Source: Phreatobacter stygius (GTDB lineage: Bacteria > Pseudomonadota > Alphaproteobacteria > Rhizobiales > Phreatobacteraceae). Taken from it: a stretch of 64,000 nucleotides of DNA. Shown here piece by piece: positions 1 through 64,000 of this stretch (its first letter is position 1; each line of letters starts with the position of its first letter). The translations under genes were made by a program, and so were the position numbers. The DNA lies in NCBI RefSeq assembly GCF_005144885.1, contig NZ_CP039690.1, positions 7,180,873 through 7,244,872 on the forward strand, given 5' to 3'. The notes beneath the pieces were generated by a model. The model had not been told where the DNA came from and ran no database searches. It worked only from the letters and a program-made list of their open reading frames with translations.

Positions 1-472
1 GCACGTTCATATGGGCCGTGGAGGAGGCCAGCAGGATGGTCTGTTCGGTGTTGCGCAGGGTCTCGCGCGCCACCAGCACGTTCTGGTCGGCCTGCCGGAC
101 GCTGTTGGCGGTCCGGTTGCCGTCATAGATCGGCTGCGTGGCGGTCAGCGTCGCCGAGCGCGGAAAGGAACGCGTTGCCGTGTGAAACCCAGGCGCCCCG
201 GTCGAGCCGCCACCGGCTTCGGTATATTGGCCTGACGCGGTGAAGGTCGCGCTGACCGAAGGGCGGTAACCGGACAGGGCCGCGGGAACGCCTTCATTGG
301 CCACCCGGACGCCGGCACGTGCCGCATTGAGGTCGGGATTGTTCCGGTAGGCCTGGATCAGGGTCTGATTAATGGACTGAGCCCGCGCGGATACGGGCGA
401 AAACAGCGGGACGAGAATCGCGACGGTGAGTGCCGTCGCGGAGCCGACACGGGTAAACGTGGCTCCGATCAT
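1..472 (-). CDS. tolC: TolC-family outer membrane channel protein, 5' part (3' end outside window)
   Basis: The first 157 residues are visible and run off the left edge. They open with a Sec signal peptide (about residues 1-31, ending SARAQS). The mature start has the hallmark of TolC/type I secretion channels: ALxAYRNNPDLNAAR-type sequence followed by a stretch rich in Ser, Thr and Gly. TolC trimers form the outer-membrane duct for tripartite efflux and type I secretion. The gene follows pcm on the same strand after 160 nt, an order common in Hyphomicrobiales. The start is the ATG at 472. Family confidence is good; which pump it serves cannot be told from here. Confidence 0.88.
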   Translation of the reverse strand, partial: MIGATFTRVGSATALTVAILVPLFSPVSARAQSINQTLIQAYRNNPDLNAARAGVRVANEGVPAALSGYRPSVSATFTASGQYTEAGGGSTGAPGFHTATRSFPRSATLTATQPIYDGNRTANSVRQADQNVLVARETLRNTEQTILLASSTAHMNV

Positions 473-632
473 GTGTAACACCTGCTTCGTGGCGTTACCC
501 TGGATGATCCGCCAAGACCCAGGGCACCTAAGGGGACATTCGATAACCGCTTCGGGACAATGAAGAAAGCCCCGGTTTCAATATGCGGCCGATTAGACAG
601 GAAGTGGGACGTGAATGCCACACTTCAAGCCG

Positions 633-1298
633 TTAAAAGACGAAACCGCGCGCTGCGGCAAAACCCGGCAGGGGCGGAATGGCTGCGTCGAAGATCGGCC
701 GCGCGCTGATCTCGCCGCTGATTCGGGTATGAACGAGGCATTTCGCCGCGCGCCCCGAACCGACCACGGCAACCAGGCGCCCGCCCTCCTTCATCTGGCC
801 GAACAGGGCCTCCGGCACCGCCTCGACCGCGCCCTCCAGCAAAATCACGTCGTAAGGCCCCTGTTGCGGCGCACCCTCGGCGAGTGCGCCGGCGACGACG
901 GTGACATTGCCTGACGCGGCCAGCGCCTGGCGCGCCGCCGCGGCCAGCGTCTCGTCCTCCTCGACCGCCACGACTTTCGCCGCGAGCCTGGCCAGGACGG
1001 CCGCCGAATAGCCTGTCGTGACCCCAATATCGAGCACGCTGTCGGCCGGGCCGATGGCAGCGGCGTGAACCATCTTGGCGAGCACCATCAGCTCGATCAG
1101 GTAGCGGGCCGGCTTGCCGTTCGATGCTTCGCTCACGGCGACGTCGTCGTCGATATAAGCGAGCTCGCGGCGCGCCTCGGGCACGAAGGCCTCGCGCGGC
1201 ACCGCCATCAGCGCCTCGATGATGCGGCCATCGGTGACATCGTTCACCCGAATCTGCGTGTCGACCATGGTCCGGCGAGCGCGCGCAAAATCGATCAT
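633..1298 (-). CDS. Protein-L-isoaspartate O-methyltransferase family protein
   Basis: 221 residues. The family repairs isoaspartyl residues in aged proteins by SAM-dependent carboxyl methylation in the cytosol. Visible features are VPREAFVP at residues 33-40, typical of PCMT N-termini, and a Rossmann motif I VLDIGVTTGYSAAVLA at about 88-103, where most PCMTs have a Gly-rich VLEIGTGSGY. That substitution makes true repair activity uncertain, and tolC-linked Pcm homologues often diverge this way. The start is the ATG at 1298, with GAGGAT 7 nt upstream; an in-frame start 33 nt further up has no better ribosome site. tolC lies downstream. Confidence 0.85.
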   Translation of the reverse strand: MIDFARARRTMVDTQIRVNDVTDGRIIEALMAVPREAFVPEARRELAYIDDDVAVSEASNGKPARYLIELMVLAKMVHAAAIGPADSVLDIGVTTGYSAAVLARLAAKVVAVEEDETLAAAARQALAASGNVTVVAGALAEGAPQQGPYDVILLEGAVEAVPEALFGQMKEGGRLVAVVGSGRAAKCLVHTRISGEISARPIFDAAIPPLPGFAAARGFVF

Positions 1299-1494
1299 CG
1301 CGAAATCCTCGGATTGCGGCGGCAAAAGCATCGCCGAGGCCCCGTCTTTAACGGGGGAGGCGGTCGGATTGCAAGGTCATGAAGATCGCTCGCCCGCCCG
1401 CGCGACGCTGTCGGCGGCTCTGTTGCGGTGCCCGGATCAGCGTGCTAGAGCGAGCCCACTCCGCGCCGGGCTTGCCCGGTTGAGTTACCCGGAC

Positions 1495-1568
1495 GGCCTC
1501 GTGGCGGAGTGGTTACGCAGAGGACTGCAAATCCTTGCACCCCGGTTCGATTCCGGGCGAGGCCTCCA
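1495..1568 (+). tRNA. tRNA-Cys (GCA)
   Basis: 74 nt including an encoded CCA. The acceptor strand GGCCTCG (1495-1501) pairs with CGAGGCC (1558-1564). Discriminator T1565 is the base expected for tRNA-Cys. Anticodon GCA lies at 1527-1529 in loop CTGCAAA, and the T arm contains GGTTCGATTCC. Confidence 0.97.
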
Positions 1569-1756
1569 CCTCCTTCCCCTTGGAACATCTGCCGATGGTT
1601 GCGGGCGGCCGAACCCGGCCCCATGCCGCGCACCCGGCTGCGCTGCGCCCGGCGCATTGCATTCGCGCCATGCCTTGGGGAAGATCGCACCGGGCGTCCC
1701 GGCGCCCGCCCCCGGCCCGCTTACGCCCAAGCCCGCTCCGTCGGAAGGACCGCCCC

Positions 1757-2695
1757 ATGTGGCAGCCGAGCCAGCGTTACCCTGACCCTGCCATCGAAAT
1801 TCTCGATCCGAGCTTTGCCAAATACCGCCTGTTCAGCGCGGCGGTCGAGCGCCTGGCCACCGGCATGCGCTGGGCCGAAGGGCCGGTCTGGTTCGGCGAC
1901 GGGCGCTATCTCCTGTGGAGCGACATCCCGAACAACCGGGTCATGCGTTGGGACGAGGAGACCGGCGCGGTCTCGGTGTTCCGCAAGCCCTCCGACTTTG
2001 CCAACGGCCATACCCGCGACCGCCAGGGCCGGCTGATCACCTGCGAGCATGGCGGCCGGCGCGTCACCCGCACCGAATATGACGGTTCGATCACCGTGCT
2101 GATCGACCGTTTCGAGGGCAAGCGGCTGAATTCGCCCAATGACGTGGTGGTCAAATCCGACGGCTCGGTCTGGTTCACCGATCCGCCCTTCGGCATTGCC
2201 GGCCATTACGAGGGTTTCCAGGCGACGCCCGAATCGCCGCAGAACGTCTACCGCCTCGATCCGGCGACCGGCGAGGCCAGGGCGGTGGCGACCGGCATTG
2301 CCGGGCCGAACGGCCTCTGCTTCTCCCCCGACGAGACCCGGCTCTACCTGGTTGCCTCGCGCGCCGTGCCGAACCGCCTGATTCTCGCCTATGACGTCGT
2401 CGACGGCGTGACGCTGACCCGTCAGCGCACCTTCATCGATGCCGGGCCCGGCACGCCCGACGGCTTTCGTTGCGATGTCGACGGCAATCTCTGGTGCGGC
2501 TGGGGCATGGGCAGCGACGAGCTCGACGGCGTCCATGTGTTCAATCCCGACGGCAAGCTGATCGGCCGCATCCGCCTGCCCGAGCGCTGCGCCAATGTCT
2601 GTTTCGGCGGGCTGTCGCGCAACCGGCTGTTCATGGCGGCGAGCCAGTCGGTCTATGCGCTCTACGTCAACACCCAGGGCGCGCCCGGCGGCTGA
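1757..2695 (+). CDS. SMP-30/gluconolactonase-family protein
   Basis: 312 residues forming a six-bladed beta-propeller of the SMP-30/gluconolaconase/LRE family, which hydrolyses sugar lactones in metal-dependent fashion. Recognisable blocks are EGPVW at 41-45 (metal-ligand Glu), NSPNDVVV at about 125-132, WFTDPPFG at 139-146, PNGLCFSPDE at 184-193 and PDGFRCDVDGNLW at 234-246. Start chosen at ATG 1757 because GGAAGGA sits 7 nt upstream; longer readings run through the tRNA-Cys. It stands alone, so the sugar lactone cannot be inferred. Confidence 0.88.
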   Translation: MWQPSQRYPDPAIEILDPSFAKYRLFSAAVERLATGMRWAEGPVWFGDGRYLLWSDIPNNRVMRWDEETGAVSVFRKPSDFANGHTRDRQGRLITCEHGGRRVTRTEYDGSITVLIDRFEGKRLNSPNDVVVKSDGSVWFTDPPFGIAGHYEGFQATPESPQNVYRLDPATGEARAVATGIAGPNGLCFSPDETRLYLVASRAVPNRLILAYDVVDGVTLTRQRTFIDAGPGTPDGFRCDVDGNLWCGWGMGSDELDGVHVFNPDGKLIGRIRLPERCANVCFGGLSRNRLFMAASQSVYALYVNTQGAPGG

Positions 2696-2707
2696 GAGTG
2701 GTCCGCC

Positions 2708-2980
2708 TCAGGCCGGCGGGCCTTTCAGCCAGGCATTGAGTTTCGGCCAGCGCCGGCCGATTCGAATGGCCAGCCGCCGGCGCATGCGCCGGAAGAACGG
2801 GCTGTCGACCGACAGGATCGCCAGGCCGACCGGAAACATCCACGGGCCGAGCACCGGCAGGATGCTGAGCACGCCGCCGAGAATGAAGGCCCAGCCGAGC
2901 GCCCGGCGGCGCCAGCGCCGCTGCGGCAAGGCGAAGCGGCGGCCAAGCACGGTCAGGCTTGTCGGGGTGTCGGCGGTCAC
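2708..2980 (-). CDS. Small membrane protein of unknown function (PGPGW-like)
   Basis: 90 residues. An Arg-rich N-terminal segment is followed by one hydrophobic hairpin (WAFILGGVLSILPVLGPWMF, then VGLAILSVDS) and a basic C-terminal tail, so it is probably an inner-membrane protein with cytoplasmic ends. The PVLGPW-x-FPxGLAIL pattern resembles the PGPGW small-membrane family. GTG 2980 is preferred because AGGGG lies 8 nt upstream; an ATG at 3076 has no such site. Convergent with the SMP-30 gene, 12 nt away. No function is known. Confidence 0.6.
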   Translation of the reverse strand: MTADTPTSLTVLGRRFALPQRRWRRRALGWAFILGGVLSILPVLGPWMFPVGLAILSVDSPFFRRMRRRLAIRIGRRWPKLNAWLKGPPA

Positions 2981-3153
2981 GGTCGTTACCCCTGAAAACA
3001 CGGCTGGCGGCCTTTGTCGCCGGCCCCCTGCCCCACGGTTTGGCTGGGGACAAGTCGGGAGCCATGCTGCCGCCATCCTTTCACGTCATCTTTGCCCCTT
3101 GGCAATCGTGACGGTCTTGTGTTATTCGCGCCGCTCACTCGCGAAAGCGGTGG

Positions 3154-3228
3154 TCCTCGGTAGCTCAGCGGTAGAGCAACCGGCTGTTAACCGGTTGGTC
3201 GCTGGTTCGAATCCGGCCCGGGGAGCCA
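3154..3228 (+). tRNA. tRNA-Asn (GTT)
   Basis: 75 nt with encoded CCA. Acceptor TCCTCGG (3154-3160) pairs with CCGGGGA (3218-3224), including one G-T pair. Anticodon GTT is at 3186-3188 in loop CTGTTAA, and the T loop is GGTTCGAATCC. Confidence 0.97.
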
Positions 3229-3234
3229 AATTTG

Positions 3235-3274
3235 AAGGCGGAACGGACGAATGTCCGTTCCGCCTTTTCTTTTT
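3235..3274 (+). terminator. Rho-independent terminator of tRNA-Asn
   Basis: A perfect 14-bp stem (AAGGCGGAACGGAC at 3235-3248 with its complement at 3253-3266), a GAAT loop, and a following TTTTCTTTTT run. It begins 7 nt after the tRNA-Asn CCA. Confidence 0.93.
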
Positions 3275-3316
3275 GGTCGAACGCCGAAGCCAAATCGACG
3301 CTCTGCCCTGCCGCTC

Positions 3317-3350
3317 ATAAAAATCCCCGCCGGCTTGCGCCGACGCGGGG
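3317..3350 (-). terminator. Probable terminator on the minus strand
   Basis: Read leftward, CCCCGC and CGGC (with a 2-nt bulge) pair across a GCAA loop with GCCG and GCGGGG, followed by ATTTTTAT. It faces the tRNA-Asn terminator. Nothing convincing feeds it: the minus strand between about 3366 and 3490 has only an open frame ending at TGA 3366-3368, with no clear start or family. The rest of 3275-3650 holds no recognisable gene. Confidence 0.45.
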
Positions 3351-3650
3351 CTGTTCGGGCGCAGCTCAGCAGCAGGCGCCCATGGCTGGCAATCCTGCGA
3401 CAATCCTTCGCGGCCTCGAAGCCGCCGGCGCCATCGCCACCGAATCGAACGGCAGCCGCTCCGGCGGACGGCTGAGCCCGTCGCATGGCGGCTGAACCAA
3501 GGAACCTGCGCCGGCTCCCCGCCGGTTCGAATTCCAGCACAACAAACGGAGTTTTCCCGATGCGTCCCCGGCCTACCCCATAAGCCGAGGTCCAGCGGCA
3601 TGCCGCCGGCGCGGACCGTCCCAGGCAAAGGCGGCACAAAGGACTGCATC

Positions 3651-4100
3651 ATGGCTAAGGAACAGGACAACAAGGCCATTGTCGGCCGATGGTTCGACGG
3701 CTTCTGGGGCAATCCCTGGAATCCCGCTGTCATCGACGAGCTCGCCGCGCCCGACATGCTCTTGCAATATTCGCTGCACGCACCGCGCCGCGGCCGCGAA
3801 GACGTCAGGGCGTTCATGCTCGGCTTCCGCCAGGCCTTCCCCGACCTGAGCTTCGGCGGTGCCGCAGACCTGATCGCCGAAGGCGACTATGTGGTTGGCC
3901 GCTGGATTGGCGGCGGCACCCATACCGGCCCGGCCTTCAGCGACTTTCTGACCGGTTCGCTGCCGGCGGCGTCCGGCCGGAAGATGCGTTTCACCGGAAC
4001 CACGGTGCTGCGTGTCGAAAATGGCCTGATCGCCGAGGAGATCGGCCTCGACGACGGCGTGACCGCGCTGCAGCAGCTCGGCATCCTGCGCGCCGCCTGA
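3651..4100 (+). CDS. SnoaL-like ester cyclase family protein
   Basis: 149 residues of the SnoaL/NTF2-like cone fold. The family pattern is visible: VGRWFDGFWGNPWNPAVIDELAAPD near the N-terminus, GREDVRAFMLGFRQAFPDLSF at 48-68, DYVVGRWIGGGTHTG at about 80-94, and a C-terminal GTTVLRVENGLIAEEIG strand. Members include polyketide cyclases and many proteins of unknown substrate, so no reaction is assigned. ATG 3651 is preferred with AAAGGA 8 nt upstream; an alternative start at 3600 lacks a site. Confidence 0.8.
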   Translation: MAKEQDNKAIVGRWFDGFWGNPWNPAVIDELAAPDMLLQYSLHAPRRGREDVRAFMLGFRQAFPDLSFGGAADLIAEGDYVVGRWIGGGTHTGPAFSDFLTGSLPAASGRKMRFTGTTVLRVENGLIAEEIGLDDGVTALQQLGILRAA

Positions 4101-4119
4101 TCGCCGCGCCGGATCTGCC

Positions 4120-4401
4120 TCAAGGCGGCGCGACCGGCCTATCCGCTCGCACGGCCGTCGCGCCCATACACAGCGGCTGGGCCAGGATTTCGGCCAGCAG
4201 GCTGCGTTCGCTGATCCGGGCGCGCGCCGCGTAATGGTCGAAATGCTGGGTCGCCAAGGCCGTGCCGGCGGCCAGGACGATGGCGGCGGCGGCGAAGGCC
4301 GCCGCCCAGCGCAGCCGCGGCTGCCAACCGCGCGTGGCCTGAAGCCAGCGCCGCCACGCCGCCGTCACGGCCATCAGCAAGGCTCCGATCGCACAGCACA
4401 T
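4120..4401 (-). CDS. Small membrane protein, unknown function
   Basis: 93 residues with two hydrophobic stretches: an N-terminal CAIGALLMAVTAAW segment and AAAFAAAAIVLAAGTALA at about 33-50. These are separated by a basic Trp/Arg-rich loop and followed by a polar tail. GAGAGG lies upstream of the ATG. It follows the DUF899 gene on the same strand after 50 nt and could be co-transcribed. I recognise no family. Codon bias and the plausible membrane topology are the only support. Confidence 0.5.
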   Translation of the reverse strand: MCCAIGALLMAVTAAWRRWLQATRGWQPRLRWAAAFAAAAIVLAAGTALATQHFDHYAARARISERSLLAEILAQPLCMGATAVRADRPVAPP

Positions 4402-4451
4402 GGCGCTTGCCTCTCATGCCGCGCACCGGCGAACGGCCGCGGACTGCGGGC

Positions 4452-5222
4452 TCAGGTGTGGATGGCGCAGCCGCAGGTCGGCGCGTGATAGCGCCCGTTG
4501 GGCTCGACCATGCCGCCCTGGCCGTACATGGTTCTCGGCCGCACCCAATCGGTGAGCGAATGATGGGGCCCGGTCTCGTTGCGCCCCTTCGGCGCCATGT
4601 CGAGCACGGCATAGGTCGCCAGAACCGCTTCGCCGCCGCGGCCGAAGGTCGAATAGGTGTGGAAGATCTGGCCGTCATCGTCCTTGAAGAAGACGCTGAC
4701 GCCGGACAGGTCCTCGATGCCTGGATCGATTTCGCGGAAATTGTAGAAGACGCGTCCGGCCGCGACCTGTTCCGGCGTGAACGACACGTTGAAATCATAG
4801 TTGAAATCGCTGCCGAACGCCGAAACGAAAGGAAATCGCCAGCCCATGCGCTGGCGCAGGGTTTCGATTTCCGCGATCGGCGCGCGGGCCACCACGACAT
4901 AGGACACGTCGTGGTTTTCGAGATGGACGAGAATGCCCTCGACGTGGTCGACCTCGAACGAGCATCCGACACATTGGTTGGTCTGCCCCGGCCCCATCAT
5001 GAAGTGCTTGATCACCAGCTGGCTGCGGCCGCCGAACAGATCCGCCAGTGTCAGCGGCCCGGACGGCCCATCGAACCGGTAGGATTTGTCGATCTTGACC
5101 CAGGGCAAGGCGCGCCGCTCGGCGCTCAGCTCGTCGTTCATCCGGGTCAGCGCCTTCTCCTTGGCCAGCAGGGCGATGCGCGCGTTCTGCCATTCTTCGC
5201 GAGACACGATGGTGTTCGGCAT
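4452..5222 (-). CDS. DUF899 (thioredoxin-like) family protein
   Basis: 256 residues. DUF899 proteins have a thioredoxin-like fold and occur in many proteobacteria near ArsR regulators; the reaction is unknown. Visible are the N-terminal SREEWQNAR..LLAKEKALTR and LPWVKIDKSYRFDG blocks, a GPGQTNQCVGCSFEVDHVEG segment with two Cys in the thioredoxin-like position, VVARAPIAEIETL, RMGWRFPFVSAFGSDFNYDF, and a C-terminal RYHAPTCGCAIHT ending with a second Cys pair. ATG 5222 begins MPNTIVSREEW as in relatives. An inverted repeat 30 nt upstream may be an operator. Confidence 0.85.
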   Translation of the reverse strand: MPNTIVSREEWQNARIALLAKEKALTRMNDELSAERRALPWVKIDKSYRFDGPSGPLTLADLFGGRSQLVIKHFMMGPGQTNQCVGCSFEVDHVEGILVHLENHDVSYVVVARAPIAEIETLRQRMGWRFPFVSAFGSDFNYDFNVSFTPEQVAAGRVFYNFREIDPGIEDLSGVSVFFKDDDGQIFHTYSTFGRGGEAVLATYAVLDMAPKGRNETGPHHSLTDWVRPRTMYGQGGMVEPNGRYHAPTCGCAIHT

Positions 5223-5251
5223 GGTCGATCTCCTCTGGTGCCGCGTCAATC

Positions 5252-5271
5252 ACTTAACCTTTTGGTTTAGT
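5252..5271. promoter_or_regulatory. Inverted repeat upstream of the DUF899 gene, ArsR-type operator candidate
   Basis: ACTTAACC-TTTT-GGTTTAGT, with 7 of 8 arm positions pairing, 30 nt before the start at 5222. AACC-N4-GGTT repeats of this kind often precede genes under small ArsR/SdpR-type repressors. No arsR gene is visible nearby. Confidence 0.4.
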
Positions 5272-5291
5272 AATGGACGCGGCACCCTCCG

Positions 5292-5555
5292 TCAAGCCCG
5301 GCCCGCACACGCCGCGGTCGACGGCTCGGGCGATCTGGTCGGGCCCTCGAACGATCCGCCGGCGGCGCCGAAGAGAACCCGCTGGCCAAACTGGCCGGCG
5401 CCGATGTTCAGCCGTGGATGCAGGTCGATGACCATGTCGAAGATATGTGCCGTCCTGATCTCGCCGACGGGTTTCACGCGGGGGTCCGATGTCATTTGGT
5501 CATGGCCTTCGATGGCTGGGAGGGGCGGGCCGCCGTGTTCCGCCGGGGCCGGCAT
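5292..5555 (-). pseudogene. Truncated DUF3237 fragment
   Basis: The frame starting at ATG 5555 reads PVGEIRTAHIFDMVIDLHP and then FGQRVLFGAAGGSFEGP, which matches the first 45 or so residues of DUF3237 proteins (an F-x2-x2-L start and a conserved GGxFEGP turn). The sequence then leaves the family at once and stops 15 residues later, so about two thirds of the domain is missing. The upstream stretch 5556-5802 has no recognisable gene. Probably a deletion relic. An alternative start is the Met of MTSDPRVKP. Confidence 0.5.
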
Positions 5556-5802
5556 GCTGGTTCTATTCCGCCGCGATCGGCTCGGTCGCTCCGTCTCCAA
5601 ACAGCTTTCGCCGGACCGCATCGGTCGAGACGCCGGTTTGGGCGCAAAGCGCCGACCGGTCGAAGAAGAATCGCTCGCCGCTTGGCGTCTTCCGCCGGCC
5701 GTGAGAGTGGCGGCGGCGGGGGCAGCGCAGGCGCGAAGGCAGGATAATGGCGCGCGCCGAGGCCGCGCCGATCGCTTCGTCGTGATGCTGTCGCATCTGG
5801 AG

Positions 5803-6546
5803 CTACCGCTCGGACGGCACCGGGAGCGGCAAGCGCCCTGCCCCGGCCGGCCCCTGCGGGGCAACATGGTCGTCGCTGCTGATCCTGCCATCGACCAGGT
5901 GGACACGCCGATCCATGCGCGCGGCCAAGGCGAGATCATGGGTCACCGCGACGACGGTCTTGCCCCGTTCGCGTACCAGGGTCTCGAGGATCGAAAAGAC
6001 CTGTTCCGAGCTCTTGCTGTCGAGGCTGCCGGTCGGCTCGTCCGCCAGGATGAGCGGCGGATCATTGGCGAGCGCCCGCGCCACGGCGACACGCTGGCGC
6101 TGGCCGCCGGACAGCTGTTCGGGCCGCTTGTCGAGGTGATCGCCAAGGCCGAGCGACTGCAGCAGCTCGGCCGCCCGCACGCGCATCTCGGCGCGGCCGA
6201 GCCTGGCCAGCCGGCGCATGGGGATCTCGACATTCTCGCGCGCGGTGAATTCCGGCAGCAGGAAATGGAACTGGAAGACAAAGCCCATCATCGACAGGCG
6301 GGTCGCCGCGCGCTCCACTTCGTCCATGGGCCGGGTGTCCCGGCCGCCGATGCTGAGGCTGCCGCCGGTCGGCCGGTCGAGCAGTCCGAGAAGATAGAGC
6401 AGCGACGACTTGCCGGAACCGGACGGGCCGGTAATGGCGATGAACTCCTGCTCGGCGATGGCAAGCGAGACGTCGTCGATCAGCGTCACCGGCACGGTGT
6501 CGTTGAGGCTGCGCCTGAGATCCCGGGTTTCGATCAGCGGGCTCAT
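5803..6546 (-). CDS. ABC transporter ATP-binding protein (MacB/LolD type)
   Basis: 247 residues: Walker [10 protein letters not shown] at 40-48, Q loop FVFQFHFLLPEF at about 89-100, signature LSGGQ at 145-149, Walker B LILADE at 165-170 and switch His203 in VTHD. The FQFHFLLPEFTAREN sequence is typical of LolD/MacB ATPases, which drive mechanotransmission rather than classical transport. Its ATG overlaps the permease stop by 4 nt, so the two are translationally coupled. It is the last gene of the leftward exporter unit that begins with tetR. Confidence 0.93.
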   Translation of the reverse strand: MSPLIETRDLRRSLNDTVPVTLIDDVSLAIAEQEFIAITGPSGSGKSSLLYLLGLLDRPTGGSLSIGGRDTRPMDEVERAATRLSMMGFVFQFHFLLPEFTARENVEIPMRRLARLGRAEMRVRAAELLQSLGLGDHLDKRPEQLSGGQRQRVAVARALANDPPLILADEPTGSLDSKSSEQVFSILETLVRERGKTVVAVTHDLALAARMDRRVHLVDGRISSDDHVAPQGPAGAGRLPLPVPSER

Positions 6547-7784
6547 GTGGCGCCCCTGATGATATCGACGGGATTGACCCGCGCCGCCCGCCGCGCCGGA
6601 AGATAACCGGCGACCGCGGCCGACATCAGCGCGAAGCCGAGCGCCAGCAGGTAATGGGTGAAGCTCCAGGCGATCGGCAGCCTGGTCATTTCCTGGCCGG
6701 TGGTGGCCACCTCGAAACGCACCAGCGACAGGGCATAGATCAGCGAAAAGCCGATCAGCCAGCCGACCAGCGAGCCGGCCGCGCCGATGGCCACGCCCTC
6801 GAGCAGGAATAGCCGGCGCATGTCGGCCTCGGCGAAGCCCAGCGACTTCATGATGGCGATGTCGCGCGCCTTTTCATGGGTGATGGTCGAGATGATGTTG
6901 AAGATGCCGAAGCCTGCCACCAGCATGATCGCGGCGACCACCGTGTACATGATGACATTGCGCACCACGAGCGCCTCCAGGATCTGCTCATTGGCCTCCT
7001 GCCAGGCGACCGCCTTGTAGCCGATTTCGGTCTCGACCCGGCGCGCCACCGCCGGCGCGCCGGCGGGATCATCGAGCTTGATGCGGATCTGGTTGATGGC
7101 ATTCGGCCGGCGCGACAGGATCTGGGCATTCTTCAGGATGACATAGGCTTCGCCCTCGTCCCTGGCCGTGGTGCCGGTATGGAACAGACCGACGATCTTG
7201 AAATCGCGGGTCAGCCCTTCCGACGACACGGCCGTGACGGTGTTGCCCATCCGCGCCCCCAGGCGGTTGGCCATGGTGTCGCCGATCACGATGCCGTTGC
7301 CGCCCGCCGTCAGCGCGGCGAAACTGCCCTGGGTGAAGTCGCCGACAATGGGCGAGACACCGGCTTCGGTTTCCGGGTCGATGCCGATCACCGCCGCGCC
7401 GACATCGCGGCCGGAATAGCGGATGACGCCCTGCAGCCTGAGCGTGCCCGCCAGCCGCCCGGGCACCCAGGCCTTCAGCCAGGACAGCGCCGCCGTCGGA
7501 TTGATGATGCCGCGCCGGTCCTCGCGCGGCCGGAGCCCGGCAATGGCAACCGTCGCGAAGACGTCCTCCGCCGGCTGACGGCGGGCGGCGCGCCGGTCGT
7601 CGGTCACCTGCACATGCGGCATGGTGTCGACCAGCTGTTTGACGAAATCGTCCTGGCCGCCTTGCATCAGCGCCGCCATGGCCACCGAAAAGCCGACGCC
7701 GACGGCGACCCCGATCACCGCGACGAGCGTCTGCCGGGCGCGGCCGGCGATATGGGTATAGGCGATGTCGAAGATGAGGCGCAT
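6543..7784 (-). CDS. ABC transporter permease, FtsX/MacB type
   Basis: 413 residues. One N-terminal transmembrane segment (about 20-45, AVIGVAVGVGFSVAMAALMQGG) precedes a large periplasmic domain at about 50-270 with the conserved GIDPE and GNTV..SEGLTRDFKIVGLFHTG motifs. Three C-terminal segments follow, with NIISTITHEKARDIAIMKSLGF and PARRAARVNPVDIIRG typical of FtsX-family permeases. It works with the ATPase (4-nt overlap downstream) and the adaptor protein 7 nt upstream as a MacAB-like exporter. The substrate is unknown. Confidence 0.92.
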   Translation of the reverse strand: MRLIFDIAYTHIAGRARQTLVAVIGVAVGVGFSVAMAALMQGGQDDFVKQLVDTMPHVQVTDDRRAARRQPAEDVFATVAIAGLRPREDRRGIINPTAALSWLKAWVPGRLAGTLRLQGVIRYSGRDVGAAVIGIDPETEAGVSPIVGDFTQGSFAALTAGGNGIVIGDTMANRLGARMGNTVTAVSSEGLTRDFKIVGLFHTGTTARDEGEAYVILKNAQILSRRPNAINQIRIKLDDPAGAPAVARRVETEIGYKAVAWQEANEQILEALVVRNVIMYTVVAAIMLVAGFGIFNIISTITHEKARDIAIMKSLGFAEADMRRLFLLEGVAIGAAGSLVGWLIGFSLIYALSLVRFEVATTGQEMTRLPIAWSFTHYLLALGFALMSAAVAGYLPARRAARVNPVDIIRGAT

Positions 7785-7791
7785 GGCCGCC

Positions 7792-8802
7792 TCACCGCGC
7801 CGCCGTGGCCGAGATCGAAACCCGTGCGCCGTCGGCGAGACCAGCCGGAAACGGCGAGACGATCCGGGTAGTCTCGTCGACGCCCGCGACGACCTCGACG
7901 CCGGCCGGCCCGCGAATGCCGGTGCGGATCTCCTGCAGCCGCGCCCGGTCGCCGTCGATCACGACGATCCTGGCGCCGTCGACGGCAACCGTTGGAACGA
8001 GCCAGGCATCGCCCGCCACCCGGATGACGATGTTGACATCGGTCGACATGCCGATCCTCAACGGCGTGTCGTCGGGCAGGCGGAAACGCACCCGATAGGC
8101 CTTGGTCACCGGATCGCCCTTCGGCGTGATGCGGTCGACCACCGCTTCCAGTGTCCGGCCGGGAAAGGCATCGGACCGGAGCAGCGCGCGCTGGCCAACC
8201 TCGACGCGCGGAATATCCTCTTCATTGACGTCGGCGGTGACGATCAGCGGATTCGGCTCGCCGACCCAGAACAGCACGCTGCCGAGTTCGGCCACCTCGC
8301 CGACCTCGCCGTCCCGCCGCAGCACCACGCCCGCGCCCGGGGCTCTGAGGACATAGCTTTCGAGCCGCGCCTGCTGGCCGGCAATCAGCGATTCCAGCTG
8401 GGCCACCTCGCTGCGGGTCCGGTCGAAGGCCTGCTGGCTGCCGACATTGCGCTCGACCAGCACGGACTGGCGCCGGTGTTCTTCCCGGGCGAGCGTCAGC
8501 CGCGCCCGGTGCTCGGCCAGCGATGCCTCGACCTGGCTGTTGTCGAGCCGGGCGAGCACATGGCCCTTGGCGACCCGCGAACCCTCGCAATTGCACTGCT
8601 CGACGATCCGTTCGCGGACCACCGGCGTGACCTTGGCCCAGATCAGCGGCTCGACCACGCCACTGGCATAGACGATCTCGGCGGCGTCGCCGCGCGACGG
8701 CGTCACCGTGATCACCGGCTTCGGCTTCAGGATAAACCAGCCGACCGCAGCGGCCGCGCTTGCGACGACAACCAAACCGATGGCGTAACGTATCAACCGC
8801 AA
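7792..8802 (-). CDS. HlyD/MacA-type periplasmic adaptor (membrane fusion) protein
   Basis: 336 residues. The N-terminal hydrophobic anchor (RYAIGLVVVASAAAAVGWFIL) is followed by a lipoyl-like beta domain with GSRVAKGHVLARLDNSQVEA at about 75-94, an alpha-helical hairpin (LAEHRARLTLAREEHRRQ to QLESLIAGQQARLE), APGAGVVLRRDGEVGEV, and beta-barrel and membrane-proximal domains. It bridges the inner-membrane permease to an outer-membrane channel, possibly the TolC encoded at the left end of the window. The start is a TTG at 8802 with an excellent GGGAGG 5-6 nt upstream. Confidence 0.9.
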   Translation of the reverse strand: MRLIRYAIGLVVVASAAAAVGWFILKPKPVITVTPSRGDAAEIVYASGVVEPLIWAKVTPVVRERIVEQCNCEGSRVAKGHVLARLDNSQVEASLAEHRARLTLAREEHRRQSVLVERNVGSQQAFDRTRSEVAQLESLIAGQQARLESYVLRAPGAGVVLRRDGEVGEVAELGSVLFWVGEPNPLIVTADVNEEDIPRVEVGQRALLRSDAFPGRTLEAVVDRITPKGDPVTKAYRVRFRLPDDTPLRIGMSTDVNIVIRVAGDAWLVPTVAVDGARIVVIDGDRARLQEIRTGIRGPAGVEVVAGVDETTRIVSPFPAGLADGARVSISATAAR

Positions 8803-8912
8803 GAGAGCCTCCCGTGGTGTCCTTCGTCGTCAGGCCGGCTGTTCCGATCGGCGTGACCCGGCATGGCGGCCGCGCCGGCCGGTTGCGTGGGACCGCGCCG
8901 CGTCGCGTCATG

Positions 8913-9737
8913 TCAAAAGCGGTAACGCAGCAGGCGGCCGATGCGCCGGAAGCCCGGCACCGCATGCATGACCCGGATCGCCAGGCGCGCGGGCAGCGAG
9001 AACCGGCGGAACTGCGCCGCCTCGGCCGGGTCGTAAATCATAAGCTCCGCCACGAAGCGCAGCTTCGGGACGAGCACCTCCAGCTCCCTGGGCTCGTCGA
9101 TGTTCCAGTTGAGCGTCGCCCCGGTGGCCTTGATCATCCGGTTGCTCTGGGCAAGCCTGATACCGAGGCGGTTGAAGCCGTCGAACACCAGCTCGCCGCC
9201 CGGCAGGCGCGTGGTGAGCGCGCCCAAGAGATCACCGACTTCCGCCTCGCTCAGATACATCAGCAGGCCTTCCGCGATGATCAGCGCCGGAGCATCCGCG
9301 GGGATCGTGTCGAGCCACGATGGATCGGTCACCGACGAGCCGATCATCGTGCCGGCCGCCTGCGCCGGATAGAGCCGGTGGCGCAGGGCGATGACCTCGG
9401 GATAGTCGACATCGAACCATCGGACCGTCGCCGGCGGATCGAGCCGGAAGATCCGGCTGTCCAGGCCGCAGCCGAGATGCAGCACGATCGCGTCCGGATG
9501 GGCCGCGATGAAGGCGCGCGCGCATTGATCGAAGCGATAGGCCCGTGTCGCCAGCCCGACCATGTCGTCCCGGCCGACCTGCAGCTTCGAGAAGTCGTAA
9601 TCGATCCGGCCAATGACCTCGGCGGCAAATCGGTCGCGCAAGAGCGAACCAGTTAGCCGGCTCTCCTCGCCCTTGCCATAAAGCGTGATCAGCAGGGTTT
9701 CCTTCACCCCGGTGAGGGTGATTTTCTCGGCCGTCAT
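8913..9737 (-). CDS. Class I SAM-dependent methyltransferase (LCMT/TcmP-like)
   Basis: 274 residues of the leucine carboxyl methyltransferase-like superfamily, which methylates hydroxyl or carboxyl groups of small molecules in polyketide-type pathways. Visible: N-terminal GVKETLLITLYGKGEES, SAM motif VLHLGCGLDSR at 85-95, WFDVDYPEV at 107-115 (acidic SAM ribose contact) and ALIIAEGLLMYL at 151-162. It starts 6 nt after tetR, so both are probably on one transcript, and the exporter genes follow after 110 nt. This suggests the methylated compound is also exported, which is inference only. Confidence 0.88.
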   Translation of the reverse strand: MTAEKITLTGVKETLLITLYGKGEESRLTGSLLRDRFAAEVIGRIDYDFSKLQVGRDDMVGLATRAYRFDQCARAFIAAHPDAIVLHLGCGLDSRIFRLDPPATVRWFDVDYPEVIALRHRLYPAQAAGTMIGSSVTDPSWLDTIPADAPALIIAEGLLMYLSEAEVGDLLGALTTRLPGGELVFDGFNRLGIRLAQSNRMIKATGATLNWNIDEPRELEVLVPKLRFVAELMIYDPAEAAQFRRFSLPARLAIRVMHAVPGFRRIGRLLRYRF

Positions 9738-9743
9738 CGCTGG

Positions 9744-10451
9744 TCACCTCACGGCCATGACGGCCCGCACGAAGCCAGGCTCGACATAAACCAGGCTTCC
9801 GTCGGGAAGACCCAGAATGCGATCGATGGCGATCCCGTGAAAAATCAGCCGCTGCTCGAACTCTTCCCACACGGCTTCCGCCTCGGGCGTTCCCGCAACG
9901 GCGATCGCCCGCGCCATGAGATCATAGGCGCTGGTGCCGAGCTGCAGCACGACCTCGGCCGCGGCGACCGGATCCGGCACGTTGAACACACCCTCGGACT
10001 TGCCCTGGGCGATGATGCGGGCAAGCAGCGGCACCACCACCGGCAGCACGGCGGCGTTGATGCGATGGTAGAGAACGATGTTCTCGGGCTTGAACAGCAC
10101 ATCGAAGGTCGCCCGCGTCCGGGGCGCATCCTCGATCTTCATCCGGCGCGCCCGGGCGAAGAAGGTGTTCAGCCGGCCGAGACCGTCGAGGCCAGGCTCA
10201 TCGAACACGTTCTCGAGCCGCGCGACCGATTCTTGCGACAGGCGGGCCGCCAGCGCCTCCAGAATGTCCTCCTTGGAGGCGAAGTGATGATAGAGGCCGC
10301 CCTTGGAAACCCCGGCTTTCTCCATGATCGCGTTGATCGTGGTGTTCTCGTAGCCGCGCTCGAAGAACAGCGCCTGGGCGGCGTCGAGCAGCGCGCCGCG
10401 CCGCGCCGCCGGATCCATCATCACACGTGGCGTCTTGAATTCCCTGGTCAT
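9744..10451 (-). CDS. TetR/AcrR-family transcriptional regulator
   Basis: 235 residues. The N-terminal HTH at about 37-57 (TTINAIMEKAGVSKGGLYHHFASKEDIL) is a classic TetR DNA-binding domain. The C-terminal ligand domain is not specific to a known subfamily. It is the first gene of the leftward unit with the methyltransferase and exporter, and a perfect 8-bp-arm palindrome lies 11 nt upstream of its ATG, so it probably represses itself and the downstream genes until a small-molecule ligand binds. Confidence 0.93.
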   Translation of the reverse strand: MTREFKTPRVMMDPAARRGALLDAAQALFFERGYENTTINAIMEKAGVSKGGLYHHFASKEDILEALAARLSQESVARLENVFDEPGLDGLGRLNTFFARARRMKIEDAPRTRATFDVLFKPENIVLYHRINAAVLPVVVPLLARIIAQGKSEGVFNVPDPVAAAEVVLQLGTSAYDLMARAIAVAGTPEAEAVWEEFEQRLIFHGIAIDRILGLPDGSLVYVEPGFVRAVMAVR

Positions 10452-10461
10452 CGGCGAATCT

Positions 10462-10480
10462 CAGACCGACCGTCGGTCTG
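10462..10480. promoter_or_regulatory. TetR operator candidate
   Basis: CAGACCGA-CCG-TCGGTCTG: a 19-bp palindrome with perfect 8-bp arms immediately upstream of tetR, matching the length and placement of autoregulatory TetR operators. Confidence 0.7.
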
Positions 10481-10670
10481 TCAATGATTTAGAACTGTGC
10501 CGTGCAAAAATCAAGCGCGCGGCCGGCGGCGCGACGACGGGCCGGCGGCCGGTCCGGCGACTTTTGGCGAGATGTCCGGGACCGCGCCGGGTTGCTAGGA
10601 TGCACGGCCAAGGCGCGGCATGGCCCAAGGCCGCGAACCGCGAGCCCGCCGCTGGCAGGAGGAGACCCTC

Positions 10671-11078
10671 ATGGCAGATGTCCCGCGTCTCGACGCCGAA
10701 CTGGTCCACGCATTTGTCGGCCACGCGCATGGCGACCTCGATCGTGTGGTGGCGCTGGTGACCGGCCAGCCGGCGCTGGCCAACGCCGCCTGGGACTGGG
10801 GTGGCGGCGATTGGGAGACCGGGCTCGGCGCCGCCGCCCATATGGGCCGCCGCGACATCGCGGACGTGCTCTTGGCCAGGGGCGCACGCATGGACATCTT
10901 TGCCGCGGCCATGCTCGGCCATCTCGCTGTTGTCCAGGCGCTGTTGGCGGTCGCGCCCGAGGCGCGCAACGCGCGCGGCCCGCATGGCATCCCGCTGATC
11001 GCCCATGCCAAGGCCGGCGGTCCCGACGCGGCCGCCGTCGTGGCCTATCTCGAGAGCTTCGCCACGGGCGCAATATAG
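10671..11078 (+). CDS. Ankyrin-repeat domain protein
   Basis: 135 residues. Ankyrin-like helix pairs are seen in ELVHAFVGHAHGDLDRVVALV, WETGLGAAAHMGRRDIADVLLARGA, IFAAAMLGHLAVVQALLAV and GIPLIAHAKAGGPDAAAVVAYL, giving three to four repeats with the usual L-x-x-A-A-x-x-G-H/R spacing. Such proteins bind other proteins; the partner is unknown. ATG 10671 has GGAGGAG 6 nt upstream. It lies 89 nt before the photolyase gene in the same direction. Confidence 0.8.
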   Translation: MADVPRLDAELVHAFVGHAHGDLDRVVALVTGQPALANAAWDWGGGDWETGLGAAAHMGRRDIADVLLARGARMDIFAAAMLGHLAVVQALLAVAPEARNARGPHGIPLIAHAKAGGPDAAAVVAYLESFATGAI

Positions 11079-11132
11079 CGGGCGCTTCGTTTCCCAGGGA
11101 TGCGGACCGCCCCACCCGAGGCCCGGCCACGG

Positions 11133-11160
11133 TGATCCGCCGCCCGCGGCAGGCCGTAGA
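11133..11160 (+). promoter_or_regulatory. ECF-type promoter candidate for photolyase
   Basis: TGATCC (11133-11138), 16-nt spacer, CGTAGA (11155-11160). This resembles the RpoE/ChrR-group (ECF11) promoters known in Rhodobacter. The -10 lies only 7 nt before the ATG at 11168, so the message would be almost leaderless from this start. A matching TGATCT-N16-CGTAGT precedes the ChrR-like gene. Confidence 0.5.
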
Positions 11161-11167
11161 CAGGCTG

Positions 11168-12634
11168 ATGACATCCATGCCCGCCGCGCCTGCCCCTGCC
11201 CTTGTCTGGTTCCGCGACGACCTGCGGCTGGCCGACAATCCCGCCCTCACCCATGCCATCGCCTCCGGCCGGCCCGTGCTGGCGCTGTTCGTGTTCGACG
11301 ACGGCGATGCCGGCCAGCGCCGTCGCGGCGCGGCGTCCCGCTGGTGGCTGGCGCAGAGCCTCAGGCAACTGGCCCGGGCGATCGCGGCCAAGGGCGGCCG
11401 GCTCATTCTGCGATCGGGCGCGGCGAGCCACGTCGTGCCGGGCGTCGCCGGCGAGGTCGGCGCCAGGCTGGTGACCTGGAACCGGCGTTATGAGGCAGCT
11501 GCCATGGCGGTCGATGCCGGCATCAAGACCGCGCTGACGGCCGACCATGTCGTCGCCGAGAGCTTCTCCGCCGCGCTGCTGCGCGAGCCCTCGACGGTGA
11601 AGTCCAGGGCCGGCCAGCCGATGCAGGTGTTCACGCCGTTCTGGCGGGCGCATCAGGCCAAGGGCGAGCCGCGGGCCGCGCTGCCGGAGCCGGTCCGCAT
11701 CAGCGGCTTTGCCGGCGCCATCGCCAGCGAAGACCTTGATGATTGGGGCCTCGAGCCGCGGTCTCCCGACTGGGCCGCGGGTTTCGGCGCAGCCTGGCAG
11801 CCGGGCGAAGCCGGCGCCAGGGCGCGGCTGCTGGCGTTTCTCGACAATGGGCTTGCATCCTATGCCGAGACCCGCGACCGCCCCGATCTTGCCGCCACCT
11901 CACGGCTGTCGCCGCATCTGCGATTCGGCGAAATCTCAGCCGTCCAGATCTGGCACGCCGCGCGCCTCGCCGCCGAGCTCCACCAACCGCCCGGCCTGCC
12001 CAAGTTCCTGTCGGAGGTCGGCTGGCGCGAATTCGCCTATCACCTGCTCTATCACCGGCCGGACCTGGCGCGGGAAAACGTCCGGAAGCGCTTCGACGGC
12101 TTTGCCTGGACCAACGATCCTGCCCACCTTCTGGCCTGGCAGCGCGGCCTGACCGGTTATCCCCTTGTCGATGCCGGCATGCGCGAATTGTGGCGAACCG
12201 GCTGGATGCACAACCGGGTGCGCATGGTCGCGGCCTCGTTCCTGGTGAAACATCTGAAAACCGACTGGCGCGCCGGCGAGGCCTGGTTCTGGGACACGCT
12301 GGTCGATGCCGATCCGGCCAATAATGCGGCAAGCTGGCAATGGGTCGCCGGCTCCAGCGCCGACGCCGCGCCGTTCTTCCGCATCTTCAACCCGATGGCG
12401 CAGGCGCAGACATTCGATCCGGCCGGCGACTATGTCCGCCGCTGGGTGCCGGAACTGGCCGGACTGCCCGCCGGCGCGATCCATCAGCCCTGGACGGCGG
12501 CCGCGGCGGACCTTGCCCAAGCCGGTGTCACATTGGGTGTCACATATCCCCGGCCGATCGTCGATCATGCCCGCGCCCGAGAACAGGCTCTGGCGGCCTT
12601 CGCGGAACTCGAGGACGTGGAGCACGTTGACTGA
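11168..12634 (+). CDS. phr: Deoxyribodipyrimidine photolyase (cryptochrome/photolyase family, class I)
   Basis: 488 residues. It repairs UV-induced cyclobutane pyrimidine dimers using light and FADH-. The N-terminal antenna domain begins LVWFRDDLRLADNPAL (about 12-27). The FAD domain has RLSPHLRFGEIS, FLSEVGWREFAYHLLYHRPDL, GYPLVDAGMRELWRTGWMHN near 340, RMVAASFLVKHL and DADPANNAASWQWVAGS near 380, including the Asn and Trp residues expected for electron transfer. ATG 11168 is chosen; a second in-frame ATG lies at 11177. It precedes a cfa homologue, the same pair as in the Rhodobacter RpoE regulon. Confidence 0.95.
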   Translation: MTSMPAAPAPALVWFRDDLRLADNPALTHAIASGRPVLALFVFDDGDAGQRRRGAASRWWLAQSLRQLARAIAAKGGRLILRSGAASHVVPGVAGEVGARLVTWNRRYEAAAMAVDAGIKTALTADHVVAESFSAALLREPSTVKSRAGQPMQVFTPFWRAHQAKGEPRAALPEPVRISGFAGAIASEDLDDWGLEPRSPDWAAGFGAAWQPGEAGARARLLAFLDNGLASYAETRDRPDLAATSRLSPHLRFGEISAVQIWHAARLAAELHQPPGLPKFLSEVGWREFAYHLLYHRPDLARENVRKRFDGFAWTNDPAHLLAWQRGLTGYPLVDAGMRELWRTGWMHNRVRMVAASFLVKHLKTDWRAGEAWFWDTLVDADPANNAASWQWVAGSSADAAPFFRIFNPMAQAQTFDPAGDYVRRWVPELAGLPAGAIHQPWTAAAADLAQAGVTLGVTYPRPIVDHARAREQALAAFAELEDVEHVD

Positions 12635-12745
12635 CAACGCCGAGCAACGCGCCCGGCGCCGAGCAGGATTACGACCGGATTTGCGCCATTGAAGCTTGCC
12701 GCAAATCGCATAACCTAGGTTTCAGCGCCCTGCCCCGCCTCCGCC

Positions 12746-12773
12746 CGATCCGTTCGGGCCGGCCTTGCGTCAT
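12746..12773 (+). promoter_or_regulatory. Weak ECF-type promoter candidate for the cyclopropane synthase gene
   Basis: CGATCC (12746-12751), 16-nt spacer, CGTCAT (12768-12773): the same spacing as the two better matches near the photolyase and ChrR-like genes, with one mismatch in each hexamer. It lies 81 nt before ATG 12855. The remainder of the 220-nt intergenic stretch shows no other clear signal. Confidence 0.3.
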
Positions 12774-12854
12774 GAAGGCTCGAAGCGAGCGGACAAGCGT
12801 CGCAGGCGGCGTGATCGGTTTGTCTTGTGACACCGCCATGCAGTGAGCAGGCCC

Positions 12855-14108
12855 ATGACTGTCGACAGCTATCAGCCCAATCTCGACCAGACCATTGAGG
12901 TCACGCGCGACAGTTTGCGCCGCGCGACCGAGGGACTTCCCGCCGCCGTCCGCTTCGCCCTCGGCTACCCGCTGAAGATCCGTTACGGCACCCTGATCAT
13001 GGGGCTGCCCGACGGCCGGCGGCTGTTGTTCCGCGGCGGCGAAGCCGGCCCGAGCGCGGAAATGATCGTGCACGACTATCGCTTTGCGCGCCGCCTGATG
13101 CTGGATGGCGACCTCGGCTTCGCCGAAGCCTATATCCGGCGCGAATGGGACAGTCCCGATCCGGCCGGCCTGCTCTATTTCTTCTGCGTCAATATCGACG
13201 CCGTCGCCCATATGCCCCGGCACAACCCCGTGGCGCGGCTGCTGCAGCACTACCGCCATTGGCGCAACCGCAACACCAAGTCCCAGGCGCGGCGCAACAT
13301 CATGGCGCATTACGACCTGGGCAATACCTTCTACCGGGCCTGGCTCGACCCTTCGATGACCTATTCCTCGGCCTATTTCGGCGCGGGGGCGGCGAGCCTG
13401 CCCGAGGCGCAGCGTGCGAAATACCGCCTGCTCGCCGACGCGCTCAAGCTGAAGCCTGGCGACCGTGTCCTGGAAATCGGCTGCGGCTGGGGCGGCTTTG
13501 CGGAACTGGCGGCCACCGAATATGGCGTGCACGTCACCGGCCTCACCTTGTCCGAGGAACAGTTCGCCTATGCGACGAAGCGCATGCAGGAGGCTGGCCT
13601 CGCCGATCGGGTGACCATCAAGCTGCAGGATTATCGCGACGAGACCGGCTCGTTCGACGCCATCGCCTCGATCGAAATGTTCGAGGCGGTCGGCCGCGAA
13701 TATTGGAGCACGTTCTTTTCCAAGGTGCGCGACTGTCTCACCATTGGCGGGCGTGCCGGCCTGCAGGTGATCACGGTTGCCGAGAGCCTTTGGCAGAACT
13801 ACCTGCGCGAGATCGACTTCATCCGGGCCTATGTGTTTCCGGGCGGCATGCTGCCGACCGCGACCCATCTGCGCGAGCTGCCGCGGGAAGCCAGCCTCGC
13901 CCTCGAGCACGAGCAGGCCTTCCGCCTCGACTATGCGCGGACATTGCGCGAATGGGCCGACAGGTTCACCGCGGTGTGGCCGGACCTCACCCATCTCGGC
14001 TTCGACGAGCGCTTCAAGCGGTTGTGGACCTATTATCTCGCCTATTGCGAGGCCGGCTTCCGCGCCGGCACCATCGACGTGCGCCAGTTGGTCTATGCGA
14101 AAAACTGA
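12855..14108 (+). CDS. cfa: Cyclopropane-fatty-acyl-phospholipid synthase family methyltransferase
   Basis: 417 residues. Members transfer a methylene or methyl group from SAM to unsaturated acyl chains in membrane phospholipids; in photo-oxidative stress this (or furan fatty acid formation) protects membranes. The CFA fold is clear: SQARRNIMAHYDLGNTFYRAWLD at about 143-165, SSAYF, SAM motif LEIGCGWGGF at 206-215, and SIEMFEAVGREYW around 275, with the family's active-site Glu and nearby Tyr. ATG 12855 has AGCAGG close upstream; a GTG 12 nt earlier has no ribosome site. Confidence 0.92.
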   Translation: MTVDSYQPNLDQTIEVTRDSLRRATEGLPAAVRFALGYPLKIRYGTLIMGLPDGRRLLFRGGEAGPSAEMIVHDYRFARRLMLDGDLGFAEAYIRREWDSPDPAGLLYFFCVNIDAVAHMPRHNPVARLLQHYRHWRNRNTKSQARRNIMAHYDLGNTFYRAWLDPSMTYSSAYFGAGAASLPEAQRAKYRLLADALKLKPGDRVLEIGCGWGGFAELAATEYGVHVTGLTLSEEQFAYATKRMQEAGLADRVTIKLQDYRDETGSFDAIASIEMFEAVGREYWSTFFSKVRDCLTIGGRAGLQVITVAESLWQNYLREIDFIRAYVFPGGMLPTATHLRELPREASLALEHEQAFRLDYARTLREWADRFTAVWPDLTHLGFDERFKRLWTYYLAYCEAGFRAGTIDVRQLVYAKN

Positions 14109-14117
14109 CGGCTGGCG

Positions 14118-14768
14118 TCAGCGCCGGGACAGCCATTCGACGATCCGCCCGAACCGTCCGGTCAGGCGAAACGGCCCGTCGGACACGATGAAGCAGATGC
14201 AGCCCTCGGCCGCGTCGGCGACCGGGCGATGGTTCACCGTCTCATCGGCCATGCAGATGTCGCCGCGCCGGTAGACGCCGGACGCGTCATGAAACTGGCC
14301 TTGCAGCACCAGGGTGACCTCCTGGCCTTCGTGGGTATGAGCCGGCAGCGCGCCGCCGGGCTTGACCATGATGAGCTGTGCCCGGTGACGGCGATAGGTG
14401 CCGATGACGTGTTGGCGGATCCCGGGCAGCCTGGTTTTCCAGGGAATGTCGTCACCCGACCGCCCGACAAAGGCGCGCAGCGGACCCGGCATGAGGTCGT
14501 CGGCGGGCGCGGCCGGGGCGACGGCAACCGGCGGCTCGGCGAAGATCGCGGCAAGCTTGGCGTCGCGATCGGCCACCGGCACCGGAGCGGTCGCCGCGAG
14601 TTCGTCACCCTTCAGGATATCCAGTGCTTCGACATAGGCGCGGCTCCGAGGCTGAAGTGTCAGATGGGCCGCGACCAGCACGTGAAGCGGTCGGGACAGC
14701 GAGCCTGCCGCATATTCGGCAAGCAAGGTGTCGACCGGCCGCCCCCCGGCGTCGAAGAAATGTATCAT
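14118..14768 (-). CDS. ChrR-like cupin protein with degenerate zinc-binding anti-sigma motif
   Basis: 216 residues. ChrR proteins hold an ECF sigma factor inactive through an N-terminal zinc anti-sigma domain and sense singlet oxygen through a C-terminal cupin. Here the N-terminal helices align (LLAEYAAGSLSRPLHVLVAAHL), but the ZAS ligands after His35 are Gln39 and Ser42 instead of the two Cys. The cupin keeps its metal ligands His144, His146, Glu150 and His180. No sigma-factor gene is adjacent. Start set at ATG 14768; a TTG 9 nt upstream is possible. Convergent with cfa, 9 nt apart. Confidence 0.85.
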   Translation of the reverse strand: MIHFFDAGGRPVDTLLAEYAAGSLSRPLHVLVAAHLTLQPRSRAYVEALDILKGDELAATAPVPVADRDAKLAAIFAEPPVAVAPAAPADDLMPGPLRAFVGRSGDDIPWKTRLPGIRQHVIGTYRRHRAQLIMVKPGGALPAHTHEGQEVTLVLQGQFHDASGVYRRGDICMADETVNHRPVADAAEGCICFIVSDGPFRLTGRFGRIVEWLSRR

Positions 14769-14839
14769 CAAAATCAAATCCCTTGGGATCGGACGCCCCG
14801 CCCGCCGCGGTTGACGCCACGCCTTGTTCCATGACCAGT

Positions 14840-14867
14840 ACTACGGGTGAGTAAGTGGTCTAGATCA
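14840..14867 (-). promoter_or_regulatory. ECF-type promoter candidate for the ChrR-like gene
   Basis: Read on the minus strand: TGATCT (14867-14862), 16-nt spacer, CGTAGT (14845-14840), about 70 nt before the start codon. It is the closest match in the window to the motif before the photolyase gene. Confidence 0.55.
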
Positions 14868-15096
14868 CCCGAAAATGCACGGGAGGCCTGCATGAGCGCG
14901 TCGGCGGAGCAGCACGCCTCCACCGCGACCGGCACATGCAGGGGACGCTGAACAGCTTCGCCGGTCGTCGGGGTGATAGCGCGAAAGCGCGAAAAAAGCC
15001 AGCGCCGGCCGGGATATAGGTCTGGACATCAGACTGCGGCAGGGTTGAGGTGCGACCCTCGCTCGGATAGCGTCTCCGATCGTCAGGATATCCGCG

Positions 15097-16137
15097 ATGC
15101 CTATTCATGCCTCCCTTGTCGACGCCATCGGCAACACACCGCTGATCAAGCTGAACCGCGCCAGCGCGGCGACCGGCTGCACCATTCTCGGCAAGGCCGA
15201 GTTTCTCAACCCGGGCCAGTCGGTGAAAGACCGGGCGGCGCTCTACCTGATCAAGGATGCCATGGACCGGGGGCTGGTGAGGCCCGGCGGAACCATTGTC
15301 GAGGGCACCGCCGGCAATACCGGCATCGGGCTTGCCATGGTCGGGCGGGCGCTCGGGCTCGGCTGCGTCATCGTCATCCCCGAGACGCAGTCGCAGGAAA
15401 AGAAGGACGCGCTCAGGCAGCTCGGCGCCAGCCTGATCGAAGTGCCGGCCGTGCCTTATGCCAATCCGAACAACTATGTGAAGGTCTCGTCCAGGGTCGC
15501 CGAACGGCTGGCGCGGGAGAACCCCAACGGCGCGTTCTGGGCCAACCAGTTCGACAATGTCGCCAACCGGCAGGCCCATGTCGAAACCACCGGCCCGGAA
15601 ATCTGGCGCGATACCAATGGCCGGATCGACGGTTTCATTTGCTCGATCGGCTCCGGCGGCACGCTGGCCGGCATTGCGCTGGCGCTCAAGGGCTCTAGCG
15701 ACAAGGTCACCATCGGCTGCGCCGACCCGATGGGAGCCGCCATGTATTCCTGGTTCAGCCATGGCGAATTGAAGGCGTCCGGCTCGTCGATCACCGAGGG
15801 CATCGGCCAGGGCCGCGTGACCAAGAATATCGAGGGCGCGCCGGTCGACATCGCCTTCCAGATCCCCGACGACGAAGCGATCCCTGTCATGTTCGACCTG
15901 CTCGACCACGAGGGCCTGTGCGTCGGGCCGTCGACCGGGGTCAATGTCGCCGGCGCCATCCGTCTCGCCCGGCACCTTGGCCCCGGCCACACCATCGTGA
16001 CCATTCTGGCCGACTACGGCTTCCGCTACGCCTCGAAGATCTATGACCCCGCCTTCCTCAGGTCGAAGGGTCTTGCCGTGCCGGAATGGCTGGAGCGCAA
16101 GGCCCTGCCCCTGGTCGACCTGGTTCCGGTGCCCTGA
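15097..16137 (+). CDS. cysK: Cysteine synthase A (O-acetylserine sulfhydrylase) family
   Basis: 346 residues, a PLP fold-type II beta-synthase. It makes cysteine from O-acetylserine and sulfide. The catalytic Lys44 lies in NPGQSVKDRAA; the substrate loop EGTAGNTGIGLA is at 69-80 and the phosphate-binding GSGGTLAG near 192. The enzyme is longer than typical CysK (about 310), with an extended C-terminus, and relatives of this length are often annotated cysteine synthase A without proof of substrate. Its TGA overlaps the ATG of alaX (TGATG), and sseA follows, forming a sulfur-linked operon. Confidence 0.9.
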   Translation: MPIHASLVDAIGNTPLIKLNRASAATGCTILGKAEFLNPGQSVKDRAALYLIKDAMDRGLVRPGGTIVEGTAGNTGIGLAMVGRALGLGCVIVIPETQSQEKKDALRQLGASLIEVPAVPYANPNNYVKVSSRVAERLARENPNGAFWANQFDNVANRQAHVETTGPEIWRDTNGRIDGFICSIGSGGTLAGIALALKGSSDKVTIGCADPMGAAMYSWFSHGELKASGSSITEGIGQGRVTKNIEGAPVDIAFQIPDDEAIPVMFDLLDHEGLCVGPSTGVNVAGAIRLARHLGPGHTIVTILADYGFRYASKIYDPAFLRSKGLAVPEWLERKALPLVDLVPVP

Positions 16138-16856
16138 TGCCCACTGAATTTCTGTTTCGCGACGATGCCTATCTGACCGAGGTCGAGGCGACGGTGACCG
16201 GCCTGACCGAGAAGGACGGCGCGATCGGCGTCGCCTTGGATCGCACCGTGTTCTATCCGACCGGCGGCGGCCAGCCCGGCGACACCGGCATCCTGGTGGT
16301 CGCCGGCCAGGACCTTGCCGTCGTCACCGCGGTCTATGGCGAAACCAAGCAGGACATCGTCCATGTGCTGGCGCCCGGCGCCACGGCGCCGGCGCTCGGC
16401 ACCAGCGTGACCGCCAGGATCGACTGGACCATCCGCCACAAGCGCATGCGCATGCATACCGGCCTGCATCTGTTGTCCGTGGTGCTGCCCTATCCGGTCA
16501 CCGGCGGCTCGGTCGGCGCCGATGAGGGCCGGCTCGATTTCGACATCCCGGAAGCCGGCCTCGACCGTGACGACATCACCGCCAGGCTGAATGTGCTGAT
16601 CGGCAAGGACGCCGAGGTCACCGAGCGCTGGATCACCGATGCCGAGCTCGAGGCCAATCCGGGCCTGGTCAAGACCATGTCGGTGAAGCCGCCCATGGGC
16701 TCCGGCAAGGTCCGCCTGGTCGACATCTCAGGCCTCGATCTTCAGCCTTGCGGCGGCACCCATGTCAGGCGCACAAGCGAAATCGGACCCATGGTCGTTT
16801 CGGCGATCGAGAAAAAAGGCAAGCAGAACCGGCGCGTGCGCGTCGTGTTTGCTTGA
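16137..16856 (+). CDS. alaX: Alanyl-tRNA editing protein AlaX (long form)
   Basis: 239 residues. Free-standing AlaX hydrolyses mischarged Ser-tRNA-Ala (and sometimes Gly). The zinc site is intact: His107 and His111 in RMHTGLHLLS, with Cys205 and His209 in PCGGTHV. The N-terminal RTVFYPTGGGQPGDTG glycine-rich block is typical of AlaX-L. It is coupled to the upstream cysteine synthase gene by a 1-nt stop/start overlap. Confidence 0.93.
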   Translation: MPTEFLFRDDAYLTEVEATVTGLTEKDGAIGVALDRTVFYPTGGGQPGDTGILVVAGQDLAVVTAVYGETKQDIVHVLAPGATAPALGTSVTARIDWTIRHKRMRMHTGLHLLSVVLPYPVTGGSVGADEGRLDFDIPEAGLDRDDITARLNVLIGKDAEVTERWITDAELEANPGLVKTMSVKPPMGSGKVRLVDISGLDLQPCGGTHVRRTSEIGPMVVSAIEKKGKQNRRVRVVFA

Positions 16857-16870
16857 AGGAGTAGCAAAGC

Positions 16871-17740
16871 ATGACCACCCTGCCCTCGCCCTGGCTGCGC
16901 TCCACCGACTGGCTCGCCGAGCGCCTGAACGCGCCGGACCTGGTCATCCTCGACGGCTCCTATTACCTCTCGACCATGAACCGCGACGCCGAGGCGGAAT
17001 TCGTCGCCGGCCATATCCCGGGCGCCCAGCGCTTCGATATCGACACGGTCAAGGATACCGAAACCGACCTGCCGCACATGATGCCGCCGACGCCGGCCTT
17101 CTCGGCGGCGCTGCGCAAGCTCGGCATCGGCGATGGCCAGTCGGTGCTGATCTATGACGGCGCCGGCCTGTTCTCCGCCCCCAGGGTCTGGTGGATGTTC
17201 CGCACCTTTGGCGTCGAGCGCGTCTTCATCCTCGACGGCGGCCTGCCGAAATGGGTCGCCGAGGGCCGCGCCGTCGAGACCGGGCCTGCGAAAGCCCGCG
17301 CGGCGCGCCATTTCACCGCCCGGCGCAACCATGGCGCGGTCGCCGATCTCGGCGACGTCAAGAAGGCGCTCGCCTCCGGCCGCGTCCAGGTGGTCGATGC
17401 CCGTCCGGCCGATCGTTTCCGCGGCGAGACCGCCGAGCCGCGCGCCGGGCTGAAATCCGGCCACATGCCGGGCTCGCTCAACGTGCCGTTCGGCAGCATC
17501 GTCCAGAACGGCCGGCTCGCCTCGCCCGAGACCATCAAGGCCGCCTTCGAGGCCGGCGGCGTCGATCTCGACAAGCCGGTCATCACCAGCTGCGGCTCGG
17601 GCGTCTCGGCGGCCATCCTCTGGCTCGCCATGGACGCCGTCGGCCGCCAGCCGGCCGGGCTCTATGACGGCTCCTGGGCCGAATGGGGCGGCCGCGAGGA
17701 TTGCCCGGTGGTCGCGGGGCCGGCCAAGACGGGCGAATAG
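16871..17740 (+). CDS. sseA: 3-mercaptopyruvate sulfurtransferase
   Basis: 289 residues with two rhodanese domains. It transfers sulfane sulfur from 3-mercaptopyruvate to thiophilic acceptors. The N-terminal domain has GHIPGAQRFDIDTV at 48-60 and an inactive loop; the C-terminal catalytic loop is CGSGVSA with Cys241. The CGSGVTA-like loop marks mercaptopyruvate specificity, as opposed to the CRKGVTA of thiosulfate transferases. GAAGGAG lies upstream of the ATG, 14 nt after alaX, consistent with one operon with cysK and alaX. Confidence 0.93.
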   Translation: MTTLPSPWLRSTDWLAERLNAPDLVILDGSYYLSTMNRDAEAEFVAGHIPGAQRFDIDTVKDTETDLPHMMPPTPAFSAALRKLGIGDGQSVLIYDGAGLFSAPRVWWMFRTFGVERVFILDGGLPKWVAEGRAVETGPAKARAARHFTARRNHGAVADLGDVKKALASGRVQVVDARPADRFRGETAEPRAGLKSGHMPGSLNVPFGSIVQNGRLASPETIKAAFEAGGVDLDKPVITSCGSGVSAAILWLAMDAVGRQPAGLYDGSWAEWGGREDCPVVAGPAKTGE

Positions 17741-17773
17741 CCGACCGCGAGCGGCGAACGCAACGCGCGCAAA

Positions 17774-17830
17774 CCCTCTCCCGCGTCTTCGTGGGAGAGG
17801 GTGGCGCCGTCAGGCGCCGGGTGAGGGTCT
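17774..17830 (+). repeat. Palindromic intergenic repeat, copy 1
   Basis: A CCCTCTCCC...GGGAGAGGG hairpin joined to GGCGCC...GGCGCC and GGGTGAGGG. An inverted, about 80% identical copy lies at 17890-17944. This kind of repeat is widespread between genes of many proteobacteria. Confidence 0.7.
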
Positions 17831-17889
17831 AATCCCACACCCCTGCCAATCCCTTGCACCCGGAATGCGCGTCGCAGATCGATGCAACG

Positions 17890-17944
17890 CCCTCACCCGG
17901 CCGCTGACGCGGCCACCCTCTCCCGCGAAGACGCGGGCGAAGGT
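17890..17944 (-). repeat. Palindromic intergenic repeat, copy 2 (inverted)
   Basis: Inverted partner of 17774-17830, again built from CCCTCACCC, a GGCCGC/GCGGCC hairpin and CCCTCTCCC. The two copies face each other across 59 nt in the space between convergent sseA and aapP, where they may act as a bidirectional termination structure. Confidence 0.7.
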
Positions 17945-18006
17945 TCGCGCGGCCCTCTTCGTCAGGCCGCCCTACTCCATTCCCCACTCGCCACTCGCTA
18001 TTCGCC

Positions 18007-18780
18007 CTAGTGAAGGATCTGGCTGAGGAACAGCTTGGTCCGCTCGTGCTGGGGATGTGAGAAGAATTCGTTCGGCTCGTTCATTTCGATGATCTGGCCG
18101 AAATCCATGAAGATCACCCGGTTGGCGACCTGGCGGGCAAAGCCCATTTCGTGGGTGACGCAGAGCATGGTCATGCCCTCTTCGGCCAGCCCCACCATGG
18201 TGTCGAGCACCTCCTTGACCATTTCCGGATCGAGTGCCGAGGTCGGCTCGTCGAACAGCATGATCTTCGGGCTCATGCACAGCGCCCGCGCGATGGCGAC
18301 GCGCTGCTGCTGGCCGCCGGACAGCTGGCCGGGATATTTCAGCGCCTGCTCGGGAATGCGCACCCGCTTGAGGTAGTGCATCGCCACCTCCTCGGCGTCC
18401 TTCTTGGGCATTTTCTTGACCCAGATCGGCGCCAGCGTGCAGTTCTCCAGGATGGTCAGGTGCGGGAACAGGTTGAAGTGCTGGAACACCATGCCGACCT
18501 CGCGGCGGATCTCGTCGATCTTCTTGAGGTCGTTGGTCAGTTCGATGCCATCGACGACGATCTTGCCCTGCTGGTGTTCCTCCAGCCGGTTGATGCAGCG
18601 GATCATCGTCGATTTGCCCGACCCCGAGGGTCCGCAGATGACGATGCGCTCGCCGCGCCGGACCGTCAGGTTGATGTCCTTCAGCACGTGGAACTCGCCG
18701 TACCATTTGTGCACGCCGGTGAGATCGACGGCCACCTCATTGACCGTCGTCGGCATTTTCATGGGGGCGGGACTGGCCAT
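18007..18780 (-). CDS. aapP: General L-amino acid ABC transporter, ATP-binding protein
   Basis: 257 residues. ATPase of the AapJQMP/BztABCD broad-specificity amino acid importer. Walker [10 protein letters not shown] at 50-58, [16 protein letters not shown] loop at 95-109, LSGGQ at 153-157, Walker [13 protein letters not shown] at 173-184 and H-loop VTHEMGFAR. The start is ATG 18780 (MASPAPMKM). Last gene of the leftward aapJQMP operon, 53 nt after aapM. Confidence 0.97.
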
Positions 18781-18833
18781 GCGGAACTCCTGGAAACGTT
18801 GTTGGTCGTGGCCGGCCGGGCCTGGTCTTGACT

Positions 18834-20306
18834 CTAGTGGCGGCGGCCCTTGTTGAGGCGGTTCTCGACGAAGATCGAGTAGCGGGACATGAAGTAGCAG
18901 AACGAGAAATAGATGATCCCGGCAAAGGCGAAGCCGGTATAGAGCGTCACCGGGCTGGCCCATTGCGGATCGGTGAAGCCGGCGCGCATGCCGCCGAGCA
19001 GGTCGAAGATGGCGACGATCGAGACCAGCGTGGTGTCCTTGAACAGCCCGATGAACGAATTGACGATGCCCGGAATGACCAATTTCAGCGCCTGCGGCAA
19101 GATCACCAGGCCCATCATCCGTGGATAGTTCAGGCCGAGCGCCTGGGCGCCCTCGAACTGGCCTTTCGGGATCGCCTGCAGGCCGCCGCGGATGACCTCG
19201 GCCATATAGGCGCCGGAGAAGATCGAGGCGCCGACCAGCACGCGCATCAAGGGGTCGGGCGACCGCTCGAGGAACAAGGGCAGCATATAGGTTGCGAAGA
19301 ACAGCACGGTGATCAGCGGCACGCCGCGAACCAGCTCGATCAGCGCGACCGAGAGGAAGCGGATGATCGGCAGTTTCGACCGCCGGCCGAGCGCCAGCGC
19401 CACGCCGATCGGCAGCGCCGCGACAATGCCGGTGACCGCGACCACCAGGGTGACCAGAAGCCCGCCCCATTGCCGGGTCTCGACGACAGGCAGAGCCGGC
19501 AGATCGAACCAGCCGCCGCGCACCACGCCGAAGGCCAGGATGCTGACCGCCAGCGCCGCGGCACTGAACAGCAGGAGGCGCACATTGGCCCGGGGCTCCA
19601 TCAGGCTGAGCACACAGGCGATCAGAACGCCGAGCCCGACCAGCGCATGCAGCTCGAACCAGTCGGGCCGCAAGAACCAGATGGCCACCGCGACGACGAA
19701 CAGCACCAGGCCGCCGACGAACAGGTAGCGCTCGTCCATGCCGGATTCGCTGAGGCTCAGGAGATAGGCAATCAGCAGGCCGAGTGCCGCCAGGATGGCC
19801 AGCCAGTCGATGACGCCGAGCCAGGGATTGATGATCGATCCGCCCTGCAGCAGGACGAAGGCGAGGATCGGGAACAGGCCGAAGAACAGGATCGCGTTCA
19901 GCACCTTGTAGCCGACCGAGGGGATCAGCAGCGGCACCAGCAGGATCACCGCGATGATGCCGGTCAGATTGACCCGCCAGCGCTCCTCGACCGGATAGAA
20001 ACCATACATGAACTGGGCGAACTTGGCCTGGACGAAGGGCCAGCAGGCGCCGACATGGCGCCCCACCTTCTCGTCCAGGCAGGCATCGCGATCGGCGCCG
20101 GTCCAGACCGCCCGGATCAGCGTGAAGTCGATGAAGATCCAGAGCAGCTTGAAGGCGACATAACCGCCGATGACGGTCAGGATCGCATGCGGGATCGACG
20201 AGAACAGGTTGGCGCGCATCCAGCCGAGCGGCCCGGCCAAGGAGACCGGCGGCGGCAGCGACTGGGCGAGTTCCCGGCGGACGAAGGTCGTGGACGACAT
20301 GGTCAT
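18834..20306 (-). CDS. aapM: General L-amino acid ABC transporter, permease (enlarged)
   Basis: 490 residues against about 380-400 for typical AapM. The N-terminus ([18 protein letters not shown]) and the C-terminal permease core ([21 protein letters not shown] to the EAA loop [18 protein letters not shown] and [15 protein letters not shown]) are normal. The extra 100 or so residues at about 160-265 add four or so hydrophobic spans where relatives have a short linker. ATG 20306 has GAGGG 8 nt upstream. It pairs with AapQ to form the channel. Confidence 0.93.
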
Positions 20307-20316
20307 CGGCCGGCCC

Positions 20317-21510
20317 TCAGCGTTCGACCAGCGCAATGCGCCGGTTGTACCAGTTCATGAACAGCGACGTGATGATCGAGATGGTCAGGTAGCAGCCCAT
20401 CCACATCGCGATGATTTCGATCGCCTGGCCGGTCTGGTTGAGGATCGTGCCGCCGACCGAAACCATGTCGGGATAACCGATGCCCACCGCCAGCGACGAG
20501 TTCTTGGCGAGGTTGAGATATTGGCTGGTCAGCGGCGGGATGATCACCCTGAGCGCCTGCGGAATCACGATCAGGTTGAGGATGCGTCCTTCCTGCAGGC
20601 CGAGCGAGCGGCCGGCTTCGGTCTGGCCATGGCTGACCGCCTGGATGCCGGCGCGGACGATCTCGCCGATGAAGGCCGCGGTATAGGCGACCAGCGCGAT
20701 CAGCAGCGCGACGAATTCCGGGATGATCGTCATGCCGCCCTGGAGATTGAAGCGGCCCTGGACCGGATGATCGAACGACACCGGCATTCCGGTGGCCAGA
20801 TAGGCCAGCAGCGGCAGGCCGATGATCAGCCCCCACATGGTCGGCACGACAGGGAATTGTTCGCCGGTGGCGTCCTGGCGCTTGTGCGCCCAATGGCGCA
20901 CCGCGAAAGCCACCACGATGCCGACGATCAGGCCGATGCCGATCCATCCCGCACCCGGCTGGAACAGCGGCTTCGGCATGGTGATGCCGCGCTGGTTGAT
21001 GAACAGCTCACCGAACAGCGAGATGGAATCGCGCGGCGCCGGCATGGTCGCGAGCACCGCCAGGTACCAGAACAGGATCTGGAACAAGAGCGGCAGGTTG
21101 CGGATGATCTCGACATACCAATAGGCGATCTTGGCGATCACCCAGTTGCGCGACAGCCGGGCGACGCCAACGATGAAGCCGAGGATGGTGGCGAGGAAGA
21201 CGCCGACCACGGCGACCAGAAGCGTGTTCAGCAACCCGACCACGAAGGCCCGGCCATAAGACATCGCTTCATTCCAGGGAATGAGCGTCTGCGAAATACC
21301 GAAGCCCGCGGTGTTGTCGAGGAAGCCGAAGCCCGCCGCGATGCGCTGGTTGGTCAGGTTGGTGACCGCGTTCGAGATACCCCTGTAGGCCAGGAAGATC
21401 AGCAGGCCGAGGGCTATCGCCTGGAAAATGGTGCCGCGGATTTTGGGGTTGTTGAAGAACGCCACTTTGGGCGCACTTACCCCGCGAGCCGGCAATGTGC
21501 CGTCCGTCAT
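20317..21510 (-). CDS. aapQ: General L-amino acid ABC transporter, permease
   Basis: 397 residues. The N-terminus FFNNPKIRGTIFQAIALGLL and the GYSxxDSYxxA-like SYGRAFVVGLLNTLLVAVVG block are typical AapQ. The ABC permease EAA loop is QAVSHGQTEAGRSLGLQEGRILNLIVIPQALRVIIPPL, and the C-terminus is SLFMNWYNRRIALVER. ATG 21510 is chosen for its strong GAAGGGGA site; a longer reading starts 51 nt upstream without one. It lies between aapJ (142-nt gap with hairpins) and aapM (10-nt gap). Confidence 0.96.
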   Translation of the reverse strand: MTDGTLPARGVSAPKVAFFNNPKIRGTIFQAIALGLLIFLAYRGISNAVTNLTNQRIAAGFGFLDNTAGFGISQTLIPWNEAMSYGRAFVVGLLNTLLVAVVGVFLATILGFIVGVARLSRNWVIAKIAYWYVEIIRNLPLLFQILFWYLAVLATMPAPRDSISLFGELFINQRGITMPKPLFQPGAGWIGIGLIVGIVVAFAVRHWAHKRQDATGEQFPVVPTMWGLIIGLPLLAYLATGMPVSFDHPVQGRFNLQGGMTIIPEFVALLIALVAYTAAFIGEIVRAGIQAVSHGQTEAGRSLGLQEGRILNLIVIPQALRVIIPPLTSQYLNLAKNSSLAVGIGYPDMVSVGGTILNQTGQAIEIIAMWMGCYLTISIITSLFMNWYNRRIALVER

Positions 21511-21550
21511 GTTCGCCGTCCCCTTCTCTGGCCCGGTGAGGGACCCTTCC

Positions 21551-21570
21551 GGCGCCGACAAATCGGCGCC
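21551..21570. other. Perfect hairpin between aapJ and aapQ
   Basis: GGCGCCGA-CAAA-TCGGCGCC: an 8-bp perfect stem with a 4-nt loop and no T run. In binding-protein-dependent operons such structures shield the 3' end of the binding-protein message and allow excess AapJ over the membrane subunits. Confidence 0.6.
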
Positions 21571-21597
21571 GCGGGTCGGTTATCTTCACCGAATTAC

Positions 21598-21622
21598 CGT
21601 CCTGGATCGTGGACCCAGGACG
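21598..21622. other. Second hairpin between aapJ and aapQ
   Basis: CGTCCTGG and CCAGGACG, 8-bp arms with a 9-nt loop, 31 nt downstream of the aapJ stop. With the hairpin at 21551-21570 it forms a double structure in the 142-nt spacer, suited to partial termination or mRNA stabilisation. Confidence 0.55.
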
Positions 21623-21652
21623 ATTGTCATGTCCAGTCGTATTCGCGCAGCG

Positions 21653-22687
21653 TCAACGGATGGGCGGCGCGTATTGCAGGCCGCCCTTGTTCCACAGGGC
21701 ATTCAACCCGCGTGAAATGCCGAGCCGGGTGTTCGGCCCGACATTGCGCTCGAACACCTCGCCGTAATTGCCGACATGCCGGACGATGCGCACCACCCAG
21801 TCCTTGGTCAGGCCCAGCGCTTCGCCGGAATTGCCCTCGGTGCCGACCACGCGCCGGATCTCCGGATTGGGCGACTGCAACATCTGGTCGAGATTGGCCT
21901 TGGTGATGCCGAGCTCTTCCGCCGTCACCTGGGCGTAGAGCACCCATTTGACCAGGTCGAACCACTGGTCGTCGCCGTGCCGCACGACCGGGCCGAGCGG
22001 CTCCTTGGAGATGATTTCCGGCAGCACGATATGGTCGTCGGGCTTGGCCAGCTTGACGCGCTCGGCATAGAGGCCGGAGGCGTCGGTGGTGAACACGTCG
22101 CAGCGGCCGGCGTCATAGGCCTTGACGGTTTCGTCGGCCGTGCCGAACACCACCGGTTCGTATTTCAGGTTGTTGGCACGGAAATAGTCGGCGACATTCA
22201 GTTCGGTCGTCGTGCCGGTCTGCACGCAGACCGACGCGCCGGACAGTTCACGCGCGCTCTTCACGTTGAGCGACTTGCGCACCATGAAGCCCTGGCCGTC
22301 GTAATAATTGACCCCGACGAAGTTGAGGCCGAGCGCGGTGTCGCGCTGCAGCGTCCAGGTCGAGTTGCGCGCCAGGATGTCGATCTCGCCGGATTGCAGC
22401 GCGGTGAAGCGGTCCTTGGCCGAGAGCGGCGAGAACCTGACCTTGGTCGGGTCGTTGAAGATGGCGGCCGCGACCGCCCGGCAGAAGTCGACGTCGAGGC
22501 CGGTCCAGTTGCCGGCGCTGTCGGGCATCGAGAAGCCCGCCAGGCCCTGGGTCACACCGCACTGGATGTAGCCCTTGTTCTGCACGTTGCGCAGTGTCGT
22601 GCTGGCCGCGGGCGCCTGGGCCAATGCGGCGGTGGCGGAAAATCCAAGCGCTGCGCCGAGCGCGAGGGTCGAGACGATCCGTTTCAT
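21653..22687 (-). CDS. aapJ: General L-amino acid ABC transporter, periplasmic binding protein
   Basis: 344 residues with a Sec signal peptide (residues 1-23, MKRIVSTLALGAALGFSATA, cut near ALAQ). The mature protein begins with the Aap hallmark TLRNVQNKGYIQCGVTQGLAGFSMPD, then WTGLDVDFCRAVAAAIF, and contains ARNSTWTLQRD and VVRHGDDQWFDLVKWVLYA. It captures a broad range of L-amino acids in the periplasm. First gene of the operon; the 283-nt space to metC carries its promoter, where an 11-bp direct repeat TCAAGGGCTTG (22860 and 22880) is the only structure I can see. Confidence 0.96.
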   Translation of the reverse strand: MKRIVSTLALGAALGFSATAALAQAPAASTTLRNVQNKGYIQCGVTQGLAGFSMPDSAGNWTGLDVDFCRAVAAAIFNDPTKVRFSPLSAKDRFTALQSGEIDILARNSTWTLQRDTALGLNFVGVNYYDGQGFMVRKSLNVKSARELSGASVCVQTGTTTELNVADYFRANNLKYEPVVFGTADETVKAYDAGRCDVFTTDASGLYAERVKLAKPDDHIVLPEIISKEPLGPVVRHGDDQWFDLVKWVLYAQVTAEELGITKANLDQMLQSPNPEIRRVVGTEGNSGEALGLTKDWVVRIVRHVGNYGEVFERNVGPNTRLGISRGLNALWNKGGLQYAPPIR

Positions 22688-22970
22688 GGTGGCAGCCTTT
22701 CCACTCTTTCATTGGTCGATCGTTGAAGTCTGCGAGCAAGCGGCCGGCGCGATGTTCCCCTCGTTGCCACCCGTTTTCTCCGCGGAAACAGCCTCCGTTT
22801 CCTGGGCCAGCCGCTGGAGACCCCGCATTCCTGCATCACAGGCCATCTCCGAACAGGGGTCAAGGGCTTGGAACAACCCTCAAGGGCTTGACGGCGGTCG
22901 ATCGGCTCGGGGAAATGACTTTTCCCACCTTCTGCGGGCCATGCTCGCTTTTTCCCGATGCGAGGCGATC

Positions 22971-24151
22971 ATGGCAGGCCCATCCGACACCAAGCGCTTT
23001 TCCGAGCGGACACGCCTGGTGCTCGGCGGCCGCGACCCGTCCGACCAGCATGGTTTCGTCAACACGCCGATCTATCGCGGCTCGACCGTGCTCTATCCGA
23101 CCTATGAGGAGCTCAAGGCCCGCCGTCAGCGCTTCGTCTATGGCACCAAGGGCACGCCGACGACCCAGGCGCTGGAACAGGCCTGGACCGAACTGTCAGG
23201 TGCGGCCGGTACCGTGCTGGTGCCCTCCGGGCTCGCCGCCATCATGGTGGCGCTGCAGTCCTGCCTGAAGGCCGGCGACCACCTGCTGGTCACCGATTCC
23301 GTCTACCGCCCGACGCGTAATTATTGCGACACCGTGCTGAAGCGCTTCGGCGTCGAGACCACCTATTACGATCCGACCATCGGCGCCGGCATCGGCGCGC
23401 TGATGCGCCCGAACACCACGGCCGTGTTCACCGAGGCGCCGGGCTCCCAGACCTTCGAGATGCAGGACATCCCGGCGATCGCCGAGGTGGCGCACGCGCG
23501 CGGCGCCGTCGTGCTGGTCGACAACACCTGGGCGACCCCCTGCTGTTTCCGCCGCATGAACGCGGCGCGGATATTGCGATCGAGGCCGGCACCAAATATC
23601 TCGGCGGCCATTCCGATCTGCTGATGGGCCTGGTCACCGCCAATGACCGCTGCTGGAAGTCGCTGCGCGACACCTTCGACGCCATGGCCATCCTGTCGGC
23701 GCCGGAGGATGTGTTCCTGGCGCTGCGCGGCCTGCGCACCATGAGGCTCCGCCTCGACGAGGCCGGCCGCCAGGGCATGGCCATGGCGACCTGGCTCGCG
23801 GCGCGCCCCGAGGTCAAGACGGTGCTGCATCCGGCCTTCCCGTCGCATCCTGGACACGACATCTGGAAGCGCGATTTCAAAGGTGCTTCAGGCCTGTTCT
23901 CGGTCATCCTTCATCCGGTTTCCGAGAAGGCGCTGGGCGCCCTGCTGGATGGGCTCGAACTGTTCGGCATGGGCTATTCCTGGGGCGGTTATGAAAGCCT
24001 CGTGGTGCCCTTCGACTGCTCGCAATACCGCACGGCGACCACCTGGAACCCCGGCGGCACGCCGCTGCGCTTCCAGATCGGGCTCGAGGATGTCGCCGAC
24101 CTGCAGGCCGATCTCGCCGCCGGTTTCGCTCGCATGAAAGCGGCCGACTGA
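22971..24151 (+). pseudogene. metC: Cystathionine beta-lyase, frameshifted
   Basis: A PLP-dependent trans-sulfuration enzyme that cleaves cystathionine to homocysteine. The N-terminal half reads normally from ATG 22971 (FSERTRLVLGGRDP, YGTKGTPTT, VLVPSGLAAIM, EAPGSQTFE, VLVDNTWATP). At the C5 run 23536-23540 the frame is lost. The correct continuation, FPPHERGADIAIEAGTKYLGG with the PLP Lys and then WGGYESLVVP, lies in the +1 frame to 24151. One missing C (expected six) explains it exactly. As written, the product would end at 23624 without the PLP lysine. Either a sequencing error in a homopolymer or a real inactivating or phase-variable change. Confidence 0.9.
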
Positions 24152-24170
24152 CAGCGAATGGCTCCGGCCG

Positions 24171-24764
24171 TCAGGGCACCAGCCAGCGCCCGTCCCAGCC
24201 TGTGCCGGTCCAGTCGAACACCGCGCGCCGGTGACCGGCATCATCCAGCAGCAGCCATTCGAGCCGGTCGGCGGTGACCGTGATGGCGGCGAAATGGACC
24301 ACGCCGGCGAGAATGCCGGCCGCGTCCTTGGGCATGCCATAGGCTCCGCCGGCTGCGATCGGCGACCCCGGTCCGGGCTCCACGGCATAACAGGCGCGGC
24401 TGCCGAGCCGCGCGCTGTCCCAGGCCTCCTGCCCTGCCCCGTCGGCACCGGCGATCTCGGCGGTGCCGGCAAGCTGGACCTGAACCTTCAGGCCAGGGTC
24501 ATAAAAATGCACCGCGATGCGCGGATCCCGGGCAAGTTCGCCTGACTTCGCCGAGCGTATGTCGGTATGGAAACGGATGCGCCGCGCCTGCGGCGCGCAA
24601 CCGCGCAGCACCACGGTGCGAAGTCGCGGCCTGCCCTCGGCATCGACGGTCGCAATCGTCGGCGTGTGAAACGGCGCGCGGACCGCCTCGACGCCGGCGG
24701 CGATCAGCCGCCAGGCTTCGGCGCAACTGGCGGCGAGATCGTCGCGACAGGCTGAAATCGTCAC
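24171..24764 (-). CDS. Pyridoxamine 5'-phosphate oxidase-like FMN-binding protein
   Basis: 197 residues with the split-barrel FMN fold. The PNPOx-like signature is seen in PTIATVDAEGRPRLRTVVLRG, RIRFHTDIRSAKSGEL (FMN phosphate contacts) and PRIAVHFYDPGLKVQVQLAGTAEI, and the C-terminus VTADRLEWLLLD...HRRAVFDW corresponds to the PNPOx dimerisation tail. Shorter and more divergent than PdxH, so vitamin B6 activity is unproven. It begins with GTG 24764 overlapping the PAP2 stop by 4 nt (GTGA). Confidence 0.8.
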   Translation of the reverse strand: MTISACRDDLAASCAEAWRLIAAGVEAVRAPFHTPTIATVDAEGRPRLRTVVLRGCAPQARRIRFHTDIRSAKSGELARDPRIAVHFYDPGLKVQVQLAGTAEIAGADGAGQEAWDSARLGSRACYAVEPGPGSPIAAGGAYGMPKDAAGILAGVVHFAAITVTADRLEWLLLDDAGHRRAVFDWTGTGWDGRWLVP

Positions 24765-25636
24765 GGCTTCAGCCGGCGGCCGAGCGTCGCCAGCGCCGCC
24801 ACGACCCGCCGGCGCGGCATGGGGAACGGCCGGCGCCCGGGCCCGGGCGCGAAGACGAAGCCGCGCCGGGCGAACCAGTCGCGGGTCATGATGGTGAACC
24901 AGGCGCCCCAGGCCGAACCGACCACGATGTCGGTGAAATAATGCGCGTCGACCACGATCCGGCTGAGCGCCACGAGCGTCGCGATCACCAGGAGCAGCTT
25001 GCGCCAGCGCGGCGCGAGGCAGGCCAAGGCGACCGCTATGGCGAATGCGGTCTGCGAATGGCCGGAGGGAAAGCTTGCATAAGACGCCTTCCAGGCGGTC
25101 AGGTCGAAATGCAGCGCGCCGAATTCTTCGAAATAGCGCGGCCGGGCGCGGCCGATGATGCGCTTGACGATGGCGATGATCAGGCCGGAACCGCCGACCG
25201 CAATGAACAGGAAGGCGAGCCGGGCGGCGAGCGCCAGCACCACCCGGTCGGCGAAGCTGCGAACCGGCGGCATCACCGCCAGAATGACGATCAGCACGAT
25301 GCCGGTCGGCCAGAGCAGCCAGCCGGACTTGCCGAGATCGGTGACGATCTCGAAGAACAGCGCGAGCCCGCCGGTGATGGCGTGCTGGCCGCGCTGAATG
25401 ACCGGATCGATATAGGCCATGCTGGCCAGGACCAGCGCGGTGCCGACCAGGACGGCCGAAGCCCAGGCCGCCCAATCCTCGAAGAGCTGCAGGGCCGGCG
25501 CGGCATTCGGCCGGACCGGCCGGCCGAGACGCCGCATGCCGGCGAGGAAAGCCTCGCTCGAGGCCGCCAACCGCCCCCGCAGGGACAGGTGCGACGCAGG
25601 CGTGGCGGTCAAGGGCGGCGTATCGATCGGGCTCAT
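24761..25636 (-). CDS. PAP2-superfamily membrane phosphatase
   Basis: 291 residues with about six transmembrane spans. All three phosphatase motifs are present: KRIIGRARP (K-x6-RP), SFPSGHS (PSGH), and SRIVVDAHYFTDIVVG (SR-x5-H-x3-D). The family dephosphorylates lipid phosphates such as phosphatidic acid, undecaprenyl pyrophosphate or lipid A. The N-terminal 35 residues are cytosolic and basic. Translationally coupled to the PNPOx-like gene. Substrate unknown. Confidence 0.9.
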   Translation of the reverse strand: MSPIDTPPLTATPASHLSLRGRLAASSEAFLAGMRRLGRPVRPNAAPALQLFEDWAAWASAVLVGTALVLASMAYIDPVIQRGQHAITGGLALFFEIVTDLGKSGWLLWPTGIVLIVILAVMPPVRSFADRVVLALAARLAFLFIAVGGSGLIIAIVKRIIGRARPRYFEEFGALHFDLTAWKASYASFPSGHSQTAFAIAVALACLAPRWRKLLLVIATLVALSRIVVDAHYFTDIVVGSAWGAWFTIMTRDWFARRGFVFAPGPGRRPFPMPRRRVVAALATLGRRLKP

Positions 25637-25764
25637 CGCGTTTTTGTCTGAGAACCGGCGGCGCCGGTCACCTTCAAATCGGGCGCAGATCCCTACGCCG
25701 ATCGCGCCGCCGTGTCACGCGGGTGCCGGCCCATCTCGACGACATGGGAGCGGCCCGCCTCCGC

Positions 25765-25959
25765 TCAGACGGCGGCGTTGAAGGCGCGCTCCAGCATCTG
25801 GCGGCAGTCCTCGGCCTGCTGGCGCGAGGCCTTGCCGCGCAGCCGGCGCGACAGGTCGCGCAGATCGCGGATGGCAATGTCGACAGCCGACAGGAGGTCG
25901 AGTTCGCTGTCCTCTTCGGTGGCCTTGGGCTTGGGGCGGAACGGGATAATCTCGGCCAC
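25765..25959 (-). CDS. Small conserved-looking protein, unknown function
   Basis: 64 residues from GTG 25959: AEIIPFRPKPKATEEDSELD, then a predicted amphipathic helix pair (LLSAVDIAIRDLRDLSRRLRGK, QQAEDCRQMLERAFNAA). The IIPFRPK start is common among small rhizobial proteins of unknown role. No ATG is available in frame near the start. The 128 nt on one side (to the PAP2 gene) and 234 nt on the other hold nothing else I can identify. Confidence 0.6.
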   Translation of the reverse strand: MAEIIPFRPKPKATEEDSELDLLSAVDIAIRDLRDLSRRLRGKASRQQAEDCRQMLERAFNAAV

Positions 25960-26193
25960 TCGATGCTCTCGCGAATCACTAATGTCACTGCTGGCATGGC
26001 AACAGCGAAAGGTTAATTGAGCGCGAAGATGGCGGACCGTGGCCGCCGGAAAGGATGACGGGACCGCCTGGAATTGCCCGCGACAGCCCTTCACAATCCT
26101 GCGCGCGAGCGATTTTTCGGCATGACGACCGGCCGTGCCGCGGTGTAGAGCCCAGCATCGAACGCCTGCCTTGCCCGAACGGAATCCGCCCGC

Positions 26194-26730
26194 ATGATCG
26201 GAATTGCCTCGCTTGTCGGTTTTGTCGCCACCATTCCGCTGGCGAACTGGCTCATTGGCAATGTCGGCACCTTCTGCGTGCCGAACGGCCCCTGCGTCAT
26301 CCCGGTCGGCTTCGGCCTGATGGCGCCGAGCGGCGTGCTGATGGTTGGCCTGGCCCTCGTCCTGCGCGACCTGGTGCAACGCACGCTCGGCCTCGGCTGG
26401 TCGCTCGCCGGGGTCCTCGCCGGCGCGGCGCTGTCCTGGTTCGTCGCGCCGCCGGCGCTGGCGCTCGCCTCGGGCGCGGCCTTCCTGTTCTCCGAGCTTG
26501 CCGACACCGCGGTCTATACGCCGCTCGCCAGGCGCCGGCTGATCACCGCGGTCCTCGCCTCGAGCCTGGTCGGCACGGCGATCGACAGCGCCCTGTTCCT
26601 CTGGCTTGCCTTCGGCTCGGTCGCCCTGCTGCCCGGCCTCGTGCTCGGCAAGGTCTGGATGGTCGCGGCGGCCACCCTGGTGCTCTGGCTGTCGCGGCGG
26701 CGGCTGGAGGCTTCGACCGCCAATCCGTGA
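26194..26730 (+). CDS. VUT-family queuosine-precursor transporter-like protein
   Basis: 178 residues, about six transmembrane spans, from the COG1738/YhhQ-like group that imports queuine or preQ precursors. Conserved elements are [22 protein letters not shown] at about 45-66, [19 protein letters not shown] at about 97-115, and [19 protein letters not shown] 26194 is the only plausible start. No riboswitch-like structure was found in the 234 nt upstream. The specific ligand cannot be fixed from sequence. Confidence 0.82.
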
Positions 26731-26844
26731 CGCGCGCCGGCGCTGCCCCCTCGATCGGCCGGACAGGCCTGGCCGGGGGCTAGCCGAAAGGGATTGTTAC
26801 GGGGTAATCGAGACGGCTGCCCGCGAATTGGCCAGGAAACAGTC

Positions 26845-27123
26845 ATGACCGACACTCAGGCGCTCGCGCGGGCGATCCACGCGGCCCGCTTCGCCGACGA
26901 GCCGGCCCAAAGCGTGACGCCCTTCGATGAACTTTCCGAAACCGACCGGGCGGTCTGGGTTCGTTGCGCCGAAGCCGCCGCCAAAGTGAGCCGCGCCGGC
27001 CGCTCCGAGAAATCCAAGGATCCGGTCGCCACCCGCGTGCAACACCTCGAGGAGGTCGTCCGCCGGTTTCGCGAGCTTTGCCGCGAGGCCGAAGCAGCCG
27101 TTGGCAACCTGAAGGAGCCCTGA
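26845..27123 (+). CDS. Small hypothetical protein
   Basis: 92 residues, soluble and charged. The N-terminus MTDTQALARAIHAARF is followed by TPFDELSETDRAVWVRCAEAAAKV and a C-terminal helix HLEEVVRRFRELCREAEAAVGNL that could be coiled coil. The WVRCAEAA segment resembles the short DUF-type region found in phage and rhizobial small proteins, but I cannot name a family. AGGAAAC lies 5 nt before the ATG. Confidence 0.6.
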   Translation: MTDTQALARAIHAARFADEPAQSVTPFDELSETDRAVWVRCAEAAAKVSRAGRSEKSKDPVATRVQHLEEVVRRFRELCREAEAAVGNLKEP

Positions 27124-27167
27124 CCCGCCTTCCGCCCGCGCCTGCAGCGGCGGAGCCTTGGCCGGGC

Positions 27168-27193
27168 GGAACCGATTGGCTCGCCATGGCGTT
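27168..27193 (+). promoter_or_regulatory. EcfG-type general stress promoter candidate
   Basis: GGAAC (27168-27172), 17-nt spacer, CGTT (27190-27193): an exact match to the alphaproteobacterial EcfG consensus GGAAC-N16/17-CGTT, about 28 nt before the start at 27222. Confidence 0.65.
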
Positions 27194-27221
27194 GTTACGG
27201 GGCCAAGGGAGAGCCCCGACA

Positions 27222-27425
27222 ATGACCGACAAATCCGCCCGGCTGTTTGAAATCGACAATCGCATCGCGGCCATCCGACAGGAAATCAGCGATCTGACGA
27301 ACCGGTCCTCGGCCGTTTCCGGCCAGGCGTCCGAGGACGCCCTCGCCCAGCAGATCGAAGACCGTGAGACCCAGCTCGCCGCGCTCCAGGACATGCGTGA
27401 GGCTCTCGCCGAGACCTCGGAATGA
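27222..27425 (+). CDS. Small coiled-coil protein with stress promoter
   Basis: 67 residues, almost entirely helical with heptad-like spacing: LFEIDNRIAAIRQEISDLTNR, then EDALAQQIEDRETQLAALQDMREALAE. Likely a homomeric coiled coil. AAGGGAG precedes the ATG and an exact EcfG-type promoter lies just upstream. Unknown function, probably part of the general stress response. Confidence 0.65.
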   Translation: MTDKSARLFEIDNRIAAIRQEISDLTNRSSAVSGQASEDALAQQIEDRETQLAALQDMREALAETSE

Positions 27426-27507
27426 AAACCCTGTCCATGCGCTGCGGCGCGCCCGGCCGGTGCGCCGCGCAAGGCCGCCGGAATGACCGGTCGCCGCGGG
27501 CTCGGCC

Positions 27508-27978
27508 ATGATCGACAAGATCCTCTCGTCAGGGCAGTTCGATCTCGCCCCGCATGTTGTCGCGCTCGCCATCGCCTATTTGCTGGCACTGCCCATCGGT
27601 TGGGATCGCGAGAAGGAGGAGCGCAGCGCCGGGCTACGCACCTTCCCGCTTGTCGCCATCGCGTGTTGCGGCTTCATCCAGGCCGCGGAAGCGAAATTCG
27701 GCGGCTCACCGGACGCCATGTCCAAGGTGATCGAAGGCCTGATCACCGGCATCGGCTTCATTGGCGGCGGCGCGATCCTCAAGCTCAAGAATTCGGTGAA
27801 GGGAACCGCCACCGCCGCGAGCCTGTGGGCGACCGGCGCCATTGGCGTCGCGGTCGGCCTCGGCTCCTATGACGTCGCCCTGCTGGTCACCGTGTTCACC
27901 GTAGTGACCTTGCGCTGGCTGACGCCCCTGAAGGCGGAAGCCGCACCATCAGCCCCCGCGGCCGGCGCCGAAAAGTAG
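27508..27978 (+). CDS. MgtC/SapB-family membrane protein
   Basis: 156 residues. The N-terminal MgtC domain has LLALPIGWDREKEERSAGLRTFPLVAIACCGF (about 25-56), GLITGIGFIGGGAILK (about 77-92) and TAASLWATGAIGVAVGLGSYDVAL. MgtC proteins act in low-Mg survival and virulence by modulating F-ATPase or transporters. The C-terminal ACT-like domain of long MgtC is absent. It sits among small stress-type genes. No distinct ribosome site. Confidence 0.88.
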   Translation: MIDKILSSGQFDLAPHVVALAIAYLLALPIGWDREKEERSAGLRTFPLVAIACCGFIQAAEAKFGGSPDAMSKVIEGLITGIGFIGGGAILKLKNSVKGTATAASLWATGAIGVAVGLGSYDVALLVTVFTVVTLRWLTPLKAEAAPSAPAAGAEK

Positions 27979-28050
27979 CGGCGCCCAAGGCCCGGCGGGC
28001 GAGCGCGCGGCTTGCTCGCCGAGCTGCCACGATCCGCGATCACATCAAAT

Positions 28051-28076
28051 GGAACTGAAGATCGGCACCGAGAGTT
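28051..28076 (+). promoter_or_regulatory. EcfG-like promoter candidate
   Basis: GGAAC (28051-28055), 17-nt spacer, AGTT (28073-28076), 26 nt before the start at 28103. One mismatch in the -10. Confidence 0.5.
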
Positions 28077-28102
28077 GGCTTGGCATGACTCTGGAGGCGA
28101 AA

Positions 28103-28453
28103 ATGTTGCGCCCGACCGTGAAATCATACGAACTGTCCAATATCTGCTTCGACTGTTTCAGCATGACCCGGACTGCCGCGATCAAGCAGATCATCGGCGC
28201 CAGCCCGTCCGATTACGATAATGTTCTCTTGCAATGCTCGGAACTTTGCCGCCGCACCGCGCAAGCCTTGACGATGGGACACCGCGTCAGCCCGGATGTG
28301 CTGCACGCCTGCGCCGAGGCCTGTGCGCTGTCAGCGGATTATTGCGAAGCGCGCGACATGGACGCCTGCGCCATTGCCTGCTGGGAAACCGCCGCTGCCA
28401 TTGCCGACGAGATGCTGGGACAGGCACCAGACATGATGCTCGCCGCCGAGTGA
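28103..28453 (+). CDS. Cys-rich four-helix-bundle copper-binding-like protein (Csp/DUF326-like)
   Basis: 116 residues with nine Cys: C15, C18, C45, C49, C70, C74, C81, C89, C93. The C-x3-C pairs at 45/49, 70/74 and 89/93 point to the interior of a four-helix bundle, as in the Csp family that stores Cu(I) through Cys lining the core. Start ATG 28103 has GGAGGCG 5 nt upstream, better than ATG 28049 or 28085. It lacks an export signal, so it would be cytosolic like Csp3. Copper binding is inferred from the pattern. Confidence 0.75.
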   Translation: MLRPTVKSYELSNICFDCFSMTRTAAIKQIIGASPSDYDNVLLQCSELCRRTAQALTMGHRVSPDVLHACAEACALSADYCEARDMDACAIACWETAAAIADEMLGQAPDMMLAAE

Positions 28454-28467
28454 ACCCCGGCAGCCCC

Positions 28468-28492
28468 GGAAGCCTGGGCCTCTCGATCCGTT
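28468..28492 (+). promoter_or_regulatory. EcfG-like promoter candidate
   Basis: GGAAG (28468-28472), 16-nt spacer, CGTT (28489-28492), about 37 nt before the start at 28529. One mismatch in the -35. Confidence 0.45.
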
Positions 28493-28528
28493 CATCGATG
28501 GCAGGACCAGATCATGGAGGCCAAAAAA

Positions 28529-28876
28529 ATGCCTGTCGCCCCGACCGCCGATCCCAAGTTCGACCCGGACAAGCACGAGGATCCGGCGCGCCGGCCCGGC
28601 CAATCCGGCGCCGAGGATCAGCCGGCGCGGCCGGGCATCGATGTCGACCGCGGCCATTCCCGGCCGGGCACTTTCGACGAGCGGCAAATCCCGGTCGATG
28701 GCCGCATCGAGAATGAACCCGATCCGATGGAAGCCGACCTGCCGGAGAATGATGGCGCGGGAGCCGGCGCACCCCGGATGACGTCGGACGGCACCACCCA
28801 AGACGCCGCCGACCAAGACGACGCCAAGCGGCTCGCGCGCGGACCTGAGGGAACCCATCCGCGCGAGCGGCGTTAA
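28529..28876 (+). CDS. Acidic, disordered small protein
   Basis: 115 residues, very rich in Asp, Glu, Pro, Gly and Arg, with no hydrophobic core (DPKFDPDKHEDPARRPGQ, ERQIPVDGRIENEPDPME). Probably intrinsically disordered, like many stress-induced proteins of rhizobia. Start ATG 28529 follows GGAGG by 8 nt; an in-frame ATG 15 nt earlier is less well placed. EcfG-like promoter directly upstream. No known domain. Confidence 0.55.
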   Translation: MPVAPTADPKFDPDKHEDPARRPGQSGAEDQPARPGIDVDRGHSRPGTFDERQIPVDGRIENEPDPMEADLPENDGAGAGAPRMTSDGTTQDAADQDDAKRLARGPEGTHPRERR

Positions 28877-28897
28877 GCTCGCCCGGAAGGTCGCCGA

Positions 28898-29602
28898 CTA
28901 CGCATGATGGCCCTCAGCGTCGTTCATGGGCGCGCCTCTCACCTCGATCAAGCCGACGGCATGCGGCCTTCGCGCCTCGAAGACGCCAATCACCAGGCGC
29001 CCGGTGCGCCAGGCATGGGTGTCGAGATTGGTCCTGCCGTCCAGGCGCAACGGTCCATGCTCCTGCTTGTCGTGGCCGTGCACCACGTGCAGCGGGCCGG
29101 AGCCCTCGTCTCTGTCATGATAGCGCTTGCACAACAGCGTCGGCACGGTTTGCTGGTCGAGCGAAACCGCGGGATCGATGCCGGCATGGACGAAGACATG
29201 GCCGTCATCGACATGCATCAGCGGCAGAGCGCCGATCCAGGCGACATGATCTTCGGGAACGACCTCGGGCCGAAAACCTGCCTGGCCATCGTCGCCGTAG
29301 GAGGCGAGCGTGTCCCGGCCGCCATTGTCGAGCCAATGGTCCGGCGCCGCGCGCCCGGTGAGCGCCGACCACATCATCAGGTCATGGTTGCCCTTGAGGC
29401 AGATCAGCCGATCGCCGGCGCGCCGGGCTCCCCTCATCAACGTTGCGACGACCTCGGCGCTCGACGGCCCGCGGTCGACATAGTCGCCGAGCGTGACGAT
29501 GGTCGCCGGCTCCGGCCCCGCATGCGCTTCGACCGCGTCGAAAGCCGCGATCAGCAGGTCGTGACGGCCGTGCAGGTCGGCGATCGCATAGGTCATCGGC
29601 AT
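28898..29602 (-). CDS. Calcineurin-like metallophosphoesterase (ApaH/PrpE-type)
   Basis: 234 residues. The binuclear metal site is intact: AIADLHGRHDLL at about 7-17 (D9, H11), LGDYVDRGP at 38-46, CLKGNHDLMMW at 68-78, and C-terminal VFVHAGIDPA and VVHGHDK. The GDYVDRGP + GNHD + HGH pattern groups it with serine/threonine phosphatases and diadenosine tetraphosphatases of bacteria. Start ATG 29602 (MPMTYAIADLHG); the alternative, 26 residues longer, is Ala/His-rich and unlikely. Convergent with the gene at 28529. Confidence 0.9.
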   Translation of the reverse strand: MPMTYAIADLHGRHDLLIAAFDAVEAHAGPEPATIVTLGDYVDRGPSSAEVVATLMRGARRAGDRLICLKGNHDLMMWSALTGRAAPDHWLDNGGRDTLASYGDDGQAGFRPEVVPEDHVAWIGALPLMHVDDGHVFVHAGIDPAVSLDQQTVPTLLCKRYHDRDEGSGPLHVVHGHDKQEHGPLRLDGRTNLDTHAWRTGRLVIGVFEARRPHAVGLIEVRGAPMNDAEGHHA

Positions 29603-29721
29603 CGAGCGGCATCCCCAGGCCGAGGTCCGTGCTGCGGCCAGACGGCCTGCCGCGGCTGCGCCATGGCCATGCATGTGCACCGGATCTAGGATCGGCCAGC
29701 GAGGGTGCGGAGGGCAACTCC

Positions 29722-30108
29722 ATGGTGGAACGGACCGCGAGCTGTTCCTGCGGCCGCCTGCGGATCAGGACGGTCGGGGAACCCGCCAAGGTATCGGCGT
29801 GCCACTGCCTCGCCTGCCGGCTGCGGACCGGCAGCGCATTCGGCGTCGCGGTCTTCTACAACAGCGACGCAACCGAGCCGTCAGGCGCCTCGACGATCTA
29901 CCGCAGGCAAGGCGAAAGCGGCCATTCCCTGGATTTCCACTTCTGCCCGACCTGCGGATCGACGGTCTTCTGGTATCCGGCGTTCCGGCCCGGCCTGGTC
30001 GCCGTCGCGCATGGCGGTTTCGGCGCGGACGCTCCCGCGGGACCATCGCAAGCGGCCTATGATGAACATCGGCACGATTGGGTCACGATCGGGCTGGCGC
30101 CGGGCTGA
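29722..30108 (+). CDS. GFA-family protein (glutathione-dependent formaldehyde-activating-like)
   Basis: 128 residues with the GFA zinc fold: CSCGRLRIR, ACHCLACRLRTGSAFGVAVF and HFCPTCGSTVFW, giving the usual seven or so Cys ligands. Members bind two zinc atoms; the founding enzyme condenses formaldehyde with glutathione, but most members have no proven activity. ATG 29722 has GGAGGG 7 nt upstream. Divergent from the metallophosphoesterase. Confidence 0.9.
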   Translation: MVERTASCSCGRLRIRTVGEPAKVSACHCLACRLRTGSAFGVAVFYNSDATEPSGASTIYRRQGESGHSLDFHFCPTCGSTVFWYPAFRPGLVAVAHGGFGADAPAGPSQAAYDEHRHDWVTIGLAPG

Positions 30109-30205
30109 AATGGCCCGAACTTGCCGCAATGCGACCGTGAGGTCGGCGCGGACGTTTCTCAACTGGGCTGCTTCGGCATCAACGCGCATCCAGCAGTGAC
30201 CAGGC

Positions 30206-30430
30206 CTATTTCGAGACTCGACCACGCACCAGGCCGACGAGAAAATACCCGACCGCCATCGTAAGGCCCTCCAACGCGCGGTAATCAATTCCTTTGGTCG
30301 TCGCAAAGAGCAGGCCCGCAACCAGCGCGACGGCCGCAAGACTATACGCCGCATATGGGGAACTCGCTTTCCAAGCGGCCCACGCCATTATCGCGAAAAT
30401 GAAAATCGAGAAGAGGATTTCACCAGCCAT
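30206..30430 (-). CDS. Small membrane protein of unknown function
   Basis: 74 residues: EILFSIFIFAIMAWAAW (span 1), YAAYSLAAVALVAGLLFATTKGI (span 2) and AVGYFLVGLVRGRV (span 3). Start ATG 30430 (MAGEILFSIF). Nothing identifies a function. It is the last gene before the integrase remnant and the integrative element. Confidence 0.55.
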   Translation of the reverse strand: MAGEILFSIFIFAIMAWAAWKASSPYAAYSLAAVALVAGLLFATTKGIDYRALEGLTMAVGYFLVGLVRGRVSK

Positions 30431-30472
30431 CTGCTGCTCCGTCGTGGCCAACCGGCCAGTGCCCCGCCGGCT

Positions 30473-30547
30473 TATGTCGACCACACGACCAAGCAAATCG
30501 CCACTGCCCAGCTCAAGCGGCGGGCGGTGCGAGAACAAAAAAGGTAG
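30473..30547 (+). pseudogene. 3' remnant of a tyrosine integrase
   Basis: The frame YVDHTTKQIATAQLKRRA..VREQKR-stop matches the last 24 residues of the intact integrase ending at 46132 (YVHRTVKQIATAQRKRRAVREQN). The following 70 nt up to the att repeat also resemble the stretch after that integrase (for example CGCAAACCC then a TGGCG junction in both). Upstream of 30473 no integrase sequence remains. It is a scar of an earlier, related element inserted at the same tRNA site. Confidence 0.8.
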
Positions 30548-30618
30548 CCGTTATCAGAACGGCAGCGCCCTCGCGGGCGGCACAATCCCGCAAACCCGCA
30601 TGAATGCTAGAAGGCGAG

Positions 30619-30664
30619 TGGCGATCCCGGCAGGGCTCGAACCTGCGACCAACAGCTTAGAAGG
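30619..30664. other. attL (46-bp direct repeat of tRNA-Arg 3' part)
   Basis: Identical to 46220-46265, covering the tRNA-Arg from the CCA end through the T arm and across the anticodon loop. It diverges right after, so this copy is not a tRNA gene: the D arm and 5' acceptor strand are missing. Confidence 0.93.
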
Positions 30665-30691
30665 ACCGCGCTCACTCAACGATTTCAACGC

Positions 30692-30701
30692 CGTTACGAC
30701 A
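30692..30701 (-). other. Integrase arm-type site, left, inverted
   Basis: CGTTACGACA, the reverse complement of TGTCGTAACG. Part of a set with 30748-30757, 46140-46149 and 46153-46162; the flanking bases AAA also match the right-end copy. Confidence 0.65.
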
Positions 30702-30747
30702 AAACAGCGCATAGGCAGACCATTGATACGACTTATGAATTCGAGCT

Positions 30748-30757
30748 TGTCGTAACG
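30748..30757 (+). other. Integrase arm-type site, left, direct
   Basis: TGTCGTAACG, second left-end copy of the arm-site motif, 84 nt inside attL. Confidence 0.65.
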
Positions 30758-30826
30758 GCCGGGCGCCCATCCCCGCGCCTCGGGAGTCTGTGTTGGCGAT
30801 CCGCGATCTCGACCCCGACGCCGCCT

Positions 30827-31600
30827 GGCCTTCGGGTCCTTCCCGGGGCCCCCACCCCATCGCGGCTCATAGAGGCCCGGCCTCTCGGTAGCGACGCCCA
30901 TCAAAAATCCGGGTTTACAGGCGACAGGGGCGCAGGCGCCGGCGGCAGGCCGGCGCGGGTACTGAGCTTTTTCCGGCGCTCCGTCGCCCGTGGCCGTGGT
31001 TCCGCTCGGCCGTGGCCGGAGACGCCCAATGCGCTTGGCCTTCGGGTCCTTCCCGGGGCCCCCACCCCATCGCGGCTCATAGAGGCCCGGCCTCTCGGTA
31101 GCGACGCCCATCAAAAATCCGGGTTTACAGGCGACAGGGGCGCAGGCGCCGGCGGCAGGCCGGCGCGGGTACTGAGCTTTTTCCGGCGCTCCGTCGCCCG
31201 TGGCCGTGGTTCCGCTCGGCCGTGGCCGGAGACGCCCAATGCGCTTGGCCCTCGGGTCCTTCCCGGGGGCCCCACCCCATCGCGGCTCATAGAGGCCCGG
31301 CCTCTCGGTAGCGACGCCTATCAAAAATCCGGGTTTACAGGCGACAGGGGCGCCGGCGCCGGCGGCAGGCCGGCGCGGGTATTGAGCTTTTTCCGGCGAT
31401 CCGTCGCCCGTCGCCGTGGTTCCGCTCGGCCGTGGCCGGAGACGCCCAATGCGCTTGGTCGGGTCCTTCCCGGGGGCCCCACCCCATCGCGGCTCATAGA
31501 GGCCCGGCCTCTCGGTAGCGACGCCCATCAAAAATCCGGGTTTACAGGCGACAGGGGCGCAGGCGCCGGCGGCAGGCCGGCGCGGGTACTGAGCTTTTTC
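30827..31600 (-). repeat. Tandem array of 210-bp repeats (3.7 copies)
   Basis: Units begin at 30827, 31037, 31247 and 31454 (the last is about 147 nt). The first two periods are exactly 210 bp and the third 207 bp, so all are multiples of 3. The minus strand stays open across all copies, giving an Arg/Pro/Gly-rich 70-residue repeat (KPGFLMGVATERPGLYEPRW in each). That frame has no credible start, since its upstream part is antisense to hicB, so I treat this as repeat DNA. Each unit contains GGTTTACAG, the iteron-like motif found further right. Confidence 0.8.
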
Positions 31601-31638
31601 GGCCCCGCAAGTCGAACATACTGCCTGCCGCGCGGCGG

Positions 31639-31920
31639 TCATCTGTCGTCCGGCAAATCCGTTTCGATCGCGGCGATTGAAATGGCTTCGGCGATATCCT
31701 CGGCAAGGTCGGGATCGGCCGTGATCGCCGCCATGTCGCGGATCATAGGCAAGGGATCGCCGTTGGCCGACATGGCCTCGATATGGCTCGCCAGCGTGGC
31801 CGCTCCGCGGCGTAGCGCCTCGTCTACGGTGGTGCCGCCGGAAACGCAGCCCCGAAAATCGGGGAACGAGATGCCATAGGCCCCCTCGACACCGTGGATC
31901 AGTGCGACGATTGCGGACAC
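31639..31920 (-). CDS. Orphan HicB-family antitoxin-like protein
   Basis: 93 residues from GTG 31920, with AAAGGAGG 5 nt upstream. The N-terminal HicB fold is clear: SAIVALIHGVEGAYGISFPDFRGCVSGGTTVDEALRRGAATLASHIEAM, followed by LPMIRDMAAI and an acidic tail instead of a DNA-binding domain. HicB normally neutralises the HicA mRNA interferase encoded next to it. No hicA is visible on either side; the region upstream (31921-32530) is non-coding. It may be an orphan or anti-toxin-like regulator. Confidence 0.8.
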   Translation of the reverse strand: MSAIVALIHGVEGAYGISFPDFRGCVSGGTTVDEALRRGAATLASHIEAMSANGDPLPMIRDMAAITADPDLAEDIAEAISIAAIETDLPDDR

Positions 31921-32149
31921 ACAGGCCTCCTTTGCTCGTCTTCGATCGGCCAATGATCATCTCAAGGCCGGGCCAATAGTCCAGATGCCCGACGAGAGAC
32001 AGCCCGAAGGCATGCCCTTATCCGGCCGCCGGCAGCGGGCCGGCGTGGCTGCGTCGTTTCGCGGCGCGTGACCTAGCCGCCTCCGCCGCGAGCTTATTGC
32101 GGCTTGAGCAAAGCCCGGGAAATCGGAAGTTCGACCTTCGAAAATTTGA

Positions 32150-32187
32150 CCTGACACACCTGACACTATGGCCTGGGCACCTGACAC
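32150..32187. repeat. Three CCTGACAC direct repeats
   Basis: Copies at 32150-32157, 32159-32166 and 32180-32187, starts 9 and 21 bp apart, in the gene-free stretch left of the iteron clusters. Confidence 0.5.
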
Positions 32188-32530
32188 CGGCGACGGCTCC
32201 GGACGCACGGACCTCAAAGCCTCCGCCGCGAGCGCTTCGCGGGAGGCGGCCGCGTTCTCGCGGGTCCTTCCCCGGCCCCGGACCCCTTTGCGGTCAGTAT
32301 GACCCCGAGTCTACGGCAGCAAGCTGCGCCGGAGGCCGACCGAACAACCCGAACCGTCCGAACCAAAGGAGATCGGCCCGAACTCACCGCGGCGCTACCA
32401 TTGTCCGGTCGATCCGGCAGCAGTTCGAGGGGGTTAGCGATGGCCGGCGCAGTGCAGTGGTTACGCGTACCCGCTCCGCCGCGTCGAGTGGATACGATAT
32501 TCCTCTTTTGAAATCATATACTTATGAGGC

Positions 32531-32963
32531 CTGTAACCACTGTACCCACTGTACCCGCCAAAAACAGGGAGGAGACGCATCAAGCCCCAGCGAGCGCAGC
32601 GGGGCAGTCCGCAGCAGGCTCTATATAAATATAAAAATTCTAGAAGAGATATGTATTTAGGCCACCGGTTGGTTACAACGCGCCACGCGGCGAGCATTGC
32701 TTTTTGCCGAGATCGTTCGTTGCCGGCGATCAGCTGGAAGACCCACTCCATCATCTCAGGTGCAGGGCGCGGCGCCCCGAGGATCGCGCCGAAGGACTTT
32801 CCAAAAATCTGGGTTTACGAGGTTTATACGGTTTACAGAGGCGCACAGAACGAGCCTTGGTTTACAGGACGGCGCTCCGTTGCGCGCCCAGGTTGTCGCG
32901 TTTGCTCTCTCTGTGTCTCTGCCACCGATTTTGAGCGGTTACACCGGGTACAGTGGTTACACA
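32531..32963. other. Iteron-like clusters around an AT-rich tract (candidate replication origin)
   Basis: Three clusters of three tandem 9-bp units: minus-strand GGGTACAGT/GGTTACAG type at 32531-32557, plus-strand GGTTTACGA-GGTTTATAC-GGTTTACAG at 32812-32838, and plus-strand GGTTACACC-GGGTACAGT-GGTTACACA at 32937-32963. Single copies lie at 32459, 32671, 32859, 32997, 33020, 33028 and 33042. A 40-bp AT-rich tract (32620-32659) lies between clusters one and two. No gene is convincing in 31957-33177. The layout fits iterons plus a DNA-unwinding element for the element's helicase; recombinase or regulator binding is an alternative. Confidence 0.55.
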
Positions 32964-33177
32964 CCCCGCAAGCCCATGAAAAATCGAAAAAACTCTGTAC
33001 CCGCTCGGCCAACCGAAGCGGGTACGCGTACCCACCTGCGTGGGTACAGCCGTCTGCCATGGGCTGATGAGCGCGTCAGGGCAGGAAGCCGCATGAAAGA
33101 CCCCGCCGGGTGGGTTTCGCCTGGCAGGGTCGGCCTCAAGCGGCTTAAAGCTCAACGTATTCCGGGAGCCATGGTCG

Positions 33178-33552
33178 CTAAACTAGCTTGGGCCTCGTCC
33201 TTCGTTTGCCGCTCGAAGGCGCGGCTTTCGCTTTCCGACGCTCTTCCATCATCTGCGTAAAACCGACGGTCACATGACTGGAGTTCGTGCCCGAAGAACG
33301 GAGGGTTCCTGACCTTATAGGCGGACTGTCGCGCCGCGTCTGACGCTCGAGGAACTCCAGAACATCCGCCGGCGTGAATTCGCGGCGCGGATGGACATCG
33401 CCAAACCCCTTTTGGATGTAGCGGATATTGCCCGCGCGGGCGTGCGCGAGCAGTGTCTTCGTCGACATGCGCAGCGCCGGCGCGAGCTCGCTCGCTGATA
33501 CCGATACGCGACCTTCGAACAGTTCCGCGAGCACCGGCGGAAGTTCTATCAT
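33178..33552 (-). CDS. Helix-turn-helix DNA-binding protein of the element
   Basis: 124 residues. The middle part SVSASELAPALRMSTKTLLAHARAGNIRYIQKGFGDVHPRREFTPADVLEFLERQ has the plan of MerR/excisionase-type winged helices (HTH, wing with basic residues, ADVLEFL helix) at about residues 17-72; the C-terminal 50 residues are basic and likely flexible. Start ATG 33552 with GGGAAGAT upstream. Its position next to the iteron region suggests a role in replication control or excision, but that is inference. Confidence 0.65.
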   Translation of the reverse strand: MIELPPVLAELFEGRVSVSASELAPALRMSTKTLLAHARAGNIRYIQKGFGDVHPRREFTPADVLEFLERQTRRDSPPIRSGTLRSSGTNSSHVTVGFTQMMEERRKAKAAPSSGKRRTRPKLV

Positions 33553-33663
33553 GGCAAGGTATCTTCCCGCGTGATTTGGCTGTTCCTTCATACCTGATCG
33601 AATCTGCCAACAGGAAGCCTTGCCCCTGAATTTCCGCCTTACCGAAGCTGGCCTCGTCTTGGT

Positions 33664-34737
33664 CTAGCGACCAAGACCGGAGCCTTCCTGTCCCTGGGCT
33701 GCCATCGTGGAACCCGCGGCCATGCGTTCAAGGCCGCCCGCGGCATTCAGGTCGCGGGCGATGTTGCGCAGGATGTGGGCCATAACCCCGGGGTCTACCG
33801 CACACCATGTGCGCTCGATCGCGCCTGCCACGGCAGACGCCTTAACCGCGATTTCGCGCAACGTGTGAGCGGGGATCTCTCCAAGCGTGCCGAAGATCGT
33901 CTCCTCGAGGGCCTTCGCCTTTTCCCATGTGCCGTTCTCGTCATCGGCCAGCGCTGCACAGGCATCGCGCACATGGATGGCGGCGGCGGCCAAGCCATCG
34001 ACTGTCACGGTGCTTTGCCCTCGCTCCCTCGCGAACCTCTTCGGCGGAACCGTCGCGGCGCTGACAGTCTGGGCCGAAGCCACGGGGCTCGCGCTCTCTT
34101 GGTCAAGTCGCGCCAGCCGATTGAGAATGCCAGCAAGCACGTTGCGGCTGCGCGGGCCGCGCGCCGGATTGAAGCCGATGTCCATGACATTGTTGGCATC
34201 GCCATCGCCGTCCCAATTGATGGAAACGCGGGCCTGTATCGCCATCGTCTGGACGTTCGCTGCAGGCTGTTCGGCAATCAGGTCCACGAGCATGGCGATG
34301 GCGCTGTGGAGCCATTCCACCGCGTCGCTAACCCCGGTGTTCTGCGGATCGATGGGCTCTCCCGGCACTCGGCCGCAGAGCGCGAGGAGGCTGTTCCAAT
34401 CGTCGAATGCCTGTCCCAATTGCATGACGATATCGCCTGGCCGCGCACGGGGCGGCGAAACGTTGTCGGAAACTCCTGCCATCGTCGGATCGATGTCGGT
34501 GATGGCGTGGGTAGCTCCGTCAACGGCAACGCGGAGGGTTTCGAACAGCGTGGTGATCTTTGCGCGGTCCTGAATCGCATTCGCTCGGTTGGTGATATCC
34601 GCGAATTGATCATGCGCGCGGATAATTCCGTCGCGGATTTCATGAAGCGAGGCAAGGCGCGCCGCTTGCAAGGCGGTGCGCTGTGGGGATGGGGCGGTCA
34701 CCGGGCGGGCGGAAGCTTGGAAGTTATGCGTCGTCAT
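33664..34737 (-). CDS. Element protein of unknown function
   Basis: 357 residues, no recognised domain. A helical N-terminal third (QRTALQAARLASLHEIRDGIIRAHDQFADITNRANAI) is followed by a middle region with MDIGFNPARGPRSRNVLAGILNRLARLD, an Ala/Thr-rich linker near 230, and a helical C-terminal part (ETIFGTLGEIPAHTLREIAVKASAVAGAIERTW). ATG 34737 with AAGGGAA upstream. In an apparent operon with the gene at 34766 (28-nt gap), divergent from the XRE gene. Confidence 0.6.
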   Translation of the reverse strand: MTTHNFQASARPVTAPSPQRTALQAARLASLHEIRDGIIRAHDQFADITNRANAIQDRAKITTLFETLRVAVDGATHAITDIDPTMAGVSDNVSPPRARPGDIVMQLGQAFDDWNSLLALCGRVPGEPIDPQNTGVSDAVEWLHSAIAMLVDLIAEQPAANVQTMAIQARVSINWDGDGDANNVMDIGFNPARGPRSRNVLAGILNRLARLDQESASPVASAQTVSAATVPPKRFARERGQSTVTVDGLAAAAIHVRDACAALADDENGTWEKAKALEETIFGTLGEIPAHTLREIAVKASAVAGAIERTWCAVDPGVMAHILRNIARDLNAAGGLERMAAGSTMAAQGQEGSGLGR

Positions 34738-34765
34738 GGCGTTCCCTTGGGGATTTGGGGGTGGA

Positions 34766-35107
34766 TCAGGCGGCCAAGCCGCGCTCGGCGGCGAGCAGGT
34801 TGCGAAGGCCCACGCGCCGGCCGAAGTCGCGGCTGGCGTAGAGGCGGGCATAGGCATGGCTCGATGCGCCGCGCCTGGCCTGAGCCGCGGCGCGCATCTC
34901 CTCGAGGCGCAATGCGTGGGCGAGCTTCTCGACCACCTCGTCGCGGCTCTCGGCGACCCGTACTCCGATGAACTGGCGCAACACAGCGAGCGGCGTCACC
35001 GGGCGTGCCTTCGCCTCCGCCCATGCCATGCGCAGCGCTTCGGCGAAGGCCTCACGTGAGAACGGGCGCGGGCCGGCGCCGCGGTAGAGGCTCCAGGCCC
35101 GGACCAT
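34766..35107 (-). CDS. Element protein of unknown function
   Basis: 113 residues, basic and helical. PFSREAFAEALRMAWAEAKARPVTPL at about 15-40 and MRAAAQARRGASSHAYARLYASRD are the most regular stretches. The AEALRMAWAEAK motif occurs in small proteins of rhizobial islands. ATG 35107. First gene of the leftward unit opposite the XRE regulator. Confidence 0.55.
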   Translation of the reverse strand: MVRAWSLYRGAGPRPFSREAFAEALRMAWAEAKARPVTPLAVLRQFIGVRVAESRDEVVEKLAHALRLEEMRAAAQARRGASSHAYARLYASRDFGRRVGLRNLLAAERGLAA

Positions 35108-35161
35108 GATCGACTTGAGCGGGGCGGCGCATTAAATAGAACCTTGTGTGAACCTGATATC

Positions 35162-35192
35162 GTTGATATGAATTCACTCTATCGATGTCAAC
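35162..35192. promoter_or_regulatory. Inverted repeat in the divergent promoter region of the XRE gene
   Basis: GTTGATAT (35162-35169) and ATGTCAAC (35185-35192), 7 of 8 arm bases complementary, in an AT-rich 110-bp space between the divergent genes starting at 35107 and 35218. Candidate operator for the XRE protein. Confidence 0.4.
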
Positions 35193-35217
35193 ATCAAAAG
35201 CTCAAGGTAATATCAAA

Positions 35218-35466
35218 ATGAGCCTTCTGGCCTCGCAATGCCGGGCTGCCCGTGCTCTCTTGGCGTGGTCGCAAGACGATCTTGTCGGCGCGTCCAAGGT
35301 GACCAAGTCGACGATTGCCAATTTCGAGGCCGGCAAACGTAACCCCTACGAGCGGACGCTCGATGATTTGCGGGCGGCGTTCGAAGCCGCCGGAGTCGAG
35401 TTCATCGGCGCGGGGACCGCGAGCCCTGAAGGCGGCGCCGGCGTGCGACTGAAGGGGGGCGCGTGA
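35218..35466 (+). CDS. XRE-family helix-turn-helix regulator
   Basis: 82 residues. The HTH domain spans about 4-62: QCRAARALLAWSQDDLVGAS, KVTKSTIANFEAGKRNPYERTL. The Cro/CI-type core is followed by DLRAAFEAAGVEFIG, the C-terminal tail usual for short rhizobial XRE regulators. AAGGTAAT lies upstream of ATG 35218; an upstream start at 35185 is possible. Faces the gene at 35107 across an operator-like repeat, so it probably controls the lysogeny-like state of the element. Confidence 0.88.
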   Translation: MSLLASQCRAARALLAWSQDDLVGASKVTKSTIANFEAGKRNPYERTLDDLRAAFEAAGVEFIGAGTASPEGGAGVRLKGGA

Positions 35467-35765
35467 TGACGTGGAACTATCGCATGGTCCGTCGTGCGGA
35501 CGGGTCGGGGTTCGCCTTATTCGAGGTCTTTTACAACGATGCCGGGGGCGCGACGGCAATGTCGGCGCGGCCTGCGACACTCGATGTGACGGCAGAAGAA
35601 GGGCCAGAGCGCCTTATCCGCGAGATCGAACTTGCGCTTGAAGATGCGCGGACGCTCGGCGTGATCGATGAGGCCGCGATCCTGGCGAATGCCAAGGCGC
35701 GCGATGCAGACGGAACGGGCGTGCAGCTGGATAGCGGCACCGGAGGGGCTCATGGAACGGAGTGA
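35466..35765 (+). CDS. Small element protein, unknown function
   Basis: 99 residues. TWNYRMVRRADGSGFALFEVFYNDAGG and EEGPERLIREIELALEDARTLGVIDEAAI suggest a small mixed fold of the kind seen in phage and plasmid accessory proteins of rhizobia. The ATG overlaps the XRE stop (TGATG), so the two are coupled. Confidence 0.6.
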   Translation: MTWNYRMVRRADGSGFALFEVFYNDAGGATAMSARPATLDVTAEEGPERLIREIELALEDARTLGVIDEAAILANAKARDADGTGVQLDSGTGGAHGTE

Positions 35766-37296
35766 GCGCCCGATCGTCCGGGTCGAGCCAGGCGGCGCTC
35801 TGTCCTTGGAGTTTCCGGGCCCAAACGCATATCCAGCCTATGGACGCTCATTTGGGCGCTTCTTGCGGCAATGTACTCGGCTTGGCGAACGGCTCATCCA
35901 GTCAGAGTTGACCAATCGTAGCGTTGAGCGCCTGCCGCCTTCGCTCGCCATATTCCACGAAGATAACGCCCAGAAGGCGCTGTCCGGTGAGCTCGCGCTT
36001 CTGCGGCGCGGGTGGCTCGATATCTGGGAGTTCCAGAGGCTCCACCATGACACTTGGCTCGAGACGCTGGGGTCGTCGCGTGCGCTATCCGCTGTCCGAT
36101 CAATATTTCCAGACGCCGTCCGCCCATCGGCCGAAACTTTCCCCGACTGGCGGGCCTTGACTGTCTTGCCAAAGCTGCCCGCTGCGCTGGCTGTGAACCG
36201 CCTCGCCGCAGGGGCGATGCTTGCTTACCGCTTTGAGACTGACGGCAAGATTGGCGAGCTCGTGTCGCGCCAGAAATGGGCGGCGATCGAGGAGGGCACG
36301 CTCGTTGCCGCAGACAAGCTGTTCACCCGGAATCGAATTCCGGCTGAAGGTGGTGAAGTGAATTTCATGGTGGCTTCGGAGAAAATTGCTTCAGAGATCA
36401 TAGGCCATGGTGTGTGGGTGACTTCCCCTCTCGAGGCTGTTTGCGCCGACTTGCCACTCCCTGCCGATTTCCTTTGGGACTGCACACTCAAAGATGCCTA
36501 CCGGCGTCTCGTTCTCTCGGATCTTGATTTGGTCTCGGCGATCGTCGGCGCGGAAGTCATGAACAATGGTGGCCTGCGCCAGTGGGGCGGCGAAATATTC
36601 GGGACCGATGACTTTGATGCACCCGTGAGGTTCGGTGGACCGGCGGCCGATCTGTTGCGGCTACTTCGGGCTCCAACAAGGCGCCCGCCCGATCTCTCTG
36701 TGCCCCTTGGCGAACGTGAATGTATCGATTTCCTGAAGTCCTTCGTGGGCTCGACGAACGAGTATGACTCAGGCGATGCGTGGATCGAGATATTCGCCAA
36801 TCGACATTCTATGTTCTTCAGGTGCCTCGGCGCCGGGAAACTAAGGAGCCACGGCCGTGCCTCCGGGGCGACATCCGGGATAGGAATCGACAAAGCGATC
36901 TGGGAGGAAGAGCGAGCCACATTTGATCTCGTCACGGGTGATCTTTCGACCGGTGATGGCCTGACGTGGCGCTCCATTACTGTGCAACGGGGAAACGAGC
37001 CTTCAACGGGCGAGATGGGTACGGTCGCGCCTCCGTATGCGAATAGCGCGGCGCCGAGCGCCGGCAAGCGGCTCAATCAGCATGATCGAATGGTCGCCAT
37101 ACTGGAAAACTACTACCGGGATGACCCACTAGACAGGAAGGGCCCCGAAAAGATACGCGATATGCTTGGCCCTCGCGGCCGCAACGATCCTGATTTCGTC
37201 GCGATGAGCCCGGTCGATAGCGTCATAGATGAGGCGCTTAGTGCACATCGTGATAGAATAGACCCCAATAGAAAAACCCGCCGCGGCGACTTATAG
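35752..37296 (+). CDS. Element protein of unknown function
   Basis: 514 residues, overlapping the preceding gene by 14 nt, GGAGGGG upstream of ATG 35752. No known domain. Blocks of interest are a hydrophobic but not transmembrane start, RFLRQCTRLGERLIQSELTNRSVERLPPS, FEREEDG-like acid patches, and a charged C-terminus (LENYYRDDPLDRKGPEKIRDMLG). Codon use is less G+C-rich than the flanking chromosome. Third gene of the XRE operon, directly before the tail module. Possible roles include a structural, immunity or defence protein; the sequence does not decide. Confidence 0.55.
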   Translation: MERSERPIVRVEPGGALSLEFPGPNAYPAYGRSFGRFLRQCTRLGERLIQSELTNRSVERLPPSLAIFHEDNAQKALSGELALLRRGWLDIWEFQRLHHDTWLETLGSSRALSAVRSIFPDAVRPSAETFPDWRALTVLPKLPAALAVNRLAAGAMLAYRFETDGKIGELVSRQKWAAIEEGTLVAADKLFTRNRIPAEGGEVNFMVASEKIASEIIGHGVWVTSPLEAVCADLPLPADFLWDCTLKDAYRRLVLSDLDLVSAIVGAEVMNNGGLRQWGGEIFGTDDFDAPVRFGGPAADLLRLLRAPTRRPPDLSVPLGERECIDFLKSFVGSTNEYDSGDAWIEIFANRHSMFFRCLGAGKLRSHGRASGATSGIGIDKAIWEEERATFDLVTGDLSTGDGLTWRSITVQRGNEPSTGEMGTVAPPYANSAAPSAGKRLNQHDRMVAILENYYRDDPLDRKGPEKIRDMLGPRGRNDPDFVAMSPVDSVIDEALSAHRDRIDPNRKTRRGDL

Positions 37297-37318
37297 GGCC
37301 AAGTTCGCGATGGACATT

Positions 37319-37368
37319 GGGCGAATTCGCCCATGATTTTGGGCGTATTCGCCCATGCATTGCGTAGC
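37319..37368 (+). promoter_or_regulatory. Double-operator promoter module before the tail genes
   Basis: Two palindromic sites, GGGCGAATTCGCCC (37319-37332) and GGGCGTATTCGCCC (37341-37354), start 22 bp apart, so they lie on the same face of the helix. They are followed by ATGCATTGCGTAGC (37355-37368). TTGGGC within the second site with 17-nt spacing to GCGTAG may be -35/-10. An equivalent module precedes the AlpA gene at 40694. Confidence 0.65.
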
Positions 37369-37424
37369 TTGCGCGGTCACCATGCCGCCCATCGCCCGCT
37401 TTTGGGCCTGTATGGGAGCCGCGA

Positions 37425-37811
37425 ATGCCGCGCAAAACGATCACCATCAACCTTTCTCAGTCGGTGATGACGCACAAAGGTCTCGTGTCAATCATCACCC
37501 TTCAAGAGCCGCTCGCCGGCGACTATTTCGCCCTCGGCGACCCCTTCACGATCGCGTCATCCCCGCAGGGCAACCCGTTCTATGTCGAGGAACCGGAGCG
37601 GATCGCTGCCTATTTGGATCGCTGTGTGATCGGTGACGTTGGACCGGATCGGGTTGCGACCCTTGGTCTGCACGACGCCATGGCGATCAAGGAAGGGCTA
37701 CTGAGTTTTTTCCGGCACGGCGGCGAGGCGGCCGCGGGCTCGAAGACGCAGCCGACGAACTCGTCTTCTCAAACGTCGCAGCCGTCGACCCCGGCCGGAT
37801 CGGCGGCCTGA
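37425..37811 (+). CDS. Phage tail assembly chaperone (gpE-like)
   Basis: 128 residues. KTITINLSQSV then ISIITLQEPLAGDYFALGDP and ERIAAYLDRCV..LGLHDAMAIKEGLLSFF fit the tail assembly chaperone family of P2/Mu-type phages (gpE, gp41-like). In these phages the chaperone and its frameshift extension coat the tape-measure protein during tail assembly. The tail beyond residue 95 is Ser/Thr/Pro-rich. It is followed by the tape-measure gene as in phage genomes. Confidence 0.85.
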   Translation: MPRKTITINLSQSVMTHKGLVSIITLQEPLAGDYFALGDPFTIASSPQGNPFYVEEPERIAAYLDRCVIGDVGPDRVATLGLHDAMAIKEGLLSFFRHGGEAAAGSKTQPTNSSSQTSQPSTPAGSAA

Positions 37812-37882
37812 GCATCTCCGAAGTATTGTACTGGCATCGGCGCGCCGTGAAGTGGCGCCAAGTGCATGATCGGGAGCGTTGA
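37425..37882 (+). CDS. Frameshifted tail assembly chaperone extension (gpE-E'-like)
   Basis: A -1 frameshift at T TTT TTC (37706-37712) would join the chaperone to an open -1 frame ending at TGA 37880-37882. The extension ends SISEVLYWHRRAVKWRQVHD, resembling the E' extensions of P2-like phages. The TGA overlaps the ATG of the tape-measure gene by one base. The frame is entirely open from the slippery site onward, which is unlikely by chance for a sequence this long with this composition. Confidence 0.75.
37706..37712 (+). promoter_or_regulatory. -1 ribosomal frameshift slippery site
   Basis: Heptamer T TTT TTC in the zero frame (codons AGT TTT TTC, residues about 94-96 of the chaperone). 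A-site and P-site codons re-pair after a -1 shift. Confidence 0.75.
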
Positions 37883-40341
37883 TGGGCAAGATTATCGAAG
37901 CGACCGCGATTATCTCCGCGGAAGATCGCACCGCCGGTGCGATCGATAGCGTTGTAAGGCGGCTCAATACGCTGAACGCTGCAATGAAAAGTGCGCTGAA
38001 GGTCGATGGCGCATCTGGCTCGCAAAGCTTTGGCCGGCAGGCGGCTGACGTCGACAAAATGTCAAACGCATTGCGCCGCCAGGCCACCGAGGTTGACCGC
38101 CTGGCGGCTTCGTACCGGGCGCTCGAATCGGCCCGCGCAGGTCGTGGCGACAGCGCTGGGCGCACCTCGGCGATTGATGCAGAAATCGCCAAGCTTCGCG
38201 AGCTTCAGAGGGCCCGACAACAGGCAGCGCAGGTGCCTGCATCGGTGCCGTCGTCCGGCCGCATCCCACAGCGGTTGCCCCCGCACCTGCCGCCCCCTCA
38301 TCGCCTGCCGGCACCTGGCCTGCCAATGGGCGGGCCGTCGATCGCGCCCGGATCGACGACCGTCAGGAATGCGGCGCGTGAAGGCTTCGACGAGGCCGCT
38401 ACGCCTGCTCAAGTTGAAACTCTGATGCGCGCGAGGGGGGATATTTCTGAGGACGACATAAAGAAGGCGCGCGCGCTCTCGAACAGGATGTCGGGCGAGA
38501 TCCGGTCATTTTCATCGGCGCAACACTTTCAAGCCATCCATTCAGCCATGGCCGTTTTTGGCGACTTGAACAGGGCGATGGAGGCGGCGCCGGAGTTGCA
38601 GCGCGCGAATGCCTTCATCGAAGCCCTGAAAGATCGATACGAGTCCTTGCGGCCGTTCTCGGGCGGTACGTCAACCAAGGATTTCGCTCGCACTTTTGAC
38701 ATCATGGGTGCCACGGACAACGCCGCCAGAATGCGAGTTCTGAGTGGCGCCATTATTCGGGGCGTGCAGTCGTCTTCTGGCGACGTGACGCCTACCGATT
38801 ATCTCGGCACTCTGAAGTACGCCCGGAGTCATCGGTACGGGTACTCTAACGATTTTCTTCAAAACTACCTGCCGGGCATCATCGGAGATGCGAAGTTTCG
38901 CGGCGGCGGCGCTACGTCTGCCGGTACAGGGCTCGCGGCTCTGGGTGATCAATTTTTCAATCTCCGGGCGCCCGATCGCGCAAAGCTCGAAATGGAGCGA
39001 CTTGGGCTCATCGAAGGTTCCTTCGATCGCGCGCGCCCGGACGGTCGCATCCGAGGCCGCGGCACCGCACGAGTGAGGGGCGCCGATGTTCTGGCGCAAA
39101 ATCCGCAGCAGTGGGCCACCCAATTTCTACTGCCGCTGATCGAGCCCCAAGGCGGGCCGCTCAGTGGCGACGAAGCCCAAGACGCACCGCGTGTGAACGA
39201 GGCGATTGGACGCATCACCGGTAATCGGGTCGCGGCCGATTTCCTGTCGTCGATGATTCTGCAGCGCGGTGAGCGCGAGCGCGACGCACGAATTGCCCGA
39301 GGGATGCCTGGCATCGAGAGCTTGCCGACGCTCGAACAGGGGCCCGTTGCCTCACTGCAAAATTTGAGCGCGGCGACCAAGGATTTTCTGGGATCGATTT
39401 CCGAACCGCTCGTCCAGCCCGCCATATCGGGCATGCGGCTGCTCGGCGAAGCGCTTCGCAAAATGTCACAGTGGAATAGGGAGAATCCTGAAGCCGCGGC
39501 GACATTGGGGACGACGGCAACGATTGGCGGGGCGATCGCAAGCACGGTCGCGGGCCGCGCGGCTTGGCAGTGGTGGCAAGGGGGACGCAACGTCCCGACA
39601 ATCGGCCCCACGCAGCCGCCTGGCGGACCCTTGCCGCCGAATTCGCCGCGCTTTGCCCCCGGTCCGATTACCGTCCCGCCGGCGGCCTCTGGCGGTTCGC
39701 TCATTGGCAATCTTGCGCGCGGCGCCTTTCGCCTCGCTGGGCCTGCCATGGTCGCCTACACAATCGCGGACACGGCACGGAATGTCGCCCGCGGCGATGT
39801 GGCGACCGAGGGAGCGAAGACAAACTTCCGGGCCGATGAGGCGATGGCCAGGCTACGCTTGCTCCGGAACGAGTCGAATCTGCTTTCCGTCGCAAACCCA
39901 GGGGCGGCCGGTTTTGAAGATCGCGTTTCGCGCGCCCGTGCGGCACTCGATGAAATCGATTCTAGCGTTGCTCGAACGCGGCAGCGACCGGACCAGACAC
40001 CGGTTTCGCGCCAAGGCCTCGACAACGCGGCGGCCTTGGCTGGCGCGATCCGGGACATCCTGAATCGGATCGAACTGCCGGGCAATCGCAGCAAGGCGGG
40101 TGACGGCCAGACGCAAGGAACCCTGCAGCCGGCCGCACCTGTCAGCGTCACAGGCAACGTCGAGCTTCGCCAGCAGCATCAGCATCAATTCGATGTGCGC
40201 TTCAACACGGAGATGCTGCGTGGCGAGGTTCGGTCGATCGTGCGCGAAGAGGTTTCGCGCATCCCGTTGAACAGCAATGGCCCCGGTTCGACAGGGGGCT
40301 CGATGACTGAAGCCGCACCGGGCGGCAACACCGGACAGTAG
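37882..40341 (+). CDS. Phage tail tape-measure protein
   Basis: 819 residues. N-terminal helical region (IIEATAIISAEDRTAGAIDSVVRRLNTLNAAMKSAL) and heptad-like segment EVDRLAASYRALESARAG typical of tape measures. A Pro-rich linker lies at about 120-160; the long middle part is helical; hydrophobic stretches TLGTTATIGGAIASTVAGRAAW and GSLIGNLARGAFRLAGPAMVAYTIADTA follow; the C-terminus VELRQQHQHQFDVRFNTEMLRGEVRSIVREEVSRI also occurs in rhizobial tail proteins. Tape measures set tail length, here roughly 120 nm by the usual 1.5 Å per residue rule. ATG 37882 overlaps the extension stop. Confidence 0.85.
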   Translation: MGKIIEATAIISAEDRTAGAIDSVVRRLNTLNAAMKSALKVDGASGSQSFGRQAADVDKMSNALRRQATEVDRLAASYRALESARAGRGDSAGRTSAIDAEIAKLRELQRARQQAAQVPASVPSSGRIPQRLPPHLPPPHRLPAPGLPMGGPSIAPGSTTVRNAAREGFDEAATPAQVETLMRARGDISEDDIKKARALSNRMSGEIRSFSSAQHFQAIHSAMAVFGDLNRAMEAAPELQRANAFIEALKDRYESLRPFSGGTSTKDFARTFDIMGATDNAARMRVLSGAIIRGVQSSSGDVTPTDYLGTLKYARSHRYGYSNDFLQNYLPGIIGDAKFRGGGATSAGTGLAALGDQFFNLRAPDRAKLEMERLGLIEGSFDRARPDGRIRGRGTARVRGADVLAQNPQQWATQFLLPLIEPQGGPLSGDEAQDAPRVNEAIGRITGNRVAADFLSSMILQRGERERDARIARGMPGIESLPTLEQGPVASLQNLSAATKDFLGSISEPLVQPAISGMRLLGEALRKMSQWNRENPEAAATLGTTATIGGAIASTVAGRAAWQWWQGGRNVPTIGPTQPPGGPLPPNSPRFAPGPITVPPAASGGSLIGNLARGAFRLAGPAMVAYTIADTARNVARGDVATEGAKTNFRADEAMARLRLLRNESNLLSVANPGAAGFEDRVSRARAALDEIDSSVARTRQRPDQTPVSRQGLDNAAALAGAIRDILNRIELPGNRSKAGDGQTQGTLQPAAPVSVTGNVELRQQHQHQFDVRFNTEMLRGEVRSIVREEVSRIPLNSNGPGSTGGSMTEAAPGGNTGQ

Positions 40342-40352
40342 GAGGCAAGCGG

Positions 40353-40682
40353 ATGTACGAGATACAGGAAATCAAGGAAGCTCTTGCCTACCTCAAGGTG
40401 AGGGTCGCGGTCAGTGAGGCCGTTCTTGACGCAGTCATTCAGATAGCCGGCCGTGTCGTCATCGATCCCGCGAGCCGCGCCGCATTCGCTGGCGCCATCT
40501 TTGACGAGCTCCGGTTCGTACCGGGCGGAGATATTGACCCCGCGACGCGAATGGCCTCTGAAGCTCTGGCCTTGCAATGCCACAGCGCCGCCAAAGCCTG
40601 GCGCGATCGGGTTGAATCGCTCCTCACAGAGGTAGTCTGTGAGGGCGTCCAGGCGGCAAGCGGCGGCGATCGTCCGAACTGA
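40353..40682 (+). CDS. Element protein after the tape measure, unknown
   Basis: 109 residues, helical: EIKEALAYLKVRVAVSEAVLDAVIQIAGRVV and FAGAIFDELRFVPG. It follows the tape-measure gene by 11 nt with AGGAGG-like AAGCGG upstream, so it probably belongs to the tail operon. No family recognised. Confidence 0.6.
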   Translation: MYEIQEIKEALAYLKVRVAVSEAVLDAVIQIAGRVVIDPASRAAFAGAIFDELRFVPGGDIDPATRMASEALALQCHSAAKAWRDRVESLLTEVVCEGVQAASGGDRPN

Positions 40683-40693
40683 AATCGGCTTTT

Positions 40694-40743
40694 GGGCGAT
40701 TTGACCCGCGAGTTTGGGCGATCTCGTCCATGCATTGCGTAGC
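40694..40743 (+). promoter_or_regulatory. Double-operator promoter module before the replication genes
   Basis: GGGCGATTTGACCC (40694-40707) and GGGCGATCTCGTCC (40716-40729), again exactly 22 bp apart, then ATGCATTGCGTAGC (40730-40743), which is identical to the sequence at 37355. Same TTGGGC to GCGTAG spacing. Matches the module before the tail genes. Confidence 0.65.
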
Positions 40744-40800
40744 ATATGCCCTCAATATCCCCCCCCATCACACGCCAACGTGGCAGATGGGAGAAAGCAA

Positions 40801-41028
40801 ATGGCATCCGATGAATGGCTCTCGGCCCGGCAAGTCTCTGAACGCTATGCCATAAGAAAGAGTTACCTCGACAAATTGAGAGTTCGCGGCGGCGGTCCGG
40901 TCTATTGCAAACTCGGCCCGAAGCTCGTGCGCTATTACGCCGCCGACATTGACGCTTGGTTCGCGTCCAGTCGGCGCGCAAATACTTCCTCCGTTACTTC
41001 TGAGGCGCAAATCGCGGGTGCCGCCTGA
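40801..41028 (+). CDS. AlpA-like helix-turn-helix protein
   Basis: 75 residues. WLSARQVSERYAIRKSYLDKLRVRGGGPVYCKLGPKLVRYYAADIDAWFASSR is the AlpA/excisionase winged-HTH plan. AlpA proteins activate integrase or early operons in P4-like satellites and phages. GGGAGAAAG precedes the ATG. First gene of the AlpA-DUF927 operon, behind the second double-operator module. Confidence 0.88.
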   Translation: MASDEWLSARQVSERYAIRKSYLDKLRVRGGGPVYCKLGPKLVRYYAADIDAWFASSRRANTSSVTSEAQIAGAA

Positions 41029-41504
41029 TGGCTCGTCGACCGGTTCTTGATGCCCGGACACGGGCGGCGATCCTGCTGGAAATGCGCATGTGCGTCTCAG
41101 GCGCACCGCGGGCCCTTTCGGCGCATATGACGCGTGTCGAACGGCTGTTTGCCGGTTTCGAACGCGAAGCGCTGATGGCGCTCGCCGGCGCAGAGGAATT
41201 CGATGTGCGGCCGGACGGCGCCGCGCGGTTCATGGTGCCGGTGTCTCGCAGTTTTCGCAATGCTCGGCCGTGGCCGGTGGGGTCCGAGGCCTGGTTTGAA
41301 TGGCACCCGAACGCTGATCGATGGGCCTCCGAATTCGCCGCAGGTCGCGGACTCCTCGCGGGCGCGTCCCATATCCACCGCATTCGGCACGCCGGCACTC
41401 TCGCCACCCTGGGCGAGGGTGAGGGGCCGATCGCCAGCTATCACCGTCTCGCCGCGTTCTGGGCCGTGGCAGTGCTTGCCCAGGCCGGGATGCGCCCTGC
41501 ATGA
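41028..41504 (+). CDS. Element protein of unknown function
   Basis: 158 residues. ATG overlaps the AlpA stop (TGATG) and its end overlaps the next gene by 4 nt, so it belongs to the same operon. LSAHMTRVERLFAGFEREALMAL and FEWHPNADRWASEFAAGRGLLAGASHIH are its most regular blocks; the latter may be a metal-binding or hydrolase-like motif but is not diagnostic. Possibly an auxiliary replication protein. Confidence 0.6.
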   Translation: MARRPVLDARTRAAILLEMRMCVSGAPRALSAHMTRVERLFAGFEREALMALAGAEEFDVRPDGAARFMVPVSRSFRNARPWPVGSEAWFEWHPNADRWASEFAAGRGLLAGASHIHRIRHAGTLATLGEGEGPIASYHRLAAFWAVAVLAQAGMRPA

Positions 41505-43477
41505 CCAAGCGCATCAAGGACAGGAGCGGCTCGGGGTCGGTTCCGCCCAAAGGCGACGGCGAGAGCCCGGCACACGACCGGCTCGCCGAGATTGCCGCTC
41601 TGATCGAAGCCGACGACCCTTCTGATGAAGGCCTCCCCGTCACATCCTCGCCTTCGCTCGCGGTCGGGGCCTTCGATGCGGCCGAAGGCGCGACGAAGAC
41701 AGATGGGGCGCCTTCGGCCGCGCCAGTGGCCTCCCCGGGCCCATCCAGCGCCTTGGGAACCGGGCTGCGCAAGGATGATGTCGTCTGGCCATGGGGCTTT
41801 GCAATGCGTGCCGATGGCCTGTACTGGGCGCCGCCTACCACTCCTCAGGAATCGCAGCGGATCTCCGCGCCCTTCGAAGTGCGCGGCCTCGGTCGATCAG
41901 AGGACGGTGAGCATTGGTGCACCGTGATCCGCTTCGCGGACCCCGATGGCGGTTCACATGATATCGTGATTGGCCATGCCGATCTTGCCGGTGACGGCGC
42001 CGAGGTCCGGCGGCGGTGCTCTGATGGCGGCCTTTGGATCAGCACCGCGCGCGGGGCGCGGGAGAGGTTCGCGGCGGCGCTCGCCGGGTGCTCGACGGGC
42101 CGGCGCGTGCTTCTCGCCTCTCGCCTTGGCTGGCACCAGGCAGGGGATCTGTTCGTTTTGCCCGATGGCTCGATCCGTCTCGACGGTCGCGACGCCGTCC
42201 ATTTCGAGGGCGCGCGCGGCACCCATTTTGGACAGAGCGGCGCGCTCGATTCCTGGAAGCAGGAGGTCGCCGCCCTCGCTGTGGGGCAGGACCGGCTTTT
42301 GCTCTCGCTCGGGGTCAGCCTGTCTGGCCCGGTGCTGGCCCCGCTGGGTCTAGACGGCGGCGGCGTGCACCTCTTCGGATCGTCGAGTGTCGGCAAGACG
42401 TCCGCCTTGCTGATGGGCGGGTCCGTTTGGGGCGGCGGCGGCCCACTCGGCTTCGGGCAACTCTGGCGCATCACAGCCAATGCGCAGGAGGGCATTGCCG
42501 CGGCGCATAACGATTGCCTTCTCGCGCTTGATGAGGTTGGCACCTGCCCGCCGGCGGAGCTCGAAGCCGCGAGCTATGTGCTCGCCGGCGGTCAGGGCAA
42601 AGCCCGCATGCGATCGGATGCGACCCTGAAGCCCCGCCAGCGCTGGCGCATTGCGATCTTGTCGACGGGCGAGGTCACGCTCAGGTCAAGGATCGCCGAG
42701 GGGCGCGCGCAAGTGCGCGGCAAGGCGGGGCAAGAGGCGCGCATCATCGACCTGCCGGCCGATGCGGAGAAGGGCTTCGGGCTGTTCGATCACGCCGGCC
42801 CGGATGGCGATCCAGCCTCGCTCTCCAAGCGCATCAAGGGCGCCACGTCCAAGCACTACGGAACCGCAGGCCCGGCCTTTATCCGTGCTTTCCTCGAGGA
42901 TCGCGAACCGGCGACGAAGGCCTTGGTGGGGCTGCTTGCCAAGTTCAAGCGCGAGCATGTGCCTCAGAGCGCGGATGGCCAGGTGGGCCGGGTCGCGGAG
43001 CGGTTCGCTGTCGCGGCGGCGGCCGGCGAATTGGCTATATCGTTTGGCGTCCTGCCATTCGATGCAGGAGCCATGGAGGGCGCCTGCGGTCGGCTGCTCG
43101 CTGTTTGGATCAAGCGCCGCGGCGGGGTCGGCTCGTCTGAGGCGCGTGAGGCCGTCAGCAATGTTCGGCGCTTCCTGCAGGCACATCACATGGCTCGCTT
43201 CGCGCGCGATGACAGGGATGAGTCGTGGCGTGCGCAAAACCTTGCCGGCTCCAAGACCGCTGCCGGTGAAGACCAAGTCTTCTATTTTTTCGATAGTGGC
43301 TGGGCGGAGGCCATCGGCGGTATCGATCCGCGCACGGCTGCCGATGCCCTGGCCGCGGCGGGCTTCCTGATCCGAGGATCTGACGGGCGCCGCAAGTGCC
43401 AAAGGCGCGTCAACGGGGTCCTACAGCGCGTCTACGGGGTCAAGGCGACCATCTTCGAGGGGGAAGAGGATGCTTGA
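41501..43477 (+). CDS. DUF927 helicase-like replication protein
   Basis: 658 residues. The DUF927 region (about 95-400) carries Walker A GSSSVGKTS at 293-301 and Walker B CLLALDEVG at 339-347, LAGGQGKARMRSDATLKPRQRWRIAILSTGEVTLRSRI after it. DUF927 proteins are superfamily helicase/primase-associated proteins of phages, plasmids and islands, thought to drive replication of the element. The N-terminal 90 residues are Ser/Pro/Glu-rich and disordered. Operon with the AlpA gene. Confidence 0.88.
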   Translation: MTKRIKDRSGSGSVPPKGDGESPAHDRLAEIAALIEADDPSDEGLPVTSSPSLAVGAFDAAEGATKTDGAPSAAPVASPGPSSALGTGLRKDDVVWPWGFAMRADGLYWAPPTTPQESQRISAPFEVRGLGRSEDGEHWCTVIRFADPDGGSHDIVIGHADLAGDGAEVRRRCSDGGLWISTARGARERFAAALAGCSTGRRVLLASRLGWHQAGDLFVLPDGSIRLDGRDAVHFEGARGTHFGQSGALDSWKQEVAALAVGQDRLLLSLGVSLSGPVLAPLGLDGGGVHLFGSSSVGKTSALLMGGSVWGGGGPLGFGQLWRITANAQEGIAAAHNDCLLALDEVGTCPPAELEAASYVLAGGQGKARMRSDATLKPRQRWRIAILSTGEVTLRSRIAEGRAQVRGKAGQEARIIDLPADAEKGFGLFDHAGPDGDPASLSKRIKGATSKHYGTAGPAFIRAFLEDREPATKALVGLLAKFKREHVPQSADGQVGRVAERFAVAAAAGELAISFGVLPFDAGAMEGACGRLLAVWIKRRGGVGSSEAREAVSNVRRFLQAHHMARFARDDRDESWRAQNLAGSKTAAGEDQVFYFFDSGWAEAIGGIDPRTAADALAAAGFLIRGSDGRRKCQRRVNGVLQRVYGVKATIFEGEEDA

Positions 43478-43736
43478 CGCCATTCCGTCCGCAACCGAGA
43501 CGGCAGCCCTTCTCGACACGCTCGCGAGGCGTCGGGGCGTCGATCGGAGATCGACGCCGGCGACGGATGACGAAGCCTTCGCCGAACGCGCGGCGATCAT
43601 GGAATTCGACGGCGGCCTGCCGCGTACGCTCGCCGAGCGGTTCGCCCGCGCGCTCGTCGCGCTTGGCCCGGCTCCGAATCCGACAGCCATCGCCGACATC
43701 GACAGGCAGATTCTGGATGGGGAGCAACGGCGATGA
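43470..43736 (+). CDS. Small element protein, unknown
   Basis: 88 residues, overlapping the DUF927 gene by 8 nt, with GAGGGGGAAGAGG before the ATG. FAERAAIMEFDGGLPRTLAERFARALVAL is a helical segment of the type seen in small proteins next to DUF927 genes. No known activity. Confidence 0.65.
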   Translation: MLDAIPSATETAALLDTLARRRGVDRRSTPATDDEAFAERAAIMEFDGGLPRTLAERFARALVALGPAPNPTAIADIDRQILDGEQRR

Positions 43737-43924
43737 CGCCTCGCAGCGACGTTGTCCTCTGGATATCGTTCAACGATCTTGCGCGAGAGCGCGGAGCATC
43801 CCGCCAAACCATCGCGAAGCGAATTGCTCGTCTTGCCGAGGTCGGGCTCATCGATCCGCGCCGGGATGTGCGCCGGCCTTCGGGGCGGAATGACCTGAAT
43901 TCGCACGCTCGCCGCGGTCGAGCT
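43733..43924 (+). pseudogene. Winged-helix DNA-binding protein, N-terminal fragment
   Basis: The first 50 residues, ISFNDLARERGASRQTIAKRIARLAEVGLIDPRRD, form a typical winged HTH (MarR/GntR-like rigidity). The frame continues open to 44647 but only as antisense of the serine recombinase, so the real gene ends or was interrupted near 43920. Start overlaps the previous stop (ATGA). It looks as if the recombinase cassette landed in or replaced its 3' part. Confidence 0.6.
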
Positions 43925-44479
43925 TCAGTGCGTGTCCGCTTGCAGGGCGCGGTAGACCGACGCCCGGGCGATGCCGAGGCGCTTCGCGATGTCGCTGGGC
44001 CCGATCTTTTCCTCGGAATGAAGCCGCTTGATCTCGGCGGCATCGATCGAAGGCGGGCGCCCCTTGTAGACACCCGCGGCCTTGGCCTTGGCGATACCTT
44101 CGGCCTGACGCTCTTTCCGGAGATTAGTTTCGAATTCGGCGAAGACGCCGAGCATGTCGAGAAAGGCCTTGCCGGCGGCCGTCGATGTGTCGATCGGCTG
44201 CTCGGTCGCCCGAAGTGCCACGCCGCGGCGGCGCAGATCGCGAACGATATCCTGAAGATCGCCGATCGAACGGGCGAGGCGGTCGATGCGGGTCACCATC
44301 AGCGTGTCGCCTTCGCGAAGGAAGGCGAGCATGGTCGTCAGTTCCTCGCGACCGGTGCGCGTCGTGCCCGACCGCTTCTCCTCACGAACGACAGAGCATC
44401 CGGCGGCGCGCAATGCGGCAACCTGGATTTCGCAGTTCTGATCCGAAGTGCTGACGCGGGCATATCCGTAAATGGCCAT
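43925..44479 (-). CDS. Serine recombinase (resolvase/invertase family)
   Basis: 184 residues. Catalytic Ser10 in GYARVSTSDQN, then the conserved GTTRTGREELTTMLAFLREGD, VTRIDRLARSIGDLQDIV (Arg-rich catalytic pocket), EFETNLRKERQAEGI and a C-terminal HTH (EIKRLHSEEKIGPSDIAKRLGIARASVYRAL). Size and architecture fit Tn3-type resolvases or DNA invertases. It is oriented opposite to its neighbours, starts 165 nt before the excisionase-like gene, and its upstream region holds TGTCTCA repeats. Confidence 0.92.
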   Translation of the reverse strand: MAIYGYARVSTSDQNCEIQVAALRAAGCSVVREEKRSGTTRTGREELTTMLAFLREGDTLMVTRIDRLARSIGDLQDIVRDLRRRGVALRATEQPIDTSTAAGKAFLDMLGVFAEFETNLRKERQAEGIAKAKAAGVYKGRPPSIDAAEIKRLHSEEKIGPSDIAKRLGIARASVYRALQADTH

Positions 44480-44526
44480 GGCCGAACCCCTTCCGTCTCT
44501 TTTGGGTCTAGACCATTCCGTGATAA

Positions 44527-44611
44527 TGTCTCAGAATTCCAAAGTCAACCCTATTGCGACGCACTTTCTGTCTCATACGAGTGTCGCACCGGGGTTTACC
44601 CGAATGAGACA
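44527..44611. other. Candidate res site of the serine recombinase
   Basis: TGTCTCA at 44527-44533 and 44569-44575, its inverse TGAGACA at 44605-44611, plus TGCGAC (44555-44560) facing GTCGCA (44583-44588). Repeats in direct and inverted orientation within 85 bp directly upstream of the recombinase start are typical of res sites. Confidence 0.45.
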
Positions 44612-44643
44612 CGCCGTACGCCGCAGAAGATGGCGAGGTGGTC

Positions 44644-44883
44644 ATGACCTCGGTCTTCCCAATGTGGCCGGCGGTACTGACCAAAGAGCACGCCGCGACG
44701 TATCTCGGGTATGAGACCCCGCGCCACATGCTCAGGGACGTGAGGAGGGGCCGCGCCCCTGGCCCTACGCTCATGCGCGGTCGGACGGCCGTTTGGGTGC
44801 GCATCGAAATTGACAAGTGGCTTGCCGCAACAACCGAACCGGACTCAAATAATGAGACGTCGGACCTCGCCGCCCTCATCTGA
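44644..44883 (+). CDS. AlpA/excisionase-like protein
   Basis: 79 residues. VLTKEHAATYLGYETPRHMLRDVRRGRAPGPTLMRGRTAVWVRIEIDKWLA is a winged-HTH of the AlpA/Xis kind. ATG 44644 has GAGGTGG upstream. Located directly before, and overlapping, the integrase gene, the usual place of an excisionase. Confidence 0.82.
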   Translation: MTSVFPMWPAVLTKEHAATYLGYETPRHMLRDVRRGRAPGPTLMRGRTAVWVRIEIDKWLAATTEPDSNNETSDLAALI

Positions 44884-46132
44884 GCCTGCTGTGCCAAAGA
44901 AAACACTGCTGAACCTGGGCAAGTATGTCCGGCCGGTGCGCAAAAAGGGCCGGCTTGTAGGCTATTATTTCAGCCTGCCTGGCTGGGTCTACAAGATCGC
45001 GCCGGATGACCCGCGAGGTCCGTGCCCGGTTCGGGGGCAGGCGCTTGGGCTGGATCCGGACATCGCGCGCACGAAAGGCTCGGAGCTTCGTGAGCGGTTC
45101 GACACATGGCGCCTCTACGACGGCGAGCCGCAGACCCAAGCAAACACGGCTCCGCGCCGCGGGTCATTCGACTGGCTTGCGGCCGAGTACAAGGCCGACA
45201 AGAGGTTCAAGGGGCTCGGCGCGAAGACGCGGAAGAACCACGGCAACAACCTCGCCCTCGTTTCGCGATATTTGCTTAAGAACGGGCAGCGTTTCGGCGA
45301 TCAGCTCATCTCGGTGATCACACCCAAGGCCGTCGATGCGTTATTCGACGCTTTGATCAAGAAGGGCGACGGCGAGCGCCGGACATCGATCAACAATGCC
45401 ATGCGGACCTGCCGACGCGCATGGAACGTCGCACACCGCTGCGAACCCTCGGTCGTTCCGAAGGCCAATCCCTTCGCGAAGATGGGCCTGAAGGATGTCT
45501 ACGATGAGACCACGCCAGCGACCTATGAGCAGTTGCTTGCGTTCATGGCGACCGCCGACGCGAATGACCGCGCTTCGTTGAGCGCCGCTGCTCTGAACGC
45601 TTGGGAGTGGCAACAGCGCGAGGTTGACATCTTCGGGCGCTTCCTGGTGACCCACTACCGACCACCGGCCCGGCCAGACATGGTCAGAATTGTCCACTAC
45701 AAAAACAAGGAGCGGAAAGAGGTCTGGCAGCCGCTATTCGACCCGGCGACCGGTACGCCTCTCTTTCCGGAATTGCAGGCGCGCCTCGACAAGCTCACCG
45801 CCGGACGTGACGTCGGCCATGCCTTGTTACGTGATTGGCCCGATGCGACAGCTGGCCGGCCGCTTCCCTGGCCGGCGCCGAAGGGCGGCCTGGACTTCAT
45901 GATCAAAGAGGTTCGCCGGATCTGCAAACTTGCAGATCTGCCGGAGGAGATCACCTTCGCCTCATTCCGGCACGGCGGCTACACCGAGGGCGGCGACGCC
46001 GAACTGACCGATTCAGAGTTCCGGGCGACCAGCGGCAAGGACGCCACCACCCTGCCCCTCTATGTGCATCGAACCGTCAAACAAATCGCCACGGCGCAGA
46101 GGAAGCGGCGGGCTGTGCGTGAACAAAACTAG
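44852..46132 (+). CDS. int: Tyrosine recombinase (site-specific integrase)
   Basis: 426 residues. The N-terminal region KKTLLNLGKYVRPVRKKGRLVGYYFSLPGWVYKI is the arm-binding-type domain; the core-binding domain follows (KTRKNHGNNLALVSRYLLKNG). In the catalytic domain Arg of EWQQREVDIF and Tyr of LPLYVHRT are present, but the HxxR-type box reads FASFRHGG (Ala for the first His) and the second His position is Lys (SGKDATTLP). These changes are typical of this rhizobial island family. ATG 44852 lies inside the upstream gene; GTG 44891 is an alternative start. It ends 87 nt before attR. Confidence 0.92.
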   Translation: MRRRTSPPSSEPAVPKKTLLNLGKYVRPVRKKGRLVGYYFSLPGWVYKIAPDDPRGPCPVRGQALGLDPDIARTKGSELRERFDTWRLYDGEPQTQANTAPRRGSFDWLAAEYKADKRFKGLGAKTRKNHGNNLALVSRYLLKNGQRFGDQLISVITPKAVDALFDALIKKGDGERRTSINNAMRTCRRAWNVAHRCEPSVVPKANPFAKMGLKDVYDETTPATYEQLLAFMATADANDRASLSAAALNAWEWQQREVDIFGRFLVTHYRPPARPDMVRIVHYKNKERKEVWQPLFDPATGTPLFPELQARLDKLTAGRDVGHALLRDWPDATAGRPLPWPAPKGGLDFMIKEVRRICKLADLPEEITFASFRHGGYTEGGDAELTDSEFRATSGKDATTLPLYVHRTVKQIATAQRKRRAVREQN

Positions 46133-46139
46133 ATTCTTT

Positions 46140-46149
46140 TGTCGTAACG
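46140..46149 (+). other. Integrase arm-type site, right, first
   Basis: TGTCGTAACG preceded by TTT, as in the inverted left site at 30692. Confidence 0.65.
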
Positions 46150-46152
46150 CTG

Positions 46153-46162
46153 TGTCGTAACG
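46153..46162 (+). other. Integrase arm-type site, right, second
   Basis: TGTCGTAACG, 13 bp after the first right-end copy, in direct orientation. Confidence 0.65.
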
Positions 46163-46219
46163 CCCGCGCGCCTGAGAGGGCGACGAATCCGCAAACCCAT
46201 ACAAACGCTGGAAAGTGAA

Positions 46220-46265
46220 TGGCGATCCCGGCAGGGCTCGAACCTGCGACCAACAGCTTAGAAGG
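46220..46265. other. attR (46-bp direct repeat within tRNA-Arg)
   Basis: Same 46 bases as 30619-30664, lying inside the intact tRNA-Arg gene from its CCA end to just past the anticodon. The crossover is presumably within the anticodon loop/stem region. Confidence 0.93.
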
Positions 46266-46296
46266 CTGTCGCTCTATCCAGCTGAGCTACGGGACC
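46220..46296 (-). tRNA. tRNA-Arg (TCT), intact
   Basis: 77 nt with encoded CCA. Acceptor GGTCCCG pairs with CGGGATC (one G-T). Anticodon TCT (plus strand 46260-46262) in loop CTTCTAA; T arm GGTTCGAGCCC. The element reconstitutes this gene on integration. Confidence 0.96.
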
Positions 46297-46376
46297 GGAT
46301 GACTCACTTGGCACGGGCCCCTATGGGCCCGCGGCAACGGCTTGGCAAGATCACGATCAGGATCCGGCCGGGAAAC

Positions 46377-46682
46377 TCAATGCGTCCAGGCGCCCATGCG
46401 ATTGAACTTGAAATTGTCGGAATAGGCGGCCAGCCGCCGCTTCGGCACCTCGGCCTCGAACACCTCGTAAGCGAGGCCGTTCTTTTCGGCATAGGCGATC
46501 GCCTCGTCCTTCGTCGCGAAGTCGAGGCGCAATTGCTGGCGCATATCGGTCGAACTGGTATAGCCCATCAGCGGCTCGACGGTGCGCGGCGTTTCCGGCT
46601 CGAAATCGAGCCGCCAGTCCTGGGTCTTGGCCTGACCGGACTGCATCGCGGTCTTGGCGGGTCGGTAGATGCGGGCCACCAC
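46377..46682 (-). CDS. ETC complex I subunit (NDUFS4/NDUFA-type accessory protein)
   Basis: 101 residues from GTG 46682 (VARIYRPAKTAMQSG; GGGGAGG 7 nt upstream). The family motif ARIYRPAKTAMQSGxAxTxxWRLDFEPE is present, followed by MGYTSSTDMRQQLRLDFATKDEAIAYAEKNGLAYEVFE. In alphaproteobacteria and mitochondria this 18-kDa-like subunit stabilises NADH:ubiquinone oxidoreductase. Flanked by tRNA-Arg and tRNA-Pro, as in many Hyphomicrobiales. GTG 46679 is also possible. Confidence 0.93.
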   Translation of the reverse strand: MVARIYRPAKTAMQSGQAKTQDWRLDFEPETPRTVEPLMGYTSSTDMRQQLRLDFATKDEAIAYAEKNGLAYEVFEAEVPKRRLAAYSDNFKFNRMGAWTH

Positions 46683-46710
46683 GTGAAAGCCTCCCCAAGT
46701 GGGCCGGAAA

Positions 46711-46787
46711 TGGTCGGGGCGACTGGATTCGAACCAGCGACCTAGAGTACCCAAAACTCTCGCGCTACCAGGCTGCGCTACGCCCCG
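46711..46787 (-). tRNA. tRNA-Pro (TGG)
   Basis: 77 nt with encoded CCA. Acceptor CGGGGCG pairs with CGCCCCG, discriminator A. Anticodon TGG in loop TTTGGGT (plus 46751-46753). Confidence 0.97.
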
Positions 46788-46850
46788 ACGTCCTCGCAAT
46801 AGCCGAGCCTCCGGGCCGCGGCAAGCCACGGCGGCGATCCTCGACCATGC

Positions 46851-47312
46851 TCAGGTTCCAAAAAAGGGGTGTTCGACCAGATCGCCCGCGGACAGGCCGA
46901 GCCGGGCGGCCGTGCCGCCGGCAACCTCGAGCACGCCCTTGACCGGACCGGTCGAGGAAATCAACGCCTCGGACAACGGCGTGGTGTTTTCGGCGATGTG
47001 GCGAATGGTGCCGTCGGCGCGGATGAACATCATGTCGAGCGGGATATAGGTGTTCTTCATCCACATGCTCACCTCGGTCTCCGCCGGGCCGAAATCGAAC
47101 AGCATGCCGCGACCATCGGCCAGGTCCCGGCGGAACATCAGGCCGCGTGCGCGCGTCTCGGCGGTATTGGCCAGTTCAAGTGCGAATTCGTGGCGTTGCC
47201 CGGACCGGGTGGCGATCACCAGCCGGTTCATGACGCCGCGCGCCAGCGCCAGGCGCGGCGCCACCAGGAAACAGGCCCCCGCGGCCAGCACCGCGCGGCG
47301 ATCGATCGTCAT
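46851..47312 (-). CDS. DUF192 family exported protein
   Basis: 153 residues. Signal-like N-terminus (RRAVLAAGACFLVAPRLALA) then a DUF192 domain: FALELANTAETRARGLMFRRDLADGRGMLFDF, MWMKNTYIPLDMMFIRADGTI, AARLGLSAGDLVEHPFF. Function unknown; found beside cold-shock genes in alphaproteobacteria, as here (CSP gene upstream 19 nt away). Confidence 0.9.
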   Translation of the reverse strand: MTIDRRAVLAAGACFLVAPRLALARGVMNRLVIATRSGQRHEFALELANTAETRARGLMFRRDLADGRGMLFDFGPAETEVSMWMKNTYIPLDMMFIRADGTIRHIAENTTPLSEALISSTGPVKGVLEVAGGTAARLGLSAGDLVEHPFFGT

Positions 47313-47331
47313 GGATTGTCCCGTTCAGCGC

Positions 47332-47940
47332 TCAGTGCGAGGCCGGGAAAGCCGCCCCGTCGGGACGGACCTCGGCGGCCATCAGGCCTTTCGAGCCGTC
47401 ACCATAACGCACCAGAACCCACTGGCCCGGTCGCAATTCCGTGAGCCCGTAGCGGCGCAGGGTTTCCATATGGACAAAGATGTCGGGCGTGCCCGGGCCG
47501 CGCGACAGGAAGCCGAAGCCGCGCAGCCGGTTGAACCACTTCACCTCGGCCCGTTCCAGCCCGCTGGTCGGCGTCACCGAGACATGGGTGCGCGCCGGCG
47601 GCATCTGGGAGGGATGAATGGCGGTCGAATCATCCATCGACAGCACACGGAAGGTCTGCAGGCCACGTTGCCGGGCGGTTGCCTCGACCACGATGCGCGC
47701 ACCCTCATAGGCCGTCTGGAAACCATCGCGCCGGAGGCTGGTGACATGCAGCAGCACATCCGCCCCGCCGCCGTCGGGAACGATGAAACCATACCCTTTG
47801 GCCACATCGAACCATTTGATGGTGCCGGAAATCTCGACGAGATCTCCCGGCGCTTCCTCAATGGTCGTCTGGGCATCGACCCGCGCGTGAAGGTTGTTCT
47901 TGCCGCCCTGGCCGTCCGGATCCGAACCGTCCGACGTCAT
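47332..47940 (-). CDS. Cold-shock protein with two CSD domains
   Basis: 202 residues. CSD 1 at about 40-105 (GTIKWFDVAKGYGFIVPDGGGADVLLHV) and CSD 2 at about 130-200 (AEVKWFNRLRGFGFLSRGPGTPDIFVHM) both keep RNP-1-like KGYGFI/RGFGFL and RNP-2 DVLLHV/DIFVHM. Such tandem proteins bind single-stranded nucleic acid and act as RNA chaperones in rhizobia. Start ATG 47940 with GGCGGTGAGC upstream; an alternative GTG is 9 nt further. Confidence 0.93.
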   Translation of the reverse strand: MTSDGSDPDGQGGKNNLHARVDAQTTIEEAPGDLVEISGTIKWFDVAKGYGFIVPDGGGADVLLHVTSLRRDGFQTAYEGARIVVEATARQRGLQTFRVLSMDDSTAIHPSQMPPARTHVSVTPTSGLERAEVKWFNRLRGFGFLSRGPGTPDIFVHMETLRRYGLTELRPGQWVLVRYGDGSKGLMAAEVRPDGAAFPASH

Positions 47941-48095
47941 CACGCTCACCGCCGCTCTATTGGAACCGTTGGCCCCGGTCCCACCCCGCCTGATTCTCTA
48001 ACAAAAGGATAACATCGCCCTTGCGGCAGCAAAGCCATAAAATGGCGCCACGTTCCAATTACGAACACATTTGGTGGATGCCGCGTTGCGATCGG

Positions 48096-48878
48096 TCAGT
48101 GAACGCCCGCAATCGCCAGATGTTCCATCAGCTGATCCAGCAAAGTGCCGATGTCGGCTGATATCACCAGGTCGGCGATCTCGTCGAGCGGTGTCGCCTC
48201 GCGGTTGATGATGACGAGCCGTGCGCCGCTGCGCTTGGCGGCCACCGGCAGGCCGGCCGCCGGGTGGACCACCAGCGAGGTTCCGATCGCGATGAACAGG
48301 TCCGCCTCGACCGACCAGTCGAGCGCCAGGCGCATCTTGTCCTCGGGCATGGCCTGGCCGAACGAAATGGTTGCAGCCTTCACCGGCCCACCGCAGGCCG
48401 TGCAGTCGGGCGCCGCGCCGCCGCCGGCGTCGAAGGCCGCCTTGACCCAGGTGAGCTCGTAGCGCCGCGCGCAGTCGAGGCAGGTCGCATAGGTGCCGTT
48501 GCCGTGCAATTCGACCAGCCGGTCGTCGGGAACCCCCGACACCTGGTGCAGGTTGTCGATGTTCTGGGTGACGATGCCGGCGAGCCGCCCTGCCCGCACC
48601 ATGGCCGCGAGCGCCCGGTGGCCGCGGCCGGGCACCGCCGCCTTGAAGCTCTCGTCCATGACGAACTTGCGCCGCCAGGCCTCGGTGCGCGCCGCGCGGC
48701 TTGACACGAAGGCCTCGAACGGGATCGGCTTGTTCTTTGTCCACAGGCCGCCCGGCGAGCGGAAATCCGGGATGCCGCATTCGGTCGAAAGGCCCGCGCC
48801 GGTAAAGGCCAGCGCACGGCTGGATTGCCTGACGAGGCTTGCCAGATCGGTCGCCGCCGTCTTCAACTCCGCGTCCAT
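48096..48878 (-). CDS. cobB: SIR2-family NAD-dependent deacylase
   Basis: 260 residues. [20 protein letters not shown] at about 26-44, [10 protein letters not shown] at 103-112, catalytic His125 in ELHGNGTY, four zinc Cys (C133, C136, C159, C162), and [10 protein letters not shown] near 196. Removes acyl groups from lysines with NAD as co-substrate. It is the usual bacterial length. Start ATG 48878. Divergent from gloA. Confidence 0.95.
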
Positions 48879-48916
48879 TCTCAATCGCCCCTCACATCAG
48901 ATCAAAGGGAGGTCGC

Positions 48917-49378
48917 ATGCGCTACCTGCACACCATGGTCCGTGTCACCGATCTCGACCAGTCCCTCGATTTCTACTGCAACAAACTGGGTCTTGTGGAG
49001 GTTCGCCGCACCGAATCCGAGAAGGGCCGGTTCACTTTGGTGTTCCTGGCGGCCCCGGAGGACCGCAAGGGCGCCGAAACCGCTGGCGCCGCCTTCGGCA
49101 GCCGCGGCGCGCCGCTCCTGGAACTGACCTATAACTGGGACCCGGAAACCTATACCGGCGGCCGCAGCTTCGGCCATCTCGCCTATGAGGTCGACGACAT
49201 CTACGCCACCTGCGACAAGCTCCAAAAGGCCGGCGTGGTGATCAACCGGCCGCCGCGCGACGGCGTCATGGCCTTCGTCCGCTCGCCCGACAACATCTCG
49301 ATCGAGCTCCTGCAGAAGGGCGAAGCCAAACCGTCAGCCGAACCCTGGGCCTCGATGCCCAATACCGGCGCCTGGTGA
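48917..49378 (+). CDS. gloA: Lactoylglutathione lyase (glyoxalase I)
   Basis: 153 residues, VOC fold. Metal ligands at the usual places: His5, Glu in LLELTYNW, His in FGHLAYEV and Glu in SIELLQKG. The [19 protein letters not shown] block is typical of Ni-dependent GloA. It isomerises the methylglyoxal-glutathione hemithioacetal to lactoylglutathione. ATG 48917 follows AAAGGGAGG. Confidence 0.95.
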
Positions 49379-49382
49379 GCCC

Positions 49383-50552
49383 TTGTTCGCCTTGAATCCC
49401 GATGTCGTCGATACCGGCACGCCGCCCATTCCGGCAGCGCGCGCCTGGATGACCCGTTACGACGGCGCGCATGGCGCGCCGATCGACCTGTCGCAGGCAG
49501 CCCCCGGTTCGGCCCCGCCACAGCCGCTGCTCGACCGGCTCGCCGCCGCCGCCGGCCGGCCCGACACTGCCCGCTACGGCCCGATCCTCGGCGACGATGC
49601 GCTGCGGTCGCGTTATGCCGCCGAGGTCAGCACGCTCTATGGCGGCCGGATCGCGGCTGACGACATCGCCATCACCGCCGGCTGCAACCTCGCCTTTCTC
49701 GCCGCCGTCCTGTCGGTCGCCCGGGCCGGCGATGCCGTGCTGCTGCCCTCCCCCTGGTATTTCAACCACCAGATGACCTTGAACATGCTCGGCATCGAGG
49801 CGCGGCCGCTGGCCTGCGACGCGGCAAGCGGTTTCGTGCCGGATCCGGCCGCAGCCGAAGCGCTGATCGATGCCCGCACCCGCGCCATCGTGCTGGTCAC
49901 GCCCAACAATCCGACCGGCGCGATCTATCCGGAGGGCGTCATTGCCCGTTTCGCCGCGCTGGCGCGGGCGCGCGGCATCGCGCTTGTTATCGACGAGACC
50001 TATCGCGACTTCTTGGGCACCGGCGCCAACCGCGCTCATGGCCTGTTCACCGATCCGGCCTGGCGCGACACGGTGATCCAGCTCTATTCCTTCTCCAAGG
50101 CCTATGCGGTGCCCGGCCACCGGGTCGGCGCCATCACCGCCGGACCCGCAGCACTTGGCCAGATCCTGAAAGTCCTCGACAGTTTCCAGATCTGCCCGGC
50201 CCGGACGGCCCAAGGTGCGCTTGCCTGGGCGATCGAGGGCCTCAGCGACTGGCGCGCCGCGACGCGTGCCACCATCAATGCCCGGATCCAGGCGTTTCAG
50301 GCCGTCCTGCAGGCCTGTCCGGGCTGGACGATCTCATCGATCGGCGCCTATTTCGCCTATGTTCGCCATCCCTTCGGCGACGAGCGCGCCGAACGGGTCG
50401 CCGAGGCGCTGGCCACCGGGCGCGGCGTGCTCGGCCTGCCCGGCAGCTATTTCGGTCCGGCGCAGGAAGGCCACCTGCGCTTCGCCTTCGCCAATGCCGA
50501 CGAGGCCGCCATCGCCACCTTGCCCGCGCGCCTGAAGGAGTTGCGGCTCTAG
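49383..50552 (+). CDS. Class I/II PLP-dependent aminotransferase
   Basis: 389 residues, fold type I. PNNPTG at 174-179, VIDETYRDF at 202-210, PLP Lys239 in YSFSKAYAVPGHRVG, and Arg in EGHLRFAF near 375. Start TTG 49383, 4 nt after the gloA stop; no better in-frame ATG exists nearby. Substrate not determined. The 5' coupling to gloA suggests a shared transcript. Confidence 0.88.
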   Translation: MFALNPDVVDTGTPPIPAARAWMTRYDGAHGAPIDLSQAAPGSAPPQPLLDRLAAAAGRPDTARYGPILGDDALRSRYAAEVSTLYGGRIAADDIAITAGCNLAFLAAVLSVARAGDAVLLPSPWYFNHQMTLNMLGIEARPLACDAASGFVPDPAAAEALIDARTRAIVLVTPNNPTGAIYPEGVIARFAALARARGIALVIDETYRDFLGTGANRAHGLFTDPAWRDTVIQLYSFSKAYAVPGHRVGAITAGPAALGQILKVLDSFQICPARTAQGALAWAIEGLSDWRAATRATINARIQAFQAVLQACPGWTISSIGAYFAYVRHPFGDERAERVAEALATGRGVLGLPGSYFGPAQEGHLRFAFANADEAAIATLPARLKELRL

Positions 50553-50659
50553 GCCGCCCTTCGGCCGACCGGCGGAGACGATCGCATGGCTGGAAAATCG
50601 ACCGCCATTGACCGACAGTGCGACCATCCAGGCTGCGTCTGCGGACGGGAGGCGTTTTG

Positions 50660-51148
50660 ATGCCGGTAGACGTGCGAGCCGCCACGGAGGCTGATCTCGA
50701 CAGGCTCGTCGAGCTCAATCAGGTGGTTCAGGGTCTCCACGCCGCGCTCTATCCAGGCGATTTCAAGCCGACGGCCGATCCGGTCGAGATGCGGACATTC
50801 TTCGCGGCCCGGCTGGATGGACCGCACAGCGCCATCGGCATCGCCGAGACCGACGGCATCCCTGTCGGCTACGTCCTGTTCGACGTGCAGGTGCGCCCGG
50901 AAACGCCACTCACTCCGCCGCGGGCCCGCCTCTATGTGCAGCACATCGCGGTCGCAGCGGCGGCGCGTCGTCGTGGCGTTGCCGCGGCCCTGATGCGCTA
51001 TGTCGAAGGCCGCGCGCTTTTTGAAGGCATCGACGAGATTGCGCTCGATATCTGGTCCGCCAATCTCGATGCGCAGCACTTCTTTGCCGCCCAGGGTTTC
51101 GCCGCCTTCAACGTGACGCTGCGCAAGACGCTCGCCGAACCGCGCTGA
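50660..51148 (+). CDS. GNAT-family N-acetyltransferase
   Basis: 162 residues. GNAT fold: VRAATEADLDRLVELNQVVQGLHA, then VGYVLFDVQV, and the acetyl-CoA motif A VQHIAVAAAARRRGVAAALMRYVEG (Q/RxxGxG/A). ATG 50660 with GGGAGGCG upstream. Substrate unknown. Confidence 0.9.
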   Translation: MPVDVRAATEADLDRLVELNQVVQGLHAALYPGDFKPTADPVEMRTFFAARLDGPHSAIGIAETDGIPVGYVLFDVQVRPETPLTPPRARLYVQHIAVAAAARRRGVAAALMRYVEGRALFEGIDEIALDIWSANLDAQHFFAAQGFAAFNVTLRKTLAEPR

Positions 51149-51156
51149 GGCCGCCG

Positions 51157-51564
51157 CTAGGCTGGCCCGCCCCAGGTGATCGTCACGGCATCGGCCGAAC
51201 GGTCGGCCGGACCGTGATAGACCGCCTCGATATTGTTGCCGTCGGGATCAAGGAGGAAGGCGGCATAATAGCCGGGATGGTAGGTCCGTTCGCCCGGGCC
51301 ACCATTGTCGGTGCCGCCCGCCGCCAGGCCGGCCTGGTACCACCGATCGACGGTGGCGCGATCAGCCGCCTGAAACGCCAGGTGAATGCGGCTAGATTGT
51401 TCGCCGACATCGACCCAGAGCTCGTCGGCATGGAAATGCTGGCCGCCGTCGGTGACCTGAATGCCCAGAACATCAAGCACGGCGGTGTAGAAGCGCTTGC
51501 TGGCCGCCAGATCGCGCGTTCGCAAATGCACGTGGTCGATCAGTCGTCCGCGTTTCAGCTCCAT
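51157..51564 (-). CDS. VOC-family (glyoxalase-like) protein
   Basis: 135 residues. LIDHVHLRTRDLAASKRFYTAVLDVLG, then IHLAFQAADRATVDRWYQAGLAAGG and YHPGYYAAFLLDPDGNNIEAVYHGP keep the four metal positions (His, His, His, Glu pattern H11, H61, Y/H96, E114). Probably a dioxygenase- or isomerase-like enzyme of unknown substrate. It lies 18 nt after dnaE on the same strand. Confidence 0.88.
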   Translation of the reverse strand: MELKRGRLIDHVHLRTRDLAASKRFYTAVLDVLGIQVTDGGQHFHADELWVDVGEQSSRIHLAFQAADRATVDRWYQAGLAAGGTDNGGPGERTYHPGYYAAFLLDPDGNNIEAVYHGPADRSADAVTITWGGPA

Positions 51565-51582
51565 GGCCTTTGCCTCCTCGCC

Positions 51583-54500
51583 TCACATCTCCATCACCGC
51601 CTGGACGCCAGCCACCGCCTTGATGGCACCGGCGATCTGCGGCGAGACCGCGAAACGGCCGGGCAGCTTCACCTCGACCTCGCTTGCGGCATCGGGCAGG
51701 CGCAGCACCAGGCTGACCTCGCCGTCGCCCTTGGCGACCAGGCGCTTGGCGATGCTCTCGATCGCGCCCGGCTCCTCGACGAAAACCCGAAAACCCTTCT
51801 GGACCTTGATGGCCGCGGCATCCAGCGGTTCGACGGTGAGGAGCCGGACGCGCACGTCTTCGCCCTGCAGCTCGGCGCCGACCGACAGCAGCACCGCCTG
51901 CCCCGGCTCCAGGAGATCGCGATAGAGCGCCAGTCCTTCGGAGAACAGCACCGCCTCGTAATGGCCCGACGCATCCGACAAGGTGACGATGCCCATCTTG
52001 TTGCCGGTCTTGGTGCGCCGCTCCTGGCGCGCCGTCACCACCCCGGCGAGCCGGCCGGCGCTGGCGCCGCCGCGCACGCTGCGCGCGAAATCGACGAAGG
52101 GTTCGATCCGCAGGCGTTTCAGCGCCGCCTGATAGTCGTCGAGCGGATGGCCCGACAGGAAGAAGCCGATCGCCCTGTATTCCTCGTCGAGCCGGCGCGC
52201 CGGCAGCCAGGGTTCGACGTCGGGCACCCGGATCGCCGAAGCCCCGCCCGCGCCGAACAATTCGTCCTGGCCGATCAGCCGGCCCTCGGAACTGCGCTGC
52301 GCCTCGGCCAGCACCTGCTCGACCGCTGCCACCGCGCGCGCCCGGTTCGGCTCGAGCGCGTCGAAGGCACCGGCCGATGCGAGGTTTTCCAAAGTCTTGC
52401 GGTTCAGCGTCTTCGGGTTGATGCGCTGGGCGAAATCGGCAAGGTCGCGGAACGGCTCGTCGCCGCGCGCCTGGACGATGGCCTCGACGGCCTGCGTGCC
52501 AACCCCCTTCACCGCGGCCAGCGCATAGAGCACCCGCCCCTCGGCGACGTCGAAATGCACGCCGGAGCGGTTGACGCAGGGCGGCTCGAGCGTGATGCCG
52601 AGCCGGAGCGTCTCGCGCCGGAATTCCGACAGCTTGTCGGTGTTCGACAATTCCAGCGTCATGGAAGCGGCCATGAACTCGACCGGATAGTTCGCCTTCA
52701 ACCAGGCCGTGTGATAGGATACCAGCGCATAGGCGGCCGCGTGGCTCTTGTTGAAGCCATAATCGGCGAATTTCGCCAGAAGGTCGAAAATCTCGTCGGC
52801 CTTGGCCTTGGCCATGCCGCGTTCGGTGCAGCCGGAGACGAAGCGCTCGCGCTGCTTGTCCATCTCGGCCTTGATCTTCTTGCCCATGGCGCGCCTGAGC
52901 AGATCCGCCTCGCCGAGCGAATAGCCCGACAGGATCTGGGCGGCCTGCATCACCTGTTCCTGGTAGACGATGATGCCGTGGGTTTCGGCCAGCACCTGCT
53001 CGAGCAGCGGGTCGGGATACTCGGCCTTTTCCTGGCCGAGCTTGCGCGCGCAATAGACCGGGATATTGGCCATCGGGCCCGGCCGGTAGAGCGCCACCAG
53101 GGCAATGATGTCCTCGAAGCGGCTGGCCTTCATCTCGACCAGCGCCTTGCGCATGCCCTGGCTTTCCACCTGGAACACGCCGACCGTCTCGCCCCGCGCC
53201 ATCATTTCATAGCTCTTGGCGTCGTCGAGCGGGATGGTGGCGAGATCGACCGCGATGCCGCGCAGCTTGATCAGGTCGATCGCCTTCTGCAGCACGGTCA
53301 GCGTCTTCAGGCCGAGGAAGTCGAACTTCACCAGGCCGGCCTGCTCGACCCATTTCATGTTGAACTGGGTGACCGGCATGTCGGTCTTGGGGTCTCGGTA
53401 GAGCGGCACCAGTTCGACCAGCGGCCGGTCGCCGATGACCAGGCCCGCGGCATGGGTCGAGGCGTGGCGGTTCAGGCCTTCGAGCTTGACCGCGATATCG
53501 AACAGGCGCTTGACCACCGGCTCTTCGTCGCGCGCGGCCTGCAGTTTCGGTTCGCCCTCGATCGCCTTGTCGAGCGTGATCGGCGCCGTCGGGTTCTGCG
53601 GCACCAGCTTGCACAGCTTGTCGACCTGGCCATAGGGCATTTCCAGCACCCGGCCGACGTCGCGCAGCACGCCGCGCGCCTGCAAGGTGCCGAAGGTGAT
53701 GATCTGGGCGACCTGGCTGCGGCCGTAACGCTCCTGGACGTAGCGGATCACCTCGTCGCGCCGGTCCTGGCAGAAGTCGATGTCGAAGTCCGGCATCGAC
53801 ACGCGTTCCGGGTTGAGGAAGCGTTCGAACAGCAGGTTGAAGCGCAACGGATCGAGATCGGTAATGGTCAGCGCATAGGCGACCAGCGAGCCGGCGCCCG
53901 AACCACGGCCCGGCCCGACCGGAATGTCGCGCTGCTTGGCCCATTTGATGAAGTCGGACACGATCAGGAAGTAGCCCGGGAACTGCATCTTCTCGATGAT
54001 CGAGAGCTCGAAATCGAGGCGGTCCTCGTAGGTCTTGACGGTCAGGCCCTCGGCCGGCCCATGGGCGGCGAGCCGGCGCGCCAGGCCTTCCCGCGACTGC
54101 CGGTTGAGCTCGGCCACTTCATCGACCGGCTCGCCACCCGGCTCGAGCGAAAAGCGCGGCAGGATCGGCTTGCGCGTGCGCGCCCGATAGTGACAGCGCC
54201 GGGCGATCTCGATCGTGCTGTCGATCGCCTCCGGCAGATCGGCGAACAGCGCGACCATCTCGGCCTGCGTCTTGAAACGGTGGTCCGGGGTGAGGTGTTT
54301 GCGTTCGGGATCGGCCAGCACCCGGCCGCCGGCGATGCAGCCGAGCGCGTCATGGCTCTCGTAATCGGCGGCGCTGCCGAAATAACATTGATTGGTGGCG
54401 ACCAGCGGCAGGCCGCGGCCATAGGCCTCGGTGATCAGCGTCGGTTCGACCGCCCGCTCCTCGTCGAGCCCGTGGCGCTGCAGCTCGACATAAAGCCCAT

Positions 54501-55017
54501 CGCCATAGATGGCGGTCAGCCGGTCGAGCCGGGCGCGCGCGAGATCGCTCTGATTGTCGCGCAAGGCCATGTCGATCGGCCCGCGCGGACCGCCGGTCAG
54601 GGCGATCAGGCCGCCGGCATGGCGCTGCAAGGCCGCCAGGCCGACGCTCGGGTCGCCGACATCGGTGCTCTCCATGAAGGCCATGGAGGTCAGTGCCATC
54701 AGGTTGCGATACCCTTCTTCGCTCATCGCGAGCAGCGCGATCCTCGGCTTGATGCCGCCGAGATTGGGCCGGCGCGGATCGACCTCGCGGTCGGCGAAAT
54801 CGACGCCCAGCGTCAGTCCGGCGATCGCCTGGATACCGGCGCCGGCCAGCTTGTCGGACAGTTCGAGTGCCGCGAACAGATTGTTGGTGTCGGTCACCGC
54901 CAGCGCCGGCATGCGGTCGGCTGCGGCGAGCTTGGCGAGCTTGGCGATGCCGAGCGCGCCTTCGAGCAGCGAGAAGGACGAGTGGACGCGCAGATGTACG
55001 AAACGTGGTGGAGCCAC
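51583..55017 (-). CDS. dnaE: DNA polymerase III alpha subunit
   Basis: 1144 residues, the usual DnaE1 length. N-terminal PHP domain (FVHLRVHSSFSLLEGAL), GPGRGSGAGSLVAYAL, catalytic Asp in PDFDIDFCQDRRDEVI around residue 410, helix-hairpin-helix tail with KGVGTQAVEAIV, OB fold AGVVTARQERRTKTGNKMG and C-terminal tau-binding region. It is the replicative polymerase. Start GTG 55017 has an excellent AAGGGGAGGG 6 nt upstream; reading further upstream is not supported. In vivo essential. The small SOS gene lies 149 nt before it in the same orientation. Confidence 0.97.
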   Translation of the reverse strand: MAPPRFVHLRVHSSFSLLEGALGIAKLAKLAAADRMPALAVTDTNNLFAALELSDKLAGAGIQAIAGLTLGVDFADREVDPRRPNLGGIKPRIALLAMSEEGYRNLMALTSMAFMESTDVGDPSVGLAALQRHAGGLIALTGGPRGPIDMALRDNQSDLARARLDRLTAIYGDGLYVELQRHGLDEERAVEPTLITEAYGRGLPLVATNQCYFGSAADYESHDALGCIAGGRVLADPERKHLTPDHRFKTQAEMVALFADLPEAIDSTIEIARRCHYRARTRKPILPRFSLEPGGEPVDEVAELNRQSREGLARRLAAHGPAEGLTVKTYEDRLDFELSIIEKMQFPGYFLIVSDFIKWAKQRDIPVGPGRGSGAGSLVAYALTITDLDPLRFNLLFERFLNPERVSMPDFDIDFCQDRRDEVIRYVQERYGRSQVAQIITFGTLQARGVLRDVGRVLEMPYGQVDKLCKLVPQNPTAPITLDKAIEGEPKLQAARDEEPVVKRLFDIAVKLEGLNRHASTHAAGLVIGDRPLVELVPLYRDPKTDMPVTQFNMKWVEQAGLVKFDFLGLKTLTVLQKAIDLIKLRGIAVDLATIPLDDAKSYEMMARGETVGVFQVESQGMRKALVEMKASRFEDIIALVALYRPGPMANIPVYCARKLGQEKAEYPDPLLEQVLAETHGIIVYQEQVMQAAQILSGYSLGEADLLRRAMGKKIKAEMDKQRERFVSGCTERGMAKAKADEIFDLLAKFADYGFNKSHAAAYALVSYHTAWLKANYPVEFMAASMTLELSNTDKLSEFRRETLRLGITLEPPCVNRSGVHFDVAEGRVLYALAAVKGVGTQAVEAIVQARGDEPFRDLADFAQRINPKTLNRKTLENLASAGAFDALEPNRARAVAAVEQVLAEAQRSSEGRLIGQDELFGAGGASAIRVPDVEPWLPARRLDEEYRAIGFFLSGHPLDDYQAALKRLRIEPFVDFARSVRGGASAGRLAGVVTARQERRTKTGNKMGIVTLSDASGHYEAVLFSEGLALYRDLLEPGQAVLLSVGAELQGEDVRVRLLTVEPLDAAAIKVQKGFRVFVEEPGAIESIAKRLVAKGDGEVSLVLRLPDAASEVEVKLPGRFAVSPQIAGAIKAVAGVQAVMEM

Positions 55018-55165
55018 GGTCGTCCCTCCCCTTGGCAGTGAGTCTTGGTCACCACCAGCTTTGCCCCGCGCCGCGGCGGCGATCAATCGCCACTGACGCG
55101 AAGCTCCCCGCACTTCACAAGCCGCTTGCATCGCGGCCGTCGATAGCGGGCGAATGGCAAGCCGA

Positions 55166-55264
55166 TCAGAGGCCCTGGATTGCCTGTGCCCAGACCGCGA
55201 CCATGCCGGTGAACAGTCCGAGCGCGGCGAGCGCCGCCATGTCTTCGATGAATGTCCGCACCAT
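55166..55264 (-). CDS. 32-residue single-span membrane peptide, SOS-controlled candidate
   Basis: ATG 55264 to TGA 55166-55168 encodes MVRTFIEDMAALAALG then LFTGMVAVWAQAIQGL: a short charged N-terminus and one hydrophobic span of about 22 residues. AAGGAGG lies 5 nt before the ATG, as strong as any in the window. A LexA box (55302-55316) overlaps the promoter. Caulobacter SidA, an SOS-induced inhibitor of division, is a peptide of similar size and membrane plan. I claim no sequence homology. It was too short for the usual gene-length limit. Confidence 0.75.
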   Translation of the reverse strand: MVRTFIEDMAALAALGLFTGMVAVWAQAIQGL

Positions 55265-55301
55265 CAGTGCCTCCTTCGTCATCCGTTGACCCAGCGATCA
55301 T

Positions 55302-55339
55302 GTTCGCAATTTGTTCTCACGACAAGTCATGAGAACAAA
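55302..55339. promoter_or_regulatory. LexA (SOS) box and overlapping palindrome
   Basis: GTTC-GCAATTT-GTTC (55302-55316), an exact match to the alphaproteobacterial LexA consensus GTTC-N7-GTTC. It lies between a minus-strand -35 TTGTCG and -10 CATGAT (17-nt spacer), so LexA would block the promoter of the 32-residue gene. A 30-bp palindrome with 13 of 14 arm positions pairing (55310-55323 with 55326-55339) adds a second GAAC half-site. Confidence 0.8.
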
Positions 55340-55522
55340 CAAGCAACCCATGTGGTGAACAAAAACTTCCGCCGGTGCGGCAAGAGGATGTCGGCGCGCT
55401 GATGAGACCGGAGCCCGGCGCGTTGGCTGCTGCCTGCGCCTCGACCCTTCCGGATCGACCAGTATGAAAAGCACACGCCACGACAAGGTGTTGGACCATC
55501 GTGCGGAATCGCATTGACAGGT

Positions 55523-56107
55523 TCAGCGCCGGCTGTAGGTGCCGCTCATCTGGTTCTCCGGATCGACCAGCCGCAGCGCCTGTTGGCCGGGCGCGCCGGG
55601 GTCGGCGACCAGTTGCCAGGTCAGCGCGCGCGGCGCGAGGTCGCGGGCCTCCAGGTTCCAGGTGCCGGTCAGATCCGGCCGGCAACCGTTCGACGACGTG
55701 TAGGTGCCCGACCGCGTCAGGAAGACCAGCGTCGGGCCATTGACCTTGATCGTGCCGCGCTTGCGCGTCAGCGTCCGGATCTGGCCGCAGCCCTCGACGC
55801 GCGACGTCTCGACCAGCGCATGTTCGGCCTGCCCGTCGGCTCTGATGGTGAAGGACATGCTGCCGCCGCTATCAGGAGAACAATGGCCGAGCGGGTTGCA
55901 ATAGTTCCCGATCGCCACGCTGAAGGCCCAGGCGCCGACGAGATCGGCCGGAACGGCCCGATCCGGCACCCCCGTGGCGCGCGCGGCCTGGATCGCGCCG
56001 GCCCGGTCCGGCGGCCCGCCGACCCCGAGGAGCCCGATCAGCAACGCCTTGGCGAGTGCCGCCGGCGGTCGGCGCCCGGATGCCCCGGTCCCTCGTCTCC
56101 CTGTCAC
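55523..56107 (-). CDS. Exported protein of unknown function
   Basis: 194 residues from GTG 56107 (GGAAGCGAGG upstream). Signal-type N-terminus (basic, then LAKALLIGLLGVGGPPDRAGA). The mature part has two matched segments with Cys: AIGNYCNPLGHCS and VEGCGQIRTL, and NGCRPDLTGTWNLEARDL. The repeated LTGTW/LVGAW starts suggest a lipocalin-like or DUF-type beta barrel. Function unknown. Confidence 0.65.
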   Translation of the reverse strand: MTGRRGTGASGRRPPAALAKALLIGLLGVGGPPDRAGAIQAARATGVPDRAVPADLVGAWAFSVAIGNYCNPLGHCSPDSGGSMSFTIRADGQAEHALVETSRVEGCGQIRTLTRKRGTIKVNGPTLVFLTRSGTYTSSNGCRPDLTGTWNLEARDLAPRALTWQLVADPGAPGQQALRLVDPENQMSGTYSRR

Positions 56108-56350
56108 CACGGCCTCGCTTCCCTGGAGGCGTCGCCGGCCTCCTCCCTGGCGCCTGGCGGCAGCCCATCGCGGAGATCGGGGCGCCATTGTTGCAATGAC
56201 GACACGGCCCGCGTGCCGAAGGCTCGTCGGGCTGAAATGCGCCTTGGCTTCGATACCGCCGGCTTGGCGCTGATCCGCGAGCACCCTAAATAGGACCGGT
56301 CGGCCGGACTTGGGCGCAGCGGAACATCGATACGGACAGGACGGCCCTGA

Positions 56351-57316
56351 ATGGACGAATGTGCATCCTTCGGATTCTCGACCCGCAATATCCCGCCGGC
56401 CGAGCGCATCGACGTGCTGCGCGAGGTCTATGGCCGGGCCATCCTGCGGGTTGACATCGAGTCGCTGGATGACGATCCGTGCGACATCGAGGTGCAGCTC
56501 CGCTCCATGCCGGAGCTGAGCTTTGCGACCGGCACCGCCGCGCGGCAGCGCTGCGCTCATCCGACGGGACTGGCCGACAGCGACGACCTGATCTGGCTCG
56601 CCGCCCTGTCCGGCGGCGGGGTCATGCGCCACCGCGGACGGGAGGCCGAGATCAGCGGCGGCGACGCGATCATGACGACGAGCGCGGAAGCCGGCAGCTT
56701 CACCTACCGTTCCGACCTGCGCTTCCTGAGCCTGCGCGTGCCGTCGCGCGTGCTGGTGCCGATGGTCGGCGACCTCTCGGGCGTGCTGATGCGCACTTTG
56801 CCACGTGACCTCGAGGCACAGCGCCTGCTCATCGGCTATCTCGGGATGCTCCAGGCCATGGACATGCCGTCGGGCCCTGCCCTGCGCCAACAGGTGGCGA
56901 CCCATGTCCACGACCTCCTGGCGCTCACGCTCGGCGCCAACAGGGATGCCGCCGAAACCGCCAAGGCGAGAGGCTTGCGGGCCGCCCGGCTCGATGCCGT
57001 CAAAGCCGACGTCACCAGGCGGCTGGGCGACCCCGGCCTGTCGGTCGAGGCCATCGCCGCGCATCACGGCATTTCCGAGCGCTACGTGCGCAAGCTGTTC
57101 GCGGCGGACGGCTCCTCGTTCTCAAACTTCGTCCTGGCCGAACGTCTGGCGCGCGCCCGCCGCATGCTGACCAACCCGCGCCTCGCCGGCCGGTCGATCA
57201 GCACGATCGCCTATGATGTCGGCTTCGGCGACCTGTCCTATTTCAACCGCTGTTTCCGCCGCCGTTTCGGCGGAACGCCGTCGGATATCCGCAAGGCTTC
57301 GAATTCGGGCGATTGA
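56351..57316 (+). CDS. AraC-family transcriptional regulator
   Basis: 321 residues. N-terminal AraC-binding-like domain (about 10-170, GGGVMRHRGREAEISGGDAIMT typical of the cupin-like sensor) and C-terminal double HTH (about 215-315: VEAIAAHHGISERYVRKLF, ISTIAYDVGFGDLSYFNRCFRRRFGGTPSDIR). Targets not evident; it is transcribed away from the exported protein and towards lolD. Confidence 0.92.
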   Translation: MDECASFGFSTRNIPPAERIDVLREVYGRAILRVDIESLDDDPCDIEVQLRSMPELSFATGTAARQRCAHPTGLADSDDLIWLAALSGGGVMRHRGREAEISGGDAIMTTSAEAGSFTYRSDLRFLSLRVPSRVLVPMVGDLSGVLMRTLPRDLEAQRLLIGYLGMLQAMDMPSGPALRQQVATHVHDLLALTLGANRDAAETAKARGLRAARLDAVKADVTRRLGDPGLSVEAIAAHHGISERYVRKLFAADGSSFSNFVLAERLARARRMLTNPRLAGRSISTIAYDVGFGDLSYFNRCFRRRFGGTPSDIRKASNSGD

Positions 57317-57333
57317 GACGGCGCTTTTCGCTT

Positions 57334-57420
57334 CGTCATGGCCGTTGGCTTGTCCCGGCCATCCACGTCTTCCTCGGTCAAGACGATGCGTGGATGGCCG
57401 GCCCAAGGCCAGCCATGACG
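57334..57420. repeat. Palindromic intergenic repeat (REP-like)
   Basis: CGTCATGGCC and GGCCATCCACG on the left, CGTGGATGGCCGG and GGCCAGCCATGACG on the right: an 87-bp imperfect palindrome between convergent genes. Elements of the form GTCATGGCC...CCATCCACG are common in Bradyrhizobium-like genomes. Confidence 0.7.
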
Positions 57421-57437
57421 AGCGGGATGGTGACAGC

Positions 57438-58136
57438 CTAAAGCTCGACCACCAGGCCGTCGCGAATGGTGACGCGCCGGTCCATCCGCGCCGCGAGCTC
57501 CATGTTGTGGGTGGCGACCACGGCCGCCAGGCGCGAGGCGCGCACCAGCTGCGTCAGGGCCGAAAAGACATGGTCGGCGGTTTTCGGGTCGAGATTGCCG
57601 GTCGGCTCGTCGGCCATCAGCAGGCGCGGCGCATTGGCCACCGCCCGGGCGATGGCGACACGCTGCTGCTCGCCGCCCGACAGTTCCGCCGGCCTGTGGT
57701 TCAGGCGCTCGGCAAGACCGAGATAACCGAGCAGTTCGCCGGCCCGGGTCTTGGCTTCCTTCTTGGTCAGCCCGCGGATCATCTGCGGCAGCATGACGTT
57801 CTCGAGCGCGGTGAACTCCGGCAGCAGGTGATGGAACTGGTAGACGAAGCCGATCTCGGTGCGGCGGATGCGGGTGCGATCGCTGTCGGCCATGCCCGAG
57901 GTCGCGACGCCGCTGACATAGACCTCGCCGGCGTCGGGCGCTTCGAGCAGGCCGGCAATGTGCAGCAGCGTCGATTTGCCGGTGCCCGAGGGCGCGATCA
58001 ACGCCACGCTTTCGCCGGGCCAGACCGCGAATTCCGCGCCCTTGAGGATATCGAGCGCGGCTTCGCCCTGCTTGTAGCTGCGCTCGACGGCCTTCAGCCA
58101 GAGCACCGGCGGTTCTTGTTCGGTCGTTTCACTCAT
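57438..58136 (-). CDS. lolD: Lipoprotein-releasing ABC transporter ATP-binding protein
   Basis: 232 residues. Walker [10 protein letters not shown], LolD-type [24 protein letters not shown], Walker [13 protein letters not shown] and VVATHN H-loop. LolD powers extraction of lipoproteins from the inner membrane to LolA. Start overlaps the permease stop by 8 nt. Confidence 0.94.
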
Positions 58137-59397
58137 AACGCAGCGCCTCGACCGGATCGAGCTTGGCGGCCCGCCACGATGGATAGAGCGTGGCCAGGAA
58201 CGACAGGACCAGCGCCATGATCAGCACGGAAAAAGTCTCGCCGGTCGACATGTCGGCCGGAATATTGGTCAGGAAGCGCACGGTCGGGTCCCACAAGGTC
58301 GTGCCGGTGACCCAGGAGACGAATTCCTGGATCCTCTCGATATTCAGGCAGACCAGCACGCCGAGCGCGAAGCCGGCGAGCGTGCCGACCACCCCGATCG
58401 AGGCGCCGGTGATCAGGAACACCCGCATGATCGAACCGCGCGTCGCCCCCATGGTGCGCAGGATGGCGATGTCGCTGCCCTTGTCCTTGACCAGCATGAT
58501 CAGGCCCGAGACGATGTTCAGCGCCGCCACCAGCACGATCAGCGTCAGGATCATGAACATGACGTTGCGCTCCACCTGCAGGGCCGAGAAGAACGTCGCG
58601 TTGCGCTGGCGCCAGTCGACGAAGAAGGTCGGCCGCTCCACCGCCGCCGAGGCCTCCCGCCGGTAGCGGTCGACCTGGTCGGGATTGTCGGTATAGACCT
58701 CGATGCTGGTGGCGTCGCCGTCGCGGTTGAAATAGGCCTGCGCCTCGGCGAAGGGCATGAACACGAAGGCCGAATCATATTCGGTCATGCCGACCTCGAA
58801 GATCGCCACGATCGGATAGGCCTTGATCCTGGGCGTCGTGCCCATTGGCGTCGAGGCGCCCTTGGACGAGACCAGGGTGAGCATGTCACCGAGCCTGAGG
58901 GAGAGCTGGTTGGCCAGCCTCTGGCCGACCATCACGCCCTCGGTCGTATCGAAATCCTCAAGGCCGCCCTGCTTGATGCTGGACGAGATCAGCGGCAGGC
59001 GCCGGAGATCTTGCGCCCGCATGCCGCGCACGATCACGCCGCCGCCGTTGAACGGCGAGGTCGCCAGCGCCTGGCCCTCGACGATCGGCGCCGCCAGCCG
59101 GATGCCGGGCACCCGCATCAGGCGCTCGGCGACCTCGGCATAGTCGGTCAGCGGCTGGTCGATCGGCTGCATCACCATATGGCCCTGGACGCCCAGGATC
59201 TTGCCCAGCAGTTCCTTGCGGAAGCCGTTCATGACCGCCATCACGATGATCAGGGTCGCCACCCCCAGCATGATGCCGATGAACGAAAAGCCGGCGATCA
59301 CCGAAATGAAGCCTTCCTTCCGTCGGGCGCGCAGATAGCGCAGCGACAGCATCCATTCGAAGGGCGAGAAAGGTCTTGTTCCGGTTTGATCTGACAT
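58129..59397 (-). CDS. lolC: Lipoprotein-releasing ABC transporter permease
   Basis: 422 residues. [51 protein letters not shown] at the N-terminus is the signature of LolC/LolE in alphaproteobacteria; one fused permease serves as a homodimer. Four transmembrane spans and a periplasmic domain ([24 protein letters not shown]). Start ATG 59397. Operon with lolD. Confidence 0.94.
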
Positions 59398-59618
59398 CGT
59401 GCGTTCGGTTTGGGCGAACCGCGGGCGCGGCTGCGTCCTGCACAAACTATCTGATTCAGGCCTTCTCGCGACCGCCTTCAGGCGGTTTTTCCAAAGCCCA
59501 TGAAAGCCGCGGCCGATTTGCCTCCGGTTTCAGTTTGAAATTGACCGCTTCGGGCCGGGATGTAGCATCACCGCGCCATTCCCCTATGCCTCTTGGGACA
59601 TCACGCGAGGGACCGAGC

Positions 59619-59855
59619 ATGGCCGTCATCCAGCGAGAATTTTACCGCAGCGCCCGCGGCCCGTCGCCGGCCGACGAGGATTGGTGGGCACTGATCCTTG
59701 ATCGCGCCAGCGGCCGCCTGTTCGTGCGCCACGAATGGCAAGCGACCCGCCACGGCGGCGTCGACGACTTCGAGATGGCCGAATTCCTGAAAGACGAAGG
59801 CGCCGCCCAAACCGCCCTGGTCGACAGCCTGTTCCGCGTTCACGCCGACGCCTAG
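59619..59855 (+). CDS. Small hypothetical protein
   Basis: 78 residues: VIQREFYRSARGPSPADEDWWALILDRASGRLFVRHEWQATRHGGVDDFEMAEFLKDEG. The REFYRSxxGDxWxLxxDxxxGRxxVxHEAN-like pattern resembles a small rhizobial family of unknown function. GAGGGA lies before the ATG. It faces the deacetylase gene. Confidence 0.72.
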   Translation: MAVIQREFYRSARGPSPADEDWWALILDRASGRLFVRHEWQATRHGGVDDFEMAEFLKDEGAAQTALVDSLFRVHADA

Positions 59856-59882
59856 CGGCTCAAACCCGGCTATTGCCTCGGT

Positions 59883-60938
59883 TCAGGCCGCATTGACCTT
59901 GCGAAACCGGTTGAAGAAGGCAAACGGCGCGCCGGACAACAGCACGTCGAAATAGCGCAACGACTGGAAATGGCCGTTGAGCGAAACCCTGGGCAGCGCG
60001 GTCAGGTGATCGCGATGTTCGGCGAAGATCAGTCCGGGCCGGGTGGTCACCGCGGTCTCGAAGCCGAGTTCGCGGGCCAGCTGGAATTCCCGTGGACCGG
60101 CCGAGGTCGGGTCGCCGACCGGATAGGCAAAGTGTTTCACCGGCCGGCCGAGCCGCGCCTCGATGATCGCCTTCGACTGCTGCATTTCATTGCGCGCGGT
60201 CTCGGGCGGAAATTTCGCCAGCATGTAATGATTGACCGTATGGGCGCCGAAGGTGACCAGCGGATCGGCCGCCAGCGTCTCGATCTCGTCCCAGGTCATG
60301 CACAGCTTGCGGCAGGTGTCGCGGAAGTCGAGGCCGTGGCGGGCGGCGAGATCGCGCACATAGGCGCGCAGCTCGGTCTCTGGCAGCGAGCGCAGCCACC
60401 AATAGATCTCCTGGTAGGCCTCGCGTTTGAGCGCCGCGGTCGAACAGTCGAAATGCACGACCTTGCCGGCGATCAGCGCCACCACCGCCCGCTGGGTGCG
60501 GATCGTCTGCTCCAGCACCAGCCACCACAACTCGCCGCGCTGTTCGGTGAAAGCTGTCGGCAGATAGATCGCAAACGGTGCCCCGTGGCGCTTCAGGATC
60601 GGATAGGCGAATTCCAGGTTGTCGCGATAGCCGTCGTCGAAGGTGAAGGCGACGAAGGGCCTGCCGTCATCACCTTCGGTCAGCCGGCGGCCGAGCTCGT
60701 CGAGCGTGACGATGTCGAAACCGCGCGCCCTCACCCGCTCGACCACGCTTTCGAGAAATTCCGGCGTCACCTCGAGCAGGGAATTGGGCGCGAAGTCCTG
60801 CCGCTCCCGCGGCCGGACGTGATGCAGCATCAAAATCGCGCCGATCCCGCCGAAGACCGGGCGCAGCACCCGATGCGCACCGGTGAAATACAGCGTTTCG
60901 AGACCCGCCTTGTAGGCGGACATCCGGATCCCGCTCAT
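59883..60938 (-). CDS. Polysaccharide deacetylase family protein
   Basis: 351 residues. NodB-homology: AILMLHHVRPRE, VAFTFDDGYRDNLEFAYPILKRHGAPFAIYLPTAF (TFDDG metal motif), TFGAHTVNHYMLAKFPPETARNEMQQSK (H-x3-H metal motif), FAYPVGDP. An inserted region follows the catalytic motif (ELWWLVLEQTIRTQRAV). The family removes N-acetyl groups from chitin-, peptidoglycan- or exopolysaccharide-like polymers. A CelD-like gene lies near the right end and may act in the same polymer pathway. Confidence 0.92.
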   Translation of the reverse strand: MSGIRMSAYKAGLETLYFTGAHRVLRPVFGGIGAILMLHHVRPRERQDFAPNSLLEVTPEFLESVVERVRARGFDIVTLDELGRRLTEGDDGRPFVAFTFDDGYRDNLEFAYPILKRHGAPFAIYLPTAFTEQRGELWWLVLEQTIRTQRAVVALIAGKVVHFDCSTAALKREAYQEIYWWLRSLPETELRAYVRDLAARHGLDFRDTCRKLCMTWDEIETLAADPLVTFGAHTVNHYMLAKFPPETARNEMQQSKAIIEARLGRPVKHFAYPVGDPTSAGPREFQLARELGFETAVTTRPGLIFAEHRDHLTALPRVSLNGHFQSLRYFDVLLSGAPFAFFNRFRKVNAA

Positions 60939-61094
60939 GGCGATGCATCAATCCTCTGGCCGGCCGCGCCGATCGCGCGGCAATTCCTCCAGCCACCATG
61001 CCGGCCATTGATTGAGATTTGGTAGTACTGCTTACATTCAGAAACATTTCGCGCGCATGAGTTGCAGCTGGCGGAGGCTGCCTGTTCGAGGCCT

Positions 61095-62339
61095 TCAGGC
61101 CGCCTGGACTTGGGCCCCCTTGGCCCGCGCCGCCTCCATGTCGGGCAGGAACACGGTCAACAGGCCCACCAGCGGCAGGAGCGAACAGATCCAGTAGACA
61201 TATTCGATGCCCCTGACATCGGCGACGGCGCCCAGCACGGCGGCGCCGATGCCGCCAATGCCGAAGGCGAAACCGAAGAACAGGCCGGCGATCAGCCCGA
61301 CCTTGCCGGGCACCAGTTCCTGGGCGAACACGATGATGGCCGAGAAGGCGGAGGCCATGATCAGGCCGATCAGCACGGTCAGCACCGCGGTCCAGGCGAG
61401 ACCGCCGGCATAAGGCAAGGCCAGCGTGAACGGCAGCGCGCCCAGGATCGATCCCCAGATCACCAGCTTGCGGCCGAACCGGTCGCCGATCGGACCGCCG
61501 ACAATGGTGCCGACCGCCACCGCGCCGAGAAACAGGAACAGCAGCAATTGCGAGTCGCGCACCGAGACGTCGAATTTCTCGATGAGATAGAAGGTGTAGT
61601 AGCTCGTCAGGCTGGCCATATAGACATATTTCGAGAACACCAGGACACCGAGCACGGTCAGCGCCAGCACGACCTTGCGGGTCGACAGCGCCAGCGCGGG
61701 CACCGCGACCGACCGCCCGGCCGCGGCAACGCGATGCCGGCTGTACCAATTGCCGACCTGCCACAACACCAGCATCGCGACCAGCGCCGCGATCGAGAAC
61801 CAGGCGATGCTGGCCTGGCCCTTCTGCAGCACGATGAAGGCGGCCAGCAGCGGTCCGATCGCCGAACCGACATTGCCGCCGACCTGGAACAGCGACTGGG
61901 CAAGGCCGTGCCGCCCGCCGGACGCCATGCGCGCCACCCGCGAGGCTTCGGGGTGGAACACCGCCGACCCCAGCCCGACCAGCGCGGCGGAGATCAAGAG
62001 CAGCCAATAGTGATGGGCGACCGCCAGCAGGATCAGGCCGACCAGCGTGAAGCCCATGCCGACCGACAGCGAATAAGGCTGCGGCCGCTTGTCGGTATAG
62101 AGGCCGACCAGCGGCTGGAACAGCGACGCGGTGACGTTGAAGGTGAGCGTCAGCAGGCCGATCTGGCCGAAATCCAGCCCGAAATCAGTCTTCAGGATCG
62201 GATAGATGGCCGTCAGCAGCGACTGCATCATGTCGTTGAGCAGGTGGCAGAAGCCGAGCGCGGCAATGACCTTGAAGGCGGTATTGTCCGCGGCCGTTGG
62301 ATCGGCCGTCGTGGCGGATTGGGTCACGGAATGCTCCAT
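61095..62339 (-). CDS. MFS transporter, fosmidomycin-resistance (Fsr) type
   Basis: 414 residues, 12 transmembrane spans. GFCHLLNDMMQSLLTAIYPILK near the N-terminus, QPLVGLYTDKRPQPYSL (motif A-like), VGLGSAVFHPEASRVARMASGG and the QSLFQVGGNVGSAIGPLL block are hallmarks of Fsr-type exporters. Divergent from the AraC regulator at 62456, which probably controls it. Drug substrate not established. Confidence 0.9.
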   Translation of the reverse strand: MEHSVTQSATTADPTAADNTAFKVIAALGFCHLLNDMMQSLLTAIYPILKTDFGLDFGQIGLLTLTFNVTASLFQPLVGLYTDKRPQPYSLSVGMGFTLVGLILLAVAHHYWLLLISAALVGLGSAVFHPEASRVARMASGGRHGLAQSLFQVGGNVGSAIGPLLAAFIVLQKGQASIAWFSIAALVAMLVLWQVGNWYSRHRVAAAGRSVAVPALALSTRKVVLALTVLGVLVFSKYVYMASLTSYYTFYLIEKFDVSVRDSQLLLFLFLGAVAVGTIVGGPIGDRFGRKLVIWGSILGALPFTLALPYAGGLAWTAVLTVLIGLIMASAFSAIIVFAQELVPGKVGLIAGLFFGFAFGIGGIGAAVLGAVADVRGIEYVYWICSLLPLVGLLTVFLPDMEAARAKGAQVQAA

Positions 62340-62455
62340 CGTCGAACGCTAGGGGGCCCGGCGGCCGGAGCGCGGGCGTTTCGAGTGCAGGATAGCGCTT
62401 GCGGACTGACCTGCTTGCGTGATCTGGTCTAGTTCTTTCGCGACTGGGCCAAACC

Positions 62456-63295
62456 GTGGACCGCCCCAAACGAGACCTGCTCCCGCGCCCCGGCCTCGAC
62501 ATCGACGGTCAGCGGCGCGCCTGGCTGGAGAGCACCGATGGCCATACCATCGCGCTCGCCAGCGACTATCCCAGGGGCTACCTGGTCAACAAGCACCGGC
62601 ATTCGCGCGCCCAGCTGCTTTACGCGCTGGCCGGCGTGGTCACCGTCTCGACCGGCATCGGCCGCTGGGTCGTGCCGGCCGGCCATGCCTTGTGGATCCC
62701 GGCCGGCATCGAGCACGCGGTCGAAATGCTCGGCCGGGTCAGCATGCGTTCGGTCTATGTCATGCCCGGCGCGATCGGCGGCCTGCCCGAGGGCATCCGG
62801 GTGGTTGCCGTCACCGACCTGATGCGCAGCCTGGTCGTCGAGGCGGTCACCTTGCCGCTCGAGCATGAGCCGATGAGCCGCGCCGGCCTGGTCATGGCGC
62901 TGATGACGCTGGAAATTCCGCGTTTGCCGGAACGGCCGCTCGGTCTCGCATTTCCGGCCGAGCCGCGGCTCGCCATGCTGTGCCGGCGCTTTCTCGAACA
63001 CCCCTCGCCCCATGCCCGCATCGATGAATGGGCGGACCAGCTCGCCATGAGCCGGCGCGCCTTCACCCGCGCCTTCCGCCGCGAAACCGGCTTGAGCCTG
63101 TCGGCCTGGCGCCAGCAGGCTTGCCTGTTCGCGGCCCTGCCCCGCCTTGCCGCCGGCGAAGCGGTGACCAGCGTCGCCCTCGATCTCGGCTACGAAAGCG
63201 TCGCGGCCTTCACGACCATGTTCAAGCGCATGCTGGGAACCCCGCCGAGCCACTATCTGCGCGAGACCCGCGAAGGCGGCGCCGGACTTGGTTGA
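62456..63295 (+). CDS. AraC-family transcriptional regulator (NimR-like)
   Basis: 279 residues. N-terminal cupin-like sensor (HRHSRAQLLYALAGVVTVSTGIGRWVVPAGHALWIPAGIEHAVEM) and C-terminal AraC HTH (WADQLAMSRRAFTRAFRRETGLSLSAWRQQ, ALDLGYESVAAFTTMFKRMLGTPPSHYL). This sensor type is seen in NimR/RclR-like regulators that control adjacent MFS exporters, which fits the divergent Fsr gene 116 nt away. Start GTG 62456. Confidence 0.9.
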   Translation: MDRPKRDLLPRPGLDIDGQRRAWLESTDGHTIALASDYPRGYLVNKHRHSRAQLLYALAGVVTVSTGIGRWVVPAGHALWIPAGIEHAVEMLGRVSMRSVYVMPGAIGGLPEGIRVVAVTDLMRSLVVEAVTLPLEHEPMSRAGLVMALMTLEIPRLPERPLGLAFPAEPRLAMLCRRFLEHPSPHARIDEWADQLAMSRRAFTRAFRRETGLSLSAWRQQACLFAALPRLAAGEAVTSVALDLGYESVAAFTTMFKRMLGTPPSHYLRETREGGAGLG

Positions 63296-63449
63296 GCAGA
63301 CTTGGCTGGGCCAATCTGGCTGACCGGCCTTGGCTGACTGACCGGCGCCGGGCGCCCCGGCCAACGGTCGCCGGCCCCTCGAAACCAAGCAACACAACAG
63401 ATTGTTGAGACTTCTTTGCTAGCCATGAGGCCGTGCTCCGGACAAGCAG

Positions 63450-64000
63450 ATGACCCTGACCATCGACACGGCGCCTGATGGCCATCACGGCGACGCCTTG
63501 GCAGATGCGCAGCGTTTCAGCCTGCGCATTGCCGCAGGCTTCGCCGAGGCCGAAGCCGTCTGGCGCGATCTCGAAGCCGATGCCGTTTTCAGCGCGTTCC
63601 AGCGCTATGACTGGGCGGCGTGCTTCTTCTCGACGCTCGGCCGCGGCGCCACGCCGTGCCTGGCCATCATCGCCGATGCCGAAGGCCGTCCGCAGGCTCT
63701 CCTGCCGCTGGCGATCGCCGAGGAGCGCGGGCTGTCGGTCGCGAGCTTCATCGGCGGCAAGCACTGCAATTTCAGCCTCGGCCTCTGGCGCCCGGCCTTC
63801 GCCGCCGCCTGCGATCCGGCCATGATGCGCGCCATGCTGGCCGAGATCGCCCGCAACGCGCCGCGCCGGATCGATCTCTACCGCCTCGTCGGCCAACCGG
63901 TCAGCTGGGCCGGCATGGACAATCCGCTCCGGCTGATCACGAGCCAGCCGTCGCCGTCCTCGGGTTATCACCTGCGGCTCGGCCCCGATCCGGAAGCCAT
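63450..64000 (+). CDS. CelD/BcsL-like GNAT-fold protein, 5' part (3' end outside window)
   Basis: The first 183 residues are visible. RLRIAAGFAEAEAVWRDLEADAVFSAFQRYDWAACFFSTLGRGATPCLAIIADAEGRPQALLPLAIAEERGLSVASFIGGKHCNFSLGLWRPAF matches the CelD/BcsL group (cellulose or exopolysaccharide-associated GNAT-like proteins). The start is ATG 63450. The 154 nt before it hold only short TGGCTG repeats. The gene continues past the edge. Confidence 0.75.
   Translation, partial: MTLTIDTAPDGHHGDALADAQRFSLRIAAGFAEAEAVWRDLEADAVFSAFQRYDWAACFFSTLGRGATPCLAIIADAEGRPQALLPLAIAEERGLSVASFIGGKHCNFSLGLWRPAFAAACDPAMMRAMLAEIARNAPRRIDLYRLVGQPVSWAGMDNPLRLITSQPSPSSGYHLRLGPDPEA

Follow-up and report, generated by a model that had tools for sequence, protein, structure and literature searches.

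A putative integrative phage satellite of Phreatobacter stygius with its own tape-measure protein and tail assembly chaperone

PICIs are characterised by an AlpA and primase replication module with an integrase, and by TerS or capsid and packaging genes; their capsid-forming members (cf-PICIs) form their own capsids, and P4-like satellites are known by psu, delta, sid and a P2 cos. The well characterised dsDNA phage satellites all hijack phage tails, and rebuilding of the tail with an own tape measure was first recognised in the PLE family (PMC12987554). Their tape-measure protein (TMP), tail assembly chaperone (TAC) and BhuB form chimeric tails, and transduction falls by 96-99.9% when tmp is deleted (PMC12987554). 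SaPIpT1028 is known to redirect capsids (PMC12409344).

In the window (the whole 64,000-nucleotide stretch of P. stygius DNA analysed here), positions 30619-46265 hold a 15.6-kb element bounded by exact 46-bp repeats of the 3′ end of tRNA-Arg. We read it, with moderate confidence, as an integrative phage satellite or satellite-like island whose own TAC and TMP would build chimeric tails on helper parts. The exact att repeats and the tRNA integration put forward by the first-pass annotation are borne out, the copies being identical at 46/46 bp and the right one being the 3′ end of tRNA-Arg(TCT). The borders and the genes outside the tail and replication modules are:

30619..30664, no strand: attL, exact 46-bp copy of the tRNA-Arg 3′ end
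30822..31600, no strand: tandem array, period 210 bp, 3.7 copies
31639..31953, minus: HicB-like antitoxin-type protein (Pfam HicB_lk_antitox, 1.6e-12)
33178..33591, minus: putative regulator (weak HTH_17 match, 0.011, under cut-off)
33664..34743, minus: 359-aa protein, no significant match (NCBIfam TIGR01760 at 0.018, under cut-off)
34766..35107, minus: small protein (weak Pfam Phage_Gp111 match, 0.0014, under cut-off)
35185..35466, plus: XRE-type repressor-like regulator (Pfam HTH_31, 1e-5, just under the Pfam cut-off)
35463..35765, plus: phage-type small protein (phrog_21321, 6.4e-11)
35722..37296, plus: 524-aa protein without family match (no predictable fold, pLDDT 35)
43925..44479, minus: serine resolvase/invertase (Pfam Resolvase, 1.6e-40)
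46220..46265, no strand: attR, exact 46-bp repeat within tRNA-Arg(TCT)
46220..46296, minus: tRNA-Arg(TCT), the integration target (ARAGORN; Rfam tRNA)

The resolvase, the HicB-like gene, the 210-bp tandem repeat and the 524-aa protein had gone unmentioned before. Beyond attL there is also the remnant of an older integrase.

Virion genes had been said to be limited to TAC and TMP. PHROG profiles run on 19 window ORFs gave no family match for terminase, portal, capsid, tube, sheath, baseplate or lysis, and no psu-, delta- or sid-type name appears among the PHROG hits of window ORFs. When 218 proteins of ten phage-type loci were compared with the 98 ORFs (at least 60 aa) of the element, TAC and TMP were the only virion-type matches, although this comparison is insensitive, having missed TerS, scaffold-like and TerL genes found by PHROGs in two sister elements. 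Neither a terminase or scaffold gene nor a packaging site could be recognised within the element. At the level of sequence comparison, TAC and TMP are thus confirmed as its only recognised virion genes, the kind of incomplete set expected of a satellite. The tail module and its flanking motifs comprise:

37317..37368, plus: upstream motif made of two palindromic sites (TTGGGCGNATTCGCCCA) with a spacing of 22 bp and of CATTGCGTAGC; the TAC start follows after 56 bp
37425..37811, plus: TAC (homolog in locus L013, 2.6e-12; phrog_24302, 1.5e-12; phrog_166 tail, 0.0023)
37706..37712, plus: -1 frameshift heptamer T TTT TTC, in phase (same heptamer and phase in L013)
37882..40341, plus: TMP, 819 aa (phrog_28, 3.6e-5; GpT of phage Alfacinha1, 2e-5; satellite TMPs, to 2.7e-25)
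40353..40682, plus: small partner of TMP, 11 bp after it, no family match
40692..40743, plus: second motif copy, 42/52 bp identical; the AlpA ATG (40801) follows after 57 bp

The tape-measure call is upheld by homology to phrog_28 (‘tail length tape measure’) and to GpT of Acidovorax phage Alfacinha1 and by the position after TAC; the score against NCBIfam TIGR01760 (0.086) is under the cut-off. Among TAC matches, phrog_24302 is a family without known function, and the L013 homolog lies directly upstream of a TMP gene in a phage-tail cluster of another genome; the predicted model of the window TAC has a pLDDT of 43. The frameshift product attributed to this TAC is also supported, by the in-phase heptamer at 37706 and an open -1 extension up to the TMP start: the product, of about 150 aa, would end at 37879, and its TGA (37880-37882) overlaps the TMP ATG at 37882 (TGATG). 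A phased heptamer occurs in 4/5 satellite-type and 3/4 phage-type TACs, being absent from those of G249, G077 and G282, these counts carrying no control for chance. Both frames, TAC and TMP, are open.

Replication and integration genes occupy the right part of the element:

40801..41028, plus: AlpA-type regulator/excisionase (phrog_66, 2.8e-6; ATG 40801 chosen as start, the longest ORF starting at 40714)
41028..41504, plus: replication-operon protein overlapping both neighbours, no family match
41501..43477, plus: DUF927 primase/helicase (Pfam, 2.9e-52; phrog_1139 primase, 5.9e-67)
43470..43736, plus: small protein, a homolog of which also follows DUF927 in plasmid pMaqPC2 (phmmer, 1.1e-6)
44638..44883, plus: AlpA-like HTH protein upstream of the integrase (phrog_597, 25900 and 66 at 0.001-0.003)
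44876..46132, plus: divergent tyrosine-recombinase-like integrase (family motifs; relatives beside tRNA genes)

The XRE, AlpA and DUF927 genes are present as annotated. A match of AlpA to the terminase small subunit phrog_57 (E 0.091) was taken as noise. The integrase is a more nuanced case. Tyrosine recombinases use the catalytic residues R-K-HxxR-H-Y, and R248, K276, R365 and Y396 are invariant in the five aligned rows of this family, four of four fetched relatives of which adjoin a tRNA gene; on the other hand, searches of Pfam, PHROG and NCBIfam returned no match, the best PDB match (0.43) is not meaningful, and in the window copy the SGHK box is without its H. With att repeats, a DUF927 primase and this motif-based integrase, the element appears to have integration and replication genes of its own, as phage satellites do. 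The DUF927 protein is 48-49% identical to plasmid proteins of Methylobacterium aquaticum and M. nodulans, and its relatives in the phage collection are found in seven records: three short ones (PT1028, 15.6 kb; phiAH14b, 16.8 kb; vB_Pae_U10, 10.2 kb), three longer phages and one 2.2-kb fragment.

The upstream motif is common to the TAC-TMP and AlpA-DUF927 operons (42/52 bp identical), and its 19-bp core has three exact matches in 7.35 Mb, all within the element. The ‘matched promoters’ described earlier hold as a matched motif, but the sigma-70 scan found no promoter there; the first palindrome before TAC also scored as terminator-like, and the motif was not found in the sister elements. We infer a promoter function for it.

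According to the model that we favour, the element would replicate with its own DUF927 primase and, on activation, TAC and TMP would be made under the same control as the replication operon. A contractile-tail helper would supply head, tube, sheath and baseplate, and the helper's TMP would give way to that of the satellite, which would be loaded with the satellite's TAC in short and -1 frameshifted forms. Chimeric tails would result on particles carrying the element, and the satellite would set both their length and the steps that depend on TMP, such as assembly, DNA ejection and resistance to inhibitors directed at TMP. We infer this helper dependence, together with a packaging route, a benefit from chimeric tails and a change in tail length; the action of an own TMP and TAC on a helper tail, as first proposed, fits the data best and is the strategy demonstrated in Vibrio PLEs. 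No helper prophage with a matching tail was identified in the genome: the longest exact words common to the element and three prophage-type regions (17, 15 and 19 bp) are about as long as those of a control stretch (17 bp) and the two other TMPs found in this genome are unrelated to the window TMP by phmmer.

Sister elements, for which the first-pass annotation had advised a search, do exist: four other genomes of the order hold att-bounded elements of 11-23 kb in which TMP is open and a complete virion set was not recognised. Including that of the window, the five are bounded by exact repeats of 46, 45, 46, 47 and 56 bp, at tRNA-Arg (three) or tRNA-Lys (two), and the TMP frame (568-900 aa) is open in all of them, the two stops listed for G027 being a terminal TAG-TGA. 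As the search was seeded with TMP, remnants without it are invisible and this constancy is partly by construction. TAC was recognised in three of the five (the window, weakly in G249, and in G027, where it is truncated, by its C-terminal part only), and not in G165 or G030. G249 carries TerL, a TAC-like gene and TMP, with a phrog_906 primase as replication gene; G030 carries TMP, TerS and a scaffold-like gene, with phrog_1156; the G165 TMP has no PHROG match and was identified by phmmer alone. Four scans of IMG/VR yielded no relative. On the plasmid side, pMaqPC2 of M. aquaticum BG2 combines TAC and TMP with a DUF927 gene related to that of the element, and four other DUF927 plasmids show no annotated tail gene in their incomplete gene tables.

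The two best matches of the window TMP, G027 (2.7e-25) and G030 (2e-24), both come from elements that are bounded by att repeats and in which a full virion set was not recognised, and the window's own tail-gene frames are open. This is not the picture of full-length prophages as closest relatives with deletion junctions or stops in the tail genes of this copy; the satellite reading fits best. Satellite TMPs interleave with phage TMPs and do not form one clade, supported branches forcing at least two label changes. Between G030 and G190, dN/dS of TMP is 0.055 at a dS of 1.14: the TMP of one sister lineage is under purifying selection. A similar choice of genes in several distantly related elements suggests that phage parts are used for tails of their own design.

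TAC and TMP might instead be decoys from a satellite or integrative plasmid that poison the tails of invading phages and protect the host, staying outside the element's own particles. Tail-assembly defences do occur on satellites and prophages, with Tai (PMC11364771) and Rta of PLE11 (PMC12987554) as precedents, no packaging gene was recognised in the element and the DUF927 module is also found on plasmids. Rta, however, is a separate 80-aa protein and not a TMP, a full-length 819-aa TMP with a TAC frameshift and a stop-start overlap is more in keeping with a functioning assembly pair than with a poison, and PADLOC gave no match for ten window proteins, TAC and TMP not being among them; we therefore regard this as rather unlikely. 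Improbable, too, is a DUF927-type integrative plasmid-like island, not parasitic on phages, in which TAC-TMP is accessory cargo with another role. One of the two Methylobacterium plasmids with the 48-49% identical DUF927, pMNOD05, indeed has no annotated TMP or TAC, but the TMP and replication operons share their upstream motif, and sisters with other replication genes (G249, G030) also hold TMP, plus TerL or TerS and a scaffold-like gene. We give very little credit to a contractile-tail prophage that lost its head and most tail genes, TAC and TMP being left by chance: a graded series from G282 (TerS, TerL, portal, neck, TAC-type gene, TMP) through G249 to TMP only, the motif residue missing from the integrase, the older remnant beyond attL, the truncated G027 TAC, a search blind to TMP-less remnants and the common incomplete prophages of Hyphomicrobiales, enriched for integrase and tail genes (PMC11080155), would suit it, but TMP is open within exact att repeats in 5/5 elements, no tail gene of the window element is broken or truncated, a specific motif links TMP to replication, the same gene combination sits on a plasmid, and TMP interleaving with the dN/dS of one sister pair makes erosion a weak reading for the family.

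Under the satellite reading, with a similar minimal TAC-TMP set now seen in chromosomal and plasmid-borne elements of another bacterial class, tail takeover has the look of a strategy that recurs. More tentatively, and as a possibility we would not yet lean on, integrated and plasmid satellites of Hyphomicrobiales may have converged on TMP, often with TAC, as core virion gene, swapped repeatedly from phages, terminase and scaffold being optional; TMP would claim helper tails and set their length, and part of the ‘incomplete prophages’ of the order would be such satellites. In these incomplete prophages head genes are reported to be few, as are terminase genes in non-animal-associated hosts (PMC11080155). 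Our results suggest that among the small ‘incomplete prophages’ there are satellites on which selection acts, and the satellite's gain from bringing its own tape measure becomes a testable question.

Among described systems, pMaqPC2 resembles the element in its DUF927 gene with a small gene downstream, resolvase, XRE, TAC with a phased slippery heptamer, and TMP, but it is a circular plasmid with ParA, a near-dimer of a 19.4-kb unit, and its 1325-aa TMP is distant (23% over 43% of the window TMP). Staphylococcus phage PT1028, which we take to be SaPIpT1028, a PICI, is likewise 15.6 kb long with a DUF927-type replication protein (26.8% identity over 40%, 7e-8), but has a Gram-positive host. The AlpA and primase module with integrase of PICIs is found in the element; TerS, capsid and packaging genes are not, TerS being present in the sister G030. 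Alfacinha1 gp25-gp27, a Peduoviridae-type tail module, also places the homologous GpT just downstream of tail assembly genes, yet includes sheath and tube and belongs to a phage genome. There are also capsid-forming PICIs with predicted tmp genes (PMC12987554, Extended Data Fig. 10 legend), a gene that the element has too, whereas no capsid or packaging gene is recognisable in the latter. PLEs also encode the baseplate hub BhuB, of which no baseplate family or baseplate-like homolog was seen among the window ORFs searched, and the phage that they parasitise, ICP1, is a lytic phage of a gammaproteobacterium, the hosts here being Hyphomicrobiales. Yet PLE1, PLE4 and PLE11 of V. cholerae, like the element, encode a TMP and a TAC but not the other tail parts, and in both cases TMP is far from its phage counterparts (20% identity reported for PLEs in PMC12987554). 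The idea is no longer unprecedented since the same strategy was demonstrated in 2026 for Vibrio PLEs (PMC12987554), and we therefore see in the element a probable alphaproteobacterial version of a strategy already known rather than a category of its own.

Exact 46-bp repeats at 30619-30664 and 46220-46265 delimit the element, which spans 15.6 kb and ends on the right in the 3' part of a tRNA-Arg(TCT). Its genes, listed inward from the integrase, are:

44876-46132, integrase, outermost at the right end
inward of the integrase, AlpA-like HTH gene, then resolvase
40801-43736, AlpA-orf-DUF927-orf operon
37425-40682, operon of tail assembly chaperone (TAC; 37425-37811, +), tape measure protein (TMP; 37882-40341, +, 819 aa) and an orf
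inward beyond the TAC-TMP-orf operon, 524-aa protein of no assigned function
beyond the 524-aa gene, XRE-type regulator and small phage-type gene
leftward-group genes, HicB-like and unassigned ones, with a 210-bp tandem array

No virion families beyond those of TAC and TMP were recovered in 19 ORFs with Pfam and PHROGs, a match of AlpA to terminase small subunit (E 0.091) being taken as noise. A search of 249 genomes for the 524-aa protein turned up, apart from the protein itself, just two weak matches of 70 residues, both interrupted by stops; its structure prediction without alignment reached pLDDT 35. The tandem array (30822-31600; 3.7 copies of the 210-bp unit) lies at the left end of the element and adjoins the HicB-like gene, with no HicA noticed; two nested long inverted repeats at 32457-33035 (62 nt at 71%; 39 nt at 77%) are a possible origin or packaging site.

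The integrase matched no profile of Pfam, PHROGs or NCBIfam and nothing meaningful among PDB sequences. Relatives occur in five other genomes among 199, and a tRNA gene adjoins the relative in all four neighbourhoods fetched. Residues R248, K276, R365 and Y396, which we take to be those of the tyrosine-recombinase signature, do not vary across five aligned sequences; in the window copy the SGHK box is missing its H. Since a C-terminal remnant of a similar integrase is found at 30356-30546, just outside attL, an older element probably sat in the same tRNA earlier.

The window TMP matches phrog_28 (3.6e-5, residues 488-609). With GpT of Acidovorax phage Alfacinha1, annotated as a tape measure, the match covers 41% of the protein at 2e-5; NCBIfam TIGR01760 reaches only 0.086, under the cut-off. 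Across 297 genomes of the order it has matches in 8, its own among them, one of which (G236, locus L015, 1.6e-4), with no phage-type neighbours by eye, was taken as chance. No close relatives were found in IMG/VR or the genome contig collection, and IMG/VR scans gave none for the G030 TMP, the G027 TMP or the window DUF927; in the contig collection, the G030 TMP found one relative, the G190 copy. A homolog of the TAC (2.6e-12) lies immediately before the TMP in L013, which is a cluster of phage-tail genes in another genome and, by eye, includes sheath- and baseplate-type ones. The frameshift product attributed to the TAC by the first-pass annotation is supported, as T TTT TTC stands in frameshift phase near the TAC end in both the window and L013, opening -1 extensions of 56 and 62 residues respectively; in the window, the TGA of the extension (37880-37882) overlaps the TMP ATG. 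Among ten TAC-type genes, by raw count, the phased heptamer occurs in four of five satellite-type genes (window, G207, G027 and plasmid pMaqPC2; not G249) and three of four phage-type ones (not G077), and is absent from that of G282. A TAC structure prediction from a two-row alignment gave pLDDT 43. At L009:10886-11365, the AlpA frame continues into the TAC -1 extension frame, and the TAC has no N-terminal half.

Upstream of the tail pair, two palindromic sites 22 bp apart are followed by CATTGCGTAGC, 56 bp before the TAC start. A more degenerate copy precedes the AlpA start by 57 bp, the two being identical at 42 of 52 bp. The core pattern has three exact matches in the whole 7.35-Mb genome, all inside the element, and outside it nine with one mismatch; the reversed control pattern gives two genome-wide. 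Because the motif is common to both and its exact matches are confined to the element, the tail pair and the replication operon look like one regulon. Three results speak against one regulon. Of the matched promoters noted earlier, a matched upstream motif stands, with no sigma-70-type promoter scored at the two sites. A terminator-like score was obtained for the first palindrome as well (such sites are no commoner here than in shuffles). No window-like motif was found upstream of the TAC/TMP operons of the sister elements.

The profile used to seek these sisters combined seven TMPs, and since six came from loci in which no full tail was recognised, the search leans to such loci. At E 1e-10 it matched 16 of 397 genomes of the order and 2 of 385 of the class (own included in both), and all 16 loci of the order were examined. 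Sister elements with a TMP and no complete virion set recognised do exist: five loci, window included, are bounded by exact att repeats.

Elements bounded by exact att repeats (source; repeat; length; tRNA)
window; 46 bp; 15.6 kb; tRNA-Arg(TCT)
G027; 45 bp; 11.0 kb; tRNA-Arg(TCT)
G249; 46 bp; 12.7 kb; tRNA-Arg(TCT)
G165; 47 bp; 11.2 kb; tRNA-Lys
G030; 56 bp; 23.4 kb; tRNA-Lys

Four further loci carry a TMP without proven element borders (G207, whose integrase comes after tRNA-Leu; G190, with the TMP on an 11.6-kb contig; G012; G367). Four others look by eye to have full tails (G077, G266, G272, G274), as does the G727 locus of the class search, and two (G137, G171) fit neither group clearly. 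The G282 locus is mixed, with TerS, TerL, portal, neck, a TAC-type gene and TMP, its left side cut by the contig end; near tRNA-Pro (L041:332-9799), ten ORFs scanned gave no tube, sheath or baseplate match. Several loci were rejected as sisters: L014 (G012), where the att repeats (11447, 16359) enclose the integrase and not the TMP; L039 (G367), with no integrase by eye and no att repeat in 35 kb; and L040, L042, L037, L046 and L013, with sheath/baseplate-type genes nearby (by eye from translations). In G012 (L014:391-11495), an orphan TMP has a 5-kb att-bounded integrase element on one side and, on the other, a CRISPR-like repeat array accompanied by what by eye is a Cas9-like gene.

PHROG scans took in most, not all, ORFs of the sisters. 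The G249 element has a TerL (7e-27) together with a primase and a TAC-like gene; that of G030 has TerS (1.8e-29) and a scaffold-like gene (9.5e-13). Within the latter, scaffold-like gene, TMP and TerS stand close together (L010:7592-12327), capsid, tail and packaging each being represented by a single gene. The G165 TMP has no PHROGs match and is related to the G266 phage TMP (5.5e-38). All ORFs of at least 60 aa from the five bounded elements, G207 and one pMaqPC2 unit were set against 218 proteins from ten phage-type loci. Each of the seven has a match to a phage-type TMP, and in five a TAC-type gene is matched too (window, G207, G249, pMaqPC2 and, for the C-terminal part only, G027). No other virion-type protein among the 218 was matched, a weak negative since the TerS, scaffold-like and TerL genes found by PHROGs were missed; the remaining matches concern XRE, AlpA, integrase and one 535-aa radical-SAM-type ORF of G030.

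Between G030 and G190, the TMPs share 91% identity over 749 aa; dS is 1.14, close to saturation, and dN/dS is 0.055 (Nei-Gojobori; one pair, the G190 copy from a locus without proven element borders), so that the TMP of this pair is under strong purifying selection. In a maximum-likelihood tree of 16 TMPs, whose rows are very divergent and from which the two own prophage-type TMPs were left out, satellite TMPs fall into more than one group. On well supported branches the satellite label must change at least twice, as two captures would explain, or one capture followed by a return; 9 of 13 inner branches are open, and the satellite label is no more clustered than in shuffles.

As to the helper prophage envisaged in the first-pass annotation, the genome does contain prophage-type regions (TMP matches at 3.36 and 3.47 Mb, TerL match at 5.67 Mb), and no tie to the element emerged: the two own prophage-type TMPs are unrelated to other TMPs (phmmer, 1e-3), and the longest words the element shares with the three regions measure 17, 15 and 19 bp, against 17 bp for a control stretch.

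Other readings have to be weighed against a takeover of tails by the TAC-TMP pair. That the element would interfere with tail assembly seems to us unlikely; defence models returned no match for ten window proteins other than TAC and TMP. Still less do we favour a plasmid-like element with TAC-TMP as cargo, and least of all erosion of a prophage.

A gene kit of the same kind occurs on a plasmid, pMaqPC2 of Methylobacterium aquaticum. It measures 38 kb and consists of a 19.4-kb unit in near-dimeric form (18.6 kb at 99.96% identity), through biology or assembly artefact. Its DUF927 resembles that of the window (2.9e-157), both share a small gene downstream of DUF927, and it also encodes ParA, a resolvase, an XRE regulator, a TMP and a protein annotated as 'phage tail assembly protein'. 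The TMP has 1325 aa and matches 16 phage records, of which 12 bear a tape measure annotation where the match falls. No annotated tail gene occurs on pMNOD05, whose DUF927 is equally close, or on three more DUF927 plasmids, and DUF927 alone was therefore dropped as proof of a satellite.

A survey of prophages of Hyphomicrobiales (PMC11080155) reports the incomplete ones as rich in genes for integrase and tail, with few head genes and, in hosts not associated with animals, few terminase genes as well; decay or domestication is the reading proposed there, and the same gene bias fits TMP-bearing satellites. For Alphaproteobacteria, no report of such satellites was found in the open-licence PMC literature, a limited negative with subscription papers and preprints outside its scope.

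The closest parallel is provided by the PLEs, satellites of Vibrio cholerae. According to PMC12987554, they encode TMP, TAC and the baseplate hub BhuB; PLE11 particles contain the PLE TMP without the phage TMP, tails are ~10 nm shorter, and tmp deletion cuts transduction by 96-99.9%. The paper also mentions tmp genes in cf-PICIs and in other satellites of Vibrio. Unlike in the PLEs, no BhuB was recognised in the element. Its anatomy nonetheless matches the TAC-TMP part of the PLE system, and for this reason we favour, as fairly probable, that its TAC-TMP pair would take over tails as that of the PLEs does.
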